Shown here: piece by piece, positions 1 to 64,000 of the stretch
How the letters are laid out: every line of letters begins with the position of its first letter
Position numbering within the stretch: the stretch's first letter is position 1
Assembly (NCBI RefSeq): GCF_014197435.1
Contig: NZ_JACIFP010000001.1
Coordinates: 248,001-312,000 of the forward strand
DNA: 64,000 bases
Direction of reading: 5' to 3'
Source: Gordonia humi
Lineage (GTDB): Bacteria; Actinomycetota; Actinomycetes; Mycobacteriales; Mycobacteriaceae
Notes under the pieces: generated by a model
Told to the model about the DNA's origin: nothing
What the model saw: the letters and a program-made list of their open reading frames with translations, nothing else
The model's database searches: none
Translations under genes and position numbers: made by a program

Positions 1-263
1 AAGCCGCACGCCTTGGCCAGCCAGTACGGAGCTCCGACGACGTCCTGCAGGAACAGGGTGAGCCCGAAGTCGAAGACCGCCGACAGCACACCGGTCGCGA
101 TGAACCGAACCATCTGGGTCTTGAGATCTACGCTGGTCGAGGCCTCTTCATCGTCGAGCGGCAGCTCGATCGGCATCGGCGCATGCCGAGTCGCGAAGTC
201 CTCGTGCGCGGGGTGGACCGGGAACGGGGTGCTGGGGGCGTCGTCGGGTGTGGGGTCTGGCAC
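1..263 (-). CDS. GtrA-family membrane protein, 3' end outside the window
   Basis: Partial gene that enters from the left edge and is read on the minus strand. A GTG at 263-261 gives an acidic N-terminus (about 45 residues) followed by the start of a first transmembrane segment with the sequence RFIATGVLSAVFDFGLTLF. This pattern (short cytoplasmic tail, then FxxxGxxxxxxDFxL) is typical of GtrA-like proteins such as the one encoded beside dprE1 in mycobacteria, which is linked to export of decaprenyl-phosphate-arabinose. The dprE1-dprE2-aftA operon starts 2 kb away on the opposite strand, so the pairing is kept but the gene order is altered by a lipase and a stress-protein gene in between. The start is uncertain; ATG at 113 would be too far inside. 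Confidence 0.6.
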   Translation of the reverse strand, partial: MPDPTPDDAPSTPFPVHPAHEDFATRHAPMPIELPLDDEEASTSVDLKTQMVRFIATGVLSAVFDFGLTLFLQDVVGAPYWLAKACG

Positions 264-420
264 GTGGACAGCCTATCGGTCCGCAACGCTTTCTCTCGGT
301 ACCTGAAGCAGTGCCGGACGGGGAAAAATCCGGGCCGGATACGAGCCGTCGAGGGCGATCTTCCCCTTGACCTGCGTCTCGCGCCCGAATTTCTGGATCG
401 AACGGCTAGAGTCCACTGCT

Positions 421-1632
421 ATGAGTCCTGCCACCCGACTGCCCCGCCGTCTCGCCGTTGCCGCCCTCGCCTGTGTGGCCGCGGTCGGGATGTCGATCGC
501 GCCTCCCCTCGCCCACGCCGACGACACCACGGCCGCACCGGTCTGGTCCGGGCTCGACGCGCGGAACTACGACGGCCCGATCGGCAAGCCGGGCACGCTG
601 ATCGCGAAGGTGCCGCTGAATCCGGCGGTGTCGTTGCCCGCGGCCGGCAGCGCGTACCGCATCCTCTACGCGACCACCGACGTCCACGGAAAGCCCGCCG
701 TGAGTACGGCCGCGGTCTTCCTGCCGAAACGGTCGGCACCGGCCGGCGGCTACAAGATGATCGCGTGGGCGCACGGCACCGTCGGACTCGGCGACGACTG
801 CGCGCCGTCGGCACAGCCTCGCAGCGACCGCGACACCGAGTACCTCGACCACTGGCTGAACCAGGGCTATGCGATCGTCGCCACCGACTACGTCGGCCTC
901 GGCACACCGGGCCTCATGAGTTATCTGAGCGGTAAGGTCTCGGCGACGTCGACGGTCGACTCGGTGATCGCGGCACGCCAGATGGGACTCCCGCTGAGCC
1001 GGACGTGGGCGATCGTCGGACAGTCGCAGGGCGCGGGTGCCGCGCTGAACGCCGCGCATCGTGCGACTGCCCTCGGCAAGAAGGCCGGCCTCGACTACCG
1101 CGGCGTGGTCGCGACGGGCACCCCCGCCAACATCGAACACATCGTGTGGCAGGCGGGCCCGCAGTTCCCGCCGGTCGTGCTGCCCGCGGGTCTGACGACG
1201 TACGCCGCGTACATCGTCGCGGGGTTCTCCGACGCTCGCCCCGATCTGCATCCGGACCGAGTCCTCACCGCCGAGGGGCGTCGCGTCGTGAAGCTCGCCG
1301 AGACACTCTGCTACCCCGAGCTGCACGCCGAACTCGACGGCGCGAAGATCAACAGCTGGTTCTCCCGACCCCTCACGTCGATACCCGGAGTGCAGGCCGC
1401 GCTCGTCGACTACATGGCGACGCCCTACTCCGGCTACGACCGCCCGATCTTCCTGGGCCAGGGCCTGCTCGACATGGATGTCCCCGCACCGTCGGCTCTC
1501 ACCCTGTACGCGCAGATGCTGGCCGCCGGTCAGCCCGTCGACTTCCACGTCTACCCGAACCAGGACCACTCCGGAACGGTGCTGGCGTCCATGAAGGACT
1601 CGACGCCGTTCGTGAAACGGATCATGCGGTAG
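421..1632 (+). CDS. Secreted lipase/esterase, alpha/beta-hydrolase of the secretory-lipase (LIP) type
   Basis: 403 residues. The ATG at 421 is chosen because it opens a clean Sec signal peptide: MSPATRLPRR, a hydrophobic stretch to about residue 30, then an AHA cleavage site near residue 33. An earlier in-frame start would bury the signal. The mature protein has the nucleophile elbow GQSQG with Ser202, an acid candidate in the DMD motif (Asp351 or Asp353) and His383 in NQDHSG, the order expected of an alpha/beta hydrolase. The overall layout (signal peptide, about 370-residue mature domain, GQSQGA motif) matches actinobacterial members of the secretory lipase family (PF03583), which cleave acyl esters outside the cell. 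The gene stands alone and converges on the universal stress gene at 1710. Substrate is not predictable. Confidence 0.82.
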   Translation: MSPATRLPRRLAVAALACVAAVGMSIAPPLAHADDTTAAPVWSGLDARNYDGPIGKPGTLIAKVPLNPAVSLPAAGSAYRILYATTDVHGKPAVSTAAVFLPKRSAPAGGYKMIAWAHGTVGLGDDCAPSAQPRSDRDTEYLDHWLNQGYAIVATDYVGLGTPGLMSYLSGKVSATSTVDSVIAARQMGLPLSRTWAIVGQSQGAGAALNAAHRATALGKKAGLDYRGVVATGTPANIEHIVWQAGPQFPPVVLPAGLTTYAAYIVAGFSDARPDLHPDRVLTAEGRRVVKLAETLCYPELHAELDGAKINSWFSRPLTSIPGVQAALVDYMATPYSGYDRPIFLGQGLLDMDVPAPSALTLYAQMLAAGQPVDFHVYPNQDHSGTVLASMKDSTPFVKRIMR

Positions 1633-1709
1633 GAGTCCCGACTCCGCGCGACCGGCGGAGCGAGCACGACCAGTGGAAGGGCGGAGGGCTCGAGCAGAGC
1701 GTTCGGGCC

Positions 1710-2129
1710 CTACTCCTCCACCTTCGGCGCGCGCTCCGGCTTCACGACCAGCACCGGCTTCGAGCATTCGATGAGCAGGAACTGAGAGGTGCTGCCGAGC
1801 AGGAGTTTGCCGACCTGGGTACGACGCCGCATGCCGATGATCAGCAGCTCCGCGTCGGGGTGGTCCATGGCGCGCAGGAGTTCCTCGGACGGATCGGCGC
1901 CGATCTGCTGTTTGATCTCGAATCGCACGCCGGACCGCTGCAATCGGTCCTGGACTTGCGCGATCTCCTCGGCGTCCACCACGCGGTGGCCGCGGGAGGA
2001 TCCGCTGCGGGCGTTGTCGGACACGGCGTTGATCACCAGGAGATCGGTGTCGCGGACGGCGGCTTCGGCGATGCCCTGTTCGAGACAGGACCGCCCGTGA
2101 GAACCGCCCGCATAGCCGACCACGATCAT
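1710..2129 (-). CDS. Universal stress protein (UspA domain)
   Basis: 139 residues, a single UspA domain of normal length. The start at 2129 gives MIVVGYAGGSHGRS, the usual first beta strand. The C-terminal ATP-binding pattern is visible as GMRRRTQVGKLLLGSTSQFLL, matching G-x2-G-x9-G(S/T) except that the first glycine spacing is occupied by Arg residues, followed by a KPVLVV end strand. It probably binds nucleotide in the cytoplasm and acts in general stress or dormancy, but its partner is unknown. It is transcribed away from dprE1, which starts 91 bp upstream on the other strand, so the two share an intergenic promoter region. Confidence 0.88.
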   Translation of the reverse strand: MIVVGYAGGSHGRSCLEQGIAEAAVRDTDLLVINAVSDNARSGSSRGHRVVDAEEIAQVQDRLQRSGVRFEIKQQIGADPSEELLRAMDHPDAELLIIGMRRRTQVGKLLLGSTSQFLLIECSKPVLVVKPERAPKVEE

Positions 2130-2220
2130 GGAATTCCTTCCCAAGACTCTCCTATGAATGTAGACGACGCCGATCACATCGCCGGTGCTCGCATGCGACC
2201 AGCGGGTAACCTTTGACGCG

Positions 2221-3639
2221 ATGAGTAACGCAGAACTTCTCCCGATCGAGACCCGGACCCTGATGGGTTGGGGCCGGACCATGCCGACCCAGGGGCATGT
2301 GCTGAGCACACCGTATCCCGAGGTGATCGCCGACGCCGTCGCACGCGTCGCCGACCAGAACGCGGACAAGCCGTCGTACCTGCAGCGCGGTGTGATCGCG
2401 CGCGGGCTCGGTCGTTCGTACGGCGAGAACGCGCAGAACTCGGGCGGTCTGACGATCGACATGACGCAGCTCACGCGCATCTACGACATCGACGTCGAGA
2501 CCGCGATCGTCGACGTCGACGCCGGTGTCGACCTCGACACCCTGATGCGTGTCGCCCTGCCGTACGGCCTGTGGGTCCCGGTGCTGCCGGGCACCCGCCA
2601 GGTGACCGTCGGCGGCGCCATCGGCTGCGACATCCACGGCAAGAACCACCACAGCGCGGGCAGCTTCGGCAATCACGTCGTCGAGATCACCCTGCTCGTC
2701 GCGTCGGGCGAGATCCTCACCCTGACCCCCGAGGGCGGCGCCGACGATCCGGACGCCTCCATCTTCTGGGCGACGGTCGGCGGCATCGGACTCACCGGGA
2801 TCATCTTGCGCGCCAAGATCAAGATGACGCGCACCGAGACCGCGTACTTCATCGCCGACGGCACCGTCACGAAGAGCCTCGACGAGACGATCGCCCTGCA
2901 CCAGGACGGCTCCGAGGAGAACTACACCTACTCGTCGGGCTGGTTCGACGCGATCAGCAAGCCGCCCCGCCTGGGCCGCGGCACGTTCTCCCGCGGCTCG
3001 CTGGCCACCCTCGACCAGCTGCCGGACAAGCTCGCTCAGGACCCGCTCAAGTTCGACGCACCGACTCTGGTCAACTTCCCCGACGTCTTCCCCAACGGGC
3101 TCGCCAACAAGTTGAACTTCTCGATGGTGGGCGAGGCGTACTACCGGATGGGCGGCGACTACCAGGGCAAGATCCAGAATCTGACGCAGTTCTACCACCC
3201 GCTCGACCTGTTCGGGAACTGGAACCGCGCCTACGGTTCGAAGGGCTTCCTGCAGTACCAGTTCATCGTGCCTCCCGAGGCCGTCGAGGAGTTCAAGGGC
3301 ATCATCTACGACATCCAGGCGTCCGGGCACGTCAGTTTCCTCAACGTGTTCAAGCTGTTCGGCGAGGGCAACCAGGCCCCGCTGAGCTTCCCGATGCCCG
3401 GGTGGAACATCTGCGTCGACTTCCCGATTAAGCGCGGCCTGCACGAGTTCGTCTCCGAACTGGACCGTCGCGTCATGGAGATCGGCGGCCGTCTCTACAC
3501 GGCGAAGGACTCGCGGACCACCGCCGAGACCTTCCACGCCATGTACCCGAAGGTCGACGACTGGATCGCGACGCGTCGCCGCGTGGATCCGAACCAGGTG
3601 TTCATGTCCGATATGGGCCGTCGTCTCGAACTGGTCTGA
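2221..3639 (+). CDS. dprE1: Decaprenylphospho-beta-D-ribofuranose 2-oxidase
   Basis: 472 residues; the mycobacterial enzyme has 461. It is the FAD-dependent half of the epimerase that turns decaprenyl-phospho-ribose into decaprenyl-phospho-arabinose, the only arabinose donor for arabinogalactan. The N-terminal FAD-binding (VAO-type) domain shows [18 protein letters not shown] and the motif [20 protein letters not shown]. The substrate domain ends with [11 protein letters not shown] and [18 protein letters not shown]. Cys398 and Lys429 correspond to Mycobacterium tuberculosis Cys387 and Lys418 with a constant offset of 11, so the cysteine attacked by benzothiazinones is retained. ATG 2221 is used; an upstream in-frame start would add 12 residues with no homology. 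It is followed after 38 bp by dprE2. Confidence 0.96.
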
Positions 3640-3677
3640 CGCAGACCGACCACCGACTTCAACGAAAGCAGTCTCAC

Positions 3678-4439
3678 ATGTTCAACGCCGTCGGCGTTCC
3701 ACAGTCCATCCTGATCCTGGGCGGTTCATCGGAGATCGGCCTGGCCATCGCGGCCGAATACCTCACCAAGGGCCCGATGCGCGTCGTCCTGGCCACCGTC
3801 CCCGGTGATCCCACCGCCGAGGCCGCCGTCGCCAAGATGAACGACGCGGGCGCCTCGTCGGTCGAGCAGATCGACTTCGACGCCCTCGCCACCGACACCC
3901 ACCGCGACGTGATCGAGAAGGCGTTCTCGGGTGGCGACATCGACGTCGCCATCGTCGCCTTCGGCATCCAGGGCGACGACGAGCAGGCCTGGCAGGACCA
4001 GAAGCTCGCCGTCCTCGAGGCCAACATCAACTACACCGCGGCCGTCTCGGTCGGCGTCCTGCTCGGCGAGAAGATGCGCGAGCAGGGCCACGGTCAGATC
4101 ATCGCGATGAGTTCGGTGGCCGGCGAGCGCGTCCGCCGCTCCAACTTCGTGTACGGCTCCACCAAGGCCGGCCTCGACGGCTTCTATCTGGGCCTGGGCG
4201 ATGCCCTGCGGCCCGAGGGCATCGGCGTCCTGGTGATCCGCCCCGGCCAGGTCCGCACCCGCCTTTCGGCGCACGTCGCCGAGGCCCCACTGACCGTCAA
4301 CAAGGAGGACGTCGCACGCCTGGCCGTCGCCGCGGTCGCCAAGGGCAAGGAGATCGTCTGGGTTCCGGGCCCGTTCCGGTACATCATGATGGCGCTGCGT
4401 CATGTGCCGCGTCCGGTCTTCCGCAAGCTGCCCATCTGA
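3678..4439 (+). CDS. dprE2: Decaprenylphospho-2-keto-erythro-pentose reductase
   Basis: 253 residues, a classical short-chain dehydrogenase. It reduces the 2-keto intermediate made by DprE1, completing the ribose-to-arabinose epimerisation. A nucleotide-binding glycine motif is seen at the N-terminus ([10 protein letters not shown]), the catalytic serine in IIAMSSVAG and the catalytic pair in YGSTKAG. The C-terminus ends in the family pattern [17 protein letters not shown]. Length and order after dprE1 match the mycobacterial gene. The next gene, aftA, begins 5 bp after the stop, so the three are very likely one transcript. Confidence 0.95.
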
Positions 4440-4444
4440 TCGAC

Positions 4445-6409
4445 GTGCAGTCCACCGCCGAGACCTCACCGGCAGCCCCGCGCCGGATCCTGCACAACGC
4501 GCGGCTGCGCGACGTCGTCGAACTGGGCGGCGCCGTCGTCCTGTCGGCGATCGTCGCTCTCGCAGCGTTGAAGGTGATCGGCGCGATCTCCTGGCCCGCC
4601 TACAACACGTCGAATGTGACTCGAGCGCTGACGACGCTCGGCCAGGTCGTGATCGTGGTGATCGGTGCGATCGCCGTCGTCGCCTACCGATCCGGGCGAT
4701 CGCGCACATGGACGTCGTGGTTGTCGTCCCTGGCGTCGGCCGGACTGGTGACGGTGACGCTCGGCATGCCGCTGGGCGCCACCAAGCTGTACCTGTTCGG
4801 GCTGTCGGCCGACCAGCAGTTCCGCACCGAGTACCTGACGCGTCTGACCGACAGCCCGCACCTGGCGGACATGACCTACGACGGACTGGCCCCCTACTAT
4901 CCGGCGGGCTGGTTCTGGTTCGGCGGACGGTTCGCGAGCCTCCTCGGCATGCCCGGGTGGGAGGCGTACAAGCTGTGGGCCATCGTCTCGATCGCCGTCG
5001 CCGCGGCACTGGGCACCGCCCTGTGGAATCGGATGGTCGGAGTCGGGATCGGTACCGCGATCGGTCTGGCTACCACCGCGGTCACCCTGGTCTACACGTC
5101 GCCGGAGCCCTACGCTGCCGTCCTGATCCTCCCCGGTGTGCCGATGCTCGTCGTCGTGGCCTCCGCGTTGCGCGGACGACGACGCCTGGCCGAAGGACCC
5201 ACCACTCTCAGCGGCACCAACTGGCTCGCCGTGGCCGCCGGAGGCCTGTTCATCGGCGTGTCCGCGGCCACGTACACGCTGTACACGGGACTGTTCGCGG
5301 GTACGGCCGTCCTCATGGCACTGGGGTATCTGGTCCAGGCGTGGATGCAGAACCGCAACGCCGCCGTCGACCGAGCCCCCCTGCGACGCGCCACCTATCT
5401 CGCCGTGATCGTCCGCCTCGTGGTGATGGGCGTCGTCGCCGTTCTCGTCGCCCTGCTCGCGTGGACGCCGTACCTGGCGGCCCGGTCGTCGTCGATCGCG
5501 GCGCCGTCGGGCAGCGCCGAACACTATCTGCCGGAGAACGGTGCGATCGTCGGCCTGCCGATGTTCCAACTGAACCTCGTCGGACTCCTCACACTGATCG
5601 GACTGATCTGGGTGGTGGTGCGCGCGCGGCGACGGACCATCGCGGCGGCCTTCGCGTGGACGCTCGTCGGCGTCCTCGGCATCACCTGCCTGTCCCTGGC
5701 ACTGACCGCCGTCGGCACCACGCTGCTCTCGTTCCGCCTCGAAGGCGTGACCGCGGTCGTGCTGGCCGCCGCGGGCGTGTTCGGCGTCGTCGAATGCTCG
5801 CGCGCGGTGGTGGCCCGGTTCGGCGACGTCCGCACGGTGATCGGCGTGCTGGCCGGTGTCGCCGCGATCGGACTCGCGCAGACCATTCCGAGCCATCTGT
5901 CGTCGGAGATCACCACCGCGTACACCGACACCGACGGCTACGGTCAGCGCGCCGACCAGCATCCGGCGGGCGCCGAGTCGTATTACCCGGAACTGCACCG
6001 CCTGATCGGTGAGCAGACCGGTGCGCCCGCCGACCAGAGCGTCGTGTTGACCGCCGACTACGGTTTCCTCTCGCTGTACCCGTACTGGGGTTTCCAGGGA
6101 CTCACCTCGCACTACGCGAATCCGCTCGCCGAGTTCGATAAGCGGGCGCAGGCGATCGAGACGTGGTCGAAATCGGAGACGACCGAGGATCTCGTGGCTG
6201 CGATGGCGGCGACGCCGTGGCGCAGCCCGAACGTCTTCCTGTTCCGCTACAGCGCCGACGGCTATACGCTGCGGCTGGCCGAGGACGTGTTCCCCAACGA
6301 TCCGAACGTCCGCCGCTACACCGTCACCTTCTCGCCCAGTGGGTTCGACGATCCGATGTTCACCGTGACCGAACTCGGACCCTTCGTCCTCGTCGTCAAG
6401 AAAGGCTGA
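4445..6409 (+). CDS. aftA: Galactan 5-O-arabinofuranosyltransferase AftA
   Basis: 654 residues; mycobacterial AftA is 643. It is a polytopic membrane glycosyltransferase (GT-C fold, family GT85) that adds the first arabinofuranose to galactan using decaprenyl-phospho-arabinose. About a dozen hydrophobic segments are spread over residues 20-460, followed by a soluble C-terminal domain of about 190 residues. A GTG start at 4445 lies 5 bp after the dprE2 stop. Motifs seen include AYNTSNVTRALTTLGQ in the first loop and PYYPAGWFWFGGR in the large extracytoplasmic loop. Context after dprE1-dprE2 is the strongest support. In mycobacteria the embCAB genes follow; here a metallo-hydrolase does. Confidence 0.92.
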   Translation: MQSTAETSPAAPRRILHNARLRDVVELGGAVVLSAIVALAALKVIGAISWPAYNTSNVTRALTTLGQVVIVVIGAIAVVAYRSGRSRTWTSWLSSLASAGLVTVTLGMPLGATKLYLFGLSADQQFRTEYLTRLTDSPHLADMTYDGLAPYYPAGWFWFGGRFASLLGMPGWEAYKLWAIVSIAVAAALGTALWNRMVGVGIGTAIGLATTAVTLVYTSPEPYAAVLILPGVPMLVVVASALRGRRRLAEGPTTLSGTNWLAVAAGGLFIGVSAATYTLYTGLFAGTAVLMALGYLVQAWMQNRNAAVDRAPLRRATYLAVIVRLVVMGVVAVLVALLAWTPYLAARSSSIAAPSGSAEHYLPENGAIVGLPMFQLNLVGLLTLIGLIWVVVRARRRTIAAAFAWTLVGVLGITCLSLALTAVGTTLLSFRLEGVTAVVLAAAGVFGVVECSRAVVARFGDVRTVIGVLAGVAAIGLAQTIPSHLSSEITTAYTDTDGYGQRADQHPAGAESYYPELHRLIGEQTGAPADQSVVLTADYGFLSLYPYWGFQGLTSHYANPLAEFDKRAQAIETWSKSETTEDLVAAMAATPWRSPNVFLFRYSADGYTLRLAEDVFPNDPNVRRYTVTFSPSGFDDPMFTVTELGPFVLVVKKG

Positions 6410-6414
6410 CCGGC

Positions 6415-7170
6415 ATGGCTGAGCTGACTGTCACGACCATCTCTCACGGCGACGCGAAGACGCACTTCGTGTCGACGTCGACGGTCAACTGGGTGATTCT
6501 GCAGGACCGGTCCGGCGTCACGCTGGTCGACGGCGGCTATCCGGGGCACGCGGGCGCCGTCGTCGAGTCCCTGCGCCGGATCGGCAGCGCACCCGAGGAG
6601 GTCCGCGCGGCACTGCTCACCCACGCGCACGTCGACCATCTCGGCGGCCTGGCCCGACTGCGTCGCGAGCACACGTTCGACGTGTTCGCCGAACCCGAGG
6701 AGGTGGGACACGCACGGCGTGACTACCTGCAACAGGCGGACGCGTCGACGATCGGCCCCATCGCGTACCGCCCCGCCGTGATCCGCTGGCTCGGCACCGT
6801 GCTCCGACTCGGCGCACTCGACAAGACGGGTCTGCCCGACACGCAGGCCTTCGACGGTCTGTCGGAGCTGCCCGGCTCCCCCGTCGCGGTGCCGACGCAC
6901 GGCCACACCCGCGGTCACAGCGCGTTCACCGTCGGCGACGGCGAAGTCCTGATCTCCGGAGACGCCCTGATCAGCGGGCATCCGATCGCCAAGCACGCCG
7001 GCCCGCAATGCCTCGGTCACGTCTTCACGCACGACGTCGCCGCCAACGAGGCCGCCGTCGCCTCCCTCGCCGACCTGGACGCGGTGATCGTCATGCCGGG
7101 CCACGGCCCTCTCCTCGCCGGTGCGGTCGGGACCTTCGTCGAACAGGCCCTGACGCGGTCCGGCGACTGA
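6415..7170 (+). CDS. Metallo-beta-lactamase-fold hydrolase
   Basis: 251 residues starting at ATG 6415, 5 bp after the aftA stop, so it is probably the last gene of the dprE1 operon. The metal-binding motif is HAHVDH (His70, His72, Asp74, His75), with further ligands in THGHTRGH, SGDALI and PGHGP in the expected order. This is the general glyoxalase II-like branch of the superfamily. There is no signal peptide, so it should be cytoplasmic. The substrate cannot be read from the sequence, and a link to cell-wall synthesis is only suggested by position. Confidence 0.85.
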   Translation: MAELTVTTISHGDAKTHFVSTSTVNWVILQDRSGVTLVDGGYPGHAGAVVESLRRIGSAPEEVRAALLTHAHVDHLGGLARLRREHTFDVFAEPEEVGHARRDYLQQADASTIGPIAYRPAVIRWLGTVLRLGALDKTGLPDTQAFDGLSELPGSPVAVPTHGHTRGHSAFTVGDGEVLISGDALISGHPIAKHAGPQCLGHVFTHDVAANEAAVASLADLDAVIVMPGHGPLLAGAVGTFVEQALTRSGD

Positions 7171-7220
7171 GCATCGGCGCGTCGGCCGCCGAGCGTCGCG
7201 GAGACCATGGGGACGCGTGT

Positions 7221-8978
7221 CTAGGGAATCCAGATCCATTCCCGTGACAGCGCCGTCTCGCCGGAGCATCGGATCAGCGTCCCGGCCCCGTCGACGGCGA
7301 ACAGGCGATCGGCGGGCCTGGACGCGGGGCGGCACGGGTCGCTCGTCACCGTGACCGCGGGTGCGGTGCGGTCGGTGCCGCTCCCCGGGATCGGTGCGCC
7401 CACATAGGTGAGCGGCGTCGCCTGCCGCACGCCGCCGACGTCCTGCGGTTCGTCGTACGGGGCGACGACGGCCAGCGAGTCCCCGACGCGCGTCCAGTCG
7501 TCGCGTGTCGGATCCGAGCGAGCACCTGTGCGGACGACGACGGTCTTGGCCTGCGCCGGGGTGGCGTAGAGGACCGCGCCGTGCCCGTCGGTGTCGACCG
7601 CGGTGACGGTCCACTCGTCGCGGCCGCGCGCGATCAGCCCGGTCACGGTCCATCCGTCTGGAACGTCCGCGATCTGCCGCGCACCCTCCGAGGAGGCGAA
7701 TCGCGTGGTGAGGACGCCGTTGCCGGACACCATGATCGCGGCGACGCCCCGATCCCCGGCGACGACGCGCACGCTCTCGTCCACCGACGCTCCGAGGTCG
7801 GCTCCGCCGTAGATCCTCCGCTCCCCCGTCCTGCTGTACACGGCGAACCTGTCCGGGCGGCCCGCGCAGACGAGCGGCACCGCGAACTCGTCGCCGATCA
7901 CGTCGAAGCGGTCCGGACGGCGGCAGTCGTCGTCGACGTCGAGGTCGGCGATCCGATCCACCGTGCCGTCGGATCTGCGGACTCGCACGAGGGCGGACTC
8001 GTCGTCGGTCAGGGCGACGGCGCCGTCCGCGGACACCCGGACGGCCTCGGCACCGTCGAGCGCGTCGGTGCGCCACCGGATCGTCCCGTCCCGGCCGTCG
8101 ACGCCGTAGGTGAGCAGCCCCACCGGAGCCGGATACTCGACCTGGACCAGCAGCCACGATTCGTCGCGGGTGGCGGAGGGAGCGCCCCACGCACCGACGA
8201 CCCGCGCGTCGAAGTCGAGTCGCCAGTTCTGTCGGCCGTCGGCGTACGCGGTGACCGACGTCGCGCCCGGCAGGGCGAATCCGCCCGCGACGGGTGCCGG
8301 GATCGATGCCTCCCAGGCCTGCGCGTCCGGGGCCGGTTCGTCCCAGTCGATGCGGACCGGTGCATCGCCGCTCGCTTGTCTACCGTCAGGGCCGTCGAGC
8401 CGCGGCGACGGGCCCGCAGGCCAGGCCACGAACACCGCGACGGTCGCCAGGATCGCCGACGAGCACACCGCGGCGGTCGCGAATCTGCGTGCGGCACGGC
8501 GACGTCCGCGCTGCGGGACGCGTACCACGCGGGACAGGAGATCGCCGACACCGATCGCGATTCCCAGAATCGCCACGTAGACGACGATGCTCGGACGGTC
8601 GATCACGCCCGGTGCCGCCTGGAGGCCCGCCGCGTCGTCGCGCGCACCCGCGGACACCGCCAGGAGCACGACGATCGCGGCGACGCCGAGTACCGAGACT
8701 CCGATGTCGGCCCGATCCCAGCGACGGCTCCGCCGGGGCCTCGCCACGAAGTGGACGAGAGCCGGGACCACCGCGGCGCACGCGACGACAGGAGTGATCC
8801 ACCGCAGATCCGATCCGGGCAGCGGGTCAGAGCCCCGGTGCCATGCGGGCACCGCCCTGATCTCCGCGAACACCGTCAAGCCGATCACGACGAGGATCGC
8901 GCCGACGACCACGCCGGTCCAGATCGCGTGCGGTCTGCGGACCTGTGACGACGGCGGGGAGTCCCCTTCTCGGCTCAT
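7221..8978 (-). CDS. Membrane protein with N-terminal helices and a propeller-like extracytoplasmic domain
   Basis: 585 residues from ATG 8978 (a start 39 bp upstream is also possible). The first 190 residues hold about five hydrophobic helices (for example WTGVVVGAILVVIGLTVFAE and SIVVYVAILGIAIGVGDLLS) separated by arginine-rich loops. The rest lacks membrane segments and contains repeated short blocks such as DGRDGTIRWRTDAL, DGRQNWRLDFDARVVGAW and DGHGAVLYA that resemble blades of a PQQ/WD-type beta propeller. A similar layout is common in actinobacterial hypothetical proteins. I do not recognise a specific family, and no enzyme motif is visible. It converges on the metallo-hydrolase gene and stands apart from the gene at 9248. 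Confidence 0.7.
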   Translation of the reverse strand: MSREGDSPPSSQVRRPHAIWTGVVVGAILVVIGLTVFAEIRAVPAWHRGSDPLPGSDLRWITPVVACAAVVPALVHFVARPRRSRRWDRADIGVSVLGVAAIVVLLAVSAGARDDAAGLQAAPGVIDRPSIVVYVAILGIAIGVGDLLSRVVRVPQRGRRRAARRFATAAVCSSAILATVAVFVAWPAGPSPRLDGPDGRQASGDAPVRIDWDEPAPDAQAWEASIPAPVAGGFALPGATSVTAYADGRQNWRLDFDARVVGAWGAPSATRDESWLLVQVEYPAPVGLLTYGVDGRDGTIRWRTDALDGAEAVRVSADGAVALTDDESALVRVRRSDGTVDRIADLDVDDDCRRPDRFDVIGDEFAVPLVCAGRPDRFAVYSRTGERRIYGGADLGASVDESVRVVAGDRGVAAIMVSGNGVLTTRFASSEGARQIADVPDGWTVTGLIARGRDEWTVTAVDTDGHGAVLYATPAQAKTVVVRTGARSDPTRDDWTRVGDSLAVVAPYDEPQDVGGVRQATPLTYVGAPIPGSGTDRTAPAVTVTSDPCRPASRPADRLFAVDGAGTLIRCSGETALSREWIWIP

Positions 8979-9247
8979 GTCGACGAGGAAACCAGCCGTG
9001 ATCGGCGATGGTTTCAAATGAGAGCAACCCGTTACCGGACCGAGCCAAGCTCATCCGTTCGGACGATACGACCGCACGTGCGGCGGCCTCTCGCGCGAGA
9101 GCCGAAAGCTGCGCGGCCCGTTGACGATCCATCGGTCTCGACGACCGCTCGCGGAAACCGAACCCGCCCGGTTCGGCCCCTCCGCAGTCGTCCATCGCGA
9201 CTCCGTGGATGTCGTCTCGCCTATGAACTCGTCACCGCGGCGGTCGA

Positions 9248-9625
9248 TTACACGACGTCCCGGACTCTGATCTCCACGGTCCCCGCCGCACCGCGACGCA
9301 GACGAGACCCGAGAACCGTCAACCGCCCGAGCACTCCGTACTTCTTGACTATCAGGTCGGCTGCGCGGGCCCCGTCGTCGTTCACGATGCCGATGCCGGC
9401 GGCCTGATCCCCGAGGGTCTTCGATCCACGCGCGTCGCACTTCTGGACGAGGACCCGGTTGTCGCGACGTAGCCGCTTGACCTTCCACGAGTCGGCGACC
9501 GTCCACATGACGAGGTCGGCCCCGTCACGCACCGCCCACAGCGGAGAGGCCACGGCCTCGCCGGTCTTGCGATAGGTCGTCAGCATGACGTACTTGGCTT
9601 CGGCGATCTCCCCGACGGTGGTCAT
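9248..9625 (-). CDS. PPOX-class (F420- or flavin-dependent) oxidoreductase
   Basis: 125 residues with the split beta-barrel signature of the pyridoxamine-phosphate-oxidase-like family: AKYVMLTTYRKTGEAVASPLWAV at the start, DLVMWTVADSWKVKRLRRDNRVLVQKCDARG in the middle and a conserved C-terminal IVKKYG segment. Actinobacterial members of this size usually bind F420 or flavin. The substrate is unknown. The gene lies 35 bp upstream of the kdpE stop end region in map order, on the same strand, and follows the kdp operon; it could be read through from kdpE but no coupling is visible. Confidence 0.82.
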   Translation of the reverse strand: MTTVGEIAEAKYVMLTTYRKTGEAVASPLWAVRDGADLVMWTVADSWKVKRLRRDNRVLVQKCDARGSKTLGDQAAGIGIVNDDGARAADLIVKKYGVLGRLTVLGSRLRRGAAGTVEIRVRDVV

Positions 9626-9660
9626 GGCGCCAGCCTACCGTCGACGGCGGTCGACGCACG

Positions 9661-10356
9661 TCAACGCATGAATCGATAACCCATACCGGCCTCGGTGATC
9701 AAGTGCGCGGGCCGGGACGGATCGTCTTCGAGCTTGCGTCGCAGACTCGCGAGGTACACCCGCAGATAGTTGGTCTGCGTCACGTAGGCCGGACCCCACA
9801 CGGCTCCGAGGATCTCGCGTTGGCTCACCAGGTTCCCGTCGGCGCGGACCAGCAGTTCCAGGATCCCCCACTCGGTGGGCGTCAATCGGACCGGGCCGCC
9901 GTCGCGCAGCACCCGGGTCGCCGCGAGATCCACCTCGATCGATCCGGCGCGGACGACCGGACTCGGGGTCGGTCCGGCGACGACCGCCCCGCGGCGGATC
10001 GCGGCGCGCAGCCGCGCGAGCAGCTCCTCCATGCCGAACGGTTTGGTCACGTAGTCGTCGGCACCCGCGTCGAGGGCGGTCACCTTGTCGGCGGCGTCCG
10101 TGCGCGCCGACAAGACGATCACCGGGACGGTGCTCCACCCGCGCAGACCGTGCAGCACGGTGACGCCGTCCATATCGGGCAGTCCGAGGTCGAGGACCAC
10201 CACGTCCGGAGAGTGCCTCGCCGCAGCGGCGAGGGCGCTCGCACCGTCGGCGGCGGTGATCACCTCGAATCCGCGCGCCCGCAGATTGATCCGGAGTGCT
10301 CGCAACAGCTGCGGTTCGTCGTCGACGACCAGGACACGGCCTCGATCGGATGCCAT
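9661..10356 (-). CDS. kdpE: Two-component response regulator KdpE
   Basis: 231 residues, OmpR/PhoB type. The receiver domain (residues 6-120) has the acidic pocket Asp12-Asp13, the phosphoacceptor Asp56 in VVVLDLGLPDMDG and the conserved lysine in DYVTKPF. The C-terminal winged helix is residues 130-228, with LTPTEWGILELLV and TNYLRVYLASLRRKLEDDP. It activates kdpFABC when potassium is scarce. The ATG at 10356 overlaps the kdpD stop as TGATG, a sign of translational coupling, so this start is preferred over the GTG one codon upstream. Confidence 0.95.
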   Translation of the reverse strand: MASDRGRVLVVDDEPQLLRALRINLRARGFEVITAADGASALAAAARHSPDVVVLDLGLPDMDGVTVLHGLRGWSTVPVIVLSARTDAADKVTALDAGADDYVTKPFGMEELLARLRAAIRRGAVVAGPTPSPVVRAGSIEVDLAATRVLRDGGPVRLTPTEWGILELLVRADGNLVSQREILGAVWGPAYVTQTNYLRVYLASLRRKLEDDPSRPAHLITEAGMGYRFMR

Positions 10357-12851
10357 CACACACCTCCCTCACCGACCGGCAGGTCGATCACCATGGTGGT
10401 CCCGCCCCCGGGGGTCGGCGCCGCGACGAGCGTGCCGCCGACGGCCGAGACGAAACCGTTCGCGACCGACAGCCCGAGCCCGACGCCTGAGGTGACACGG
10501 TTCTGATCTCCGTACTGGTGGAACGGCACGAACAGGCGCGGCAGTTCGTCGTCGCCGATGCCTTCGCCGTGGTCGACGACGCTGATCCGGCAGCGCGGTC
10601 CGTCGTCGTCGACGAGTTCCGTGCGGACCTGCACATCGCGGGAACCGTGCCGCAGCGCATTGTCGACGAGGTTGGCCATGGCCCGCTCGAGGAGCCCTCC
10701 GTCGGTGACGGCCCACGGTTCGTCGATCGTCACGACGATGTCGGCCGCCGCGGGATCGCGGAGGGCGACGGCCGCTGTGGCGCGGTGGATCACTTCGGCG
10801 AGGAAGGTGGGTCGCAGCTGCGGTCGGACGACGCCCGCGGCCAGGCGCGACGAATCCAGGAGGTTCCCCACCAGCGACGACAGTTGGTCGACCGACTCCT
10901 CCACCGTGGCGAGCAGTTCGGCGGTGTCCTCCGCGCTGAACGTGACGTCATCACTGCGCAGACTCGATGCGGCGGCTTTGGCCGCCGCGAGCGGAGTGCG
11001 CAGGTCATGGCTCACCGCCGCGAGCAACGCACGGCGCAGTTCGTCGGTCCGGGCCACCTCGTCGGCGACCGCGGCCTCGGCGGCGAGCCGGTCGCGTTCG
11101 GCCGCCGAGGCGACCTGATTGGCGACGGCGGTCAGCACGCGTCGGTCGCCGGCCGCGATCGGCGGCCCCACCGTCTCCAATCGATAGGCGCCGTCGTAGG
11201 CCGGGCAGACGGTGTCCGGCTCCCCGTCCCACACTCCCGCCGCGGTCGCGGTGTCGCCCGCCGCGTCGATGACCCTCACCCCGGTCTGCTGGTAGGTGGT
11301 CCGCACCCGTTCCAAGAGGTCGGCGGCGCCCGCCCCGTCGAGCACCGCGCCGGAGAACAGGGCGAGCAGTTCGGCTTCTCGCACCGCGCGCTGCGCCTGC
11401 ACGCGGCGGACTGTCGCCGAGTCGACGAGCGCCGCGACGGCGATCGCGATCAGGAGCATCACCGCGAGCGTCACCGCGTTGTCGGGTTCGGCGATGGTGA
11501 GGGTGAAGCGCGGGTCGGCGAAGAAGTAGTTGAGCGCCAGTCCGGACGCCACCGCCGACACCGCGGCCGGGGCGACGCCGCCGAGCATCGCGACGGCAAG
11601 GACGCCGACGAAGTACATCGACGATTCACTCGCGAAACCCAGCCAGCGGTCCAAGCCCGCGATGAGACCGGAGACGATCGCCGGGACGACGATCGCGAAC
11701 ACCCAGCTGAGCGGACGGTGGAATCGCGTCTGCCGGAGGTCGAGCGGGTTGGGCCGACGTGCCTGCTCGTGCGTCACCATGTGCACGTCGATGCGCCCGC
11801 TGTCGCGGACCACTCGCGCGCCGACGCCCTCGTCGACCATCCGCTGCCACCGCGAGCGCCGGGACGTGCCGACCACCAGCTGGGTGGCGTTCATTCCGCG
11901 GGCGAAGTCGAGAAGCGCGGTGGGGACGTCGTCGCCGACCACCGTGTACACGCCGGCGCCGAGGTCGTCGGCGAGCGACCGCACCGCGGTGAGATCGGCC
12001 GATCCGACATCGGCCAGCCCGTCCCCGCGCACCACGTGCAGCACACTCAGTTCGGCGCTCGACCGCGACGCGATCCGGCTCGCGCGCCGGATCAGCGTCG
12101 CCGTCTCCGGTCCGCCGGTCACCGCGACGACGACCCGCTCACGCGCCTCCCAGGTGTCGGTGATCGCATTCGCCGACCGGTAGTCGGCGAGCTTGTCGTC
12201 GACGCGGTCGGCCAGCCACAGGAGCGCGAGTTCGCGCAGCGCGGTGAGATTGCCCTGTCGAAAGAAGTTCGCGAGCGCCTCGTCGATCCGAGACGGCTCG
12301 TACACTCGTCCCGCCGACAACCGTTGTCGCAACGCCGCGGGCTCGATGTCGACGAGTTCTATCTGGTCGGCGCCGCGGACCGCCGCGTCGGGCACCGTCT
12401 CTCGCTGGGTCGCTCCGGTGATCTGCGCGACGACGTCGTTGAGGCTCTCCAGGTGCTGGATGTTGACGGTCGAGAGCACGTCGATCCCCGCGTCGCGCAG
12501 CACGTCGACGTCCTGCCACCGCTTGGCGTTCGCCGATCCGGGAGCGTTCGTGTGGGCCAGTTCGTCGACGAGGACCACGCGGGGTCGGCGCGCGAGGACG
12601 GCGTCGAGGTCCATGTCGTCGAGCACGGCTCCCCGGTGGTCGACGCGCCGCCGCGGGACCGTCTCGAGTCCGTCGATCATCGCCGCCGTCGCCGCCCGAC
12701 CGTGCGTCTCGACGACGCCGACCACGACGTCGACGCCGTCGTCGCGCAGCATGTGCGCCTGCGCCAGCATCTCGTACGTCTTGCCGACTCCGGGCGCACA
12801 ACCGAGGAACACCTCCAGCTGTCCCCGCCGCGTCCGGCCGTCTGCCGTCAT
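10356..12851 (-). CDS. kdpD: Sensor histidine kinase KdpD
   Basis: 831 residues, close to the usual length. Residues 8-215 are the KdpD sensor domain with a Walker-A-like GCAPGVGKT (17-25) and VVLVDELAHTNAPGS. A universal-stress-type domain follows at about 230-350. Four short membrane helices lie near residues 385-480, then a GAF-like linker. The HisKA motif AAVSHDLRTPL carries His615, and the ATPase N, G1 and G2 boxes include ANLVDNALRHG and SGVGLGLSVANGFV. It senses potassium or turgor and phosphorylates KdpE. It starts 9 bp after the kdpC stop. Confidence 0.96.
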   Translation of the reverse strand: MTADGRTRRGQLEVFLGCAPGVGKTYEMLAQAHMLRDDGVDVVVGVVETHGRAATAAMIDGLETVPRRRVDHRGAVLDDMDLDAVLARRPRVVLVDELAHTNAPGSANAKRWQDVDVLRDAGIDVLSTVNIQHLESLNDVVAQITGATQRETVPDAAVRGADQIELVDIEPAALRQRLSAGRVYEPSRIDEALANFFRQGNLTALRELALLWLADRVDDKLADYRSANAITDTWEARERVVVAVTGGPETATLIRRASRIASRSSAELSVLHVVRGDGLADVGSADLTAVRSLADDLGAGVYTVVGDDVPTALLDFARGMNATQLVVGTSRRSRWQRMVDEGVGARVVRDSGRIDVHMVTHEQARRPNPLDLRQTRFHRPLSWVFAIVVPAIVSGLIAGLDRWLGFASESSMYFVGVLAVAMLGGVAPAAVSAVASGLALNYFFADPRFTLTIAEPDNAVTLAVMLLIAIAVAALVDSATVRRVQAQRAVREAELLALFSGAVLDGAGAADLLERVRTTYQQTGVRVIDAAGDTATAAGVWDGEPDTVCPAYDGAYRLETVGPPIAAGDRRVLTAVANQVASAAERDRLAAEAAVADEVARTDELRRALLAAVSHDLRTPLAAAKAAASSLRSDDVTFSAEDTAELLATVEESVDQLSSLVGNLLDSSRLAAGVVRPQLRPTFLAEVIHRATAAVALRDPAAADIVVTIDEPWAVTDGGLLERAMANLVDNALRHGSRDVQVRTELVDDDGPRCRISVVDHGEGIGDDELPRLFVPFHQYGDQNRVTSGVGLGLSVANGFVSAVGGTLVAAPTPGGGTTMVIDLPVGEGGV

Positions 12852-12860
12852 AGCGGAATT

Positions 12861-13499
12861 CTATCGGCAGCCGGGACCGACGAGCCCCAGCGCGACGTTG
12901 ACGCCGATCACGTTCACGGTCGGTTCGCCCAGGAAGCCGAGCTGTCGGCCCGTCGTGTTCTCGGCGATGATCGCGCGAACCCTCGCCTGAGAGAGTCCGG
13001 TGACCCGTGCGATCCGCGGGACCTGCAGACCCGCGTAGGTCGGTGAGATGTCCGGGTCGATTCCGGATCCCGATCCGGTGACCGCGTCGGCGGGGACTCG
13101 CGACGGCGGGACGTTCTCGCGCGCGGCGACGACGGCACGTCGCTCCTGCACGATCCGACGCAGGTCGTCGCTGCTGCGGCCGAGATTGCTCGCTCCGGAC
13201 CGGGACGGGTCACCGGGCGCCATCGGATCGCCGACACCGCCGGCGACCCTGGCGTGCAGGTACGGGTCCGGATGCCCGGCCGGAGCCCGCTGGTCGACGC
13301 CGACGAGTCGGGATCCGACTGTGCAGCCGGTGCGGTCGGTGACCGGCGATCCCTCCGCGCTCGTGGCGTCGATGCGGGAGAACGCCCACACGGCGACCGG
13401 ATACGCGCCGCCGACCACGACGGTGAGCGCGACGACGGCGGCGAGACCGACGACGAATTGACGGACGAAGCCGATGACTGTGGTCTTCACAGCGGTCAC
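12861..13499 (-). CDS. kdpC: Potassium-transporting ATPase subunit KdpC
   Basis: 212 residues with one N-terminal membrane helix ([20 protein letters not shown]) and an extracytoplasmic domain holding the family motifs [21 protein letters not shown] near the start of the domain and [20 protein letters not shown] near the end. KdpC stabilises the KdpFABC complex. The GTG start at 13499 overlaps the kdpB stop as GTGA. Length and order match the family. Confidence 0.95.
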
Positions 13500-15532
13500 C
13501 CCATTCCGGGCAGGAGACGGACGACGAGGTCGATGAGCCAGATCCCGACGAACGGGGTCACCACTCCACCGACGCCGAAGACGAGCAGGTTGCGTCGCAG
13601 CAGCCGCGACACGCTCATCGCGCGGTAGGGCACGCCGCGCAGCGACAGCGGGATCAGTGCGACGATGGTCAGCGCGTTGAACACGACGGCCGAGACGATC
13701 GCCGACTGCGCGGAGTGCAGATGCATGATGTTGAGCGCGCCGAGCTGAGGGAAGACGGTGGAGAACAACGCGGGCAGGATGGCGAAGTACTTCGCGAGGT
13801 CGTTCGCCAGGGAGAACGTCGTGAGCGCGCCGCGCGTGATAAGCAGCTGTTTGCCGATGCCGACCACTTCGATGAGCTTGGTGGGATCCGAGTCGAGGTC
13901 GACCATGTTGCCTGCCTCCTTCGCGGCCGACGTCCCCGTGTTCATCGCGAGCCCGACGTCGGCCTGGGCGAGCGCCGGGGCGTCGTTGGTTCCGTCGCCG
14001 GTCATCGCGACGAGCCGACCGGATGCCTGCTCGCGCCGGATCAGCGCGAGTTTGTCCTCCGGAGTGGCCTCCGCGACGAAGTCGTCGACGCCTGCCCGCG
14101 CGGCGATCGCCGCGGCGGTGAGCGGGTTGTCGCCGGTCACCATCACGGTGCGGATGCCCATGGCCCGCAGTTGAACGAAACGTTCGGCCATACCCGGTTT
14201 GACCACATCTGACAGTTCGACGACGCCGAGCACCCGCGCGGACGGGATCGGGCCAGAGGTCCGTTCGGCGACGACGAGCGGGGTGCCCCCACGTCGCCCG
14301 ATCGCGTCGACGGCATCGTCGACGTCGACCGGGAGCTCGCCGATCCAGGCCCGGACCGAGTCGGCTGCGCCCTTGCGCCACGACACGTCGTCGGCGTCGA
14401 CGCCGCTCATACGCGTCTGCGCCGTGAACGGCACCACCGTCCCGACCGGCCCGTCGTCGACGGTGTACGCGCTGTGCACCAGGTCGACGATGCTGCGTCC
14501 CTCCGGTGTCTCGTCGGCGAGGCTGCACCGGTAGGAGACCTCGGCGAGCTCGGCGTCCGGTACGCCGCGGGCGGCGATCAGTGCGGTGGCTCGCCGGTTG
14601 CCGAAGGTGATGGTGCCGGTCTTGTCCATGAGGAGGGTGTCGACGTCGCCCGCGGCTTCGACGGCCCGACCCGACATGGCGAGCACGTTGCGCTGCACCA
14701 GTCGATCCATGCCCGCGATGCCGATGGAGGAGACCAGGGCGCCGATCGTCGTCGGTATCAGGCACACCAGCAACGCGATCAGCTTGACCGGATCCGCGGC
14801 CTGCCCGGCGAACTGCTGCAGCGGCCCGACGGCGACCACCGCGAGGAGGAAGACGATCGTGAGCGAGGAGAGGAGGATGTCGAGGGCGATCTCGTTGGGC
14901 GTCTTCTGCCGCGCGGCACCCTCGACGAGGGCGATCATCCGGTCGACGAAGGTGTGTCCGGGTTCGGTGGTGATACGGACGACGATGCGGTCCGACAGGA
15001 CCACCGTGCCGCCGGTCACCGCACTCCGGTCCCCGCCGGACTCACGGACGACGGGTGCGGACTCGCCGGTGATCGCCGACTCGTCGACAGTCGCGATGCC
15101 CTCGATCACGTCGCCGTCGCCCGCGATCACCTCCCCCGCCTCGACGACGATGATGTCGCCGACGTGCAGATCCGCGCCGGAGACGCGGGTGGTCTCGCCG
15201 TCGTCGTCGAGACGGCGCGCCTGCGTGTCGCTCTTCACCGCGCGCAGGCTGTCGGCCTGCGCGCGGCCGCGGCCTTCGGCGACGGCCTCGGCCAGGCCCG
15301 CGAAGAGGACGGTGAACCACAGCCAGGCGACGACGGTCCAGGCGAAAACGGACGGATGCCAGATCGACAGGAGGGTCGTGACCACGGCGCCGACGAAGAC
15401 CACGAACATCACCGGGTGACGAGCCTGCTCGCGCGGGTCGAGTTTGCCCGCGGCCCGGGGAAGCGTCGAGATCAGCTGCCGTGGATCGAATGCACCGCTG
15501 CGCACCATGTCGGGGGCCTGGTGAACGGTCAT
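13496..15532 (-). CDS. kdpB: Potassium-transporting P-type ATPase subunit KdpB
   Basis: 678 residues. The catalytic subunit of the high-affinity potassium pump. The phosphorylation motif DKTGT contains Asp303, preceded by the actuator motif ITGESAP and followed by the hinge [11 protein letters not shown] and [19 protein letters not shown]. Seven or so membrane helices are placed as in other KdpB proteins, including [18 protein letters not shown]. The kdpA stop and kdpB start overlap by four bases, as do kdpB and kdpC, so stoichiometry is probably maintained by translational coupling. Confidence 0.97.
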
Positions 15533-17211
15533 GCGAGCGCCTCCGCGATCGGTCCCAGCGCCATCGCCGGGAAGAAGGTCAGTCCGGCGACGAGCAGTGT
15601 CGTCCCGAGGAGCAGTGCGCCGTAGACGACGCCGTGGGTCGGCAGTGCGGAGCCGCGTGTCTCGGCAGACGAGTCGCGCGGGGTCTGCGTGGCGAGTCGC
15701 CCGGCGAGGGCCAGCACGAGGACGATCGGCAACAGTCGACCCAGGAGCATCGCGAGTCCGAGGGACATCTGGAACCAGTCGTCGGTCACCGTGAGTCCGC
15801 CGAACGCGCTGCCGTTGTTGTTGGCCGCGGACGCGTACGCGTACAGGATCTCGCTGAATCCGTGGATCGCGTTCGGGCTGCCGGGTGCGCCGTCGTTGCC
15901 GAGTGAGTCACGCGTCGAGCCGAGCAGGGCCGAGATCGAGACTCCGGTCAGGACGAGAGCGGGCATCACCAGCACGTACAGTGCGGCGAGGGTGATCTCG
16001 TGGCGGCCGATCCGTTTGCCGAGGAACTCCGGGGACCGGCCCACCAGGAGCCCGCCGACGAACACGGTGACCATCGCGAGGACCAGCAGTCCGTACAGGC
16101 CGGAACCGACACCGCCCGGTGCGACCTCACCGAGCAGCATGTTCCAGATCAGTCCGCCGCCGCCCGCCGCGGAGAAGCTGTCGTGCGCGGAGTTCACCGC
16201 TCCCGTCGACGTGCCGGTGGTGGCGACCGCGAACAGACTCGATCCGGGTACGCCGAACCGGGTCTCCTTGCCCTCCATGGTGGCGCCCGCCACCCCGGAC
16301 GCGTGTGCCTCGAACGCCCAGACGGCCACGGTCACCGCGAGCCAGACGGTCGCCATGACGCCGAGGAGCGTGTAGCCCTGCCTGCGGTCGCCGACCATGG
16401 TGCCGTAGGTCCTGGTCAGCGATACGGGAATCAACAGCACGGCGATGATCTCGACGAGGTTCGCCAGCGGCGTCGGCACCGAGAACGGGTGCGCCGAGTT
16501 CGCGGCGTAGGTGCCGCCGCCGTTGGTGCCGAGGACCTTGATCGCCTCCTGCGAGGCGAACGGCCCCACTGGTACGTGTGCACGGCTCCCGTCGAGCATC
16601 GTCACATCGACTCCCGTGCGCCACGACTGGACGGCGCCCGCGGTCACCAGGATCGCGGCGATCACGAAGGCGAGCGGCAACAGGATCCGCAGGGTGCCGC
16701 GGACCAGGTCGACCCAGAAATTGCCGAGGTCGCCGCCCCGTCGTGCGGCGATTCCGCGGATGAGCGCGACGGCCACCGCCATGCCGACGGCGGCGGACAG
16801 GAAGTTCTGCACGGCCAGGCCCAGCATCTGGGTGAGGTTGCTGACCGTCGCCTCCGGCGAGTACGACTGCCAGTCGGTGTTGGTGACGAACGAGACGGCC
16901 GTGTTGAACGCCATCGTCGGCGGGACGGCGGGCTTGCCGTCGGACCACGGCGCGACGCTCTGCAACCGCTGCAGCAGGTACAGGACCACCAGCGACGCTG
17001 CGGAGAATCCGAGGACGCTCATCGCGTAGGCGCGCCAGGTCTGACCCGCGCGGGGGTCGACGCGCGCGAGGCGGTAGATCAGCCGTTCCACGCGCAGATC
17101 GCGGGTGCTGCGGTACGTCTTCGCCAGGTAGTCGCCGAGCGGTGCGTGGGCGACGGCCAGCACCGTGACCACGGCCGCGACGGTCAGAACGCCCGACCAG
17201 GTGTCGTCCAC
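15529..17211 (-). CDS. kdpA: Potassium-binding channel subunit KdpA
   Basis: 560 residues with about ten membrane helices. KdpA is the potassium-selective, channel-like subunit related to SKT transporters. Conserved filter-region blocks are present, for example [54 protein letters not shown] and NGSAFGGL, giving the four pore repeats. The GTG start at 17211 is 3 bp after the kdpF stop. Confidence 0.96.
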
Positions 17212-17214
17212 GCG

Positions 17215-17310
17215 TCAGAACCTCTCGGGGAACAAGAGGGCGACGAAGAGGTAGCCGAGCACCGCGAGCGCCACCACCGCGAGGATCACGTTCACCGTGC
17301 CGCCGCTCAT
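17215..17310 (-). CDS. kdpF: KdpF small membrane subunit
   Basis: 31-residue protein with one hydrophobic helix (VILAVVALAVLGYLFVALL) and the family C-terminus FPERF. KdpF is a lipid-like stabiliser of the Kdp pump. It lies directly upstream of kdpA with a 3-bp gap. Its ATG at 17310 overlaps the stop of the 30-residue ORF upstream by four bases. Confidence 0.9.
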   Translation of the reverse strand: MSGGTVNVILAVVALAVLGYLFVALLFPERF

Positions 17311-17399
17311 CGGGAGCTCCGACGGTCCAGCGCATGCACCACCAGGACGAGCGCCGTGATCGCGCCGCCTCCGACGAGAACCATCACCGCATCGGCCAT
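17307..17399 (-). CDS. 30-residue single-helix peptide heading the kdp operon
   Basis: The ATG at 17399 is preceded by a GGAG-type ribosome site (GAAGGAGCGGTC). The peptide has one hydrophobic helix, VMVLVGGGAITALVLVVHAL, and a basic tail (DRRSSR). Its TGA overlaps the kdpF start as ATGA, the same coupling used between kdpF-A-B-C. It does not resemble KdpF in its C-terminus. I infer a leader peptide or an extra small subunit of the pump. That it is translated is supported by the ribosome site and the overlap only. Confidence 0.55.
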   Translation of the reverse strand: MADAVMVLVGGGAITALVLVVHALDRRSSR

Positions 17400-17545
17400 G
17401 ACCGCTCCTTCTCGTGTCCACAACTCACGAGATCCACGGTCGACCCAGATCCGGCGCACCGCCAGAGGCTTTAGCGCGATCCATACGCCGTCCCAGCGAA
17501 TCTTGACGAGATCTGAGCGCCGCGACGGAATGCACCGCACGCGGA

Positions 17546-17608
17546 GGGAGCGTCACCGCATGTTGACCGGAAGCATCACCACGCGTCGACCGGGAGCGTC
17601 ACCGCATG
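17546..17608. repeat. 17-bp direct repeat upstream of kdp
   Basis: GGGAGCGTCACCGCATG occurs at 17546-17562 and again at 17592-17608, 46 bp apart, with a degenerate third copy (GGAAGCATCACC) between them. The repeats lie about 150-210 bp upstream of the first kdp start codon. They could be a KdpE or other regulator site, or simply repeat debris; direct-repeat spacing near four helical turns fits protein binding. Confidence 0.45.
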
Positions 17609-17610
17609 CA

Positions 17611-17646
17611 GATCGAGCGGAGTCGAGATCTCGACTCCGCTCGATC
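17611..17646. terminator. 36-bp perfect palindrome between gnd and kdp
   Basis: The two 18-base halves are exact reverse complements (first half GATCGAGCGGAGTCGAGA). It sits 18 bp after the gnd stop on the minus strand and is followed by a run of C/G rather than T. It can form a very stable hairpin and could end gnd transcription. The core GTCGAG-CGGAG-TCGA unit also appears in altered form near 19305, so it may belong to a dispersed repeat family. Confidence 0.6.
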
Positions 17647-17664
17647 AATGGGGGGGCAGGTCCG

Positions 17665-19110
17665 CTACGCCTCGATCTCGGTGCGGTCACCGCTCCACAG
17701 GGTGTGGAACGAGCCGTCCTTATCGATGCGACGGTAGGTGTGGGCGCCGAAGAAGTCGCGCTGTCCCTGGATCAGAGCGGCCGGGAGACGCTCGGCGCGC
17801 AGACCGTCGTAGTACGAGAGCGACGACGCGAACGCCGGAACCGGGATGCCCATCAGGGTCGCGGTCGAGACCACGCGACGCCAGCTGTCGACCGCGTTCT
17901 CGACGGCTTCCCGGAAGTACGGGGCCAGCAGGAGGCTCGGCAGTTCCGGGTTCTCGGCGTAGGCCTCGCGGATGCGGTTGAGGAACTTGGCGCGGATGAT
18001 GCAGCCGCCACGCCAGATGGTGGCGAGATCACCCGGCTTGACGTCCCATCCGTATTCGATGCTGCCGGCCTTGATCTGGTCGAAACCCTGCGCGTAGGCG
18101 ACGACCTTCGACGCGTACAGGGCGTTCTTGATGTCCTCGACGAACGCCTGCTTGTCGGTCGGTGCACCGGCGAGCTCGCCGGAGGCCAGTCCCTGCGCCT
18201 GCTTGCGCTGGTCGGCGGCGCTGGAGAGAGCACGTGCGAAGACGGCTTCGCCGATCCCGGTGACCGGGATGCCCAGGTCCAGTGCGCTCTTGACGGTCCA
18301 GCGGCCGGTGCCCTTCTGACCCGCCTGGTCGACGATCACGTCGACCAGCGGCTTACCGGTCGCGGCGTCGACCTGTCCGAGGACCTCGGCGGTGATCTCG
18401 ATCAGGTACGAGTCCAGGTCGCCGGTGTTCCACTGGCGGTAGACGTCGGCGATCTCGGAGACCGGCAGGTCCAGGGCCTTGCGCATGAGGTCGTACGCCT
18501 CACCGATGAGCTGCATGTCGGCGTACTCGATGCCGTTGTGCACCATCTTGACGAAGTGGCCGGAGCCGTCCGCACCGATGTGGGTGCAGCACGGCTCGCC
18601 GTCGACCTGCGCTGCGATCGACTCGAGCATCGGGCCGAGCGACTCGTACGATTCCGCCGGTCCGCCCGGCATGATCGACGGGCCGTTGAGCGCGCCCTCC
18701 TCGCCGCCCGAGATACCCGCGCCGACGAAGTTCAGACCGCGCTCACTCATCGCCTTCTCGCGGCGGATGGTGTCGGTGTAGAGGGAGTTGCCGCCGTCGA
18801 TGATGATGTCGCCCGGCTCCATCAGATCCGCCAGGTTCTCGATCACCGAGTCGGTCGCCGCACCGGCCTGCACCATGATCAACACGCGACGCGGGCGCTC
18901 CAGGGAGGCGACGAACTCCTCCATGCTCTCGGTGCGGATGAAGTCGCCGTCGCCGCCGTGCTCGGCGATCACGGCGTCTGTTTTGGCGATGCTGCGGTTG
19001 TGCAGCGCGACGGTGTAACCGTGACGCGCGAAGTTACGGGCGATGTTCGAGCCCATGACGGCCAGTCCAGTGACTCCGATCTGGGCGCGTGCGGTCGCTT
19101 GGTCAGCCAT
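17665..19110 (-). CDS. gnd: 6-phosphogluconate dehydrogenase, decarboxylating
   Basis: 481 residues, the long NADP-dependent form. It converts 6-phosphogluconate to ribulose-5-phosphate and CO2 in the pentose phosphate pathway. The Rossmann start IGVTGLAVMGSNIARNFARHGY and HNRS loop are clear, followed by IIIDGGNS, the substrate motif GAGISGGEEGALNGPSIMPGG and KMVHNGIEYADMQLIGEAYDLM, and the C-terminal FGAHTYRRIDKDGSFHTLWSG. ATG 19110 is used because the four residues upstream are non-homologous. Monocistronic, with a strong palindrome downstream. Confidence 0.97.
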   Translation of the reverse strand: MADQATARAQIGVTGLAVMGSNIARNFARHGYTVALHNRSIAKTDAVIAEHGGDGDFIRTESMEEFVASLERPRRVLIMVQAGAATDSVIENLADLMEPGDIIIDGGNSLYTDTIRREKAMSERGLNFVGAGISGGEEGALNGPSIMPGGPAESYESLGPMLESIAAQVDGEPCCTHIGADGSGHFVKMVHNGIEYADMQLIGEAYDLMRKALDLPVSEIADVYRQWNTGDLDSYLIEITAEVLGQVDAATGKPLVDVIVDQAGQKGTGRWTVKSALDLGIPVTGIGEAVFARALSSAADQRKQAQGLASGELAGAPTDKQAFVEDIKNALYASKVVAYAQGFDQIKAGSIEYGWDVKPGDLATIWRGGCIIRAKFLNRIREAYAENPELPSLLLAPYFREAVENAVDSWRRVVSTATLMGIPVPAFASSLSYYDGLRAERLPAALIQGQRDFFGAHTYRRIDKDGSFHTLWSGDRTEIEA

Positions 19111-19436
19111 GTGTGTCTCCATCGATAGACGTCTCGCGGTTACCTTCTATATTGCAATGCCGGTCGGGGACGTGGTGGGCGAGCCGACGACGCGACCGGT
19201 GTGCCGTGCGACACAAGGGTCGGTGGATCGGCCGATTGAGCGAGCCCTGGGCCCGCTGCCGGTCGAGGCCTTCGACTCCGCTCAGGAGAACCGCAGTCCC
19301 TCGCCGGTCGAGCGCAGTCGAGCCACCTGACCTGCGACATGTAAAGAAACCTTCGATTTCTTTACATGTCTTCGAGTCGATGTAAAGTTTCTTTCACTCG
19401 ACGGCTCCGTTGCAGGTCAGGACACCTTGTTCTCGC
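19111..19436. other. Intergenic region with repeat fragments
   Basis: 326 bp between gnd and the DUF4143 remnant. No gene is supported. Around 19255-19322 it carries GAGGCCTTCGACTCCGCTCAG and GGTCGAGCGCAGTCGAGCC, short GTCGAG/CTCGAC units of the kind dispersed between genes of related actinobacteria, and then the nested palindrome listed separately. The gnd promoter must lie in the right-hand part near 19115-19170, but no clear hexamers were recognised. Confidence 0.5.
19326..19421. repeat. Nested inverted repeat with AAAGAAA-type AT-rich arms
   Basis: An inner hairpin has 14-bp perfect arms, GACATGTAAAGAAA at 19336-19349 and TTTCTTTACATGTC at 19357-19370, around a 7-base loop. It is enclosed by outer arms CCTGACCTGC (19326-19335) and GCAGGTCAGG (19412-19421). 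A third related copy, ATGTAAAGTTTCTTTCAC, lies at 19380-19397 inside TCGAGT/ACTCGA arms. It ends 16 bp past the 3' end of the DUF4143 gene remnant. Possible MITE-like insertion scar or a complex terminator. Confidence 0.6.
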
Positions 19437-20307
19437 TCACAGCTCCCACAGCGACGCGATCGGCAGTCCGACGAGGTTCGCACCGAATTGCACCCCGTGA
19501 TCGGCGGTGCCGAGGACCACGCCGCCGGCGAACCGGTCTCCCAGCCGCTCGCTGAGACGTTGGAGTCCACGGAAGTGCTCGGGCCGATACGTCTGACTCG
19601 CCTTCACCTCCACACCGATCACCCTGTCGTCGTCGAGTTCGATGATGACATCGACCTCGATGCCGGATGTCTCCCGATAGTGGAAGAGGGAGAACCCCGT
19701 CTCACTCCACGTTCGCTGTTTGCCGAGTTCAGACACCACCAGCCCTTCGAGAAGCGGCCCGAGCAGTTCACCGCCGGTGACGAGATCGGTCGCGCACCCG
19801 GAGGTCACCCCGGCCAGATGCATAGCCGACGCAGAGTCTGCGACGACCGCCTTGGCCTTGCCCGCTTGTCGAGTGCGAAGACTGTTCGCCAACGGAGGGA
19901 TCGTCTCGACGAGATAGAGCGTCTCGACCAGGTCGAGATACGCCGTCATCGTGGTATCCGGAATATCCGCGTCTCGCGCCAGCTTGGCTCGAACCACTTC
20001 GCCCGATTGATTCGATGCGAGTAGCTTCAGCACGGTGGCAAGCCGCCGAGGATCGACCACCCGGCGAACGTCACGCGCGTCCCGTTGAACGATTCGGTCG
20101 ACATAACCGTCGAACCATGCCGAGCGGAGGCGAGACCCCCCGCCGGAAGGCATCGGGATAGCCGCCTGCAGCGAGCAGGTCCGCGTAGTCTCTTCGCGCA
20201 CAGGAGCTCCGGAACTCGACCGGATCGACGCCCCCCGACGAGGCGGGTCACGAAATCATCGACCCGGCCGTTGATCTCTCCCTGACTCAGGTCCTTGATG
20301 TTCAAAG
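19437..20307 (-). pseudogene. Truncated and frameshifted AAA-14/DUF4143 ATPase remnant
   Basis: The C-terminal half of a DUF4143-type ATPase. Reading from 20307, LNIKDLSQGEINGRVDDFVTRLV is in one frame, then LLAAGGYPDAFRR in a second, then SAWFDGYVDRIVQRDARDVRRVVDPRRLATVLKLLA through to ASLWEL in a third. The frame changes coincide with two runs of six C/G (20231-20236 and 20136-20141). In each case one base fewer would restore the frame. The P-loop AAA domain that should precede is missing altogether because a stop codon lies just upstream of 20307. The C-terminal domain retains the nuclease-like pattern GIEVDVIIELDDDRVIGVEVKAS. Intact relatives are thought to be antitoxin-like or replication-linked ATPases of unknown role. 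A dead gene either way. Confidence 0.75.
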
Positions 20308-20446
20308 TGGCAATACATCAGTTCTACCGTCGAGGGTAGAAGTTTGTGCTGAACTCGCGGCCCCGCGCAACCCGAACCTCTGCGCGTCGCCGACGGCTAT
20401 ACGAGGTCGGCGCCGCGTATTCGGTCCAATTCCGCGACAGACGGAA

Positions 20447-20480
20447 AGGTCCCGCTTCCCCGATCGGGGAAGCGGGACCT
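20447..20480 (-). terminator. Hairpin terminator of clpB
   Basis: 34-bp perfect palindrome with arms AGGTCCCGCTTCCCCGA and its complement, 16 bp after the clpB stop. On the minus strand it is followed by TTTCC. Strong candidate for a rho-independent-like terminator. Confidence 0.75.
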
Positions 20481-20495
20481 CTGATCTGGGCCGGA

Positions 20496-23048
20496 TCAGC
20501 CGACGCTCAACGACTCTCCGTCGCCTGCCACGTCCACCGCCACGACGTCGCCGTCGCGGACGTCACCGGCCAGCAGCGCCTTGGCGAGCCGGTCGCCGAT
20601 GGCCTGCTGCACCAGACGGCGCAGCGGGCGCGCACCGTACAGCGGATCGAATCCGCGCTCGGCCAACCACTCCTTGGCCTTCGGTGTCACCTGCAGATCC
20701 AGGCGACGCTGGGCCAGCCGCTTGCCGAGCTGCGCGAGCTGAATGTCGACGATCGACACCAGTTCCTCCGGGCTCAGCGCGTCGAAGATCACGACGTCGT
20801 CGAGACGGTTGATGAACTCCGGCTTGAACGCCGCGCGGACGGCCGCCATCACCTGGTCCTTGTCACCCCCGGCGCCCAGATTGGACGTCAGGATGAGGAT
20901 GGTGTTGCGGAAGTCCACCGTGCGCCCCTGACCGTCGGTCAGACGGCCTTCGTCGAGGACCTGCAACAGCACGTCGAACACGTCCGGGTGCGCCTTCTCG
21001 ACCTCGTCGAACAGGACCACCGAGTACGGCCGACGGCGCACGGCTTCGGTCAGCTGACCACCCGCCTCGTAGCCGACGTACCCGGGAGGGGCACCGACCA
21101 GGCGAGCGACGCTGTGCTTCTCGCCGTACTCGCTCATGTCGATCCGAATGATCGCGCGCTCGTCGTCGAACAGGAACTCGCCGAGTGCCTTCGCCAGCTC
21201 CGTCTTGCCGACACCGGTCGGTCCGAGGAACAGGAACGAACCGAGCGGCCGGTTCGGATCGGCGACGCCGGCCCGAGCACGACGCACGGCGTCCGACACC
21301 GCGGCCACGGGAGCCCTCTGACCGATGACGCGCTTGCCGAGCTCGTCCTCCATGCGCAGCAGCTTCGCGGTCTCACCCTCGAGCATCTTGCCCGCGGGCA
21401 CACCGGTCCACGCCGACACGACCTCGGCGACGTCGTCGGGTCCGACCTCCTCCTGCAGCATCACGTCCTGGTCGGGGTCGCCGCCGGTCTTCTCGATGGC
21501 GGCTTCCAGTTCCTTCTCCAGACCCGGGATGCGGCCGTAGCGCAGCTCGGCGGCCTGCCCCAGATCTCCGTCGCGCTCGGCACGATCGGCTTCGCCGCGG
21601 AGCCGCTCCAGCTCTTCCTTGACGTCGCGGATCGCGTCGATCGCGGTCTTCTCGCCCTGCCAGCGCGCGAGCAGCTCGTTGAGCTTCTCGCGGTGGTCGG
21701 CCAATTCGACGCGCAGCTTCTCCAGACGGTCCTTCGACGCGGCGTCGGTCTCCTTCTCCAGGGCGACCTCCTCCACCTCGAGGCGTCGGACGATTCGCTC
21801 GACCTCGTCGATCTCGACGGGACGCGAGTCGATCTCCATGCGCAGTCGCGACGCGGCCTCGTCGACCAGGTCGATTGCCTTGTCCGGCAGGAAACGCGAG
21901 GTGATGTAGCGGTCCGAGAGCGTCGCGGCCGACACCAGCGCGGAGTCGGTGATGCGCACGCCGTGGTGCACCTCGTACCGGTCCTTGAGTCCGCGCAGGA
22001 TGCCGATGGTGTCCTCCACCGACGGCTCCCCGACGTAGACCTGCTGGAAGCGGCGTTCGAGGGCGGCGTCCTTCTCGATGTACTGGCGGTACTCCTCGAG
22101 AGTCGTCGCACCGACCAGCCTCAGCTCACCGCGGGCGAGCATCGGCTTGATCATGTTGCCCGCGTCCATCGCCGACTCGCCGGTGGCACCGGCGCCGACG
22201 ATGGTGTGCAGCTCGTCGATGAACGTGATGATCTGTCCGTCCGAGCCCTTGATCTCGTCGAGGACGGCCTTCAAGCGCTCTTCGAACTCGCCACGGTACT
22301 TGGCACCGGCGACCATCGATCCGAGGTCGAGCGAGATGACGGTCTTCCCGCGCAGCGACTCCGGCACATCGCCCGCGACCACGCGCTGGGCGAGTCCTTC
22401 GACGATGGCCGTCTTGCCGACGCCCGGCTCGCCGATGAGCACCGGATTGTTCTTGGTACGACGGGACAGGACCTGCACCACGCGACGGATCTCGCTGTCG
22501 CGGCCGATCACCGGGTCGAGGTCGCCTTCGCGGGCTCGTTTGGTGAGGTCGGTCGAGTACTTCTCGAGTGCCTGATACGTCGACTCGGGATCTTCGCTCG
22601 TCACACGTCCGGTGCCGCGGACCGACACGAACGCCTCGCGCAGCGCCTCGGGCGACGCTCCCGCGTTGGTGAGCAGTTTCGCGACGTCGGAGTCGCCGGT
22701 GGCGAGGCCGACCATCAGGTGTTCGGTGGAGACGTAATCGTCGCCCATCTCGGTCGCAAGGTTCTGCGCGGCGGTGACCACGGCGATCGCCTCACGAGAG
22801 AGCGTCGGCTGCCCGCTGTTGCTGGCCACTGTCGGAGCACGTCCGACAAGAGCGTTCGCCTCGGCACGCATATGCGCAGGGTCGACGCCGACCGCCTTGA
22901 GCAGCGGCGACGCGATGCCATCGGTCTGTTCGAGCAGCGCGGCGAGAATGTGTGCGGGGCGCACGTCGGGGTTGTTCGACGCCGCGGCGTCCTGGACAGC
23001 AGCCTGCAGCGCAGCCTGCGTCTTGGTCGTGGGAGTGAAGCTGTCCAC
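20496..23048 (-). CDS. clpB: ATP-dependent disaggregase ClpB
   Basis: 850 residues. ClpB works with DnaK to rescue aggregated proteins. The N-terminal Clp repeat domain spans residues 1-145. AAA-1 has [17 protein letters not shown] and IIDELHT-type Walker B ([12 protein letters not shown]). The coiled-coil middle domain lies at about 395-525 with heptads around [28 protein letters not shown]-2 has [16 protein letters not shown] and [10 protein letters not shown]. The C-terminus ends after a D2 small domain and lacks a ClpP-binding loop. The start gives the typical [18 protein letters not shown]. Regulation is probably by HspR and a SigH-class promoter (see 23133-23165). Confidence 0.97.
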
Positions 23049-23132
23049 TGGGTTGCCTTTCCGTAGATCGGAGTCCGGAACCTTCTTCCAGACTTAAGTC
23101 TATACGGCTCATGTTTGCCGTTCGATCAGTTC

Positions 23133-23165
23133 AACTCAGTCAGGGTTGAGTCTGTTCCGCTTAAG
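23133..23165 (-). promoter_or_regulatory. Overlapping HAIR box and SigH-type promoter of clpB
   Basis: Read on the minus strand, CTTAAGC-GGAACAG-ACTCAAC (23165-23145) matches the HspR-binding HAIR consensus CTTGAGT-N7-ACTCAAG at 11 of 14 arm positions with the exact 7-bp spacer. Inside it GGAACA (23158-23153) followed after 17 bp by GTT (23135-23133) fits the SigH/SigR consensus GGAAYA-N16-20-GTT. The site lies about 90-115 bp upstream of the clpB start. Heat- and thiol-oxidative-stress control by HspR and SigH is known for clpB in mycobacteria and streptomycetes; here it is inferred. Confidence 0.7.
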
Positions 23166-23642
23166 TTTGGCCATGTCGGTGATATGCATCACCCACCATG
23201 TTGCCGCAGACGCTCGGAGTCTGTGCTGACGGACCACAGTCTGGTTTCTGGACTCTCACGCCACATCTGCCCATTCGTTGGAAAATCCGGAATGAGGAAG
23301 TGCCATGATCGATGCCCGAACCGCTTCGGATGCATTCCCGAGCCGCTCGGGCCTGCCGACTTCAAGAAGCGTATCGGTGCTGAGCGCGATGCGCTGACGG
23401 TCCAGAGACTTCGCTGTTTGCCCTGTCACCTGTTACAGATCGTCAGGCATCATCGCAGTTCACGGTCGTCTGCGCGCCGAGTCCAGACCCTCACTCAAGG
23501 TTCCGGTCGAGACTTTCGCAGTCGACGCAGGTCCCGTGTCCAGGCTGAGGCACCAGAGTTGCCGCGCCGCCAATGCCGAGCGTGTGACCACGAGCGGGGG
23601 ACGACCTTCGGCGCAGCGCGTCGACCGGCCGTATGCCCTTAC
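23166..23642. other. 477-bp region without a recognisable gene
   Basis: This stretch between the clpB promoter and the ABC permease is somewhat less GC-rich than its neighbours and contains open frames on the plus strand, but their translations have no domain, poor codon usage for a high-GC actinobacterium (many Cys, His and Ser) and no ribosome site. A decayed gene is possible. No repeat or structured RNA was recognised. Confidence 0.4.
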
Positions 23643-24437
23643 TCAGTTGCGTTCGCGCGCCAAGTACCGAGTTCCCGCGTCGAGCACGAATCCTAGTACG
23701 CCGATCACGACGATGACCGCCATCACCTGGTCGTACGCCAGCTGGTCACGCGCGTTGAGGATCTGGTAGCCGAGCCCGGATCGCACGCCAAGCATCTCCG
23801 CTGGAACCAGCACGACCCATGCGATACCCAATGCCACCCGCACTCCGGTCTGCACGTGCCCTCTGATGGCCGGCACCACCACATGAATCACCAGCTCCGA
23901 TCGGCTGGCGTCGAAGCTGCGTGCGACCGCCAAGAACCCCGGGTCGATCGCGGCGACTCCTGCCGCGGTGTTGATGACGATCGGCCAGACGGCGGCGATG
24001 GCGATCAGGAAGATCACCGGTTGATTACCGATGCCGAAGACCATGACCGCGATGGGCGCCCACGACAGCGGTGAGATCATTCGCAGGAACGATACGAGCG
24101 GGCTGACTGCCCGCTCGAGCGTGGTGCTGAGTCCGACAAGAAGGCCGATGGGGATTCCTACGACGATGGCGATCAGCAACCCGACCACCAATCGCCACAG
24201 GCTCAGTCCGATATCGGGCAGCAGCACACCACGGGAGAACATGTCGACCAGCGCCGGACCCACGTTCTGGGGCGCGAACTGACGGGTGAGTGAGTCGGCG
24301 GCCGGCACCACAGAAGTCCCGATCCACCACAGAACGATCGCCACCGCGACGGTGAGCGCGGGCGACCACAGCCGTGAACCGATCGCGCTTCGCGTCGACT
24401 CCGCAGGCTCCGACGAAACAACGTTCGACGTGGTCAT
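23643..24437 (-). CDS. ABC transporter permease, Ssu/Tau/nitrate type
   Basis: 264 residues with six membrane helices and the BPD-transporter EAA-like loop (AGVAAIDPGFLAVARSFDASRSELVIHVVVPAIRGHVQTGVRVALG). This is the SsuC/TauC family, which imports sulfonates, taurine, nitrate or related small oxyanions. The ATG overlaps the stop of the binding-protein gene by four bases. It is the last gene of the five-gene operon. Nothing in the permease fixes the substrate. Confidence 0.88.
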   Translation of the reverse strand: MTTSNVVSSEPAESTRSAIGSRLWSPALTVAVAIVLWWIGTSVVPAADSLTRQFAPQNVGPALVDMFSRGVLLPDIGLSLWRLVVGLLIAIVVGIPIGLLVGLSTTLERAVSPLVSFLRMISPLSWAPIAVMVFGIGNQPVIFLIAIAAVWPIVINTAAGVAAIDPGFLAVARSFDASRSELVIHVVVPAIRGHVQTGVRVALGIAWVVLVPAEMLGVRSGLGYQILNARDQLAYDQVMAVIVVIGVLGFVLDAGTRYLARERN

Positions 24438-25596
24438 GGTTGCACCTGTTCGATTCTGGTGAGGGATGCAGGCAGTCCGAGTGCGACCGGACCGCCCGAC
24501 CTGTCGATGGCGGATCGGACGAAGCGATCATCGACGAGATCGGCATGGACCGACGCCGCATCGAGGCGGTCGAGGAATCTCCGGTCACCGTCGACGACGG
24601 TGTTCTGCATCTCGGTGACGAGACGTTCGCTGAAGCCGGCGTACGGGAACGCCTCGAACCCCAGCTGCTGCGGTTGCCAGTCGGGGTGTCGCACCTGATA
24701 TTCGGACTGCCGATAGGTCAGCGCCTTCGCGATCGCGGGTTCCGCCTGCGGCAAGTACTTTCCGGTCGACAGATCAACCGCTGCCCGCGCACGGCCGTGC
24801 CCGATCAGGCGTTGCGCGTCGACGACTGCATTCATCAGACTCTGCACCGCCTGGGGTCGTTCGTCGATCGCCCGCTGATGCACGAGCAGCGCACAACACG
24901 CATGCCGGCGCCACACACCCCGAGGAAGGTGTGGATGCGACCGATTCCCAGGCTCTCGGCGACCGCGTTGAACGGATCAGCCACCACGTAGCCTGCGATC
25001 GATCCGTTCGCGAGTGCGGGAACCATGTCGGCCGGGCTCATCACAATCAGTTCGACAGTCCGTGCGGACTTGGACGCCGACTGCCGAACGACAGGACGTA
25101 GTCCCCGATCCCGAAACATCCGCTGCAGAATGATGTTGTGGATCGACCACCAGAACGGGATCGCGACCTGCCTGCCCGCCAACTGCTCCAGGTCGACGAT
25201 GTCGGGCGATACGGTCAACGCCGAGCCGTTTGTGTGATTCCACCCCACGACGCGGACGGAACTGCCGAGCGAGTAGCGGATCTGAACAGCCATCGGCATG
25301 AGGAGATGGACGACGTCGACCTGACGAGTCACGAAGGCTTCTGCGAGCGACGCCCAACTCCGGAACAGAGTCGGCCTCGCCTCACTCACCGAGGTTCCCG
25401 CGTACAGCCCGGCCGCATGGGCGATGAGCAGCGGCGCGGCATCGGTTATCGGCAGATACCCCACCCGCAACTGTCGTGAGCCGTCCGCCGGACCGGCCAG
25501 CGCCGTGCGCCCGAGATCGGCGACGCCCGCGATGCCGCCCGCGACTGCGAGTCCGCCGATCCCGGACAGCAGAGTCCTGCGTGACACGCCGGTCAT
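24434..25596 (-). pseudogene. ABC substrate-binding protein, Tat-exported, interrupted by a frameshift
   Basis: From ATG 25596 the protein begins with a twin-arginine signal (SRRTLLSGIGGLAVAGGIAG) and continues as an NMT1/SsuA-type binding protein (LRVGYLPITDAAPLLIAHAAGLYAG) to HTFLG near residue 226. There the frame breaks. Inserting one base between 24917 and 24918 turns G-T into a GAT codon and gives HTFLG-D-VWRRHACCALLVHQRAID, joining the downstream frame that runs to 24434 with 150 further residues ending SLTRIEQVQP. The whole would be about 387 residues, longer than most SsuA proteins. Either a real inactivating deletion or a sequencing error. Starts and stops overlap its neighbours by ATGA on both sides. 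Confidence 0.8.
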
Positions 25597-26324
25597 GACC
25601 GCTCGCCGACGGGGTCGCGGTAGCTGTCGAATATCGCCGAACGCAGCACCGGGTCGACGCGGTCGGCGGACTCCAGGCACCACTGCCCTCGGATCGTGCC
25701 ATTGTCCCCGAGCAAGACGATCCGATCGGCGAGTTCGAGCGCTTCTTCGACATCGTGCGTCACGAGGACCACCGTCATGCCCAGCTCGTCCGCGAGCTCG
25801 GCCAACCAGCCGCGCAGGTCTCCACGAACGGCCGGATCGAGCGCGCTGAACGGTTCGTCGAGCAGTAGCAGGCGGGGCGCGACCGCGGCCGCACGAATGA
25901 TCGCCACTCGCTGCGCCTGCCCACCCGACAATTGAGCGGGTCGACGCTGAGCAAGAGCGTCCAGGCCGAACCGACTCAACAGATCACGGGCGCGGTTGCC
26001 ATCGATTCGATCCCGTTGGGATGCGAAGCGCTGCCCGAACTCGACGTTCTCCAGCACGGTGAGCCACGGCATCAACAGCGGCTGCTGGAAGACGACGCCG
26101 GTGTGTGAGCGCGTGGCGGACTCACTGCCGGACCATTCGACGATCCCGGAGTCGAGCGTGTCGAGCCCGGCGAGCACTCGCAGCAGCGTCGACTTGCCGC
26201 TGCCACTCTTGCCCAGGACTGCGACGAACTCGCGATCGCCAATCGTCAGATCGACGCCTGAGAGCGCCACGTGGCCACGGAACTCCTTGCCGCCATTGAC
26301 TATTCGAACTGCGCTAGTTCCCAC
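25593..26324 (-). CDS. ABC transporter ATP-binding protein, Ssu/Tau type
   Basis: 243 residues from a GTG at 26324, which is the last plausible start before the domain and overlaps the upstream gene by 25 bp. Walker A is GKSGSGKST, the Q-loop is VFQQPLLMPWLTVLENVEFG, the signature LSGGQAQR, Walker B LLLLDEPFSALD and the H-loop VTHDVEEA. The MPWLTVLENV and DPAVRGDLRGWLAEL blocks are typical of nitrate/sulfonate importers. It powers the permease at 23643. Confidence 0.92.
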   Translation of the reverse strand: MGTSAVRIVNGGKEFRGHVALSGVDLTIGDREFVAVLGKSGSGKSTLLRVLAGLDTLDSGIVEWSGSESATRSHTGVVFQQPLLMPWLTVLENVEFGQRFASQRDRIDGNRARDLLSRFGLDALAQRRPAQLSGGQAQRVAIIRAAAVAPRLLLLDEPFSALDPAVRGDLRGWLAELADELGMTVVLVTHDVEEALELADRIVLLGDNGTIRGQWCLESADRVDPVLRSAIFDSYRDPVGERS

Positions 26325-27356
26325 CGCAATTGCCCTTCCGACGGTGACTGAATTGGCAGGAACGCGATCTCGCGAAAGCGCCTGTTCACCGCGGTTCCGC
26401 TCGCGTATCCGGCGCCGCCGCACAGTGTCGCCTCCAGTCGCGCGCCGGTCACCGCGAGCCGCCCGGCGTCGAGCCGCAGTCGGAGAAGGTCGGCGGGCGT
26501 CACCGAGTCGGGAGCCTGCGCGAACCGGTACAACCGATTCCGCACCGAGTCACGGTCTGACTCGAGGGCCGACGCCTCGTCAGCGAACACGTGGTTGATC
26601 CCAGTCAGCTTCCTTCGACAACCGTCGATCGTGGCCGACGCCGCCCCGCTGCAGAACGCGAACTGCAGCAGGAGGAAGGTGGGGCGAATCGCCCCGACGA
26701 AGCCGGCCAGGTCGTCGGTCACCACATCCGCCGCGGCGACAGCGACTCCATTCAGTTCCAGCGAGGTCGACGCCGTCGAACCGAGTGCCATGAGTGCGGG
26801 CTCCGGATTGATCCGAACGCCGGGAGCATCAGACCGGACGACGACGACAGACGAGCCCCCGTGCTCGTCCCGAACCGGGAGGACGATCAGCGAATCGGCG
26901 AACACGTTGGACGCCCAGTGGATCGGACCGTCCACGAGGACTCCGCCGTCGACGTGCCGAGATGTGGTGGCCACCTGTCCCAATCCGACGACCTGTTTGA
27001 GGCCCGCGGCCATCGCGGTCACTCCGATGCGAGTCCCGGAGAGCAGCGAGTCCAGATGCGTGTCACGCAGACCCTGTGGCGCGCGCGACGTACTCCGCCG
27101 TCATCCGCTGGGCCCACAGCGAGAACCCCACCGACAGGCTGGCGATCGACGTACTCTCGATGATCTCGACCATCGTGGACAGATCACCGCCGTCGATGCC
27201 GTGGTGAAGAAGTCCCGCCGCCCCCGCCGATGCGATGTCGGCGCGAGTATCGGCCACACCCATGTCCAGGTCGGCGGCTCGCTCGGCCACGGAATCACCG
27301 AAAGCGACGAGCCCCTCCCGGCACAGCGGGGTGGAGAATGCGGACACGGCGGTCAT
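26300..27356 (-). pseudogene. Acyl-CoA dehydrogenase-like (SfnB/DszC-like) gene with a frameshift
   Basis: The first frame (ATG 27356, TGA at about 27063) gives an N-terminal helical domain ending MTAEYVARATGS. Skipping the single base at 27068 continues in frame as RDTHLDSLLSGTRIGVTAMAAGLKQVVGLGQV, then a middle beta domain (GPIHWASNVFADSLIVLPV) and a C-terminal helical domain to 26302. The whole would be about 350 residues, the size of ACAD-fold flavin enzymes. In operons with Ssu-type importers such proteins (SfnB, DszC relatives) are FMN monooxygenases for organosulfur compounds; that role is inferred from context. Its ATG overlaps the stop of the DUF4242 gene. The defect may be real or an error. 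Confidence 0.75.
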
Positions 27357-27880
27357 CCCTGAAGTCGGTGGAGGCGATCCACAGGCGTGGAGACCGCATC
27401 ACGGGCCCGGAGTACGGCTGCCTCGTCGGGGGCGTCGTAGAAGCACAGGCATTTGTCCGTGTCCTCCCGGACGTACGTACGCAGGAAGCTCACCTCCGGG
27501 ACGTCGGCGTACTTCGGCGCGTTCGCCTTCTTCCGCGCGAAGTAGGTGTCCATGTCGATCTCGGCGGGGATGTCCCACTCCACCAAGTAGCCCGCCGTGG
27601 GGCGCGCCGCTTTCACCTGATCGAGCTCGGCGCCGACGAGCCGCACCTCATCGGGCCCGACGACGGCTGTCGCCTCGAGCGTCGCGAGATCGGCAGTGTT
27701 CGCGGCCTGAGAGTCGCTGAATTCGGTGATCACGAACAGCTTCGCGGCGCCCTCGGTCACTTGCGTCTCGATCAGGCTGCCGCCTGCGTCACGTACTACG
27801 GTGTCGACACTCTTGATCAGAGCTTCGACCTCTCCCGGCTCGCGTACGGCAGGAGTGATCTCGTGGAGGTAGAGGGCCAT
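27353..27880 (-). CDS. DUF4242 (SCO4226-like nickel-binding) protein
   Basis: 175 residues from ATG 27880. The C-terminal half shows the DUF4242 pattern: YLVEWDIPAEIDMDTYFARKKANAPKYADVPEVSFLRTYVREDTDKCLCFYDAPDEAAVLRARDAV. The N-terminal half (LHEITPAV...LIETQVTEGAAKLFVITEFS) looks like a second ferredoxin-like copy. Family members such as SCO4226 bind nickel, but the cellular role is unknown. It is the first gene of the transporter operon, and the divergent TetR gene shares its 177-bp promoter region. Its TGA overlaps the ATG of the next gene. Confidence 0.8.
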   Translation of the reverse strand: MALYLHEITPAVREPGEVEALIKSVDTVVRDAGGSLIETQVTEGAAKLFVITEFSDSQAANTADLATLEATAVVGPDEVRLVGAELDQVKAARPTAGYLVEWDIPAEIDMDTYFARKKANAPKYADVPEVSFLRTYVREDTDKCLCFYDAPDEAAVLRARDAVSTPVDRLHRLQG

Positions 27881-28008
27881 GGTGGACGCCTTTCGTCGAA
27901 GTTGTTGGAACGGACCCCGCTCACACGCGGAACGTGGCGGCGAGGGCGGTGAGTCTTGTGGCGGCTCAGGCGAACTCCGAGCCGCCGACTCACATGGCGA
28001 CAATACCC

Positions 28009-28026
28009 AGACAGACAGGTCTGTCT
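28009..28026. promoter_or_regulatory. TetR operator between the DUF4242 operon and tetR
   Basis: AGACAGAC-AG-GTCTGTCT is a perfect inverted repeat with 8-bp arms and a 2-bp centre. It lies 31 bp upstream of the TetR start and 128 bp upstream of the divergent DUF4242 start. The size and position suit a TetR dimer site repressing both promoters. Confidence 0.75.
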
Positions 28027-28057
28027 AGATGCTGTGGAGGCGTATACCCTCGGAGTC

Positions 28058-28669
28058 ATGAGCACCACATCCCACCCCGAGGGCGCCACCGAGGCCGCCA
28101 TCGAAGCAACCGCACCAGCCGATCGACTCTTGGCTGCTGCTTCGAAATTGTTTGCCGCACAGGGGATTAGAGCATCTGGCATCGATACGATCTTGCGTGA
28201 TGCCGGGGTGGCGAAGGCGAGTCTCTACAGCACTTTCGGCTCCAAAGACGCGCTCATTCTGGCCTACCTCCAGTATCTAGATCAGACTGATCGCAATCGC
28301 TGGCAGAGCGCGACCGACGCCCTCACCGAGCCTCATGCCAAGGTGCTGGCGTTCTTCGACCTGGCAATCGCCGGCGCCCCGGACCGCAATTTCCGCGGCT
28401 GCCAGTACGCGAATGCGGCAACCGAGTTCCCCGACACCGAGCTGCCGCCCATCACCGAGCACCGTCGATGGTTCGTCGACACGGTTGCCGCCCTCCTGGC
28501 CGACATCGGTGTCGCCGACCCCGACAGCACCACACAGCGGATCCAGGTGATCTACGACGGCGCACTGTCCGGCTCCAAATTGGCCCGCTCTGTCGAACCG
28601 ATCCGCATCGCCAGGGAGATGGCGAGGGACCTCATGGGCACATCGACCCGACGTCGACAGGCGCAGTGA
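28058..28669 (+). CDS. TetR/AcrR-family transcriptional regulator
   Basis: 203 residues from ATG 28058. The N-terminal helix-turn-helix spans residues 25-70: ADRLLAAASKLFAAQGIRASGIDTILRDAGVAKASLYSTFGSKDALILAYL. The ligand domain contains GCQYANAATEFPD, as in the TetR_C-type regulators of the YxaF/LmrA branch. An operator-like palindrome sits just upstream, so autoregulation and control of the divergent transporter operon are likely. The effector is unknown. Confidence 0.88.
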   Translation: MSTTSHPEGATEAAIEATAPADRLLAAASKLFAAQGIRASGIDTILRDAGVAKASLYSTFGSKDALILAYLQYLDQTDRNRWQSATDALTEPHAKVLAFFDLAIAGAPDRNFRGCQYANAATEFPDTELPPITEHRRWFVDTVAALLADIGVADPDSTTQRIQVIYDGALSGSKLARSVEPIRIAREMARDLMGTSTRRRQAQ

Positions 28670-28847
28670 CGACTGCGAGTTCACAGCACGTCTCCGATCG
28701 CGAGGACATGAGTCGGCGATCGATCACGGACAGCGAGTCTCGGGTCCGTCCTCGGGCAGATCACTCACCGTCGAGCCGACCGCGCTCGTTCACACCGCCG
28801 GCCGACGGTCGACACGGCACGAAGAGCGACTCGAGGGATACGCTACA

Positions 28848-28865
28848 ATAATTTAAAGTAGATTA
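28848..28865 (-). promoter_or_regulatory. AT-rich island operator, site 1 of 6
   Basis: On the minus strand it reads TAATCTACTTTAAATTAT, 16 of 18 positions matching TARTCTAAKKTMAATTAA, and is a near-palindrome around a single central base. It is 52 bp upstream of the hydrolase ATG at 28917 in a 35-bp block that is nearly all A/T, inside otherwise GC-rich DNA. See the finding on the shared motif. Confidence 0.55.
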
Positions 28866-28916
28866 TATTTATTGGCTGTCGCTCACCGAGCGAACGTCTT
28901 GACGGGAGAAGCACTG

Positions 28917-29921
28917 ATGACCCGTACCGACCCGATAGCGGCCGAACAGGTGGCCGACGGACTGTTCCGGATTCCGCTTCCTCTGCCCATGCCGGATCTG
29001 ACCGAGATCAACTCGTATGCGCTCGTCGATGACGACTCGCTGGTCCTGGTCGATCCCGGCTGGCGTGACGAGGAGAGCGAGCAGATCCTCCGTACCGCAT
29101 TGGCGCAGATCGACCGGACGCCTACCGACGTCAGCAGGATGCTGATCACGCACAGTCACTGGGATCACTACACTCGTGCCCTCGACTGGCAACAGCGCTA
29201 TTCGATACCGGTCCACCTCGGTCGCGAGGAACGCCACACGATCGAGAACTTCGACCTGCGCGACGGGTCGCATCCCGAGCAGGTGCGACTGCTGCGGGTG
29301 TCGGGAGCCGGCGAACTCGCCGACTCGATCGACAGTCTCCCGCTCGAGGCGTACGAACGCGATCACCTGTTCGGTCCACCCGATCACTGGGTCCATGACG
29401 GTCAGGTGCTCGACGGCGGAGCCCAGAGCATCGTCGCCCACGCCACCCCGGGCCATACCCGGGGTCACGTCGTCTACGAACTGCCCGGAGCCGGCGTGAT
29501 GTTCACCGGCGACCACCTCCTCCCCCGCATCACTCCGTCCATCGGTTTCGAGCGCGCACCGGAGACGTCGCCGCTGACCTCCTACTTGCAGTCGCTGCGG
29601 GTCTCGGCCGAGGCCCCCGCTCGTCGGATGCTGCCCGCGCACGGCGCCCTCACCGCGATGACCGACGCGCGCGCCCGCGAGCTGATCGCCCATCACGAGG
29701 CCCGCCTCACCGAGATCCGGTCGGCCATAGCGGCGGGCGCGACCACCGCCACCGATATCGCCGAGGGCATGCGGTGGACCAGGAGGAATCGCGCACTGCA
29801 CGAACTCTCACCCGTCCACGCGATGACCGCGATCCTCGAGGTTCGAGCGCACCTGCTGCATCTCGTGCGGCAGGGACGGCTCCGGGTCACCACGGGTGCG
29901 GTCGAAGCCTTTCGGATCTGA
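28917..29921 (+). CDS. Metallo-beta-lactamase-fold hydrolase, glyoxalase II-like
   Basis: 334 residues. ATG 28917 follows the ribosome site GGGAG at a good distance. The metal motif is HSHWDH (His79, His81, Asp83, His84), with later ligands in ATPGHTRGH, TGDHLL and PAHG. The C-terminal 70 residues form a winged-helix-like domain (ATDIAEGMRWTRRNRALHELSPVHAMTAILEVRAHLLHLVRQGRL) as in LACTB2-type thioesterase-like hydrolases. In a catabolic cluster such enzymes may hydrolyse CoA or other thioesters; this is inference. It carries one of the six shared AT-rich operators and ends at a bidirectional hairpin. Confidence 0.85.
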   Translation: MTRTDPIAAEQVADGLFRIPLPLPMPDLTEINSYALVDDDSLVLVDPGWRDEESEQILRTALAQIDRTPTDVSRMLITHSHWDHYTRALDWQQRYSIPVHLGREERHTIENFDLRDGSHPEQVRLLRVSGAGELADSIDSLPLEAYERDHLFGPPDHWVHDGQVLDGGAQSIVAHATPGHTRGHVVYELPGAGVMFTGDHLLPRITPSIGFERAPETSPLTSYLQSLRVSAEAPARRMLPAHGALTAMTDARARELIAHHEARLTEIRSAIAAGATTATDIAEGMRWTRRNRALHELSPVHAMTAILEVRAHLLHLVRQGRLRVTTGAVEAFRI

Positions 29922-29950
29922 AGCACCGCCCCGGACACGGTCCAGAAGAG

Positions 29951-29991
29951 TTCGGATCCGCGACTCCAGGCGAGGGAGTCGCGGATCCGAA
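29951..29991. terminator. Bidirectional terminator between the hydrolase and the aldehyde dehydrogenase
   Basis: Perfect 17-bp arms, TTCGGATCCGCGACTCC at 29951-29967 and the complement at 29975-29991, around the 7-base loop AGGCGAG, between convergent genes. Confidence 0.8.
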
Positions 29992-30041
29992 TCAGGTCGT
30001 ACAGTCGGCGAGCCGCCGCATCATCGATGAGGGGTCGGCCC

Positions 30042-31532
30042 TCACGAGGCGGCCGACGGCGGGGTGCTGAGCACCGCCTGCCACAGCTTCTCTTCGCGCG
30101 GCGCGCCGTCGTCGAACGATATCGCCTTCTCCTGCGTGTACTCGTCCAATGCGTTCGGCCCCATCTCCCGACCGAAACCGCTCTGCTTGAATCCGCCGAA
30201 CGGAAGCTGCCCGGACAGCACATGCCAGTCGTTGATCCATACCGTGCCCGCGTCGAGACGACGCGCGATGTCGAGCGCCCGGTCGTTGTCGGTGCTCCAG
30301 ACTCCGGCGGACAACCCGTACTCGGTGTCGTTGGCGATCGAGATCGCCTCCTCGACCGTCGAATACTTTAGGACCGACACCACGGGGCCGAAGATCTCCT
30401 CGGCGGCCACTTTCATGTCGTTGGTGACGTCGGTCAGCACCGTGGGATGGATCCAGTACCCTGTCTCGTACTGGGGGCCGCTCAGCGTGCCGCCATAGGC
30501 GACGGTCGCCCCCTCCTTCTCCGCGATCTCCAGGTAGTGGCTGATCCGATCACGTTGGCGCGCATTGACCACCGGCCCCAGGTCGGTCGCAGGATCGGAC
30601 GAGTCGCCGATCGTGAGAGTCTTCATCCTCGCGATCATCCGGTCGACGAACTCGTCGTGGATCGACTCCGGAAGGAGCAATCGGGTGCCGGACTCACAGG
30701 CCTGTCCCGCGTTGACCAGGAACGCCCAGAGCGAGCCGTCGACGGCCCTGTCCAGATCGGCGTCCTCGAGAACGATGTTCGCGCCCTTGCCGCCGAGTTC
30801 GAGAGTCAACGCCTTGACGTTCTCCGCGGCGTGGCGCATCACGGTGCGGCCGGTCGGAGTCGACCCGGTGTACGAGACCTTTCGGATCCCCGGATGCGCC
30901 GAGATGTGGTTGCCCACTTCCTCCGCGTCGCCGGTGACGATGTTCAACACACCGGGAGGCAGCCCCTCGGCGGTGAGTGCCTCGGCGAGTGCGAGTTCGG
31001 TGATCGGCGTCTTCTCATCCACCTTGAGGATCACCGAGTTGCCGGTGGCGATCGCCGGAATGACCTTCCATGTCCCGACCACGAGAGGCACGTTCCACGG
31101 GACGATGCCCGCCACCACGCCGAACGGCTCCTTGCGGACCAGTCCGGCTTCGCCGACCGGGGCCTCCCATTCGAAGCTCCGCGCCATCTCCGCGAAGTGC
31201 TGTGCGTGCATGATCGGCATCCCGATCAGCAGTCCGGCGGCCAGCCGCACCGGCACGCCGTTCTCCTGTGCCGCCAGCGCCGACAACTCGTCGAGACGGT
31301 CGGCGAGCCGGGCCGCTGCACGATCGATGAGATCGGCTCGGTCAGCCATCGGCGTGTCCCGCCATCCGCTGGACTCGAAGGCACGCTGCGCCGCCTCGAC
31401 AGCCGCGTCGACGTGCTCGGTGGTGCCCTTCGCGACGGTCGCCCAGACCTCGCCGGTGGACGGGTTCACCATGTCGAAGGATTCGTCTGTGTCGACGTGT
31501 TCTCCGTCGATGAACATGCGGTAGTGCGGCAT
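30042..31532 (-). CDS. NAD(P)-dependent aldehyde dehydrogenase
   Basis: 496 residues, the standard length. The catalytic cysteine is Cys279 in NAGQACESGTR and the general base glutamate lies in TLELGGKGANIV. Cofactor motifs include GIVPWNVPL, SVILKVDEKTP and YTGSTPTGRTVM, and the end shows INDWHVLSGQLPFGGFKQSGFGREMG. It should oxidise an aldehyde produced by the alcohol dehydrogenase at 32526 to an acid. It is divergent from the IclR gene at 31769, which is a candidate regulator. Confidence 0.94.
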   Translation of the reverse strand: MPHYRMFIDGEHVDTDESFDMVNPSTGEVWATVAKGTTEHVDAAVEAAQRAFESSGWRDTPMADRADLIDRAAARLADRLDELSALAAQENGVPVRLAAGLLIGMPIMHAQHFAEMARSFEWEAPVGEAGLVRKEPFGVVAGIVPWNVPLVVGTWKVIPAIATGNSVILKVDEKTPITELALAEALTAEGLPPGVLNIVTGDAEEVGNHISAHPGIRKVSYTGSTPTGRTVMRHAAENVKALTLELGGKGANIVLEDADLDRAVDGSLWAFLVNAGQACESGTRLLLPESIHDEFVDRMIARMKTLTIGDSSDPATDLGPVVNARQRDRISHYLEIAEKEGATVAYGGTLSGPQYETGYWIHPTVLTDVTNDMKVAAEEIFGPVVSVLKYSTVEEAISIANDTEYGLSAGVWSTDNDRALDIARRLDAGTVWINDWHVLSGQLPFGGFKQSGFGREMGPNALDEYTQEKAISFDDGAPREEKLWQAVLSTPPSAAS

Positions 31533-31658
31533 CGTGTTCTCCTTGTGTTCGCGGCGCGGGAGACTTCGATCCAGAACGGCCCGATTCTCACTGTGACGCC
31601 GGTCATATCAACCTCGTGCAAGTCCATTATCGAGAGCACGAGTGCGGTCGGCTTGTAC

Positions 31659-31684
31659 GGGACGGCCAGGTCCTGGCCCGTCCC
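31659..31684. promoter_or_regulatory. Imperfect inverted repeat in the ALDH/IclR divergent region
   Basis: GGGACGGCCAGG-TC-CTGGCCCGTCCC, 12-base arms with one offset, between the divergent aldehyde dehydrogenase and IclR starts. IclR proteins often bind such repeats at their own promoters. Weak evidence without data. Confidence 0.4.
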
Positions 31685-31768
31685 GGCCAGGTCGGCGCCG
31701 AGCCGAGTCGCAGCGCTGCTCGACGCCCGATCCTGTCGATATCGGCCGATGTCGACGAGGAGATCATT

Positions 31769-32503
31769 GTGCTCAAGACCGTTCACCGCACGTCCCAGGT
31801 CCTGTCCCTGTTCACTCCGGACGCTCCCGAGTGGGGCGTCTCCGAAGTCGCGCGCCGCCTCTCAGTACCGAAGTCCAACACCCACGACGTCATGTCGAGT
31901 CTGACGGAGGTCGGGTTCCTACAGCGGACGTCGGCGGGACGGTACCGGCTGGGCTGGCGGTTGCTGTCCATGAGTCGGAGTCTGCTGGACAGTTCCGAGT
32001 TCGAGGTGCGCGCCGCACAGATCCTCCGGAAGCTGGCGACGGGCACCGGCCTTCCCGTGACCGTCGGGGTGTGGGATGGGCGCCGCGTGGTCAGCGTCGC
32101 CGGCGCCGGGCCGTCGCCCGGAACGGTGCTGCCCGCATTCTCGTCCGCACTGGGCAAGGCACTGCTGGCCCATCAGCCGTGGGACGACGTGCGTGCCGCG
32201 CTCGCGTCCACGACCGGGTCGGCACCTGTCTCGGCGGCCGACCTCTCCCGGCAGTTGGCCGAGGTGCGGCGGACCGCGGTCTCGCTCGACGACGAGGAGA
32301 CCGTGGCCGGACACTCCTGCGTCGGGACGGTGATCCGCAACGCAGGCGGCGAGGTGACGGCCGCGCTGTCGGTGTGCATGCCCGCCGAACGCATGAGGGC
32401 GCGGCGGCAGGACTACTCGTCACTGCTCCGTGGCGCGGCCGACGCGCTCTCGGTCACCCTGCGCCGCTCCGCCGTCCCGGCAGCGGTGCGGCCCACCGGC
32501 TGA
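31769..32503 (+). CDS. IclR-family transcriptional regulator
   Basis: 244 residues. The GTG at 31769 is preceded by GAGGAG at 7 bp, and it aligns with the start of the second IclR in this island (VLKTVHRTSQVLSLFTPDAPEWGVSEVARRL versus LSTVARTGRVLNLFTSDRPEWGVREAAEIL). A longer reading frame upstream has no homology. Residues 1-70 are the winged helix-turn-helix (VPKSNTHDVMSSLTEVGFLQ), the rest the IclR effector domain (ALGKALLAHQPWD, AALSVCMPAERM). The two IclR proteins are paralogues. It probably controls the divergent aldehyde dehydrogenase. Confidence 0.87.
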   Translation: MLKTVHRTSQVLSLFTPDAPEWGVSEVARRLSVPKSNTHDVMSSLTEVGFLQRTSAGRYRLGWRLLSMSRSLLDSSEFEVRAAQILRKLATGTGLPVTVGVWDGRRVVSVAGAGPSPGTVLPAFSSALGKALLAHQPWDDVRAALASTTGSAPVSAADLSRQLAEVRRTAVSLDDEETVAGHSCVGTVIRNAGGEVTAALSVCMPAERMRARRQDYSSLLRGAADALSVTLRRSAVPAAVRPTG

Positions 32504-32519
32504 ACGGTGAGCCGCACCG
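32484..32519. terminator. Hairpin between convergent IclR and alcohol dehydrogenase genes
   Basis: CGGTGCGGC (32484-32492) pairs with GCCGCACCG (32511-32519), with inner CACC/GGTG pairing. The hairpin overlaps the IclR stop codon. The two genes are only 22 bp apart, tail to tail. Confidence 0.6.
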
Positions 32520-32525
32520 GGCATG

Positions 32526-33632
32526 TCAGAACCGGATCATTCCGCGGATGTTCTTGGCGGCCAGCATGTCGTCGTAGCCCGTGTTCACGTCTTTCAGCGC
32601 GTACTCGCGAGTCACCATCTCGTCGAGCTTGAGCTGGCCCTCCTGGTAGAGCCGCAGCAGACGCGGGATGTCGGCGCGCGGGTTGCACTCGCCGAACAGC
32701 GAGCCCACCAACTTCTTCTGGAACATGGTCAGGACGAACAGCGACAGCTTCACATCGATGTCGCCGGCAGGCGAGATCGCGGTGGCCACGCCGGTACCGC
32801 CCTTGCGGACGAGATCCATCGCGGGGGCGATCATCTCGCCTCTCAGCACGCCGGGTGTGAGGATCGCCGAATCGGCTCCGACACCTCGGGTGAGGTCACC
32901 GACGAGGGCCTGCGCCTCCTCGATGCCGGTGACGAAATGGGTGGCGCCCATGACCTTCATCGCGTCGTTCTTGGACTCCGCCGGATCGACCGCCACGATG
33001 TGCTCGGCTCCGGCGAGCCGGGCGCCTTGAATGGCCCCGGTTCCGATGCCGCCGCAGCCGATCACCACGACCGTGTCGCCGGGACCGACCTTCGCCGAAT
33101 TCACCGCGGAGCCCCACCCCGTCGTCACACCGCAGCCGACCAGCGCGGCCATGTCGAGCGGGATGTCGTCGTCGATCTTCACCAGGGACGCCTCGAGGAC
33201 CGTCGCGTACTCGGAGAAGGTACCCAGCAGCGCCAGCGCGCCGACGTCCCTGCCACGGGCGCGGCGACGGTACGTGCCGTCGGGCATCGAACCCGCCATG
33301 ATGAACGCGCCGAGATCGCAGAGATTCGACTGTCCGTTGGCGCACCAGCGACACCGTCCGCACGCCGGGATGAAGGCCGCGACCACGTGGTCGCCGGGCT
33401 TGAGAGTCGTCACGCCGGGACCCACCTCTTCGACGACACCCGCTCCCTCGTGTCCGCCGACGGTGGGTGCGGTGGCCGGGATGTCTCCCGTCCGGCAGTG
33501 ATCGTCGGAGTGGCACAGTCCGCTGGCCGCATAGCGGACCAGGACCTCCCCTTCACGCGGCGGAGCCAGCTCGATCTCCTCCACCGACCACTTCTCTCCG
33601 ACACCCCACAGGATCGCGGCATCAGTCTTCAT
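32526..33632 (-). CDS. NDMA-type zinc-dependent alcohol dehydrogenase
   Basis: 368 residues of the medium-chain family. Catalytic zinc ligands are Cys40 and His61-Glu62 (GLCHSDDHC, GGHEGAG), structural zinc ligands Cys91, Cys94, Cys97 and Cys105. The cofactor fold has VVVIGCGGIGTGAIQGARLAGA. The insert GAFIMAGSMPDGTYRRRARGRDVGALALLGTFSEY is typical of actinobacterial NDMA-dependent alcohol dehydrogenases, which hold NAD tightly. It is expected to oxidise a primary alcohol to the aldehyde used by the dehydrogenase at 30042. Start ATG 33632 after a TGAGGAGAAAC ribosome site. Confidence 0.92.
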   Translation of the reverse strand: MKTDAAILWGVGEKWSVEEIELAPPREGEVLVRYAASGLCHSDDHCRTGDIPATAPTVGGHEGAGVVEEVGPGVTTLKPGDHVVAAFIPACGRCRWCANGQSNLCDLGAFIMAGSMPDGTYRRRARGRDVGALALLGTFSEYATVLEASLVKIDDDIPLDMAALVGCGVTTGWGSAVNSAKVGPGDTVVVIGCGGIGTGAIQGARLAGAEHIVAVDPAESKNDAMKVMGATHFVTGIEEAQALVGDLTRGVGADSAILTPGVLRGEMIAPAMDLVRKGGTGVATAISPAGDIDVKLSLFVLTMFQKKLVGSLFGECNPRADIPRLLRLYQEGQLKLDEMVTREYALKDVNTGYDDMLAAKNIRGMIRF

Positions 33633-33992
33633 CAGTTTCTCCTCAGCGGCTCATGAACTCGTAGACTCGGTTCTGCGACGGCCCATCCATGCGACCGACC
33701 GCATACGATCACCATCACCGCCGCGGTATTCGAAGTCACGCCTCGTTCGGATATCCCGAACACGGCCGTCGCCGGGTGATCCGCAGCGCCTCCATCGGGC
33801 ACGAAGACATCGCACCGACTGCGATCCACGTCGCTCCTCACGGCGCAACTCGACATCCCGTCGGCGTGCCGGGTTCGCCGGACCCGTGCGAGGATCGTCC
33901 CGGCGGGCACTCGTTGTCGGCGAGCCCGGAGCGGGAATCGAGTCGGCGGGAAGGACTGTCGAGCGGATAGGTGTCGTGGAGGCGACGGCGAC
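33633..33992. other. 360-bp gap with a possible ferredoxin remnant
   Basis: No intact gene. On the minus strand the frame 33837-33736 reads AVGAMSSCPMEALRITRRRP, which resembles the last cysteine motif of short 3Fe-4S ferredoxins (compare AVAGCPTEALRIV in the gene at 40649). The preceding frame ends VELRREER. The first two cysteines are not found and frames are broken, so at best this is a decayed ferredoxin gene. The promoter of the alcohol dehydrogenase must lie in the left part. Confidence 0.3.
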
Positions 33993-34772
33993 TCACGCCG
34001 CGGAGATGCCCCCGTTGACGCTGATGGCTTGGCCGGTGAGTTTCGCGGCGGCCGGACCGGCCAGGAACACCACCAGCGCCGCGATGTCCGCCGGTTCCAC
34101 CACGCCCAGGTGCGCTTGTCTGGCCGCACCGGCGAAGAGCTTGGCGCTGAATCCCTCTCGCGTGATCCGCTCGGTGGTCGGGGTGCCTTGGATCAACGAC
34201 GGCGTGATCGCGTTGACCCGCACACCGCTCCGCTTGGCCTCCAACGCCAGCGCCCGGGTGAACATGACGATCCCCGCCATGCCCGCACCGAGCACCGTCT
34301 CCCCCGGAGTGGCCACCTTCGCCGCATCCGAAGCGATGTTGATGATCGACCCGGACTCCCGCGCATACATCCCCGGCAACACCAGGCGACTCGTGATCAG
34401 CGGTGCCAGCAGTTGCCCGCGCAGAGTCTGCGCGAACGACGCCGGATCCAGCTCGTGGAGCAGGTCCGGTACCCCGCTGCCCGCCACCGAGTTCACCAAG
34501 ACGTCGATACCGTGCATCTCGGACTCCGCCTCGGCGATGGCCGCGGTGATCTGTGGCAGATCGGCCGCGTCCGCGGAGACGGTGTGCACCGTCACCCGAC
34601 CGGCGCTGTCGCGGACCTGGTCGGCGACGGCCGCCAATCGGTCGGGCGACCGGGCGATCAATGTCATCCGCGGCACACCGGCTTCGGCCAGTTGGATGGC
34701 AGTCTGCACCCCGACTCCGGTCGATCCGCCGACGATCACGGCGCTGGACTCGTCGCACCGCTTCGCTGTCAT
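33993..34772 (-). CDS. SDR-family protein lacking the catalytic Tyr and Lys
   Basis: 259 residues with the Rossmann start AVIVGGSTGVGVQTAIQL, IDVLVNSVAGSG in place of NNAG, and IINIASDAAKV carrying the usual serine. Where the active site should read YxxxK (as in PGxxxYSASKAG), this protein has PGETVLGAGMAGIVMFTRALAL, so Tyr is Leu and Lys is Met. The later family blocks VRVNAITPSLIQG and GQAISVNGGISAA are intact, so the fold is kept. It probably binds a nucleotide but is not a standard dehydrogenase. Its ATG overlaps the stop of the small gene at 34769 by four bases. Confidence 0.85.
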   Translation of the reverse strand: MTAKRCDESSAVIVGGSTGVGVQTAIQLAEAGVPRMTLIARSPDRLAAVADQVRDSAGRVTVHTVSADAADLPQITAAIAEAESEMHGIDVLVNSVAGSGVPDLLHELDPASFAQTLRGQLLAPLITSRLVLPGMYARESGSIINIASDAAKVATPGETVLGAGMAGIVMFTRALALEAKRSGVRVNAITPSLIQGTPTTERITREGFSAKLFAGAARQAHLGVVEPADIAALVVFLAGPAAAKLTGQAISVNGGISAA

Positions 34773-34984
34773 CGGACCGCCCCGTTCGCCGCGCCCGCAC
34801 TCGACATCTCGCCGAGGTCCCGATCGAGGCTCTCGTGGCGATGGATCGGTGCGGGTCCGTTCCTACCGACGATCCGCTCGGGATGCGTCGCCTGACGTCG
34901 TGCATCGTCTGCGCTGGTAGTGGCCTCGGCGTCGCGTAGCGCGAACAACCGTGTGAGTGATGCCACCCGATCTGAATGATCCAT
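34769..34984 (-). CDS. 71-residue protein coupled to the atypical SDR, unknown function
   Basis: ATG 34984 follows a GGAGG site with 5-bp spacing. An ATG four codons upstream would remove this site. The protein is hydrophilic, with a short helix (RVASLTRLFALRDAEA) and then a low-complexity tail rich in His, Asp and Arg. I do not recognise it. It overlaps the SDR start as ATGA, and the shared operator motif lies 16 bp upstream, so it is the first gene of a two-gene operon. Possible partner or chaperone of the SDR-like protein. Confidence 0.6.
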   Translation of the reverse strand: MDHSDRVASLTRLFALRDAEATTSADDARRQATHPERIVGRNGPAPIHRHESLDRDLGEMSSAGAANGAVR

Positions 34985-34999
34985 GACCGCCTCCATTTT

Positions 35000-35018
35000 T
35001 AATCTATATTTCAAATAT
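35000..35018 (+). promoter_or_regulatory. AT-rich island operator, site 2 of 6
   Basis: TAATCTATATTTCAAATAT on the plus strand. It matches the shared motif at 16 of 18 positions if one extra base after TAATCTA is allowed. It lies 16 bp upstream of the 71-residue gene and overlaps the 3' end of the AraC gene. Weaker than sites 3 and 4. Confidence 0.4.
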
Positions 35019-36042
35019 CGATCGTATTACTCTCTGCCGGCGATGACCGCCGGGCCGGCAGACCGCCGCGACCGACTCGCCCCGCCACCCCGGCGTCGAG
35101 AGCGACGCCGTCCCTGGCGACGGCCCGCACCTCGCTGGGCGACTGCCCGTACTCCTCGGTGAAGCGCCGGGTGAAGTGGCTGGCGTCGGCGAAACGCCAT
35201 CGGTGGGCGATCGTCGAGATCGGATCGTCGGACGCGAGCAGTTGGCTGCGCGCACGGTCGAGCCGCAGGCGCCGGACATGGCGGGCGAACGAGTCGCCGT
35301 CGGCTCGATACAAGCGACTGAGGGTGCGCACCGATACGGCGTGGAACTTCGCCGCCACGGCAGGAGCGAGGTCGGCCTCGAGATTCCTCCGCACCCACTG
35401 GTCGATCTGGGCACGCAGTTCCCGAGACGGCGTCGGCCCACTTCCTGCACTGGTGCGCAGCACCGAGGTGAGCAACTCGAGCACGGCGTTTCGCGCCGCG
35501 GACACTTCCTGCGGGGCCATCGCAGGCAGCTCGTCCCACAACTGGGTCAGCAGGCCGCCGAGCAGCCACAGGGACGGAGTGCGCGGCAACGCCCTCGCCT
35601 CCATCTCGAAGGTGCGAACACCGATCGTCGCCAACAGCTCGCGTGGGATCAACAGGTTGCGCTTGCGCATGGGCCCGTGCACCGTGAAGGCGCTGCCCGA
35701 CCGGGGCTCCCACAGTGCCGCCTGGCCACCGGACAGACGGATCGTGTGGTCGCCGGAGGTGAATGACTCCTCACCCCGACCGACGAGGACGAGTGCCACG
35801 CAGTCGTCACCGGAGTCCCCCTGCCGGTGACGGCGACGAACGGTGCAGGAGGTGGTCGACAGGTCGATCAGACTCACATCGTCGAGTTCCCGCCGCGCAA
35901 GAAAGTTGGACTGGGTGAGGACCGGTTGGTCGGCGGGGCGCACGTCGACGTCCACGTAGCTCTGGGCCATCGCAGTTCGCCACCGATCGGCGCGCTCGGC
36001 CGTGTCCGGCACCGACATGTCATGAAAGTCCGTCTTAAGCAC
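35011..36042 (-). CDS. AraC-family transcriptional regulator
   Basis: 343 residues from a GTG at 36042 that has GGAGG four bases upstream; ATG 36018 is the alternative. Residues 10-210 are an AraC-binding-like effector domain (TDFHDMSVPDTAERADRWR, ALWEPRSGSAFTVHG). The C-terminal 100 residues carry two helix-turn-helix motifs, with LSRLYRADGDSFARHVRRLRLDRARSQL and ISTIAHRWRFADASHFTRRFTEEYGQSPSEVR. It is divergent from the CoA ligase at 36198, with a perfect 25-bp palindrome between, so it is a candidate activator of that ligase. Confidence 0.87.
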   Translation of the reverse strand: MLKTDFHDMSVPDTAERADRWRTAMAQSYVDVDVRPADQPVLTQSNFLARRELDDVSLIDLSTTSCTVRRRHRQGDSGDDCVALVLVGRGEESFTSGDHTIRLSGGQAALWEPRSGSAFTVHGPMRKRNLLIPRELLATIGVRTFEMEARALPRTPSLWLLGGLLTQLWDELPAMAPQEVSAARNAVLELLTSVLRTSAGSGPTPSRELRAQIDQWVRRNLEADLAPAVAAKFHAVSVRTLSRLYRADGDSFARHVRRLRLDRARSQLLASDDPISTIAHRWRFADASHFTRRFTEEYGQSPSEVRAVARDGVALDAGVAGRVGRGGLPARRSSPAESNTIDI

Positions 36043-36136
36043 CAAGCCTCCGTACAACGTTGCCGGGTCGTTCCGACTCGACACAGTCCTCATGCGATGC
36101 ACATCACCATGCCCCATGGGGACAGGCCCTGACCTC

Positions 36137-36161
36137 GCTTGTCCGGCACTGCCGGACAAGC
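36137..36161. promoter_or_regulatory. Perfect 25-bp palindrome upstream of a CoA ligase
   Basis: Two exact 12-base arms, GCTTGTCCGGCA and TGCCGGACAAGC, around one central C. It lies 37 bp upstream of the ligase ATG (36198) and 95 bp upstream of the divergent AraC start. A dimeric regulator such as IclR or TetR would fit better than AraC, which usually binds direct repeats. Confidence 0.65.
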
Positions 36162-36197
36162 AGGGTGGCAACCGGTCGCCGGTGCCACTATCTGCTC

Positions 36198-37736
36198 ATG
36201 AACTTCAGCCAAATGTTGCAGAAATCGGCGCGCCAGTACACCGATCACCCCGCCGTCTGGTGCGACGGCCGCGAGCAGACCCACGGCGAGCTCTATCAGC
36301 GCGCCAGCAGAATCGCGAACGCGTTGTACGACTTGGGACTCGAGAAGGGAGATCGGGTCGCGCTGCTGTCGAACAATGCGTTCGAGACCGTCGAGCTGAT
36401 CGCGGGCTGCGCGGTCGGCGGCTTCGTGCGAGCCGGCCTGTACGCCCACGAGAGCGGAGAGGTCAACGCATACCTCACCGAACTCGTCGACGCGCGAGCG
36501 ATGTTCGTCAACGCCGCACTCTTCCCGGTGATCGTCGAATACCTCCCGGGTCTGGAGAAGTTGGAGCATGTCATCGTCTTCGACGGCGACGCCCCGGACG
36601 GGACGTTGGCGTACGAATCCGTGCTCGCCGCCGCGTCTCCCGAGGCCCCGACCGTGGAGCACCACCCCGATGATCTCCACGTGATCCGATTCTCGGCCGG
36701 TACCACCGGGCGTCCGAAGGGCATCGTGCACACCATCGCCCAGTGGATGAACAACAACGACGAGTACCGCTGGGTCACCCCTCAACTCGACTCACGAGAC
36801 GCCTACCTGGCGGCCGGACAGTTGACCCACGCCGCGTCGTTGTGGCTCTGGCCCCTGCTGCAGGTCGGTGGCCGGATCGTCGTCATGACCTCCTTCGACG
36901 CCGGACACGCCCTGGAGCTCATCGAGACGCAGCGGGCCACCTGCACCCTGGTCGTCCCGACGATGATCACCGCGCTCCTCGCCCACCCGGACATCGACAC
37001 CCGGGACCTGTCGAGCATGCGCTGCCTCAACTACGCCGCCTCACCGATCGCCGAGCGCACGCTTCAACGCGCACTCGACAAGTTCGGACCGGTGCTCTAC
37101 CAGCTCTACGCGCAGAGCGAATGCATCACGATCACGATGATGCAGCCCCATGAGCACTCCGGGAAGTATCTCCGGTCGGTCGGTCGCCCGACGCCCAACG
37201 CCCTCATCACGATCGTGGGCCCCGACGGGGAGGAGCTGCCCGTCGGAGAGGTCGGCGAGATCGCCGTCTCCGCGCCGGGACAGATGAACGGACTGTGGAA
37301 GAATCCGCAGTCCAACGCCGAGCGGCACCTTCCCGACGGCCGTCTCCTGACCCGCGACATGGGCTACCTCGATGCCGACGGATACCTGTTCCTCTCCGAC
37401 CGCAAGGAGGACATGATCATCTCCGGCGGCTACAACATCTGGCCCGCCGAGTTGGAGAACGCCATCGCCTCGCACGAAGCGGTCCGCGAAGTGTGCGTGG
37501 TCGGTGTGCCGCACGAGAAGTGGGGAGAGACGCCGATGGCGTTCGTCGTGCTCGAACCCGACGTCGAGGTGACCGAGAGCGAGATCATCGAGGTCACCCG
37601 ATCCGCGGTCGGCTCGGTGAAGAAGGTGACGTCGGTGAGTTTCGTCGACGCGCTGCCGAAATCCGGTGTCGGCAAGATCCTGCGTCGCGAGGTCAAGCGG
37701 CCGTACTGGGAGGACCGCGACCGATCGATCAACTGA
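36198..37736 (+). CDS. Acyl-CoA synthetase (AMP-binding, ANL superfamily)
   Basis: 512 residues from ATG 36198. The phosphate-binding loop is FSAGTTGRPKG, the A5-type motif YQLYAQSECITITMM, A7-type TRDMGYLDADGYLFLSDRKEDMIISGGYNIWPAELE and the end PKSGVGKILRREVK with the catalytic lysine. It should activate a carboxylic acid to its CoA thioester. Its own promoter has a palindrome distinct from the other operons, so the entry step may be separately induced. Confidence 0.92.
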   Translation: MNFSQMLQKSARQYTDHPAVWCDGREQTHGELYQRASRIANALYDLGLEKGDRVALLSNNAFETVELIAGCAVGGFVRAGLYAHESGEVNAYLTELVDARAMFVNAALFPVIVEYLPGLEKLEHVIVFDGDAPDGTLAYESVLAAASPEAPTVEHHPDDLHVIRFSAGTTGRPKGIVHTIAQWMNNNDEYRWVTPQLDSRDAYLAAGQLTHAASLWLWPLLQVGGRIVVMTSFDAGHALELIETQRATCTLVVPTMITALLAHPDIDTRDLSSMRCLNYAASPIAERTLQRALDKFGPVLYQLYAQSECITITMMQPHEHSGKYLRSVGRPTPNALITIVGPDGEELPVGEVGEIAVSAPGQMNGLWKNPQSNAERHLPDGRLLTRDMGYLDADGYLFLSDRKEDMIISGGYNIWPAELENAIASHEAVREVCVVGVPHEKWGETPMAFVVLEPDVEVTESEIIEVTRSAVGSVKKVTSVSFVDALPKSGVGKILRREVKRPYWEDRDRSIN

Positions 37737-37753
37737 TCGCTCGACCGACAGCC

Positions 37754-37789
37754 GGGGCCGCCGAACCCGATCAGTTCGTCGGCGGCCCC
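37754..37789. terminator. Bidirectional terminator between the CoA ligase and IclR
   Basis: GGGGCCGCCGA (37754-37764) pairs with TCGGCGGCCCC (37779-37789) around a 14-base loop, between convergent genes. It overlaps the last codons of the IclR gene. Confidence 0.65.
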
Positions 37790-38538
37790 GTGTCGGCGGG
37801 TCGCGACGCCCCGAGCGACTCGCTCAGCAACCGCGCGATTCCGCGGGCGGCCGCGCCGAACTCCTCGCGACGGACCGCGAATCGTTCCTCCGGCGCGGCG
37901 ACGGAGACGGCGGCGACCAGATCGGATCGGTGATACACACCGGTCGCGACGCAGTCGTACCCGGGCACGTACTCGGAGTGCTCATAGGCCATCCCGGTGC
38001 CCCGGATCGCCTCCAGCTGCCGCTCGAAGAACGGGACGTCGTCCACCGTCTCCGCGGTGAGCTTCGGCATGCCGAAGCGTGCGACGATGTCCTCCGTCGC
38101 GTCATCGGGCAGGCCCGCCATGAGCAGTTTGCCCAGAGCGGTGGCGTGGCCGGGCAGGATGCTTCCCGCCCGACAGTCGAGGGCTCCGCCGTGGGGGCCG
38201 GCGCACGCCACACAGACCACGTGCAGCCCGTCCCATGCGCCGACCGTGATGATCTCGCCGACGTGCGCGGAGAACCGGTGAACCAGGTGCTCGGCCTTCG
38301 CTTCCAGTCCCGAACCGCTGAGCAGATCGGAGCTCATGGTCAGCAGTCGCCAACCGAGTCGATACCGCCCGGCCGCGGTCCGGCGCAGCAGCCCGATCCG
38401 GGCCATGCTGGCCATGAGTTCGTGGGTGTTCGACTTCGGGAGACCGAGAATCTCGGCGGCTTCCCGCACACCCCACTCGGGACGATCCGAAGTGAACAGG
38501 TTCAGCACCCGCCCAGTGCGAGCGACGGTGGAAAGCAC
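37771..38538 (-). CDS. IclR-family transcriptional regulator, second copy
   Basis: 255 residues from a GTG at 38538 with GAGAGG upstream. Winged helix-turn-helix at residues 1-70 (LGLPKSNTHELMASMARIGLLRR) and an effector domain with ITVGAWDGLHVVCVACAGPH, GHATALGKLLMAGLPDD and GYDCVATGVYHRSDLVAAVSVAAPEER. It is paralogous to the IclR at 31769. It is convergent with the CoA ligase and lies 73 bp from the TetR gene on the same strand. Targets are unknown. Confidence 0.88.
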   Translation of the reverse strand: MLSTVARTGRVLNLFTSDRPEWGVREAAEILGLPKSNTHELMASMARIGLLRRTAAGRYRLGWRLLTMSSDLLSGSGLEAKAEHLVHRFSAHVGEIITVGAWDGLHVVCVACAGPHGGALDCRAGSILPGHATALGKLLMAGLPDDATEDIVARFGMPKLTAETVDDVPFFERQLEAIRGTGMAYEHSEYVPGYDCVATGVYHRSDLVAAVSVAAPEERFAVRREEFGAAARGIARLLSESLGASRPADTGPPTN

Positions 38539-38611
38539 CGTGACCGCCTCTCCGCGGCCTGGGGAACATCCACGTGATCGGGCCGCGAAACGATTCGGGT
38601 GGGATGCGAGT

Positions 38612-39310
38612 CTAGCTCTTCTTCGCCGATCGGCTCGCAGAATCGACCGGATCGGCGTTCGGCGCCCCGTCCTGCGGCTGCGTCAGTGCGCTCGCCACGA
38701 ATGCCTGCGCGGTCCGCACCACGTCGTCCACGCTGCCCCGCCGCGGACTCCACCACTCGGCTGCCCAGTTGAGTGTGCCCATGATCAGCATCTGAAGCAT
38801 GTACAGGTCCAGGTCGCGGCGGATTGTGCCGTCGTCATAGGCCCGCTTGATCAGTTCCCGCCAGATCCGCCCGTAGTCGCCCTCTTCGGCGAGTTGGCGG
38901 GTGCGGATGTGCTCGGGCACCTGCCCCGAGTTACGGATCGACGCCGTCGTATACGAGGAGATCTGCAGTTCGTGCCGGAGATGCGCGTCGACCGCAGCCA
39001 TTATCCGTGCCAACGACTCGGTGTCCGCGGGCAGAGCCTCCAACACATCGCTGAGGTGTGCTCGCATATCGGCGATCCCGACCCACATGACCTCCTCGAT
39101 CAAGGCCTCGCGGGAGTCGAAGTAGTAGTAGATCGCCGGCGCCTGCAACTCGGCGACCTTCGCGACGTCCGTCAAGCGCATTCCCGCGTATCCCTTGGAG
39201 CTCAGCACTTCGGCGGCGGCGTCCAGGATCCGCGAACGGGTGCGCGCCGACTTGGTGCCGGAGCCCTCCTCGGCGCGGGCGGCCGTGCGCGGCGTGCTCT
39301 GTTGGGTCAT
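38612..39310 (-). CDS. TetR-family transcriptional regulator, candidate master repressor of the island
   Basis: 232 residues from ATG 39310. The helix-turn-helix lies at residues 20-70: RSRILDAAAEVLSSKGYAGMRLTDVAKVAELQAPAIYYYFDSREALIEEVM. The ligand domain (AHLRHELQISSYTTASIRNSGQVPEHIR) is of the type seen in lipid- or CoA-ester-sensing TetR regulators such as KstR2 relatives. It follows the ferredoxin-reductase operon on the same strand. It is the only TetR inside the island, and the shared 18-bp near-palindrome has the size of a TetR site, so I infer that it binds those sites. Confidence 0.88.
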   Translation of the reverse strand: MTQQSTPRTAARAEEGSGTKSARTRSRILDAAAEVLSSKGYAGMRLTDVAKVAELQAPAIYYYFDSREALIEEVMWVGIADMRAHLSDVLEALPADTESLARIMAAVDAHLRHELQISSYTTASIRNSGQVPEHIRTRQLAEEGDYGRIWRELIKRAYDDGTIRRDLDLYMLQMLIMGTLNWAAEWWSPRRGSVDDVVRTAQAFVASALTQPQDGAPNADPVDSASRSAKKS

Positions 39311-39341
39311 GCGCGAGATTCTAATCGCCACTTGACAACGG

Positions 39342-39356
39342 CCGGGCATCGCCCGG
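39342..39356. terminator. Short hairpin after the ferredoxin reductase gene
   Basis: CCGGGC-ATC-GCCCGG, just past the 3' end of the reductase gene at 39374 on the minus strand and upstream of the TetR start. Could be a terminator or merely a stable stem in high-GC DNA. Confidence 0.4.
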
Positions 39357-39373
39357 GGGTAGCGGACCTGTGA

Positions 39374-40618
39374 TTATGCACGAGCCGCCGCCTTCTCGGC
39401 CATCCTGGCCTTCCTCGCCTCCGCGAAGGCCAGAGCCTCGTCCCACGAGGTCCCCTTCGTGATCATCACTCGGTATTTCATGATCACCGCCTGCCCGTTG
39501 AGAGTCAGCGCACCGATGAGTCGGTCACCGCGGCGATACAACGCGACCCATTTGTCGCCCGTCTCCGGATCACCGTCGACCACGCGCACCTCATCGGCAT
39601 CGGGCGAGCCGACGAACTGGATCCGGACGTCGTACCAGTCCGACCAGAAGTACGGCACCGTCCCGTACGGTCTGGCGTTCGCCGGGTCGATGGCGTTTCG
39701 GGCGGCCGCGGCCCCCTGCTCTGCCGCCGCCGTCCAGTTCTCCATGCGTTGGCGCTCGCCGAGGACCGGATTGAACCAGTTGGCGACGTCACCGGCCGCG
39801 TACACCCCGGGAACCCCGGTCCAGAGGTTCTCATCGCACAGGATGCCGTTGTCCACCTGCACCCCGCTGCCGGCGAGCCAGTCGGTCGCCGGCACCACGC
39901 CGATGCCAACCACCACCAGATCCGCGTCGAGCACCGAACCGTCCGCGAGCACCACCCGCTCCACCCGGTCGTCGCCTTCTATCGCCGAAACCCCGACACC
40001 GCAACGCAATCGCGTGCCGTTCCGCTCGTGGAGCGAGGCGATGGCATGCCCCATCGCCTCGCCGGTCGCTCGCACCAAGGGGGTCGGCAAGGCTTCGACC
40101 ACCGTCACCGGAACCCCGCGCTTGTTGGCGCCGGAAGCGACCTCGGAGCCGATGAACCCGGCCCCGATCACAACGGTGCGGGCGCCTTCGGTCAGCGCCT
40201 GCCGAACCGCGACGGCGTCGTCGAGGGTGCGCAGCGTGTGCACGCCGGACAGGCGTTCGGTGCCGGGCAGCAGCCGCGGCGTCGAGCCGGTCGCGATCAC
40301 GAGCGCGTCGTAATCGACCCGTCGCTCGCCGACCAGCACCTGGCGGTTCTCGGTGTCCAAACCGGTGGCGGGCGCACCGAGGACCACTTCCGCATCGAGT
40401 TCTCCGGAGAACGTCTCGACGGTGCGGAAGAACGGCGCCTCCAGTTCGTCGGATCCCGGTTCCAGGAACTGTTTCGACAGCGGTGGCCGATCGTACGGCA
40501 GGTGCGGTTCGGCGCCGATGAGCGTGATCTGCCCCTCGAAGCCCGCCTTGCGCGCTCCCTCGACCGCACGCAGTCCGGCCAGTGAAGCGCCCACGACGAC
40601 CAGTTTCTCGATGTCCAC
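39374..40618 (-). CDS. Ferredoxin reductase (FAD/NAD(P)-dependent), dioxygenase electron transfer
   Basis: 414 residues, the length of BphA4/RhoA-like reductases. The FAD motif is VVVGASLAGLRAVEGARKAG, then LPYDRPPLSKQFL, VIATGSTPR, the NAD motif VVIGAGFIGSEVASGANKRG and the second FAD motif GVYAAGDVANW. The C-terminal domain is the reductase_C type (YFWSDWYDVRIQFVG). It passes electrons from NAD(P)H to the ferredoxin encoded 30 bp upstream. Both presumably serve the Rieske dioxygenase at 47.8-49.6 kb, although that operon is separate. Confidence 0.93.
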   Translation of the reverse strand: MDIEKLVVVGASLAGLRAVEGARKAGFEGQITLIGAEPHLPYDRPPLSKQFLEPGSDELEAPFFRTVETFSGELDAEVVLGAPATGLDTENRQVLVGERRVDYDALVIATGSTPRLLPGTERLSGVHTLRTLDDAVAVRQALTEGARTVVIGAGFIGSEVASGANKRGVPVTVVEALPTPLVRATGEAMGHAIASLHERNGTRLRCGVGVSAIEGDDRVERVVLADGSVLDADLVVVGIGVVPATDWLAGSGVQVDNGILCDENLWTGVPGVYAAGDVANWFNPVLGERQRMENWTAAAEQGAAAARNAIDPANARPYGTVPYFWSDWYDVRIQFVGSPDADEVRVVDGDPETGDKWVALYRRGDRLIGALTLNGQAVIMKYRVMITKGTSWDEALAFAEARKARMAEKAAARA

Positions 40619-40648
40619 GTCAGTTCCTTCTCCTCGGCATCGGTGTGC

Positions 40649-40843
40649 TCAGTCGCGGACGATGCGCAGGGCCTCGGTGGGACAGCCCGCCACGGCCTCT
40701 TCCACCGACTGCAGTTCGCTCGGATCGATGTCTTCCTTCAAGAGTTCGAGATCGCCGTCGTCGTTGACCTCGAAGAACAGCGGCGCCAGCGACTCGCAGA
40801 TCCCGAGTCCCGTGCACTTGCCGTAGTCAACCGTTACCTTCAT
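40649..40843 (-). CDS. 3Fe-4S ferredoxin
   Basis: 64 residues. The cluster ligands are Cys10, Cys16 and Cys54 in CTGLGIC and GCPTEAL. Residue 13, which would be the fourth ligand of a 4Fe-4S site, is Leu, so a 3Fe-4S cluster is expected. Ferredoxins of this kind serve actinobacterial P450s and Rieske oxygenases. It lies between the FAD-dependent oxidoreductase and the reductase in one operon. Confidence 0.93.
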   Translation of the reverse strand: MKVTVDYGKCTGLGICESLAPLFFEVNDDGDLELLKEDIDPSELQSVEEAVAGCPTEALRIVRD

Positions 40844-40878
40844 GATTCACCTCTGATCAGCTCGGTGGCCTGCGCTCG

Positions 40879-42192
40879 TCAGCGAGCAGCCACCGGAAAT
40901 TCGTTCTTGATCTCGTCGACCACGAGTTGCGCGGTCTCCGCACAGGCCGTGGTGCCGCCGTTCGCGTACTGCTTGACGCCGTCGCCGACATTCCACAGGC
41001 CGGCGACCTCGGTCGTATGAGGCATGTCGAAGCCCGCCACCGCCCGCTGCGGCGGCCAGCCGTCGCGGGTGACAGTGGTGCTGAGGATCCGCGCCTTCTC
41101 GTCGAAGCCGGGAATGGCTTCGCGCAGATCCTCGAACAGCAGCGCGGTCTCAGCGGCCTCGTCGAAGTCGCCGACGGCCGGCTCAGGCACCGCGGTGCCG
41201 ACGTACAGGTGCCAGCCGGCCGGGGCCATCTCCGGGCAGATGTCGGTGAAGTTCGCCAGGTAGGCGAGTCGGCGAGACTTCGCGAAACTCAGCATGCCGG
41301 GGGCCTCCATCAGCGGCTCCTGGCTGGCGAAGTTCACCGCGATCATCGCGCACGGACGGTTCCGAGCCTCGACGAGCGACACGTACTCGGCCGGGAAGGC
41401 CTCGCGGCCGGCCAGTTCGAGAGTGGCGAACGGCCCGGTGTCGCTGACCACGATCGGTGCGGAGACCTCGACGTCGGCGCCGTCGCGGTGCACCGTCACC
41501 CCGGTGACTCTGCCGTCCTCGACGTGAATGGACGTCGCGTCGGCCGACAACCAGAGGTCGCCGCCGAGTTCGGTGAAGGCGTCGGCCAGCGACTCCCAGA
41601 GCCCGATCGAGCCCGCGGGGTGGAACCCGAAGCGCTTGAACGCACTCTTGCGAGTGAAGTACGTGAGGAATACGCGTGCGGGCAGCTCTTCGGAGCTGAC
41701 GGCGAACACCGAGGCGCACATGTTTCGGAAGATCCCGTGCACGCCCTCGTTCTTGGTGTACTTGCGCACCCAGTCGGCGGTGGACAGCTCGTCCTCGGGC
41801 AGTCCCGAATCGTTGCGGGCGGCGCCGATCCCCTTGACGAGCTTGGCTCCCTGACGAGTCAGCTTGCCCAGCAGCAGACCCCAGCCGCCACCGGTCACGT
41901 CTACGTCCTTGTTGCCGATGCGGTAGAGGATCGGTGGATTCGGTTCGCGGATGTCGAACTCGGCTCCGACCTCGGCGCAGGTCTCTTCGGTGATGCCGCC
42001 GAGTTCGATGACGATCGCTCCGTCGTTCACCTTGAAACCGTCGATCTCGGTGGTCGATGCTCGGCCGCCGACTTTGTCGAGCTGTTCGACGACCAGGGTG
42101 CGGTATCCGCTCTTGGCCAGGCGGGCGGCGGCGAACAGACCTCCTGCGCCTGCACCGATCACGATGGCGTCGTACTGAAGTGGGGTGGTCAT
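40879..42192 (-). CDS. FAD-dependent oxidoreductase of the CrtI/phytoene-desaturase-like family
   Basis: 437 residues from ATG 42192 after a GGAGG-type site. The FAD-binding motif is AIVIGAGAGGLFAAARLAKSGYRTLVVEQ followed by KVGGRASTTEIDGFKVNDGA. The C-terminus shows GLWNVGDGVKQYANGGTTACAETAQ, the flavin-binding end of the NAD(P)/FAD CrtI-like group. It should oxidise, desaturate or isomerise a hydrophobic ring substrate. It lies between the acyl-CoA dehydrogenase and the ferredoxin. Its presence hints at an unsaturated or alicyclic substrate, but the function is inferred. Confidence 0.85.
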   Translation of the reverse strand: MTTPLQYDAIVIGAGAGGLFAAARLAKSGYRTLVVEQLDKVGGRASTTEIDGFKVNDGAIVIELGGITEETCAEVGAEFDIREPNPPILYRIGNKDVDVTGGGWGLLLGKLTRQGAKLVKGIGAARNDSGLPEDELSTADWVRKYTKNEGVHGIFRNMCASVFAVSSEELPARVFLTYFTRKSAFKRFGFHPAGSIGLWESLADAFTELGGDLWLSADATSIHVEDGRVTGVTVHRDGADVEVSAPIVVSDTGPFATLELAGREAFPAEYVSLVEARNRPCAMIAVNFASQEPLMEAPGMLSFAKSRRLAYLANFTDICPEMAPAGWHLYVGTAVPEPAVGDFDEAAETALLFEDLREAIPGFDEKARILSTTVTRDGWPPQRAVAGFDMPHTTEVAGLWNVGDGVKQYANGGTTACAETAQLVVDEIKNEFPVAAR

Positions 42193-42244
42193 GGATTCCT
42201 CCGGAAGTGGAAAGCGGTGGGCTGAAACGGTTCCGATGTCGCGG

Positions 42245-43405
42245 CTAGTACGAGCGCGGGAGTCCGAGTGAGGTCTGGGCGACGAAGTTGAGGACCATCT
42301 CCCGGCTGACCGGCGCGGTGCGCATGAGCCTGGTGACGAACCACAGTTCCGACAATCCATACTCCTTGGACAGTCCGTTGCCACCGTGGGTCTGAATCGC
42401 CTGGTCGAGCGCCTTCAGTGCGGCTTCGGAGGCCGCGAACTTGGCGATGTTGGACGCCTCGCCGACCGCGGGCGAATCGCTGTCGGCCAACTCCGCGGCG
42501 TGCCGGGTGGCCAGGCGTGACACCTCGACGGCGATGTGCGATTCGGCGAGGGGATGCGACAGGCCCTGGTGCGCACCGATCGGCGTGTTCCACACCTTGC
42601 GGTCGCGGGCGTACGCGGAGGCCTTCTCCACGGCGAAGCGTCCGATGCCGCCGCAGATCGCGCCGACCAGAATCCGCTCGGGATTCAGACCGCTGAACAC
42701 CTGCTGCAGACCTCGGCCCGCCTCGCCGACCAGCGCGTCCGGACCCACCCGGACATCGTCGAGGAACACGGTGAACTGTTTGTCGGACGAGACGATCGCC
42801 GTGGGGATCTCCTGCATCGTCAGACCGGGCGCGTCGGTCGGCACGACGAAGATCGACAAGGCGCTTCGTTCACCGGAGAGATCGGCGTCCCTGGTGATCA
42901 CCAACAGCGCGTCCGCCTGGTCGATCGCCGAGATGTAGTACTTCTGACCCGAGATCAGCCAACCGTCGCCGTCGCGACGCGCGGTCGTCTTGAGGTTGTG
43001 ACTGTTGGAGCCCGCATCGGGTTCGGTGAGTCCGAATGCCATCTTCTTAGTGCCGTCGGCCATGCCGGGCAGCCACTTCTGTTTCATCTCGTGGTCCGCG
43101 TGCGCAGCCAGAATGCTTCCGCAGATGGCCGGCGAGATCACCCAGATGAGCATCGGCAGACCGTGTGCGGAGAGTTCCTCGACGACGACCACGGCCTCGG
43201 CCATGCCGCCGCCTCCGCCGCCGTATTCCTCCGGAAGGTGCACGCCGAGCAGTCCCGCGTCACCGAGTTCGCGCCACAGTTCGTCGATGTCGCCGCCGGC
43301 CCGCGAACGCTCCAGGAAGTACTCCTGGCCGTAGCGCTTGGTGATGGCGCCGACGCTGTCGCGAATGGCCTGGTGCTCGTCGGTGTCTTGGATCAGTCCG
43401 GACAT
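42245..43405 (-). CDS. Acyl-CoA dehydrogenase
   Basis: 386 residues from ATG 43405. N-terminal helices, a beta domain with MAFGLTEPDAGSNSHNLKTTA and WLISGQKYYISAI, and a C-terminal helical domain with ICGGIGRFAVEKASAYARDR and IQTHGGNGLSKEYGL. FAD-dependent dehydrogenation of a CoA thioester at C2-C3. It heads the operon ACAD - FAD oxidoreductase - ferredoxin - reductase, with the shared operator 104 bp upstream. Confidence 0.93.
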   Translation of the reverse strand: MSGLIQDTDEHQAIRDSVGAITKRYGQEYFLERSRAGGDIDELWRELGDAGLLGVHLPEEYGGGGGGMAEAVVVVEELSAHGLPMLIWVISPAICGSILAAHADHEMKQKWLPGMADGTKKMAFGLTEPDAGSNSHNLKTTARRDGDGWLISGQKYYISAIDQADALLVITRDADLSGERSALSIFVVPTDAPGLTMQEIPTAIVSSDKQFTVFLDDVRVGPDALVGEAGRGLQQVFSGLNPERILVGAICGGIGRFAVEKASAYARDRKVWNTPIGAHQGLSHPLAESHIAVEVSRLATRHAAELADSDSPAVGEASNIAKFAASEAALKALDQAIQTHGGNGLSKEYGLSELWFVTRLMRTAPVSREMVLNFVAQTSLGLPRSY

Positions 43406-43508
43406 GTGCTGCCTGCTTCCGAATATTCGATGTGGCTGACTCGGTCGGCTCACCGGCCGATCCGGCCCGGCTGTCGAGCCGGTCGAGTGTCGATCTAACT
43501 TCCAATTT

Positions 43509-43526
43509 TTAATTTACCTTAGACTA
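43509..43526 (-). promoter_or_regulatory. AT-rich island operator, site 3 of 6
   Basis: On the minus strand TAGTCTAAGGTAAATTAA, one of the two sequences that define the consensus. It is nested in a larger perfect inverted repeat, CAATTTTTA at 43503-43511 and TAAAAATTG at 43525-43533. It is about 104 bp upstream of the acyl-CoA dehydrogenase start. Confidence 0.6.
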
Positions 43527-43549
43527 AAAATTGCCGCAAGAGTGCGGCT

Positions 43550-43599
43550 GCTCCCGTCCGGCCGAACCCGGAGCGTCCGGAGTTCGGCCGAGAGGGAGC
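43550..43599 (-). terminator. Hairpin terminator of the dioxygenase-thiolase operon
   Basis: CGGCCGAAC (43559-43567) pairs with GTTCGGCCG (43582-43590); outer arms GCTCCC (43550-43555) and GGGAGC (43594-43599) extend the stem. It lies directly after the thiolase stop at 43600 on the minus strand. Confidence 0.6.
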
Positions 43600-44799
43600 T
43601 CAGCCCGTCGGAGCCCGATCCGTGCCGACGATCGCCACGAACGACACGGCCGATCCCGGCCGACCGCCCAGATTGTGGGTCAACGCGATGCGCGGGTCGT
43701 CGAGTTGGCGATCTCCGGCCTCCCCACGCATCTGGAGCCAGGCTTCGTAGAGCATCCGCAGACCGCTGGCGCCGACCGGATGTCCGAACGACTTGAGTCC
43801 GCCGTCGACGTTCACCGGCAGCCTGCCGTCCGCGTCGAACTCGCCTGCGAGTGATTCCTTCCAGGCCTGCCCCCGCTCCGAGAAGCCCAGATCCTCCATC
43901 AGGACCAGTTCGGTCGGAGTGAAGCAGTCGTGCACCTCCGCGAGCGACACCTCGGTGCGCGGATCGGTGATCCCCGCCTGCGCGTAGGCGTCCTGGGCGG
44001 ACCGGACCACCTCGGGGAACGTCGTGAAGTCGTATGCCGGATCCATGCCGGCCCGGCCCGGCGCCGCCGCCAGCGCCAGTGCTTTGACGAAGACGGGACG
44101 ATCGGTGTACTTGTACGCATCCTCGGCCCGGACGATCATCGCGCACGCCGCGCCGTCGGACACACCGGAGCAGTCGAAGACGCCCAGTCGTCCGGCCACC
44201 TTCGGTGAGTCGGCGATCTTCTCCTTGGAGACTTCGGACCGGAACTGCGCCTTGGGGTTGAGCATCCCGTTCCGGTGGTTCTTCCAGGCGACGTGCGTCA
44301 TCGCCTCGCGCATCTCGGCCGGGTCCACGCCGTACTTGGCGCAGTACGCCGGATCCAACAGGGAGAACGCGGCCGGTGCGGTGACCGACAACTCGGGCGC
44401 AGTGCCGGCCCCGGGGGGATCGGCGCGCAGCAGACCGGAGAATCCGGAGTCCTTGAGCTTCTCCACACCAACCGCCATGACGCGGTCGTAGGCGCCCGAA
44501 GCCACCGCGTAACAGGCATTGCGGAATGCTTCGGAGCCGGTGGCACAGAAGTTCTCCACGCGAGTCACCGGCTTGTAGTCGCTGCTCAGCGCGCGGCTCA
44601 GCATCAGTCCGGACTGGCCGGAGCCGAGCGTGCCGAGCCAGAAGGCGTCGATGTCGGCGAGCGGGACGTCGGCCCGGGTCAGCGCCTCCTGCACCGCGTC
44701 GAGGAGGAGGTCCTCCGCGGACCGGTCCCAGCGCTCGCCGAAGCGGGTGCACCCCATCGCGACGATGGCGACCTGATCGGCGATTCCTCGGCTGCTCAT
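43600..44799 (-). CDS. SCP-x/Ltp-type thiolase-like enzyme
   Basis: 399 residues. The nucleophile region is VENFCATGSEAF with Cys85, followed by EVHDCFTPTELVLMEDLGF and GHPVGASGLRMLYE, the pattern of lipid-transfer-protein thiolases (Ltp2, SCP2-thiolase). Such enzymes carry out thiolytic or retro-aldol cleavage and often need a DUF35 partner. The DUF35 partner is encoded immediately upstream, fused to an HMG-CoA-synthase-like domain and overlapping by ATGA. It is the last gene of the operon. Confidence 0.9.
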   Translation of the reverse strand: MSSRGIADQVAIVAMGCTRFGERWDRSAEDLLLDAVQEALTRADVPLADIDAFWLGTLGSGQSGLMLSRALSSDYKPVTRVENFCATGSEAFRNACYAVASGAYDRVMAVGVEKLKDSGFSGLLRADPPGAGTAPELSVTAPAAFSLLDPAYCAKYGVDPAEMREAMTHVAWKNHRNGMLNPKAQFRSEVSKEKIADSPKVAGRLGVFDCSGVSDGAACAMIVRAEDAYKYTDRPVFVKALALAAAPGRAGMDPAYDFTTFPEVVRSAQDAYAQAGITDPRTEVSLAEVHDCFTPTELVLMEDLGFSERGQAWKESLAGEFDADGRLPVNVDGGLKSFGHPVGASGLRMLYEAWLQMRGEAGDRQLDDPRIALTHNLGGRPGSAVSFVAIVGTDRAPTG

Positions 44800-46193
44800 G
44801 ATCTCTCCTCGCCTGCCAGATCGGCCACCTGGCGTGCTTTCCAGAAATAGTTGTGAACGCCCCCGGCGGTGAAGAGCTTGCGGAACACCAGGTCCACCGG
44901 CGCACCGACCTCGAGGAGATCAGGCCTCGCATCGGCCACCTCGAAGGTGCTTCGGCCGCCGCCCTCGAAATCGACGACGACGTCCACGACCGGCGGCGAC
45001 GGAGAGTACGCGAGGCGGTCGACGGTGAACGTCGCCACACGTCCGCGACGCGCCGCGACCGGGGCGGGCTCCATCTGGTCGATCGTCCCGCACTGACGGC
45101 AGGCCCGCATCGGCGGAAGGTGCACGAAACCGCAAGCCGTGCAGCGGCTCCCACTCAGACCGAACTTCCATCCGGCCTCCCGGGCAGCCGGCGGGCCCGC
45201 CGGGCGGTCAGGTTCCGGACGACGGGGCGGCTCCACGTCGAGCAGGCCGCGCCACGACAGATACGTCGGATACGGCACCGACCGACCCGAGGCGGCCGCC
45301 GCGGCCGCGATCGGCTCGCGTTGACGACGCGTGGGCAGTGCGTCAGTGGTGCGCAGCAGCATGGTGTCGACCCCGTCGGCCGCCGAGATCACCAGAATCG
45401 TCTGCCCAGGTTCGGCCCGGTCGAGAGCATGCGCCAGAGACAGAATCGGATCCACCGCGCCGGCGAATCCGGTCGGTGCGCCCACCGTCGACACCGCGCG
45501 CTTGACGATGGCCCCGGCCGCTTTGGTGACGGCGGCATTCGGACAGGTCAGCACCGCGTAGTCGGCGTCGGGCAGACCCGCGGCGTCCAGCGTGGCCGCG
45601 ACCGCCTCGGCGATGAGCGGCTCATACCGACTCCGGCCGAAGCGCTCCTCCCAGGTCGACCCGTAGGCCGTGTCGGGGCTGCGCCACCGGTCCAGGAACT
45701 CCTCGGTGAGCGAGACGCCGCCCAGGTGTTCGGCGATGACCGGCGTCTGCGGGGTAGACGGTCCGATGACCAGTGCGGCCCCCGCGTCGGCGCCGCCGCG
45801 TTCGTCGGCCGAGCCCGGTCGTCCGGTACGGACATCGGCGGCGGCCACCACCGTGGGTCGGCCGTGCAGTGCCGATGAGATCGCCGCCATGGCCGAGCGA
45901 GCGGTGCCGATCGCATCGTCGGCGGCGACTCCGCGGTCCAGCGACAGCGCGGCGTGAACGATGCTCGCACTCGTCTTGTCGAGATACGGGGGCGAACTGG
46001 TCACGAACACCAACCGGTCGCCGGCGGCGGGAACCGCGCCACAACGCTCGAGTGCCGCCTGGACCGCGGCCACGCTCATGGTCACCGCGTCCTCGTCGAA
46101 AGCAGCGATCACCCGCGTGAGCCTGCCCGCCCCGCGCGGGTCCACCCGCCATCCCGGCAGGTAGCTCGCATAGCCGAGTATCCCGTTGGTCAT
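44796..46193 (-). CDS. HMG-CoA-synthase-like domain fused to a DUF35 zinc-ribbon/OB-fold domain
   Basis: 465 residues. Residues 1-320 have the ketosynthase-like fold of archaeal HMG-CoA synthase (GILGYASYLPGWRV, VTSSPPYLDKTSASIVHAALSL, GADAGAALVIG). Residues 340-465 are a DUF35 module with zinc ligands Cys351, Cys354, Cys365 and Cys368 (CTAC, CRQC) and an OB fold (VATFTVDRLAYSPSPPVVDVVVDF). No cysteine lies at the expected catalytic position near residues 92-100 (the segment reads VAADDAIGTARSAM), so the synthase-like part is probably non-catalytic, a scaffold for acyl-CoA transfer. TGATG and ATGA overlaps join it to the thiolases on both sides. Confidence 0.85.
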   Translation of the reverse strand: MTNGILGYASYLPGWRVDPRGAGRLTRVIAAFDEDAVTMSVAAVQAALERCGAVPAAGDRLVFVTSSPPYLDKTSASIVHAALSLDRGVAADDAIGTARSAMAAISSALHGRPTVVAAADVRTGRPGSADERGGADAGAALVIGPSTPQTPVIAEHLGGVSLTEEFLDRWRSPDTAYGSTWEERFGRSRYEPLIAEAVAATLDAAGLPDADYAVLTCPNAAVTKAAGAIVKRAVSTVGAPTGFAGAVDPILSLAHALDRAEPGQTILVISAADGVDTMLLRTTDALPTRRQREPIAAAAAASGRSVPYPTYLSWRGLLDVEPPRRPEPDRPAGPPAAREAGWKFGLSGSRCTACGFVHLPPMRACRQCGTIDQMEPAPVAARRGRVATFTVDRLAYSPSPPVVDVVVDFEGGGRSTFEVADARPDLLEVGAPVDLVFRKLFTAGGVHNYFWKARQVADLAGEERS

Positions 46194-47401
46194 CACTGGA
46201 CTCCTCGGAACAGTGCGGCGATGCCCTGACCTCCGCCGATGCACATGGTCTCCAGCGCGAGAGAGCCCGCGCGGCGGTCGAGTTCGCGCAGCATCGTGGT
46301 GAGAATCCGCACGCCGGTGGCCCCGATCGGATGGCCCAGCGAGATCCCCGAGCCGTTCACGTTGAGACGATCTCGCACTTGATCGACGGGCAGGTCCCAT
46401 TCGCGGAGGACCGCGAGCACCTGTACCGCGAAGGCCTCGTTGATCTCGATGAGGTCCAGATCGTCGAATCCGATTCCCGTTCGCTCGAACAGTCGACGCA
46501 CGGCGGCCACCGGCCCCAGGCCCATGGTCGCGGGGTCGCAACCGGCGGCCGCCCAGCCCTCGAACCAGGCGATCGGGGTGAGATCGAGACGGCTCAGCTG
46601 GTCCTCCGCGACGACCAGGCAGGCCGCGGCGGCGTCGTTCTGTTGAGCCGCGTTCCCGGCGGTCACCGTGCCGCCCGGGGTCACGGTCCGTAGCCTGGCG
46701 AGCGTCTCAGTGGTCGTGTCCGGCCGGATTCCTTCGTCGCGGTCGAAGATCACGGCTTCACCGCGCCGCTGCGGTACCGCGACCGGAACGATCTCCTCGG
46801 CGAAGACTCCGGACTCGGCCGCCGCGGCCGCACGCTGTTGGCTGGCCGCAGCGTAGGCGTCGGACTCCTCACGACTGATGTCGTAACGCTCGGCGAGGTT
46901 CTCGGCGGTCTCGACCATCCCGCTGATCGCACCGAACCGCCACTCCGGCTGCGACCGTTCACGGCCCCGGTCCAACCGGTCGTACAGCATCTGATTGCCC
47001 GAGCGCGAACCCCAGCGAGCGGTGGTCGTGTAGTGCTCGATGTTGCTCATCGACTCCACCCCACCGGCGACGACCACATCGGCCGCCCCCGTCTGGACCA
47101 TCATCGCCGCGGTGGCGACCGCCTGAAGTCCGCCACCACAGCGGCGGTCGGTCTGAAAGCCCGGTACCTCTATCGGCAGACCCGCCTGGAGCGCCGCCCA
47201 TCGGCCGATGCACGGCGCTTCAGAGTTCGCGTACGACTGGGCCATCGCGACGTCCTCGATCACCGCCGCATCGATGCCGGTACGGTCGACCAGTTCTTTG
47301 AGCACGGCAGCGGCCAGGTCGTGAGCCGGCACCGGTCGCAGCGTGCCCCCGAACCCGCCGACACCGGTCCGCACCGGTTCCACAATCGCGACACGTCTCA
47401 C
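46193..47401 (-). CDS. Acetyl-CoA acetyltransferase/3-ketoacyl-CoA thiolase
   Basis: 402 residues, a full degradative thiolase. The nucleophile is Cys88 in DRRCGGGLQAVATA, with EINEAFAVQVLA, the His motif GISLGHPIGATG and the second Cys motif ETMCIGGGQGIAALF. It cleaves a 3-ketoacyl-CoA with CoA to release acetyl-CoA or a similar unit. It follows the dioxygenase genes after a 105-bp gap with no obvious terminator. Confidence 0.94.
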   Translation of the reverse strand: MRRVAIVEPVRTGVGGFGGTLRPVPAHDLAAAVLKELVDRTGIDAAVIEDVAMAQSYANSEAPCIGRWAALQAGLPIEVPGFQTDRRCGGGLQAVATAAMMVQTGAADVVVAGGVESMSNIEHYTTTARWGSRSGNQMLYDRLDRGRERSQPEWRFGAISGMVETAENLAERYDISREESDAYAAASQQRAAAAAESGVFAEEIVPVAVPQRRGEAVIFDRDEGIRPDTTTETLARLRTVTPGGTVTAGNAAQQNDAAAACLVVAEDQLSRLDLTPIAWFEGWAAAGCDPATMGLGPVAAVRRLFERTGIGFDDLDLIEINEAFAVQVLAVLREWDLPVDQVRDRLNVNGSGISLGHPIGATGVRILTTMLRELDRRAGSLALETMCIGGGQGIAALFRGVQ

Positions 47402-47505
47402 GTCAGATCGTTCTCCTCGTCAATGGCGGAGGCGACGCCTCGCCAGGTGGTGCCTCGTCGGGCCGAATCGTCCCGTGTCGGCCTCGTCGTCCCGTTCGGC
47501 CCGGG

Positions 47506-47760
47506 TCAGCTCCGGTCGCGCCAGCGATCAGCGGAGGGGTCGAGCAGTTCGGTCAGGTGTCCGTCGGCCAGCCAGATGATGGTCTCCAACTCCAGCGGAT
47601 CCAGATAGCGCACCCGTCCGGTGCGTAGATCCTCCAGCCGGAGCCGGGTGGAGTTCGCTTCGGAGTCGACGTTCACCGAGATCTCGGCGAATTCGCTGCC
47701 GACCACCGGACCGATATCCGGAATGTCGAATGGGCCGCGGTCGTTCATTTCGATTCCCAT
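47506..47760 (-). CDS. 84-residue protein of the dioxygenase-associated 'dihydrodiol dehydrogenase' small family
   Basis: The reading frame from ATG 47760 (or 47748) gives VVGSEFAEISVNVDSEANSTRLRLEDLRTGRVRYLDPLELETIIWLADGHL. This pattern (xNEFxEVxV, LRLED, LDPLELE) is shared with small proteins encoded beside ring-hydroxylating dioxygenases in actinobacteria. Databases often call them dihydrodiol dehydrogenase, although at about 80 residues they are too short for that. A structural or assembly factor of the dioxygenase is likelier. It is 14 bp downstream of the beta-subunit gene. Confidence 0.65.
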   Translation of the reverse strand: MGIEMNDRGPFDIPDIGPVVGSEFAEISVNVDSEANSTRLRLEDLRTGRVRYLDPLELETIIWLADGHLTELLDPSADRWRDRS

Positions 47761-47774
47761 GGCTGCCTCCCGAG

Positions 47775-48314
47775 TCAGATGAGGAACGCCATCGTGGGGA
47801 TGGCCTTCTCGTTGTCGACGAGGACGACCTTCTTGTAGACCAGCCGGATCTCGTCGTCCACTCGCCGGATCCGGTAGGTGGTGCGGCCGCCCCACAACTG
47901 ATTGGTGCGCGCCCGCGATTCCAGAGCCAGGAAGTTCGCGCCGACCTCCAGGTCGACTCCACCGTCGTCGTTGGGTCGGCCGCCGAGCAGTTCGACGTTG
48001 CCGATGATCCGACGCAGATCCGACGGCGGAGACTGCGCGTGACGCTTGCCGGTCGAGACCTGCTTCATCCGGGTGGCGATCCGGTTCCGGTTGTCGTAGA
48101 TGAAGGCGACGTTGGTCTGCGGGTCGACGTCGGCGCCGCCGGCAGGCACCCAGTACAGGGCGTCGTCAGTCCAGAGTGCCTCCCAGCCGCTGTAGTCGTT
48201 CTCGTCGGCGAGCCGGGCCTCTTTGAACAGGAACTGCGACACCTCGCCGTAGTCCCATCCCTCCGGAACAGCCTCGAGCCCCGGCAGGTTCCCCGTGTCT
48301 GCGATCGTGGTCAT
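47775..48314 (-). CDS. Aromatic ring-hydroxylating dioxygenase, beta subunit
   Basis: 179 residues, the usual size. NTF2-like cone fold with EVSQFLFKEARLADENDYSGWEALWTDDALYWVPAG at the start and NRIATRMKQVSTGKRHAQSPPSDLRRIIGNVEL and ARTNQLWGGRTTYRIRRVDDEIRLVYKKVVLVD later. It forms the alpha3beta3 hexamer with the alpha subunit, whose stop is 1 bp upstream. Confidence 0.95.
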   Translation of the reverse strand: MTTIADTGNLPGLEAVPEGWDYGEVSQFLFKEARLADENDYSGWEALWTDDALYWVPAGGADVDPQTNVAFIYDNRNRIATRMKQVSTGKRHAQSPPSDLRRIIGNVELLGGRPNDDGGVDLEVGANFLALESRARTNQLWGGRTTYRIRRVDDEIRLVYKKVVLVDNEKAIPTMAFLI

Positions 48315-48315
48315 A

Positions 48316-49584
48316 TCAGGCCTCCATCAGTGCGCGGTACTGCTTCCAGAAGCCGCGCATTCCGGTCTCGTCGGTGGCCGCACCGATGGTGAAGCCGTCC
48401 TCGTCGGTCGTCTCGCGCACCAGACCTCTGCGGACGTCGAGCCACTCCGGATCGAGCATCGACACCCCTTGCTGATTGCGCTCGTACATCTCGGTGTCGT
48501 CGGCCAGCAACATGCCTGCCGGACCGACGGAGCCGATCGACTGCGAGATCATCCGGCGGTTCAGCTCCGCGCCGCCTCGCAGTTGCACGGCCGTCGCATA
48601 GGAGATGCACTCGTTCGCCGCGTTCGGCTGAATGTTGAACACCTGGATCTCGGCGATGAACAGGTTGGGGAAGATCATCACGTGCGGGGCGCCCTCGATC
48701 ATCCGCCGTTCGGCGTCCTCGCCATACGCCTCGCGCATCGCCGCGACGTAGTTCGGCACTCGCTCGGGCGTCGTCCCGAACCAGCGCATGGGCTCGGCGA
48801 ACTTGCGGAACTCCGGCCGCAGATCGTTCTCGCTGTGACCGTTTCCGAGTGCTCGGGTCACCGCTGTCGACGCGTCACTGTAGAGCGCGCCGATCGGGCT
48901 TCCCGTGACACCGAAGATCGAGCCGTGCACGAACTGCGGGTGGTATCCGTCGGTCTCGTTCTCGGCCAGGAACTTCCAGTTGGCACGAGTCTTGTGCGGC
49001 AGCCAACCCGCGTCGAGGGACACCTCCCCCTTCGGGGAGAGTCCGGCGAGTCGATCGATCTCGCCGGTGGCCGCACCGAGGTGTTCCAGCAGTGACGGAC
49101 CGTCGTCGGCCATCGAACCGAAGACGAATCCCCGGTAGCTCTCGACCCGCGGCACCTTGCCCATGCCCAGCTCGAGTCTGCCTTTGCCGCCGTACCCCTT
49201 GTTGTACGGATAGCCGAGCAGCTCACCTGAGTTGCGGTAGGTCCAGCCGTGGTACGGGCAGCGGAACGAACTCGAATTGCCCTTCTGGTCGTCGCACACC
49301 TGGAGACCTCGGTGGGCGCAACGATTGATCAGCAGGTGGATGTCGCCGTCACGGTCACGAGTCATCACGACGTCTTGAGTGGCCATCTGCTTGCGGACGT
49401 AGTCGTTCGGCTCGGGCACCTCGCTCTCGTGACCGACGAAGACCCAGGTCTTGAACCAGATCTTCGTGAGCTCCTCGGCGAAGATCGCCGGATCGGTGTA
49501 CAGCGAGCCGTGCACCTGCGACGGCCGGATCAGCTCCGACACCAAGCTCTTCGGGACCGCATCAGGATTGATGACAGTGGGCAT
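48316..49584 (-). CDS. Aromatic ring-hydroxylating dioxygenase, alpha subunit (Rieske)
   Basis: 422 residues from ATG 49584 with GGAGG at 6 bp. The Rieske cluster ligands are Cys89, His91, Cys109 and His112 (CAHRGLQVC, CPYHGW). The mononuclear iron site has Asp212 as the bridging residue, with His215 and His220 in ENETDGYHPQFVH. The third iron ligand lies in the C-terminal half. It belongs to the benzoate/biphenyl-like alpha family, inserting both atoms of O2 into a ring to give a cis-diol. It heads the operon alpha-beta-small-thiolase-HMGCS/DUF35-thiolase, with the shared operator 21 bp upstream. Confidence 0.95.
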   Translation of the reverse strand: MPTVINPDAVPKSLVSELIRPSQVHGSLYTDPAIFAEELTKIWFKTWVFVGHESEVPEPNDYVRKQMATQDVVMTRDRDGDIHLLINRCAHRGLQVCDDQKGNSSSFRCPYHGWTYRNSGELLGYPYNKGYGGKGRLELGMGKVPRVESYRGFVFGSMADDGPSLLEHLGAATGEIDRLAGLSPKGEVSLDAGWLPHKTRANWKFLAENETDGYHPQFVHGSIFGVTGSPIGALYSDASTAVTRALGNGHSENDLRPEFRKFAEPMRWFGTTPERVPNYVAAMREAYGEDAERRMIEGAPHVMIFPNLFIAEIQVFNIQPNAANECISYATAVQLRGGAELNRRMISQSIGSVGPAGMLLADDTEMYERNQQGVSMLDPEWLDVRRGLVRETTDEDGFTIGAATDETGMRGFWKQYRALMEA

Positions 49585-49604
49585 GATCAACCTCCGAATT
49601 TCAT

Positions 49605-49622
49605 TTAATTGAAATTAGATTA
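49605..49622 (-). promoter_or_regulatory. AT-rich island operator, site 4 of 6
   Basis: On the minus strand TAATCTAATTTCAATTAA, the best copy of the shared motif together with site 3. It is overlapped by AATTTCA/TGAAATT arms at 49597-49616. It lies 21 bp upstream of the dioxygenase alpha start and just after the preceding CoA-ligase gene, so the dioxygenase operon has its own promoter. Confidence 0.6.
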
Positions 49623-49628
49623 ACACAA

Positions 49629-51308
49629 TCAGAGCGACTTGGAAACCATGTCGACGAGCCGGAACTTCTGAATCTTGCCGGTCGGCGTGGTCGGCAGATC
49701 GTCGGCCTCGAGGAAGCGCACCAACTTGGGCACCTTGAACCGGGCAAGGTGCTTCTTGCAGTGATCGACCACCTGTTGTTCGGTGAGCTCGGCACCGGGC
49801 GACCGGACGATCACCAGTGCGCCGATCTCGCCCCAGCGGTCGTCCAGGATGCCGACGGCGAACGCCTGGCTCACCTCGTCGAGCCGGCCGATGAGGTCCT
49901 CGACCTCCTTGGGCATCACGAGTTCCCCGCCGCTCTTGTACAGTTCCTTGCTTCGACCGGTCACCTCGAGGTAGCCGTCAGGACGGACCCGGCCGAGGTC
50001 GCCCGAACGCAGCACACCGTCCGCGCTCAACGCCTCGGCGGTGGCCTCGGGCTTGTTCCAGTAGCCGACCATCATGGTCGGCCCGCGCGAGACCAGTTCG
50101 CCGGTCTCCCCCTCCGGTAGCGCCTCGCCGGTCACCGGGTCGACGACCGAGTACACGCACAACGCGTCGGTGCCTTCGACCCCGGCCGCGCCGGCCAACT
50201 TGGGCCGCCCGGCCGTGGTCGACGTCAGTTCCAGGGGATCTTCGGGAAGGGTGAGCGTCATGGCGCCACCGCATTCGGTCATACCGTATCCGGTGACGAT
50301 CTCGCTGACTCCGAAAAGTTCCTCGACCTTCTCCCACAGCCAGATCGGAGCGGGCGCCGATCCGCAGAGGATGCCGCTGAGCGAACTGATGTCGTACTCC
50401 TCGCGCGTCGGACACTCGACCATGCCCACGGCCATGGTCGGCACGCAGAGGATGTCGTCGGCCCGATGTCGCTCGATTCCGGCGAGGTACGCCTCGGGCG
50501 AGAACTTGGTCTGCAGGATGACCGCTCCCCCGACCATCGTGGCCGACAGGATTCCTTCGATGTAGCCGAACATGTGGTAGCAGGGCAACGAGAACAGAAT
50601 CCGTCGGCCGTCGTCGTACGCACGGGTCAGTGCGGAGGCGTAGCCGGTACGCAGCACCGCATCGTGGGTGACGACCACACCCTTGGGCGACCCCGTACTG
50701 CCGGAGGTGTAGAGCATGTCGCCGAGGTCGGACGGCTGATGTCCGCTCTTCGCAGCTCCTGGATGCTGTCGGCCCAGCTCCAACAGATCCTGGTAGGTGC
50801 GGGCGCCCTCTCGCCGACGTCTGTCCGTGGAGAGCACGACGACCTGAGTGAGCTCGCCGATCGTCGGCGCCGTCTCCCAGCCCGGCGTCAAGGTGTCGAG
50901 CATCTCCATGTAGTCCAGATTCGCGAATCCGGTCATGGTCAGCAGCATCGAGGCGCCGGACTGCTCCAGGACGTAGCCGAGTTCCTCCGCGCGGTAGAGG
51001 AAGTTGAACGGGATGGCGATCGCGCCGGTCCGCGCGATGGCGAATTTGAACGGAACGAACTCGCGATAGTTGGCCATCAGCATGCCGACGCGAGCACCCG
51101 GCTTCACGCCGAGTGTCACCAGTGCGTCCGCGAGGATCCGGGACTCCTCGGCGACCTCCGCGTACGACTGGGTCGCTTCATCGGTGATCACCAGTGGACG
51201 GTCCCCGTACTGTTCGGCGCACAGATCGAGCCATCCGTCGAGGGTCCTCGGCGTCCATTGTGGGAATCGCGCCGACAACGCGTCGCGACGCTGTTCGATA
51301 GTCTTCAT
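49629..51308 (-). CDS. Acyl-CoA synthetase (AMP-binding), second copy
   Basis: 559 residues from ATG 51308. The P-loop motif is LYTSGSTGSPKGVVVTH, the A5 motif GYGMTECGG, then SGDLGRVRPDGYLEVTGRSKELYKSGGELVMPKEVE and the end PTTPTGKIQKFRLV. It differs from the ligase at 36198 in motif details and shows the open-chain fatty-acid-like start. It is the last gene of the beta-oxidation operon that runs from 55.0 kb and ends just before site 4. Confidence 0.93.
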   Translation of the reverse strand: MKTIEQRRDALSARFPQWTPRTLDGWLDLCAEQYGDRPLVITDEATQSYAEVAEESRILADALVTLGVKPGARVGMLMANYREFVPFKFAIARTGAIAIPFNFLYRAEELGYVLEQSGASMLLTMTGFANLDYMEMLDTLTPGWETAPTIGELTQVVVLSTDRRRREGARTYQDLLELGRQHPGAAKSGHQPSDLGDMLYTSGSTGSPKGVVVTHDAVLRTGYASALTRAYDDGRRILFSLPCYHMFGYIEGILSATMVGGAVILQTKFSPEAYLAGIERHRADDILCVPTMAVGMVECPTREEYDISSLSGILCGSAPAPIWLWEKVEELFGVSEIVTGYGMTECGGAMTLTLPEDPLELTSTTAGRPKLAGAAGVEGTDALCVYSVVDPVTGEALPEGETGELVSRGPTMMVGYWNKPEATAEALSADGVLRSGDLGRVRPDGYLEVTGRSKELYKSGGELVMPKEVEDLIGRLDEVSQAFAVGILDDRWGEIGALVIVRSPGAELTEQQVVDHCKKHLARFKVPKLVRFLEADDLPTTPTGKIQKFRLVDMVSKSL

Positions 51309-51396
51309 CGGTACCTCCGGGGCTGTGTCTGGAGAGGGGTTTCGCGGACTCGAGTGGGTGCGCGGGGCTGTGGACGCCCACGCACTGCGCGCAGTC

Positions 51397-51422
51397 GTGG
51401 GCTCGGGTATGTGGGCTCGGGT
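51397..51422. repeat. Short tandem GTGGGCTCGGGT repeat
   Basis: GTGGGCTCGGGT occurs at 51397-51408 and 51411-51422, with further TCGGG units nearby, in the 135-bp gap between the CoA ligase and the first crotonase. It separates two genes that are otherwise in the same operon. No function is proposed. Confidence 0.5.
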
Positions 51423-51443
51423 TCGGGTGCTCGGGCGTGGAAG

Positions 51444-52265
51444 CTAGGGAGTGTCGATCGCGGCTGTCGCGGCCGTCGCGCTCGACCCGAATCGGGCTGG
51501 ACGCTTCTCATGGAACGCGGCCACGCCTTCGGCGAAGTCGTCGCTGTCGAACAGCTCGACCTGGTTGCCGAGCTCACGCTCGAGGACCTCGGGTGTCATC
51601 GGCAGCGGATCGGCGAACATCGCCTTGATGACCCCGTACGCCCGCAGCGGCCCGCGAGCGAGCGTCTGAGCGTCGGCCAGGGCCGCGGTCAACGCCTCAC
51701 CGGCGGGGACCACGTTGTCGACGAGGCCGAGTTCGAGCGCTTCAGTGCTGGCGACGGCGCGCGGCATCAGCATGAGTTGGCGGGCGCGGGCCGGACCGAC
51801 GCGGGCGGGCAGGCTCGCGAAGATGCCCATGTCGCCCGCCAGCCCGACGCCGGTGAACGCTGTGGAGATCCGGGTGCCCTCGCCCGCGACGACGCGGTCA
51901 CAGGCCAGGGCGAGCGATGCTCCTGCACCGTACGCGGCGCCCTCGACCGCAGCGATCACAGGTTTCGGGGTGGCCCAGATCGCGCGAATGACACGTTGCG
52001 CCTTCTCGGTTCGCGGACGCGACTGCGCGGGCGGCATCCGGCGCATCGTCGAGATGTCACCGCCGGAGCAGAACACTCCGCCCGCGCCGGTCACGACGAT
52101 CGCCCGTACCGCATCGTCCCGCGCCGCACTTTCGACGGCCTCGGCGAGTTGCGTGCGCAACGGAAGGTCGATCGCATTGCGGCGCTCCGGGCGATCCAGG
52201 GTGATCAGCCGAACTGGACCGTGGTCCTCCGTGCGGACGACTCGTTCGGCATGCGGCCCGCTCAT
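51444..52265 (-). CDS. Crotonase (enoyl-CoA hydratase/isomerase), isomerase-type active site
   Basis: 273 residues. The oxyanion-hole motifs are GAGGVFCSGGD and GAAYGAGASLALACD. The catalytic region reads TGVGLAGDMG with Asp145, as in PaaG/enoyl-CoA isomerase proteins, instead of the two glutamates of classical hydratases. It should shift a double bond or open a ring in a CoA thioester rather than hydrate. Its ATG overlaps the next crotonase's stop by four bases. Confidence 0.9.
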   Translation of the reverse strand: MSGPHAERVVRTEDHGPVRLITLDRPERRNAIDLPLRTQLAEAVESAARDDAVRAIVVTGAGGVFCSGGDISTMRRMPPAQSRPRTEKAQRVIRAIWATPKPVIAAVEGAAYGAGASLALACDRVVAGEGTRISTAFTGVGLAGDMGIFASLPARVGPARARQLMLMPRAVASTEALELGLVDNVVPAGEALTAALADAQTLARGPLRAYGVIKAMFADPLPMTPEVLERELGNQVELFDSDDFAEGVAAFHEKRPARFGSSATAATAAIDTP

Positions 52266-53056
52266 GATCCGATGAACTTCGGAGCACGCCGCTCGATCAC
52301 GGCGGCGAGGCCTTCGAGGGAGTCCGCGGTTCCCGACAACTCGGAGACCACGCGGGCCTCCTCACCGAGGCGGGCCTCGACGGGGACGCCGATGCCGTCC
52401 CACACCAAGCGCTTGGTGGCAGCGAGGGCGAGCGGTGCCATCTCGGCGAGTCGGTGCGCGAGCTCGTCGACCCGGGAACCCAGCGCATCGTCGGCCACCA
52501 CTTCGCTGATCAGCCCGATGTCGAGCGCATCCGCGGCGGTCAGGGTCGGGTTGAGGAGCAGGATCTCCAGGGCCTTGCGCATACCGACGAGTTGGGCGAG
52601 GGTCACCGTCGTACCACCGTCCGGCGCCATCCCGACGCGGACCGCACCGGAGAAGAACTTGGCCGATTCGGCCGCGACCACCAGGTCGGCGGCACATACG
52701 AGTCCCAGTCCACCACCGCCGGCCGCGAAACCGTGGACTCCGGCGATCACCGGAACCTTCAGCCGCACCAGAGACGCCGTGGCGATCTGCAGCCAGGCGG
52801 TCGCCTCGCGCAGATAGTCGGGCAACCCGTCGCCCTTGGCCGCGAACGTCTTCACATCACCGCCCGCGCAGAAGTTCTTGCCTTCGCCGGTCAGCACCAC
52901 GACCCGCACGTCGCGCGAGCCGTGACAGGTGAGCACCGCGTCGTTGAGCGCTCGGAGCAGTTCGACGTCGAGTCCGTTGGCCGCTTCGGGGCGGTTGAGC
53001 GTGATGTGTCCGATCCCGTCGCGGATCTCGCAGAGTACTGGTGGCTGATCACTCAT
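52262..53056 (-). CDS. Crotonase, isomerase-type active site
   Basis: 264 residues from ATG 53056, which has a GGAAG ribosome site at 8 bp; a GTG three codons upstream overlaps the next gene but lacks a site. Oxyanion motifs GEGKNFCAGGD and GFAAGGGGLGLVCAADLVVAA. The active-site block is RVGMAPDGG with Asp146, an isomerase-like signature. It is the middle of three adjacent crotonases in one operon. Confidence 0.9.
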   Translation of the reverse strand: MSDQPPVLCEIRDGIGHITLNRPEAANGLDVELLRALNDAVLTCHGSRDVRVVVLTGEGKNFCAGGDVKTFAAKGDGLPDYLREATAWLQIATASLVRLKVPVIAGVHGFAAGGGGLGLVCAADLVVAAESAKFFSGAVRVGMAPDGGTTVTLAQLVGMRKALEILLLNPTLTAADALDIGLISEVVADDALGSRVDELAHRLAEMAPLALAATKRLVWDGIGVPVEARLGEEARVVSELSGTADSLEGLAAVIERRAPKFIGS

Positions 53057-53061
53057 TGGAT

Positions 53062-53823
53062 TCACTTCCGTTTGCTGAATGCGTCGACGCCGGCTCGTCC
53101 GGCCTCGCCGCCGATATGGTCGACGACGGCCTCGAGTTCGCTGTCGAGGCCGGCGTCCAGATGCTCGTCGAGTCTGCGGTAGACGAGCCGTTTGATTCCG
53201 AGAACGGCGTTGCGGTCCCGCCCGGCGAGCGTGGTGACGAACCGCTCGACCTCGGTGTCGAAGTCGTCGTCGGGCCAGCTCCGATAGGCCAGGCCCAGCG
53301 CCGCGGCATCGTTGCCGGACAGGCGATCACCGCTGAGCAGAAGCCCCAACGCCTGCTGACGGCCGACCAGTCGGGCCAGTCGCTGGCTGCTGCCGCCGCC
53401 CGGAATCTGTCCGAAGCGGATGTGGTTGTCGGCGATCCGCGCACCGTCGGCCACCAGGCACAGGTCTGCGGCCTGCATCAGTTCGAAGCCGCCCGCCATT
53501 GCGACGCCTTCGACGACCGCGATCACCGGTATCGGCGTCCGAGCGATCTCGCGGCACGCGTCGGAGAAGTTGACGAACAGTTCCCGCAACGCGTCCAGAC
53601 CCAGTGCGCGAAGCCGTTCCACTTCTGCGAAGTCGCCGCCGGCACAGAAGTTTCCGCCCGCACCGCGGATCACCATCACGGTGACCTCGGGGTCGGAGCC
53701 GAGTGCGGCGATCGCCTCGCGCAGTTCCCGACCCAGGTCGACGGTGATCGCGTTCATCTGTTCGGGACGGTTCAGCGTCACGACGCCGACGCCGTCGGCG
53801 ACCCGAGTGATCACGGCGGTCAC
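53062..53823 (-). CDS. Crotonase, hydratase-like with one glutamate
   Basis: 253 residues from a GTG at 53823 that overlaps the upstream SDR stop as GTGA. Oxyanion motifs GAGGNFCAGGD and GVAMAGGFELMQAADL. Glu114 corresponds to the first catalytic Glu of enoyl-CoA hydratase, but the second Glu region reads ADNHIRFGQIPGGG, so only one acid is retained. Hydration of an unsaturated acyl-CoA, or a related reaction, is likely. Confidence 0.88.
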   Translation of the reverse strand: MTAVITRVADGVGVVTLNRPEQMNAITVDLGRELREAIAALGSDPEVTVMVIRGAGGNFCAGGDFAEVERLRALGLDALRELFVNFSDACREIARTPIPVIAVVEGVAMAGGFELMQAADLCLVADGARIADNHIRFGQIPGGGSSQRLARLVGRQQALGLLLSGDRLSGNDAAALGLAYRSWPDDDFDTEVERFVTTLAGRDRNAVLGIKRLVYRRLDEHLDAGLDSELEAVVDHIGGEAGRAGVDAFSKRK

Positions 53824-54557
53824 ATCCCTCGCCCCCCGCCGACCTCGATGACCGCTCCGGTCACGTAGCTCGCCAGTTCGGAGGCGAGGAAGACCACGAC
53901 ACCGGCGACTTCTTCGGGCTCGCCGGCCCGTTGCATCGGGATCGTCGACTCGGTGGCGGCGAACGCCTCTGTGCTCATCGCGGCGGTCATCGGCGTCCTG
54001 ATGAGCCCCGGCTGCACCGCGTTGACCCGGATCCCGTGACGCGCCTGTTCCTTGGCCGAGGCCTTCGTCAGACCGACGATGCCCGCCTTCGCCGCGCTGT
54101 AGTTGGTCTGGCCGGGGTTGCCGATCTTGCCCGACATCGACGAGATGTTGATGATGCTTCCGCCGTGTCCGTACATGACGGCCGCGGCTTGCCGCACGCC
54201 GAGCCAACTGCCGCGCAGATGGACCCCGATCACCAGGTCGAAGTCGTCCACCGACATCTTGCGCATCGCGGCGTCTCGGGTGACTCCCGCATTGTTGACC
54301 CAGATGTCGATGCCGCCCCATTCGGCGACCACCGCGGCCGCGGCGTCGGCGATGTCGGACTCGGACGTGACGTCGGCCGCCACGCCCAGCGCGTCGTCAC
54401 CGATCTCGGCGGCGGCGACGCTCGCACGCTCGGAATCCAGATCCAGCAGTGCCACCCGAGCGCCGTGCCGGTGGAGTTCACGGGCGATCGCCAGGCCGAT
54501 GCCCTGACCGGCGCCGGTGACCACCGCGCGCCGACCGTCCAGCAGGCGGCCGGTCAT
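53820..54557 (-). CDS. Short-chain dehydrogenase (3-ketoacyl-CoA/ACP reductase-like)
   Basis: 245 residues from ATG 54557, overlapping the MaoC stop by four bases. Cofactor motif VVTGAGQGIGLAIARELHRHG, NNAG motif IWVNNAGVTRDAAM, catalytic serine in IINISSMSGKIG and the pair YSAAKAG. The C-terminus VTGAVIEVGGGRGM is a complete SDR end. It should oxidise a 3-hydroxyacyl-CoA made by the hydratases. Confidence 0.93.
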   Translation of the reverse strand: MTGRLLDGRRAVVTGAGQGIGLAIARELHRHGARVALLDLDSERASVAAAEIGDDALGVAADVTSESDIADAAAAVVAEWGGIDIWVNNAGVTRDAAMRKMSVDDFDLVIGVHLRGSWLGVRQAAAVMYGHGGSIINISSMSGKIGNPGQTNYSAAKAGIVGLTKASAKEQARHGIRVNAVQPGLIRTPMTAAMSTEAFAATESTIPMQRAGEPEEVAGVVVFLASELASYVTGAVIEVGGGRGM

Positions 54558-55006
54558 GCGACGTACCGCACGATCGATTCGACGACCACCGCGGGCTTCT
54601 CCGCGCCTTCGAGTTCGATCGTGGTGGCCAGCACGCCCTGCACCGCACCGTCGAGTGAGGTGACGTCGGCGACCACGCTGCGTGCGCGTATCCGCGATCC
54701 GGCGGGCACCGGCGAGACGAACCGAACCCTGCCGAGCCCGTAGTTGACCGCCATCGTGATGCCGCGCACCTCGTACAGTTCGTGCAGAAGGATCGGCAGC
54801 AACGACAACGTCAGAAAACCGTGTGCGACGGTGCCGCCGAACGGCCCGGCCTCGGCGGCCCGCTCGTCGACGTGGATCCACTGGTGGTCGCCGGTCGCGT
54901 CGGCGAAAGCATTGATCCGTTCCTGATCTATGACGACCCAGTCGGTCACGCCGAGATCACGGCCGGCTGCCTCCGCGAACTCTGCGATGCCCTCGAAAAC
55001 CTGCAT
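54554..55006 (-). CDS. MaoC-like (R)-specific enoyl-CoA hydratase
   Basis: 150 residues from ATG 55006 with GGGGAG upstream. The hot-dog fold carries the hydratase-2 motif FADATGDHQWIHVDERAAEAGPFGGTVAHGFLTLSLL, with the catalytic Asp and His. It adds water to a trans-2-enoyl-CoA with R stereochemistry. It is the first gene of the operon MaoC-SDR-crotonase-crotonase-crotonase-CoA ligase, all linked by short overlaps except before the ligase. It is divergent from the SDR at 55090. Confidence 0.92.
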   Translation of the reverse strand: MQVFEGIAEFAEAAGRDLGVTDWVVIDQERINAFADATGDHQWIHVDERAAEAGPFGGTVAHGFLTLSLLPILLHELYEVRGITMAVNYGLGRVRFVSPVPAGSRIRARSVVADVTSLDGAVQGVLATTIELEGAEKPAVVVESIVRYVA

Positions 55007-55034
55007 GTCACTCCCCAGCACTAGACTACGATTT

Positions 55035-55052
55035 GAATCAAAGCTAAATTAA
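55035..55052 (+). promoter_or_regulatory. AT-rich island operator, site 5 of 6
   Basis: GAATCAAAGCTAAATTAA on the plus strand, 15 of 18 matches to the shared motif. It is centred between the divergent MaoC (start 55006) and SDR (start 55090) genes, so one site could control both. Confidence 0.5.
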
Positions 55053-55089
55053 ATAATAGAAGCTGTCAACGACACGTAACGGAGCGGAC

Positions 55090-55893
55090 ATGAATCTCGG
55101 ACTCGACGGCGCACGGGTGCTGATCACCGGCGGCGCGTCCAATATCGGGCGCGGCATCGTCCATGCCTTCGCACGGGAAGGGGCACGAATCGCGCTCTCC
55201 GACATCGACGAGAAGCAGGCACGGCGAGTCGAGCGGGAGGCCCGAGATCTCGGCGCCGCCGAGGTGCTCGTCGTCGCCGGAGATCTGACCGAACCGGGAA
55301 TGGGTGCGACCGCCGTCGACGCCGCCGCCAAGGCGTTCGGCGGTGTGGACGCACTGGTCAACAACGCGGGCTGGAGTCTCGGCGAATTCCTTGCCCGAGA
55401 CGATGATCGGGCCCGCTGGCAGAAGCTCGTGGACATCAACCTGTTCGCCACCATCGAGACGACCCGAGCGGCGATCGCCGCGATGCGGGCCGCCGAGTCG
55501 GGCGGCGGTTCCATCGTCACCGTCGCCAGCGAGGCCGCCTTCGGCCAGATCCGTCAGGGCGTGTACGGAGCGACCAAGGCGGCTCAGGTCGCCCTGGCCC
55601 GGACGGCCGCCCGCGAGCACGGCCGACACGGCATCCGATCCAATGTCGTCTGCCCCGGCCTGGTGATCCCGGAAGGTCCCGAAGCCGTCGGAGACGACAG
55701 CCTGTGGTCCGGCGGAGCAGATTCGGTGTTCAACGAGAATCAGATCGACTACCTGCTCAAGGACACCCCGCTCGGCAGGCTCACCCTCGCAGAGGACGTG
55801 GCCGACGCCGTCGTCTGGCTGAGTTCGGATGTCGCCGCCCGGCAGATCACCGGGCAGTTGATCTCCGTCAGTGGCGGATACACGATGCCCTGA
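55090..55893 (+). CDS. Short-chain dehydrogenase/reductase
   Basis: 267 residues. Cofactor motif VLITGGASNIGRGIVHAFAREG with an acidic SDIDEKQ suggesting NAD preference, NNAG motif LVNNAGWSLGEFLARDD, catalytic serine in VTVASEAAFG and YGATKAA. The end reads ITGQLISVSGGYTMP. The catalytic residues are all present, in contrast to the SDR at 33993. It is divergent from the MaoC operon and shares its promoter region. Confidence 0.92.
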   Translation: MNLGLDGARVLITGGASNIGRGIVHAFAREGARIALSDIDEKQARRVEREARDLGAAEVLVVAGDLTEPGMGATAVDAAAKAFGGVDALVNNAGWSLGEFLARDDDRARWQKLVDINLFATIETTRAAIAAMRAAESGGGSIVTVASEAAFGQIRQGVYGATKAAQVALARTAAREHGRHGIRSNVVCPGLVIPEGPEAVGDDSLWSGGADSVFNENQIDYLLKDTPLGRLTLAEDVADAVVWLSSDVAARQITGQLISVSGGYTMP

Positions 55894-56118
55894 CCGGACC
55901 CACACGGGCCGCCGACTGTCGACCGACGACCGGCCGCCCCGCATCGGCCACCCACCAAGCGACGGCCCGTCGTCCATCGCGCGTCGCGCCCGCGCCGTCA
56001 TCCACACGCACGGTCGGAGACGCCGATCGTGGTGTGCTCGAATGGACTCTCTGGGTGCTGCCGACCCGACAACCCGCCCACCCGCACCCGACCGACCGAC
56101 GCGAGACAGGATTCGACT

Positions 56119-57297
56119 ATGACCGCACACTCCTCCCACGACTACCGCCGCCCGCTCGACGGAGTCCGCATCGTCGAAGTCTCGAGTTTCGTGGCCTCGC
56201 CCCTGTGCGGGGTGACCCTGGCTCAGCTGGGCGCCGAGGTGATCCGCGTCGACCCGGTGGGCGGCGCCGCCGACGTGCACCGCTGGCCGCGCACCGACGG
56301 CCATAACGCGGCTCCGGTCGGAACGTCGATCTACTGGACCGGATTGAACAAGGGAAAGCGGTCGGTCACCGCAGATCTCCGCAGCGACGCCGGTCAAGAG
56401 CTGGTGCGACGCCTGATCCTCGACTCCGGGCCCGGCGGCGGAATCCTCGTGACCAACTCGGGCGGCCGTCAGTGGATGAGTCATGAGCGGCTGGCCGCCG
56501 AGCGCGCCGACGTGATCACTCTGGAACTGCTCGGCGGCAGCGACGGCCGGCCGGCCGTCGACTACACGGTCAACGCCGGGCTCGGCTTCCCGCTGCTCAC
56601 CGGCCCGGAGGGCCACAGCGCACCGGTCAATCACGTACTCCCGGCCTGGGACGTCGTATGCGGTCTCTACGCGGCATTGGCCGTCACCGCCGCCGTCCGC
56701 AGACGCGAGCAGACCGGCGACGGCAGCGCCATCCGACTGCCGCTGGAAGACACCGCCCTCTCCGTCGCCTCCACCCTGGGGTATCTCACCGAGCCTCAGG
56801 TCAACGCGCATAGCCGCGTATCCACCGGCAATGACGTCTACGGCACGTATGGCACCGATTTCGCCACGGCGGACGGCGACCGTGTGATGGTGGTCGCACT
56901 GACTCCGCGACACTTCCGCGACCTCACCGAACTCACCGGCACCACAGCGGCCGTGGCCGCGGTCGGGGAAGCGCTCGGCGCCGATTTCAGCCAGGAGTCC
57001 GACCGTTATCTCCACCGGCAGGTTCTGTCGGCGCTGTTCGCCCCGTGGTTCGGCACGCACACCACCGCCGAAGTCGAATCAGCACTCGCAGCGTCGTCCG
57101 TGCTCGCGCAGCGGTACCGAACGTTCGACGATGTGGTGGCGCAGGGCATCCTCGCGGAGAATCCGCTGTTCGCCGCTCTCGATCAACCCGGGGTGGGCAA
57201 TCACCTCGCCGCCGCCTCACCCGCGAGGTTCGACGGCCACTATCTGCACGTGGGTCCGGCCGAAGCCTTGGGCGAATCGACCGAGGCATTCCAGTAG
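56119..57297 (+). CDS. Class III CoA-transferase (CaiB/BaiF family)
   Basis: 392 residues from ATG 56119. The family start VRIVEVSSFVASPLCGVTLAQLGAEVIRVDPVGG is clear, followed by NKGKRSVTADLRSDAG and LPAWDVVCGLYAALAVTAAVRRREQTGDG. An Asp in RPAVDYTVNAG is a candidate nucleophile. It transfers CoA between acids, sparing ATP. It lies 225 bp downstream of the SDR on the same strand and may be cotranscribed. It gives the pathway a third way to form CoA thioesters. Confidence 0.9.
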   Translation: MTAHSSHDYRRPLDGVRIVEVSSFVASPLCGVTLAQLGAEVIRVDPVGGAADVHRWPRTDGHNAAPVGTSIYWTGLNKGKRSVTADLRSDAGQELVRRLILDSGPGGGILVTNSGGRQWMSHERLAAERADVITLELLGGSDGRPAVDYTVNAGLGFPLLTGPEGHSAPVNHVLPAWDVVCGLYAALAVTAAVRRREQTGDGSAIRLPLEDTALSVASTLGYLTEPQVNAHSRVSTGNDVYGTYGTDFATADGDRVMVVALTPRHFRDLTELTGTTAAVAAVGEALGADFSQESDRYLHRQVLSALFAPWFGTHTTAEVESALAASSVLAQRYRTFDDVVAQGILAENPLFAALDQPGVGNHLAAASPARFDGHYLHVGPAEALGESTEAFQ

Positions 57298-57304
57298 CGG
57301 CGCC

Positions 57305-57338
57305 CGAGGGACGGTGATCAGGAGATCACCGTCCCTCG
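57305..57338. terminator. Bidirectional terminator after the CoA-transferase
   Basis: CGAGGGACGGTGATC (57305-57319) pairs exactly with GATCACCGTCCCTCG (57324-57338) around the 4-base loop AGGA, between convergent genes. Confidence 0.85.
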
Positions 57339-58564
57339 AACGCGGGACGCTCCTTGTTGAGGAACGACGTGACCGCATGCTGCGCATCGTAGGTCCCACC
57401 AGTGTCGACGATGCCCTCGGATTCTGCGCGCAGTTGGTCGGACAAGGTCCGTCCCCAGGACTCGCGCAGGAGTCGTCGTTGACGTCCGTACGCGAGGGTC
57501 GGGCCGGTCGCCAGCTTCTCGGCTTTCGCGAGCGCGTAGTCACGGAGTTCCTCGGCGGGCACGATCTCGGCGACCAGGCCCCAGTCCTGCGCGGTCCGCA
57601 CGTCGACGCGCAAGTTCTCCAGGTACATGCGCCGGGCCCGTGCCTCCCCGACGATCCGGGGAAGATGCCACGTGCCGCCGCCGTCGCCGGACAGGCCGAT
57701 ACCCGAGAACGCGGTGCAGAAGATCGCACCCGGTTCTGCCACCACGACATCGGCCGCATACACGAACCCCAGCCCACCGCCCGCCGCGGAGCCCTGCACC
57801 GCTGTGACGACAGGGCAGTCGAGCCTCTCCAGAATCCGGAAACCCTCATGGAACGGGTCCGTCATCCGCGCGGCGAGCGCTCCGATCCCCCCTGCAGGCG
57901 CCCTCGTGAAGTACTCGATGTCTCCGCCGACGGTGAGCGCCGGTCCGTTGCCCGCGATGAGCACCGCACGCACGGCGGGGTCCGCAGCGATCGCTCGCGC
58001 GACGGTCAGCCATTCCCCGGCCAGCCGCAGATCGATCGCGTTTCGCTGCTCGGGCCGGTTGAGAATCACCCGCGCGACGCCCGCCGCGACCGAATAGTCG
58101 ATCGTCTCGAGGCTCTGGAGATCGGAGCCCGGGTGCGCCGGGACCGCGGCCCTCTCCGCACCCGCGACGGCGGCAGCCCACACCGCGGTGTCGGTCAGCT
58201 GTCGCAGTGCCGATATGCGGCCGTTCTCATCGAAGGTCACCGTGTGGACGAACGCGGCGTCCACCCGTCGTCCGGTACGCCGGGCCGAACCCCGGTACCA
58301 GCCCGAGACCTCGACGCGATGCTCATCGATCGGATCCATGGACGTGGGTTCGGCCTGCAGCGCGAACGCACGACCGATGGCCCACCAGAAGTCGTGGATC
58401 ATCGCGTCCGGTCCGTGGTACTCCCCGCCGAGACCCAGGGGCAGTCCCGCCGCGGTCCGCCCGACGAAGTCGTCGCTGAGGAGACGCGAAACAGCTTGTG
58501 CGTCACCGGCTGCCAACGATCTGTACAAGGTGGAGAGAACCTCACTACGCGATTGATCACTCAT
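57326..58564 (-). CDS. Fusion of a SnoaL/NTF2-like domain with a crotonase domain
   Basis: 412 residues. Residues 1-130 are an NTF2/SnoaL-like cone (LSTLYRSLAAGDAQAVSRLLSDDFVGRTAAG, VHTVTFDENGRISALRQLTD). Residues 152-412 are a crotonase with oxyanion motifs GNGPALTVGGD and GSAAGGGLGFVYAADVVVA and an isomerase-type block FSGIGLSGDGGG carrying Asp294. The fused order is unusual. SnoaL-like domains act as ketosteroid-isomerase-like or cyclase enzymes, so a two-step isomerisation on one chain is conceivable. It has its own promoter with the shared operator 59 bp upstream. Confidence 0.88.
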   Translation of the reverse strand: MSDQSRSEVLSTLYRSLAAGDAQAVSRLLSDDFVGRTAAGLPLGLGGEYHGPDAMIHDFWWAIGRAFALQAEPTSMDPIDEHRVEVSGWYRGSARRTGRRVDAAFVHTVTFDENGRISALRQLTDTAVWAAAVAGAERAAVPAHPGSDLQSLETIDYSVAAGVARVILNRPEQRNAIDLRLAGEWLTVARAIAADPAVRAVLIAGNGPALTVGGDIEYFTRAPAGGIGALAARMTDPFHEGFRILERLDCPVVTAVQGSAAGGGLGFVYAADVVVAEPGAIFCTAFSGIGLSGDGGGTWHLPRIVGEARARRMYLENLRVDVRTAQDWGLVAEIVPAEELRDYALAKAEKLATGPTLAYGRQRRLLRESWGRTLSDQLRAESEGIVDTGGTYDAQHAVTSFLNKERPAFEGR

Positions 58565-58622
58565 CGTTCGGCACTTCCCTCGTCTCGACGGTGATGGGCG
58601 GATTCTCCGACCATCATAGAAT

Positions 58623-58640
58623 TGATTTTAACTTATATTC
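58623..58640 (-). promoter_or_regulatory. AT-rich island operator, site 6 of 6
   Basis: On the minus strand GAATATAAGTTAAAATCA, 14 of 18 matches to the shared motif and the weakest ungapped copy. AATTGA and TCAATT arms flank it. It is 59 bp upstream of the SnoaL-crotonase start in an AT-rich patch. Confidence 0.45.
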
Positions 58641-58805
58641 AATTACACGGGAAGTGCCGCGCCTCTCCTCCGACCGATGAATGCGGCGATCGCGTACTCG
58701 ACGTCACCTGCGTCAGGTCGGACCCCGGGCGCGGATGAGACCGCACTCACCAGCCTCGTCGATCGGAGCGCCGACCGGCGTGCTCGACAGACGTCGGCGG
58801 CGCCG

Positions 58806-59591
58806 TCAGTCCGTCGGAGCGACCGCCGACGACAGTCCCGCATACACCGCGACCGGCACCCCGTCGAGCTGGTGCACGCGGACGGTGGTCCCGAAGATCT
58901 CGGTGAGCAGATCCGAACGCATGATCTCCGCGGGCGTACCCGACGCGGCGATTCGACCGTCTCGCAGCACCACGATGCGGTCGGCGTAGGCCGCAGCGAA
59001 GTTGAGATCGTGCACCACGACGATGATCGTCTTTCCGAGTGCGTCGGCGGCGTCGCGCAGGCGATCCATCATCCGCACCTGGTGGCGCATGTCGAGATTG
59101 TTGAGGGGCTCGTCGAGCAGGATGACGTCGGTGTCCTGAGCGAGCACCATTGCGACGTACGCTCGTTGGCGTTGACCGCCGGACAGCTCGTCGAGGTATC
59201 TGTCCGCGAGGTCGTGCAGTCCGAGAAAGCCGATGGCGTCGTCGATCTTCACCTCGTCGTCGGACGACAGTCTCCCGCGGCTGTGCGGGAACCGTCCGAA
59301 CGCGACGAGGTCGCGCACCGACAGCCGCGCGTTGACCGAGTTCTCCTGCCGGAGGATCGCCAGCCTGGTGGCGATCTGCGTCGCCTTGTAGGAACTGATC
59401 TCCTTGCCGTCGAGCAGCGCGGTGCCCGAGGTCGCGTCGATCAGTCGCCCGAGAATCGTCAGCAGAGTCGATTTGCCCGCTCCGTTCGGACCGACGAGCG
59501 CGGTCACTCCACCGGACGAGAACTCTCCGCTGACCGGCCCCAGCACGGTGTTCTCGGTATAGGTCTTGGTGAGATCGGCGAACTCGATCAC
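58806..59591 (-). CDS. Iron-siderophore ABC transporter ATP-binding protein
   Basis: 261 residues from a GTG at 59591 overlapping the permease stop as GTGA. Walker A GPNGAGKST, signature LSGGQRQRAYVAMVLAQ, Walker B VILLDEPLNNLD and H-loop VVHDLNFAAAYADRIV. The LDMRHQVRMMDRLR and FGTTVRVHQLDGVPVAVY blocks are typical of FecE/FepC-type importers. It energises the two permeases for siderophore uptake. Confidence 0.93.
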   Translation of the reverse strand: MIEFADLTKTYTENTVLGPVSGEFSSGGVTALVGPNGAGKSTLLTILGRLIDATSGTALLDGKEISSYKATQIATRLAILRQENSVNARLSVRDLVAFGRFPHSRGRLSSDDEVKIDDAIGFLGLHDLADRYLDELSGGQRQRAYVAMVLAQDTDVILLDEPLNNLDMRHQVRMMDRLRDAADALGKTIIVVVHDLNFAAAYADRIVVLRDGRIAASGTPAEIMRSDLLTEIFGTTVRVHQLDGVPVAVYAGLSSAVAPTD

Positions 59592-60619
59592 ATGGTCCCC
59601 TTTCTCAAGAGCAGGATCGCCAGGAACGCGACACCACCGCAGAACTCGATGATCACGGTGAGGGTCCCGGCCGCATAGAAGACATTGGTCAGCACGAACT
59701 GACCCGCGGCGAGGGTGAACACGCCGATCAGAACACTCATCGGCAACGTCGCACGGTGCCGCCAATCGCCGGAGACCTGGTAGGCGAGCGTCGCGATGAT
59801 GAACCCGAAGAAGGTGAGCGGTCCGACCAGTGCGGTCGAGACAGACACCAGAATCGCGATGAGGACCAGGGCGATCGTCAGTTCGCGTTGATGGTTCACC
59901 CCCAGGCTGGTCGCGGGCTCGCGACCGAGCAGCAGGACGTCGAGCACCCGACGGCGGCGCCAGACGATCACTCCGACCACCGCGCAGATCACGGCGGCGA
60001 TCGGAAGCAGTTCGGTGTTGACCGACCCGAGCCTGCCGAACAGCTTGATCTGCAGCGCGTCGAAGTCGGACGGCGCGATCAACCGCTGCAGGAACTCCGA
60101 GACGGCCCGGAATGCCAGGCCCATCACGACGCCGGCGAGGAGCAGCAGGAACAGACTGGCGAACCTGCCGGAGAACATCCATCGATACAGGACGCCCGCG
60201 AACAGGACCATCCCCGCCGTCTGGAGTAGGAACTGCAGGATGCTGTCCGAGTTGTCGACGAATCGTGCGCCGACGACCGCGACACCGACGGTCTGGATGA
60301 GAACGTACAGCGAGTCCAGACCGATGATCGATGGAGTCAGGATCCGGTTGTGCGTCACGGTGTGGAACAAGACCGTCGCGACGCCCTGGCAGAAGGCGGC
60401 GAGCACGATGGCGGACGCCGTGCGGAATCGCCGATCGAACGACGGACCGAACCGGAAGTCCCACCGCATCACATCGTCGGCGCCCGTCCGAATCAACAGG
60501 AACAGGACCAGCGCGGCCGCCGCGAGGGCGATCGCGACACCCATCCGCATCCGCCAGGAGAACCGGCCGGTGCGGCCGGCGCCGACAGCCGGAGCGGAAG
60601 CGCCGTCAGAGACTGTCAC
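59588..60619 (-). CDS. Iron-siderophore ABC transporter permease, FecCD family (second)
   Basis: 343 residues with about nine membrane helices. GTG 60619 has GGAGG at 4 bp and overlaps the upstream permease by 14 bp. The FecCD signature LTPSIIGLDSLYVLIQT and LLLGREPATSLGVNHQR and VGPLTFFGFIIATLAYQ is clear. It pairs with the permease at 60606. Confidence 0.92.
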   Translation of the reverse strand: MTVSDGASAPAVGAGRTGRFSWRMRMGVAIALAAAALVLFLLIRTGADDVMRWDFRFGPSFDRRFRTASAIVLAAFCQGVATVLFHTVTHNRILTPSIIGLDSLYVLIQTVGVAVVGARFVDNSDSILQFLLQTAGMVLFAGVLYRWMFSGRFASLFLLLLAGVVMGLAFRAVSEFLQRLIAPSDFDALQIKLFGRLGSVNTELLPIAAVICAVVGVIVWRRRRVLDVLLLGREPATSLGVNHQRELTIALVLIAILVSVSTALVGPLTFFGFIIATLAYQVSGDWRHRATLPMSVLIGVFTLAAGQFVLTNVFYAAGTLTVIIEFCGGVAFLAILLLRKGTM

Positions 60620-61628
60620 GGAACCTCCTTGAGAGGATGATCGCCAGGAACGCCGTCGCACCGACGACACCCATCACGACCGACGTGGGGATCTCCATCG
60701 GCCGCACCACCACTCGCCCGATGAGGTCGCACGCCACGACCAGCACCACGGCGAAGACGCCGATCCACGGAAGGTTCTTTCGCACGTCGTCTCCACGCAG
60801 CATGCTGACGACGTTGGGCACGACCAACCCGAGGAACGGGATGAAGCCGACGACGACGCTGGTGACGCCGGACGCCAACGCGACCATGGTGACGCCGATG
60901 GCCACGGTCCGCCCGTAGTCGAGGCCCAGACTGGTCGCGACATCGCGACCCAGCCCCGCGATCGTGAAGTAGTTGGCCATCAGGTAGCAGGCGACGGCGA
61001 CGACCAGCACGGCCCACAGGGGTTCGTAGAATCCTCGAACGATGTGGGCGAATCCACCGGATCGCCAGGCGACGACGGCCTGAAGCATGTTGCCCTCGAT
61101 GGCGATGTACGTGGTGACCGCACCGATCACCGCACCCAGCATCAGCCCGACCAAGGGCACGATCGCCGTCTTACGCGCCCGAACTCGGTTGATGATGGCG
61201 AGGAAGACGACGGTGCCGAGGAATGCCATCGTCGTCGCCACGGCCATCCGCACCAACGGCGAGGCGCCGGGGATGTACATGAAGCACAACAAGATGCCGA
61301 GTCCCGCCCACTCCGCCGTGCCCGCCGTGGTCGGTTCGACGAATCGGTTCTGGGTCAGCCGCTGCATGATGACGCCCGAGAAGCTCATCGCGACACCGGC
61401 GAAGATCAGTGCAAGGGTGCGCGGCACTCGCGAGATGAAGAACATCCTCCACATCTCCGAATCGCCGTGCAGCAGGCCTCCGATCGTGATGTGGTACTCG
61501 CCGACCAACATCGACGCGATGACCAGTGCGACGCAGAGGACGGCGATCCCGGGAAGAAGGTAGCGGCCCGCACCGGAAGCCGTCGTGGACGTGCTTCCGG
61601 TGCGGGCCGCGGTGGGTGACGACGGCAC
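60606..61628 (-). CDS. Iron-siderophore ABC transporter permease, FecCD family (first)
   Basis: 340 residues with the FecCD pattern SRVPRTLALIFAGVAMSFSGVIMQRLTQNRFVEPTTAGTAEWAGLG, AGLGRDVATSLGLDYGR and VVGFIPFLGLVVPNVVSML. GTG start at 61628, 2 bp after the binding-lipoprotein stop. It is followed by the second permease and the ATPase in one operon. Confidence 0.93.
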   Translation of the reverse strand: MPSSPTAARTGSTSTTASGAGRYLLPGIAVLCVALVIASMLVGEYHITIGGLLHGDSEMWRMFFISRVPRTLALIFAGVAMSFSGVIMQRLTQNRFVEPTTAGTAEWAGLGILLCFMYIPGASPLVRMAVATTMAFLGTVVFLAIINRVRARKTAIVPLVGLMLGAVIGAVTTYIAIEGNMLQAVVAWRSGGFAHIVRGFYEPLWAVLVVAVACYLMANYFTIAGLGRDVATSLGLDYGRTVAIGVTMVALASGVTSVVVGFIPFLGLVVPNVVSMLRGDDVRKNLPWIGVFAVVLVVACDLIGRVVVRPMEIPTSVVMGVVGATAFLAIILSRRFRDSL

Positions 61629-61630
61629 GG

Positions 61631-62620
61631 CTACTTGTCGGCGCCCATCGCGCCCGCGATCTGCTGGTAGCTCTCGCCGTAGCCCTGGATGCCCTCACGG
61701 ACATAGAACTGCGGGTCGAGGTAGATGATCTGGTTCGACTTCTTGAAGGTGGTGTTCGCGAAGGCGTCCTGCGCATCGATGACGGCCTTCGCCGGAGTCG
61801 CCGTCTCACCCGCCGTCGCGACGGCGGCGTCACGGTCCATCACGATCACCCACTCGGGGTTCGCCTGCGCGATCGCCTCCGGAGTCAGGCCCGAGTTCTG
61901 GTGGATGTCCCCGGCCTCACCGGCGAAGACGTCCCGCACGTCGAGCGGTTCGGTGAGCGGGCTGATGCGCTTGGCGCCGTTGTCGATCTTGCCGCCGTTG
62001 ACGTTCGCGAGAAACACGGTCTGACCGGTGGCCGCGCTCTTGGCCGCGTCCAGCTTGGTCTGGAAGTCGGCGACGATCTCCTCTGCCTGGTCTTCCTTGC
62101 CGAAGACCGTGCCGAGCGCCTCGGTCTGTCGACTCATCTGCGCGACACGTCCGCCTTCGGCATCGTCACTGGCCGCGACGTCGATGAATGCTCCCCCTGA
62201 CGCATCCGCCATCTTCTGCAGTTCGTCGCTGTACTTGCTGAACCGATAGCCGCCGATGATGAGGTCTGGCTCCACGTCCTCGATGACATCGAATTTGGGT
62301 TCGCTGTGGGTCCCGACGTCCTTGATGTCGCCGTCGTCGGCCCAGTCCGCCAGTTGATCGGAGCTGAACAACTGCTTCGGAATCGCGACCGGGGTGACCC
62401 CGAACGCCTTCACGGTCTCGGCCGCGGTGTTGTCGAGAACGACGACCTTGGTCGGGTTCTTCGGGACTGTGACATCGCCCAGGTTGGTGCTGATCGTCAC
62501 CGTTTCGCCATCGGCCGACGACGATGCGTCATCCGATGAGGTCGTCGAGCACGCGGTGAACGCGACGGTCGCTGTGACCAGCGCCGCCGCCACTCCGGCG
62601 CGCTTGATGAGCGAAAACAT
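61631..62620 (-). CDS. Siderophore-binding lipoprotein (FecB/FatB-like)
   Basis: 329 residues. The signal peptide ends in the lipobox VAFTAC, with the lipidated Cys24 followed by a Ser-rich linker (STTSSDDASSSADG). The binding domain has VVVLDNTAAETVKAFGVTPVAIPKQL, IEDVEPDLIIGGYRFSKY and a C-terminal IIYLDPQFYVREGIQGY, as in class III (FatB/CeuE/YclQ-like) proteins that take catecholate siderophores. First gene of the operon; expression is probably repressed by a DtxR/IdeR protein when iron is available. Confidence 0.9.
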   Translation of the reverse strand: MFSLIKRAGVAAALVTATVAFTACSTTSSDDASSSADGETVTISTNLGDVTVPKNPTKVVVLDNTAAETVKAFGVTPVAIPKQLFSSDQLADWADDGDIKDVGTHSEPKFDVIEDVEPDLIIGGYRFSKYSDELQKMADASGGAFIDVAASDDAEGGRVAQMSRQTEALGTVFGKEDQAEEIVADFQTKLDAAKSAATGQTVFLANVNGGKIDNGAKRISPLTEPLDVRDVFAGEAGDIHQNSGLTPEAIAQANPEWVIVMDRDAAVATAGETATPAKAVIDAQDAFANTTFKKSNQIIYLDPQFYVREGIQGYGESYQQIAGAMGADK

Positions 62621-62636
62621 AAAGAAGCCTCCAAAA

Positions 62637-62680
62637 GTAGGTAAGGAAACCTTAAAATCTGCGTGGTCAGGCTAATCTAA
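62637..62680. promoter_or_regulatory. Two DtxR/IdeR-like iron boxes
   Basis: GTAGGTAAGGAAACCTTAA (62637-62655) and, on the minus strand, TTAGATTAGCCTGACCACG (62680-62662) each match TTAGGTTAGGCTAACCTAA at 13 of 19 positions. They lie 17-60 bp upstream of the lipoprotein start. Tandem boxes suggest tight iron repression of the siderophore operon. Confidence 0.65.
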
Positions 62681-62951
62681 CCAGAGTTCCGAGACTGCGC
62701 GGCCCTCGGCCCCGAGCCCGCCCCGAAACCCTGCTGGAGCGGACGGTTCACGCCGTCGACATCCGCCGATCACCCCGCGCGCCTCATCTCACGCGAGCGT
62801 CGGGAACGTCAACGCCGCCTGCACCTTTCGAGGAATCGACACCGGTCTCGACCGGAACCGCGCGGTGGCGAACACCGATGAACACCCGCCCGACGGCGAC
62901 TCCACTCACGACCGCGTGGTCAATCTCACGTGATGACAAATGCCCATCCTG
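62681..62951. other. Gap without a recognisable gene
   Basis: Between the iron boxes and the acyl-CoA dehydrogenase operator nothing is supported: no coding frame with typical codon use, no repeat and no hairpin stronger than background. Confidence 0.5.
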
Positions 62952-62982
62952 TTCTATAGAATATTTTCAACATTCCATAGAA
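62952..62982. promoter_or_regulatory. Inverted-repeat operator of the acyl-CoA dehydrogenase
   Basis: TTCTATAGAAT (62952-62962), 9 bp, then ATTCCATAGAA (62972-62982); the arms pair at 10 of 11 positions. It ends 11 bp before the GTG start. AT-rich and unlike the six island operators. A fatty-acid or acyl-CoA-responsive TetR/GntR repressor is a reasonable guess. Confidence 0.55.
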
Positions 62983-62993
62983 GGGAGTCGTCA

Positions 62994-64000
62994 GTGATCA
63001 CGCTGTCGTCCGAGGAGCAGTTCATCGTCCAGACCGTCCGCGAGTTCGTCGACAAGCAGGTCAAGCCCGTCGTCCACGATCTGGAACACGCGAACACCTA
63101 TCCCGAGGCGCTCATCGAGCAGATGAAGGAGATGGGAATCTATGGACTCGCGATCCCCGAGCCGTACGGGTTCGCCGCCGTGTCGATGCCGTGTTACGTC
63201 CAGGTCACCGAGGAGCTCGCGCGCGGCTGGATGAGCCTGGCCGGCGCCATGGGAGGGCACACCGTCGTCTCGAAACTGCTGTTGGCGTTCGGCACAGACG
63301 AGCAGAAGCAGAAGTACCTGCCGCGCATGGCCACCGGCGAGCTCCGGGCCACGATGGCGTTGACCGAGCCAGGAGGCGGATCCGATCTGCAGGCCATGCG
63401 CACCGTCGCTGCGGCCACCGAGTCCGGATACACGATCAACGGGTCGAAGACCTGGATCAGCAACGCCCGCAAATCCGATCTGATCGCGCTGCTGTGCAAG
63501 ACCGACCCGACCGCGCAGCCCGCACACAAGGGCGTCTCGATCCTGTTGGTGGAGAAGGTTCCCGGTTTCACCGTCTCCAAGGACCTGCCCAAACTCGGAT
63601 ACAAGGGCGTCGAGAGCTGCGAACTCAACTTCGTCGACTGCCACGTGCCCGCCGACGCACTCCTGGGCGGTGAGGAGGGTCGCGGATTCGCTCAGATGAT
63701 GAAGGGCCTCGAGGTCGGCCGCATGCAGGTCGCCGCCCGCGCGACCGGGGTGGCTCGCGCCGCATTCGACGACGCCCTGCAGTACGCGCAGGACCGCGAG
63801 AGCTTCGGGGTGCCGATCTGGAAGCATCAGTCGGTCGGCAACATGCTCGCGCAGATGGGCACCAAGCTGTACGCCGCGCGCAGCCTCCTCCTCGACGCCG
63901 CGCAGCGCTTGGACACCGGCGCACGCTGCGATATGGAGGCCGGTATGGCCAAACTGTTCGCCTCCGAGACCGCGATGGACATCGCCCTGGACGCGGTCCG
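62994..64000 (+). CDS. Acyl-CoA dehydrogenase, 3' end outside the window
   Basis: At least 335 residues from a GTG at 62994 after GGGAG. The N-terminal helical domain (EEQFIVQTVREFVDKQVKPVVHDLEHANTYP), the beta domain with ATMALTEPGGGSDLQAMRT and YTINGSKTWISNA, and the start of the C-terminal helical domain (GRMQVAARATGVARAAFDDALQYAQDRESFGVPI) are all complete so far. The open frame runs off the right edge. It belongs to the main FadE family. Start follows an inverted-repeat operator, so it is separately regulated. Confidence 0.93.
   Translation, partial: MITLSSEEQFIVQTVREFVDKQVKPVVHDLEHANTYPEALIEQMKEMGIYGLAIPEPYGFAAVSMPCYVQVTEELARGWMSLAGAMGGHTVVSKLLLAFGTDEQKQKYLPRMATGELRATMALTEPGGGSDLQAMRTVAAATESGYTINGSKTWISNARKSDLIALLCKTDPTAQPAHKGVSILLVEKVPGFTVSKDLPKLGYKGVESCELNFVDCHVPADALLGGEEGRGFAQMMKGLEVGRMQVAARATGVARAAFDDALQYAQDRESFGVPIWKHQSVGNMLAQMGTKLYAARSLLLDAAQRLDTGARCDMEAGMAKLFASETAMDIALDAV

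Follow-up and report, generated by a model that had tools for sequence, protein, structure and literature searches.

A conserved 21-bp palindrome at five promoters of a Gordonia humi catabolic island points to a local TetR-family regulator

Introduction

Cholesterol degradation in mycobacteria is controlled by the TetR repressors KstR and KstR2, each of which recognises one palindrome at several operons of an island for CoA-dependent ring degradation (TnnAACnnGTTnnA for KstR and AnCAAGnnCTTGnT for KstR2). TetR repressors of catabolic islands are of an already known kind. Among catabolic clusters, the ipf genes for ibuprofen and the dit genes for abietanes encode a CoA ligase, alpha and beta subunits of a Rieske oxygenase, an SCP2-type thiolase and an OB-fold partner. 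Variations on the TetR theme include Mce3R of M. tuberculosis, a fused double TetR with 25-bp non-palindromic sites (excerpt of PMC11667970), and CprB, which places two dimers on each site (PMC4150764, in excerpt).

We analysed a stretch of 64,000 nucleotides of Gordonia humi (contig NZ_JACIFP010000001.1, positions 248,001 to 312,000), called the window below, with coordinates counted from its first letter. It holds a gene island that probably degrades a ring-shaped acid. A preliminary description of the window had proposed that six AT-rich sites at operon starts share an 18-bp near-palindrome and are read by one regulator, most simply the TetR protein encoded at 38612 (TetR 38612). Among the matches listed from the openly accessible literature, we found neither this operator nor this regulon described.

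Results

On the minus strand, an acyl-CoA dehydrogenase (42245..43453 as the longest ORF, with an ATG candidate at 43405) is followed by an FAD-dependent oxidoreductase of the amine oxidase/CrtI superfamily (40879..42384), a 64-aa ORF (40649..40843), a ferredoxin-reductase-type flavoprotein (39374..40618; assigned by Pfam) and, as the last gene of the row, the TetR-family regulator (38612..39349), with TetR_N and TetR_C_24 domains by Pfam. Several relatives also have the 64-aa ORF, previously described as a ferredoxin, next to the reductase. Also on the minus strand are an SCP2-type thiolase homologue (43600..44799), a ChsH2-type OB-fold protein (44796..45300, the 3' part of the open frame 44796-46541, with an uncertain start), an acetyl-CoA acyltransferase or thiolase (46193..47401), the beta (47775..48314) and alpha (48316..49590, ATG at 49584) subunits of a Rieske oxygenase, an acyl-CoA ligase without its own site in the window (49629..51308), three enoyl-CoA hydratase-type genes (51444..54321), a MaoC-type hydratase (54554..55021, ATG candidate 55006) and a SnoaL-like/enoyl-CoA hydratase fusion (57326..58564). 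The SDR2 dehydrogenase (55090..55893) and an MBL-fold hydrolase (28872..29921 as the longest ORF, ATG candidate 28917) lie on the plus strand. A further dehydrogenase, SDR1 (33993-34772), directly follows a 71-aa ORF on the minus strand (34769..34984), whose stop overlaps the SDR1 start.

A CoA ligase, Rieske alpha and beta subunits, an SCP2 thiolase and an OB-fold protein are thus present in one cluster, as in the ipfABDEF ibuprofen cluster, a likeness at the level of gene kinds (PMC9195938, in excerpt); the same source reports that ibuprofen does not regulate ipfA expression. Beyond the ipf and dit sets, the island adds an acyl-CoA dehydrogenase, three hydratases, MaoC, SDR and a CoA-transferase. 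Pfam and literature searches for the substrate of the island returned these ipf- and dit-like gene kinds and no substrate.

Five of the AT-rich sites are copies of the palindrome TYKAATYTAWNWTARATTMRA, 21 bp long, in which half-sites TYKAATYTA flank a 3-bp centre. The sequences bear out the coordinates and match counts given for all six sites in the preliminary description, and the proposed near-palindrome stands for five of them, with a 21-bp unit around a 3-bp centre in place of the 18-mer, while the sixth is doubtful. We scored the sites with a held-out matrix built from 131 sites, none of them from G. humi. The AT islands around 28848, 43509, 49605, 55035 and 58623 peaked at 20.4, 21.0, 24.0, 23.0 and 21.5 bits, respectively, against a maximum of 4.9 bits across a 400-kb sample of the remaining G. 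humi genome. The window contains eight AT islands (30 bp, at least 70% AT), six of which are the noted sites, and the remaining two peaked at -2.4 and 0.6 bits. The 15 AT islands within the 400-kb background reached at most -0.8 bits, so that random AT-rich promoters do not give equal matches.

Operator 1 (28847..28867, dyad 28857) stands 60 bp before the likely ATG of the MBL-fold hydrolase, and sites were also observed near MBL homologues in two relatives (G201, 57% identity, 124 bp; G218, 42%, 78 bp). Operator 2 (43508..43528, dyad 43518) precedes the gene row running from the acyl-CoA dehydrogenase to the TetR gene, operator 3 (49604..49624, dyad 49614) lies 30 bp before the Rieske oxygenase alpha ATG, and operator 4 (55033..55053, dyad 55043) is common to MaoC, 37 bp away, and the divergently oriented SDR2, 47 bp away. 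Operator 5 (58622..58642, dyad 58632) stands 68 bp before the SnoaL-like/enoyl-CoA hydratase fusion and is overlapped by weaker palindromes 5 bp to each side (matches at 58617 and 58627). Distances from dyad to likely start codon thus range from 30 to 113 bp at the five firm sites. At the sixth site (34998..35019) the dyad is 25 bp before the 71-aa ORF coupled to SDR1, and this ORF, rather than the SDR gene named in the preliminary description, comes directly after the site. Its half-sites fit a 4-bp centre only, scoring 15.1 bits in that form and 4.7 bits as a normal 21-mer, and a 4-bp centre was seen once in relatives (L103) versus 166 sites with a 3-bp centre. Membership of the 35000-35018 site as a normal copy is unsupported, and from its sequence we regard it as a doubtful operator.

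The earlier 18-bp consensus, scanned with D at one of its K positions and up to three mismatches, gave 7 matches in the 5.09-Mb genome, which all fall on just four of the six sites, compared with 2 for the reversed pattern in the genome and none in shuffles of the window. The expectation that matches would be confined to the island held for the refined pattern (4 of 4 genome matches), while a slightly different earlier pattern placed 3 of 4 inside the island and one at 3.43 Mb.

Across relatives, each centre from 0 to 12 bp other than 3 bp was found only 0 to 2 times, in a count whose matrix was learned from 3-bp-centre sites and which scored other centres only away from such sites. The motif is therefore a short palindrome with fixed half-site spacing, as is typical of TetR-type operators. 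We obtained 97 matrix matches in 75 Rieske-cluster loci that had contributed no DNA to the first matrix; 300 permuted palindromic matrices gave a mean of 2.1 and a maximum of 42 on the same loci. Second palindromes at a 5-bp offset numbered 43 around 135 sites versus 7.4 expected from shuffled flanks, while at least two thirds of sites were single palindromes only. One sequence fetched for a match, G193 (L074), has 41% GC and 144 AT islands; it is a probable foreign contig and was dropped before the spacing, offset-palindrome and conservation counts.

The motif recurs upstream of orthologous operons, as had been anticipated for a regulon. A site was observed before MaoC at 10 of 10 homologous places in relatives, SDR2 at 11 of 14, the SnoaL-hydratase fusion at 5 of 8 and the acyl-CoA dehydrogenase at 5 of 11, with weaker conservation before the ligase (3 of 13) and Rieske alpha (1 of 15). 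None was found at 85 places before six inner genes (SCP2-type thiolase 0/16, OB-fold protein 0/15, thiolase 0/13, Rieske beta 0/15, the second hydratase 0/15, FAD oxidoreductase 0/11). Operator matches occurred in Gordonia, Nocardioides, Nocardia, Mycobacterium, Amycolatopsis, Streptomyces and other actinobacterial genera.

TetR 38612 carries an N-terminal TetR_N helix-turn-helix (PF00440, 49.8 bits, cut-off 24) and a C-terminal PF17932 domain (51.9 bits, cut-off 26.4), and its AlphaFold2 model (mean pLDDT 83.3) contains helices only, consistent with the all-helical ligand domain of the TetR fold. The model matches the folds of PfmR, FadR, KstR2 and AibR, and the best structure matches listed are TetR-type regulators by title, except 4mxm/4mo7. 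These two are titled superantigen PfiT and elsewhere named Transcriptional regulator I2. FadR (Bacillus), PfmR (Thermus) and AibR share 16-22% identity with TetR 38612 and serve different pathways. KstR2 resembles it in structure at 17-18% identity (PDB sequence match E 2e-10), and no KstR2 model was among its matches. The island motif differs from the KstR and KstR2 operator sequences given above. The KstR equivalog model scored 21 bits against a cut-off of 280, which places the protein outside the KstR regulon. The best PDB sequence match was the second half of Mce3R (E 5e-15). Unlike Mce3R, TetR 38612 is single, its 245 aa containing one TetR_N and one TetR_C_24 domain, and its motif is a symmetrical palindrome; it is not an Mce3R.

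Within 201 family genomes, the motif was present in 11 of 11 with TetR 38612 and in 23 of 190 without it (Fisher 7e-10, uncorrected for shared ancestry; absence was judged from no more than 13 scored candidates in each genome), and 33 of the 36 matches in the TetR-bearing genomes lay no farther than 50 kb from that gene. In the 50 named genomes that carry the oxygenase, the motif was present in 35 of 37 cases with a TetR at least 50% identical, a threshold picked after inspecting the table, versus 4 of 13 others; counting any TetR match at E 1e-35, the numbers were 38 of 44 versus 1 of 6. Two genomes (G222, G230) have a TetR above 50% identity with the motif absent at one mismatch, and four (G231, G237, G238, G248) have the motif with the TetR distant or absent. 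The co-occurrence is partly shared ancestry. Sites at the TetR promoter itself were found for 6 of 31 homologues, the other 25 having none within 300 bp upstream; one of the six, in genome G031, has its site 70 bp upstream, and that genome has no close oxygenase and lacks the oxygenase cluster. A second close homologue was sought in the G. humi genome and not found, the next protein having 25% identity.

Discussion

The conservation of the motif in relatives and its tracking of the TetR gene lead us to propose TetR 38612 as the pathway repressor. We consider it likely that this protein is the local regulator of the 21-bp operators and represses their operons, and by sequence evidence it very probably switches the pathway on and off. 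A dimer would bind each palindrome with one recognition helix per half-site and, near the core promoter, would repress the hydrolase, acyl-CoA dehydrogenase, Rieske oxygenase, MaoC/SDR and SnoaL-hydratase operons; we infer repression rather than activation. Because the TetR gene ends the acyl-CoA dehydrogenase row, autoregulation is also predicted. PDB titles give FadR with stearoyl-CoA and AibR with isovaleryl-CoA, and by this analogy a CoA-thioester is suggested as ligand: by binding the C-terminal domain, a pathway intermediate of this class would derepress all the operons at once.

Other proteins might bind these sites. The window encodes four further regulators, all in or beside the island, a TetR (27956-28669), an IclR (31616-32503), an AraC (35011-36171) and a second IclR (37771-38538) that follows TetR 38612 on the same strand. 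Palindromic A/T-rich sites are reported for some IclR proteins, but the island motif is unlike the two main IclR consensuses (both from an excerpt of PMC8222616). Homologues of at least 40% identity to each of the four were present in 0 of 19 contig sets versus 16 of 19 for TetR 38612, the only one of the five conserved with the clusters, and we rejected them as very unlikely candidates; the proposal of TetR 38612 as island regulator is upheld by this and by its co-occurrence with the motif. A regulator encoded elsewhere, with TetR 38612 merely travelling with the cluster, retains a slim chance. The TetR and cluster genes are co-inherited, so co-occurrence alone cannot tell these readings apart, and one earlier-pattern match falls outside the island. 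However, a global factor would be expected to have many sites outside the island, whereas the refined pattern hits the island alone, the 190 TetR-less family genomes yield 30 matches in total (reversed control 19) versus 36 (control 0) in the 11 TetR-bearing ones, and the G031 site accompanies a TetR homologue in a genome lacking a close oxygenase.

The motif might instead be a promoter element, either an AT-rich -10 region or a site for an alternative sigma factor. TAATCT resembles the actinobacterial -10 box, and the dyads lie 25-113 bp before start codons. Against this, both halves are palindromic around a constant 3-bp centre, one operator is common to divergent genes, and the motif is absent from 15 other AT islands of the genome and tracks one TetR gene, which makes this reading highly improbable. 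That the similarity merely reflects AT-rich promoters in GC-rich DNA has a practically negligible probability, even though the input sites were six of the eight AT islands in the window: the low background scores, the failure of AT-preserving permuted matrices and the conservation at orthologous positions exclude such an artefact for the five sites.

With TetR 38612 as the proposed regulator, an unannotated island can be described as a defined regulon: its regulator gene is named, its operator is precise and the class of its inducer can be tested. The same description applies to clusters of many actinobacterial genera. Since genes of the pathway are marked by the operator, it can tell which neighbour genes belong, such as the hydrolase; it may also help to find the substrate and offers a ready biosensor part.

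Many relatives carry two TetR paralogues, and in these either could be the binder. It is conceivable, although rather unlikely, that the operators are read by two ligand-distinct sensors, or by hetero- or tetramers on the 5-bp-overlapping palindromes, as a two-input switch of which the window genome keeps a reduced, single-sensor form. The offset palindromes would allow two dimers per site by analogy to the dimer-of-dimers operators of CprB and QacR, a picture from which the predominance of single palindromes departs. In many related clusters, paralogues of group I (like that of the window) and group II have similar recognition helices and one operator class, and in one genome (G191) the group I and II paralogues are found beside an Mce3R-like fused double TetR.

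Proposed operator sites in the catabolic island

Between 28 and 59 kb, the window (G000:C1:248001-312000, genome size 5.09 Mb) encodes a Rieske oxygenase, two CoA ligases, thiolases, an SCP2-type thiolase with its OB-fold partner, an acyl-CoA dehydrogenase (ACAD), hydratases, MaoC, SDRs, a CoA-transferase and an MBL hydrolase. The closest named relative of the oxygenase (86% identity) is from Gordonia asplenii. The five regulator genes in this region occupy 27956-28669 (TetR), 31616-32503 (IclR), 35011-36171 (AraC), 37771-38538 (IclR) and 38612-39349 (TetR). ABC transporter genes and an NMT1-like protein (23643-26423, minus) adjoin the island and have no site of at least 12 bits.

The preliminary description had proposed six 18-bp near-palindromes as operators of one regulon. 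Direct reading of the window located all six sequences at the positions given there, which account for six of its eight AT islands. The palindromy was borne out but the length was not, as sites from relatives defined a 21-bp unit, TYKAATYTAWNWTARATTMRA (135 distinct sites, 4 of these from the window). Five of the six copies (28847-28867, 43508-43528, 49604-49624, 55033-55053 and 58622-58642) were retained, their islands peaking at 20.4-24.0 bits under a matrix built without window sites (131 sites), while the copy at 35000-35018 is doubtful (4.7 bits as a normal 21-mer). The first consensus, at up to three mismatches across the whole genome, matched at only four of the six sites, with two matches for the reversed control. 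The motif was rewritten as TRATYTA-NNN-TARATYA and later as KAATYTA-NNN-TARATTM, and in this way orthologous clusters were found in further genera of the same family. With one mismatch, the former gave four matches in the own genome, of which three fell in the island and the fourth at 3.43 Mb; all four genome matches of the latter fell inside the island, to which matches had been expected to be confined.

Half-site spacing looks strict in the sequences compared. A 3-bp centre was counted at 166 sites and each other centre of 0-12 bp at 0 to 2 (2.34 Mb, 88 sources), with half-sites learned from the 3-bp sites and other centres counted only away from these. A second palindrome at a 5-bp offset was also observed among the 135 sites (21 and 22 versus 3.8 and 3.6 expected), in at most one third of them. 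Such sites could accommodate two dimers, for which CprB, as presented in PMC4150764, is a precedent.

AT-rich background did not reproduce these scores: in 400 kb from 20 other genome places the best score of the 131-site matrix was 4.9 bits, and the 15 AT islands in this DNA reached -0.8 at most. In 75 Rieske-cluster loci whose DNA lay outside the first matrix, we found 97 matches at 42 loci, compared with a mean of 2.1 and a maximum of 42 matches for 300 column-shuffled palindromic matrices, these loci being mutually related (L083 and L084 are near copies). All 80 loci gave 108 matches versus 2 in one Markov shuffle per locus. The seed matrix was itself derived from a scan that used window sites; the tests are thus independent with respect to the DNA examined, though not with respect to motif discovery. 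Among the AT islands of the window, 19337-19372 is a terminator-like inverted repeat (ACATGTAAAGAAA...TTTCTTTACATGT) without the operator. Another, 62938-62986, precedes Peripla_BP_2 and FecCD genes, lacks the operator (0.6 bits) and is possibly a site of another regulator.

The doubtful sixth site (34998-35019) has two good half-sites around a 4-bp centre and scores 15.1 bits when read so. It had been placed before the SDR-like pair; its dyad lies 25 bp 5' of a 71-aa ORF (34769-34984, minus) that follows a GGAGG and ends in a stop codon overlapping the SDR1 start (ATGA). No orthologous promoter for it was found among the relatives, where the sole other strong 4-bp-centre site was L103:6854 (16.2 bits).

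Conservation before orthologous genes

The proposed conservation at orthologous operons held for the five sites. We counted sites up to 300 bp upstream of aligned starts in 19 contig sets, excluding the window itself and rows below 45% identity (37% for TetR). Sites preceded MaoC in 10/10 cases, SDR2 in 11/14, the SnoaL-hydratase in 5/8, MBL in 1/2, ACAD in 5/11, the ferredoxin-like ORF in 5/13, the reductase in 4/14, ligase ACS2 in 3/13 and TetR homologues in 6/31. Single cases were observed for the hydratases ECH1 (1/14) and ECH3 (1/15) and for the oxygenase alpha subunit (1/15), and none for the SCP2-type thiolase (0/16), OB-fold protein (0/15), thiolase (0/13), oxygenase beta subunit (0/15), ECH2 (0/15), FAD oxidoreductase (0/11) or CoA-transferase (0/3). 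In these alignments, the operator tracks operon starts, which seem to shift among species. The motif was absent from the scanned alphaproteobacterial loci in L144-L154 (Xanthobacter, Azorhizobium, Pseudooceanicola and others; oxygenase 58-60% identity). Within the same set, L151 is from an actinomycete and has one match; the genome of L147 (G248) has two in total.

Candidate regulator

TetR 38612 (38612-39349, minus), earlier named as the simplest regulator, was the only window regulator kept with the clusters and co-occurred with the motif, a pattern that points to it as the likely repressor. Homologues (at least 40% identity) were found in 16 of the 19 contig sets, the three without being short contigs (two of G032, one of G027). 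TetR 27956, IclR 31616, AraC 35011 and IclR 37771 had homologues at this threshold in 0/19 and were rejected.

Eleven of 201 family genomes carried the TetR (E up to 1e-35, at most 13 candidates scored per genome). The motif was observed in 11/11 of these versus 23/190 others (Fisher 7e-10, a value that ignores shared ancestry). Among the 23 is G032, whose fragmented genome has cluster genes and a site before ACAD. Matches numbered 36 in the 11 genomes and 30 in the 190, with reversed controls of 0 and 19, which suggests that chance accounts for most of the 30. Thirty-three of the 36 lay within 50 kb of a TetR gene; of the remaining three, two were 52 kb and 165 kb away and the third was on a different cluster contig. 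Among 50 named genomes with the oxygenase (163 matches, control 4), the motif occurred in 35/37 with a TetR of at least 50% identity versus 4/13 others, or in 38/44 versus 1/6 for any TetR match at E 1e-35. Of 75 matches listed among the 163, 67 had a TetR match on their contig. The pattern was broken by two genomes with TetR and no motif (G222, G230) and four with the motif and a distant or no TetR (G231, G237, G238, G248).

Consecutive ORFs between ACAD and TetR either overlap or are within 35 bp of each other, so operator 2 (43508-43528) should control TetR itself, which would place TetR 38612 under its own control. The repressor would block the core promoter, fitting dyad distances of 25-113 bp 5' of likely start codons. 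The structure model of TetR 38612 (pLDDT 83) was near PfmR, DarR, FadR, KstR2 and AibR. Several of these respond to CoA-thioesters, and by this analogy the inducer is most likely a pathway CoA-thioester. Identity with KstR was ruled out by the KstR model score. This kind of system is already known; among the matches listed by our literature search, neither this operator nor its regulon was described.

When 18 homologues from 10 genomes were aligned and judged by eye, two TetR groups could be told apart by residues within the recognition helix and after it (AELQAPAIYYYF versus forms such as AELRAPAVYYYF or ADVRTPGVYYYF). Both groups occurred in 6/10 aligned family genomes (contigs such as L040, L044 and L051), and 35 of 44 named genomes with a match had two or more. 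The window's genome has group I only, and with all 133 candidates scored it held no close second copy (next 25% identity). G031 has a group II TetR with a site 70 bp upstream and no close oxygenase, and therefore the motif appears tied to TetR apart from the pathway. By domain content, TetR 38612 is not a fused protein of the Mce3R type as outlined in PMC11667970. In another genome (G191), a double TetR (L039:6144-7352) with two TetR_N stretches and one TetR_C_24 adjoins the group I orthologue and resembles Mce3R in layout.
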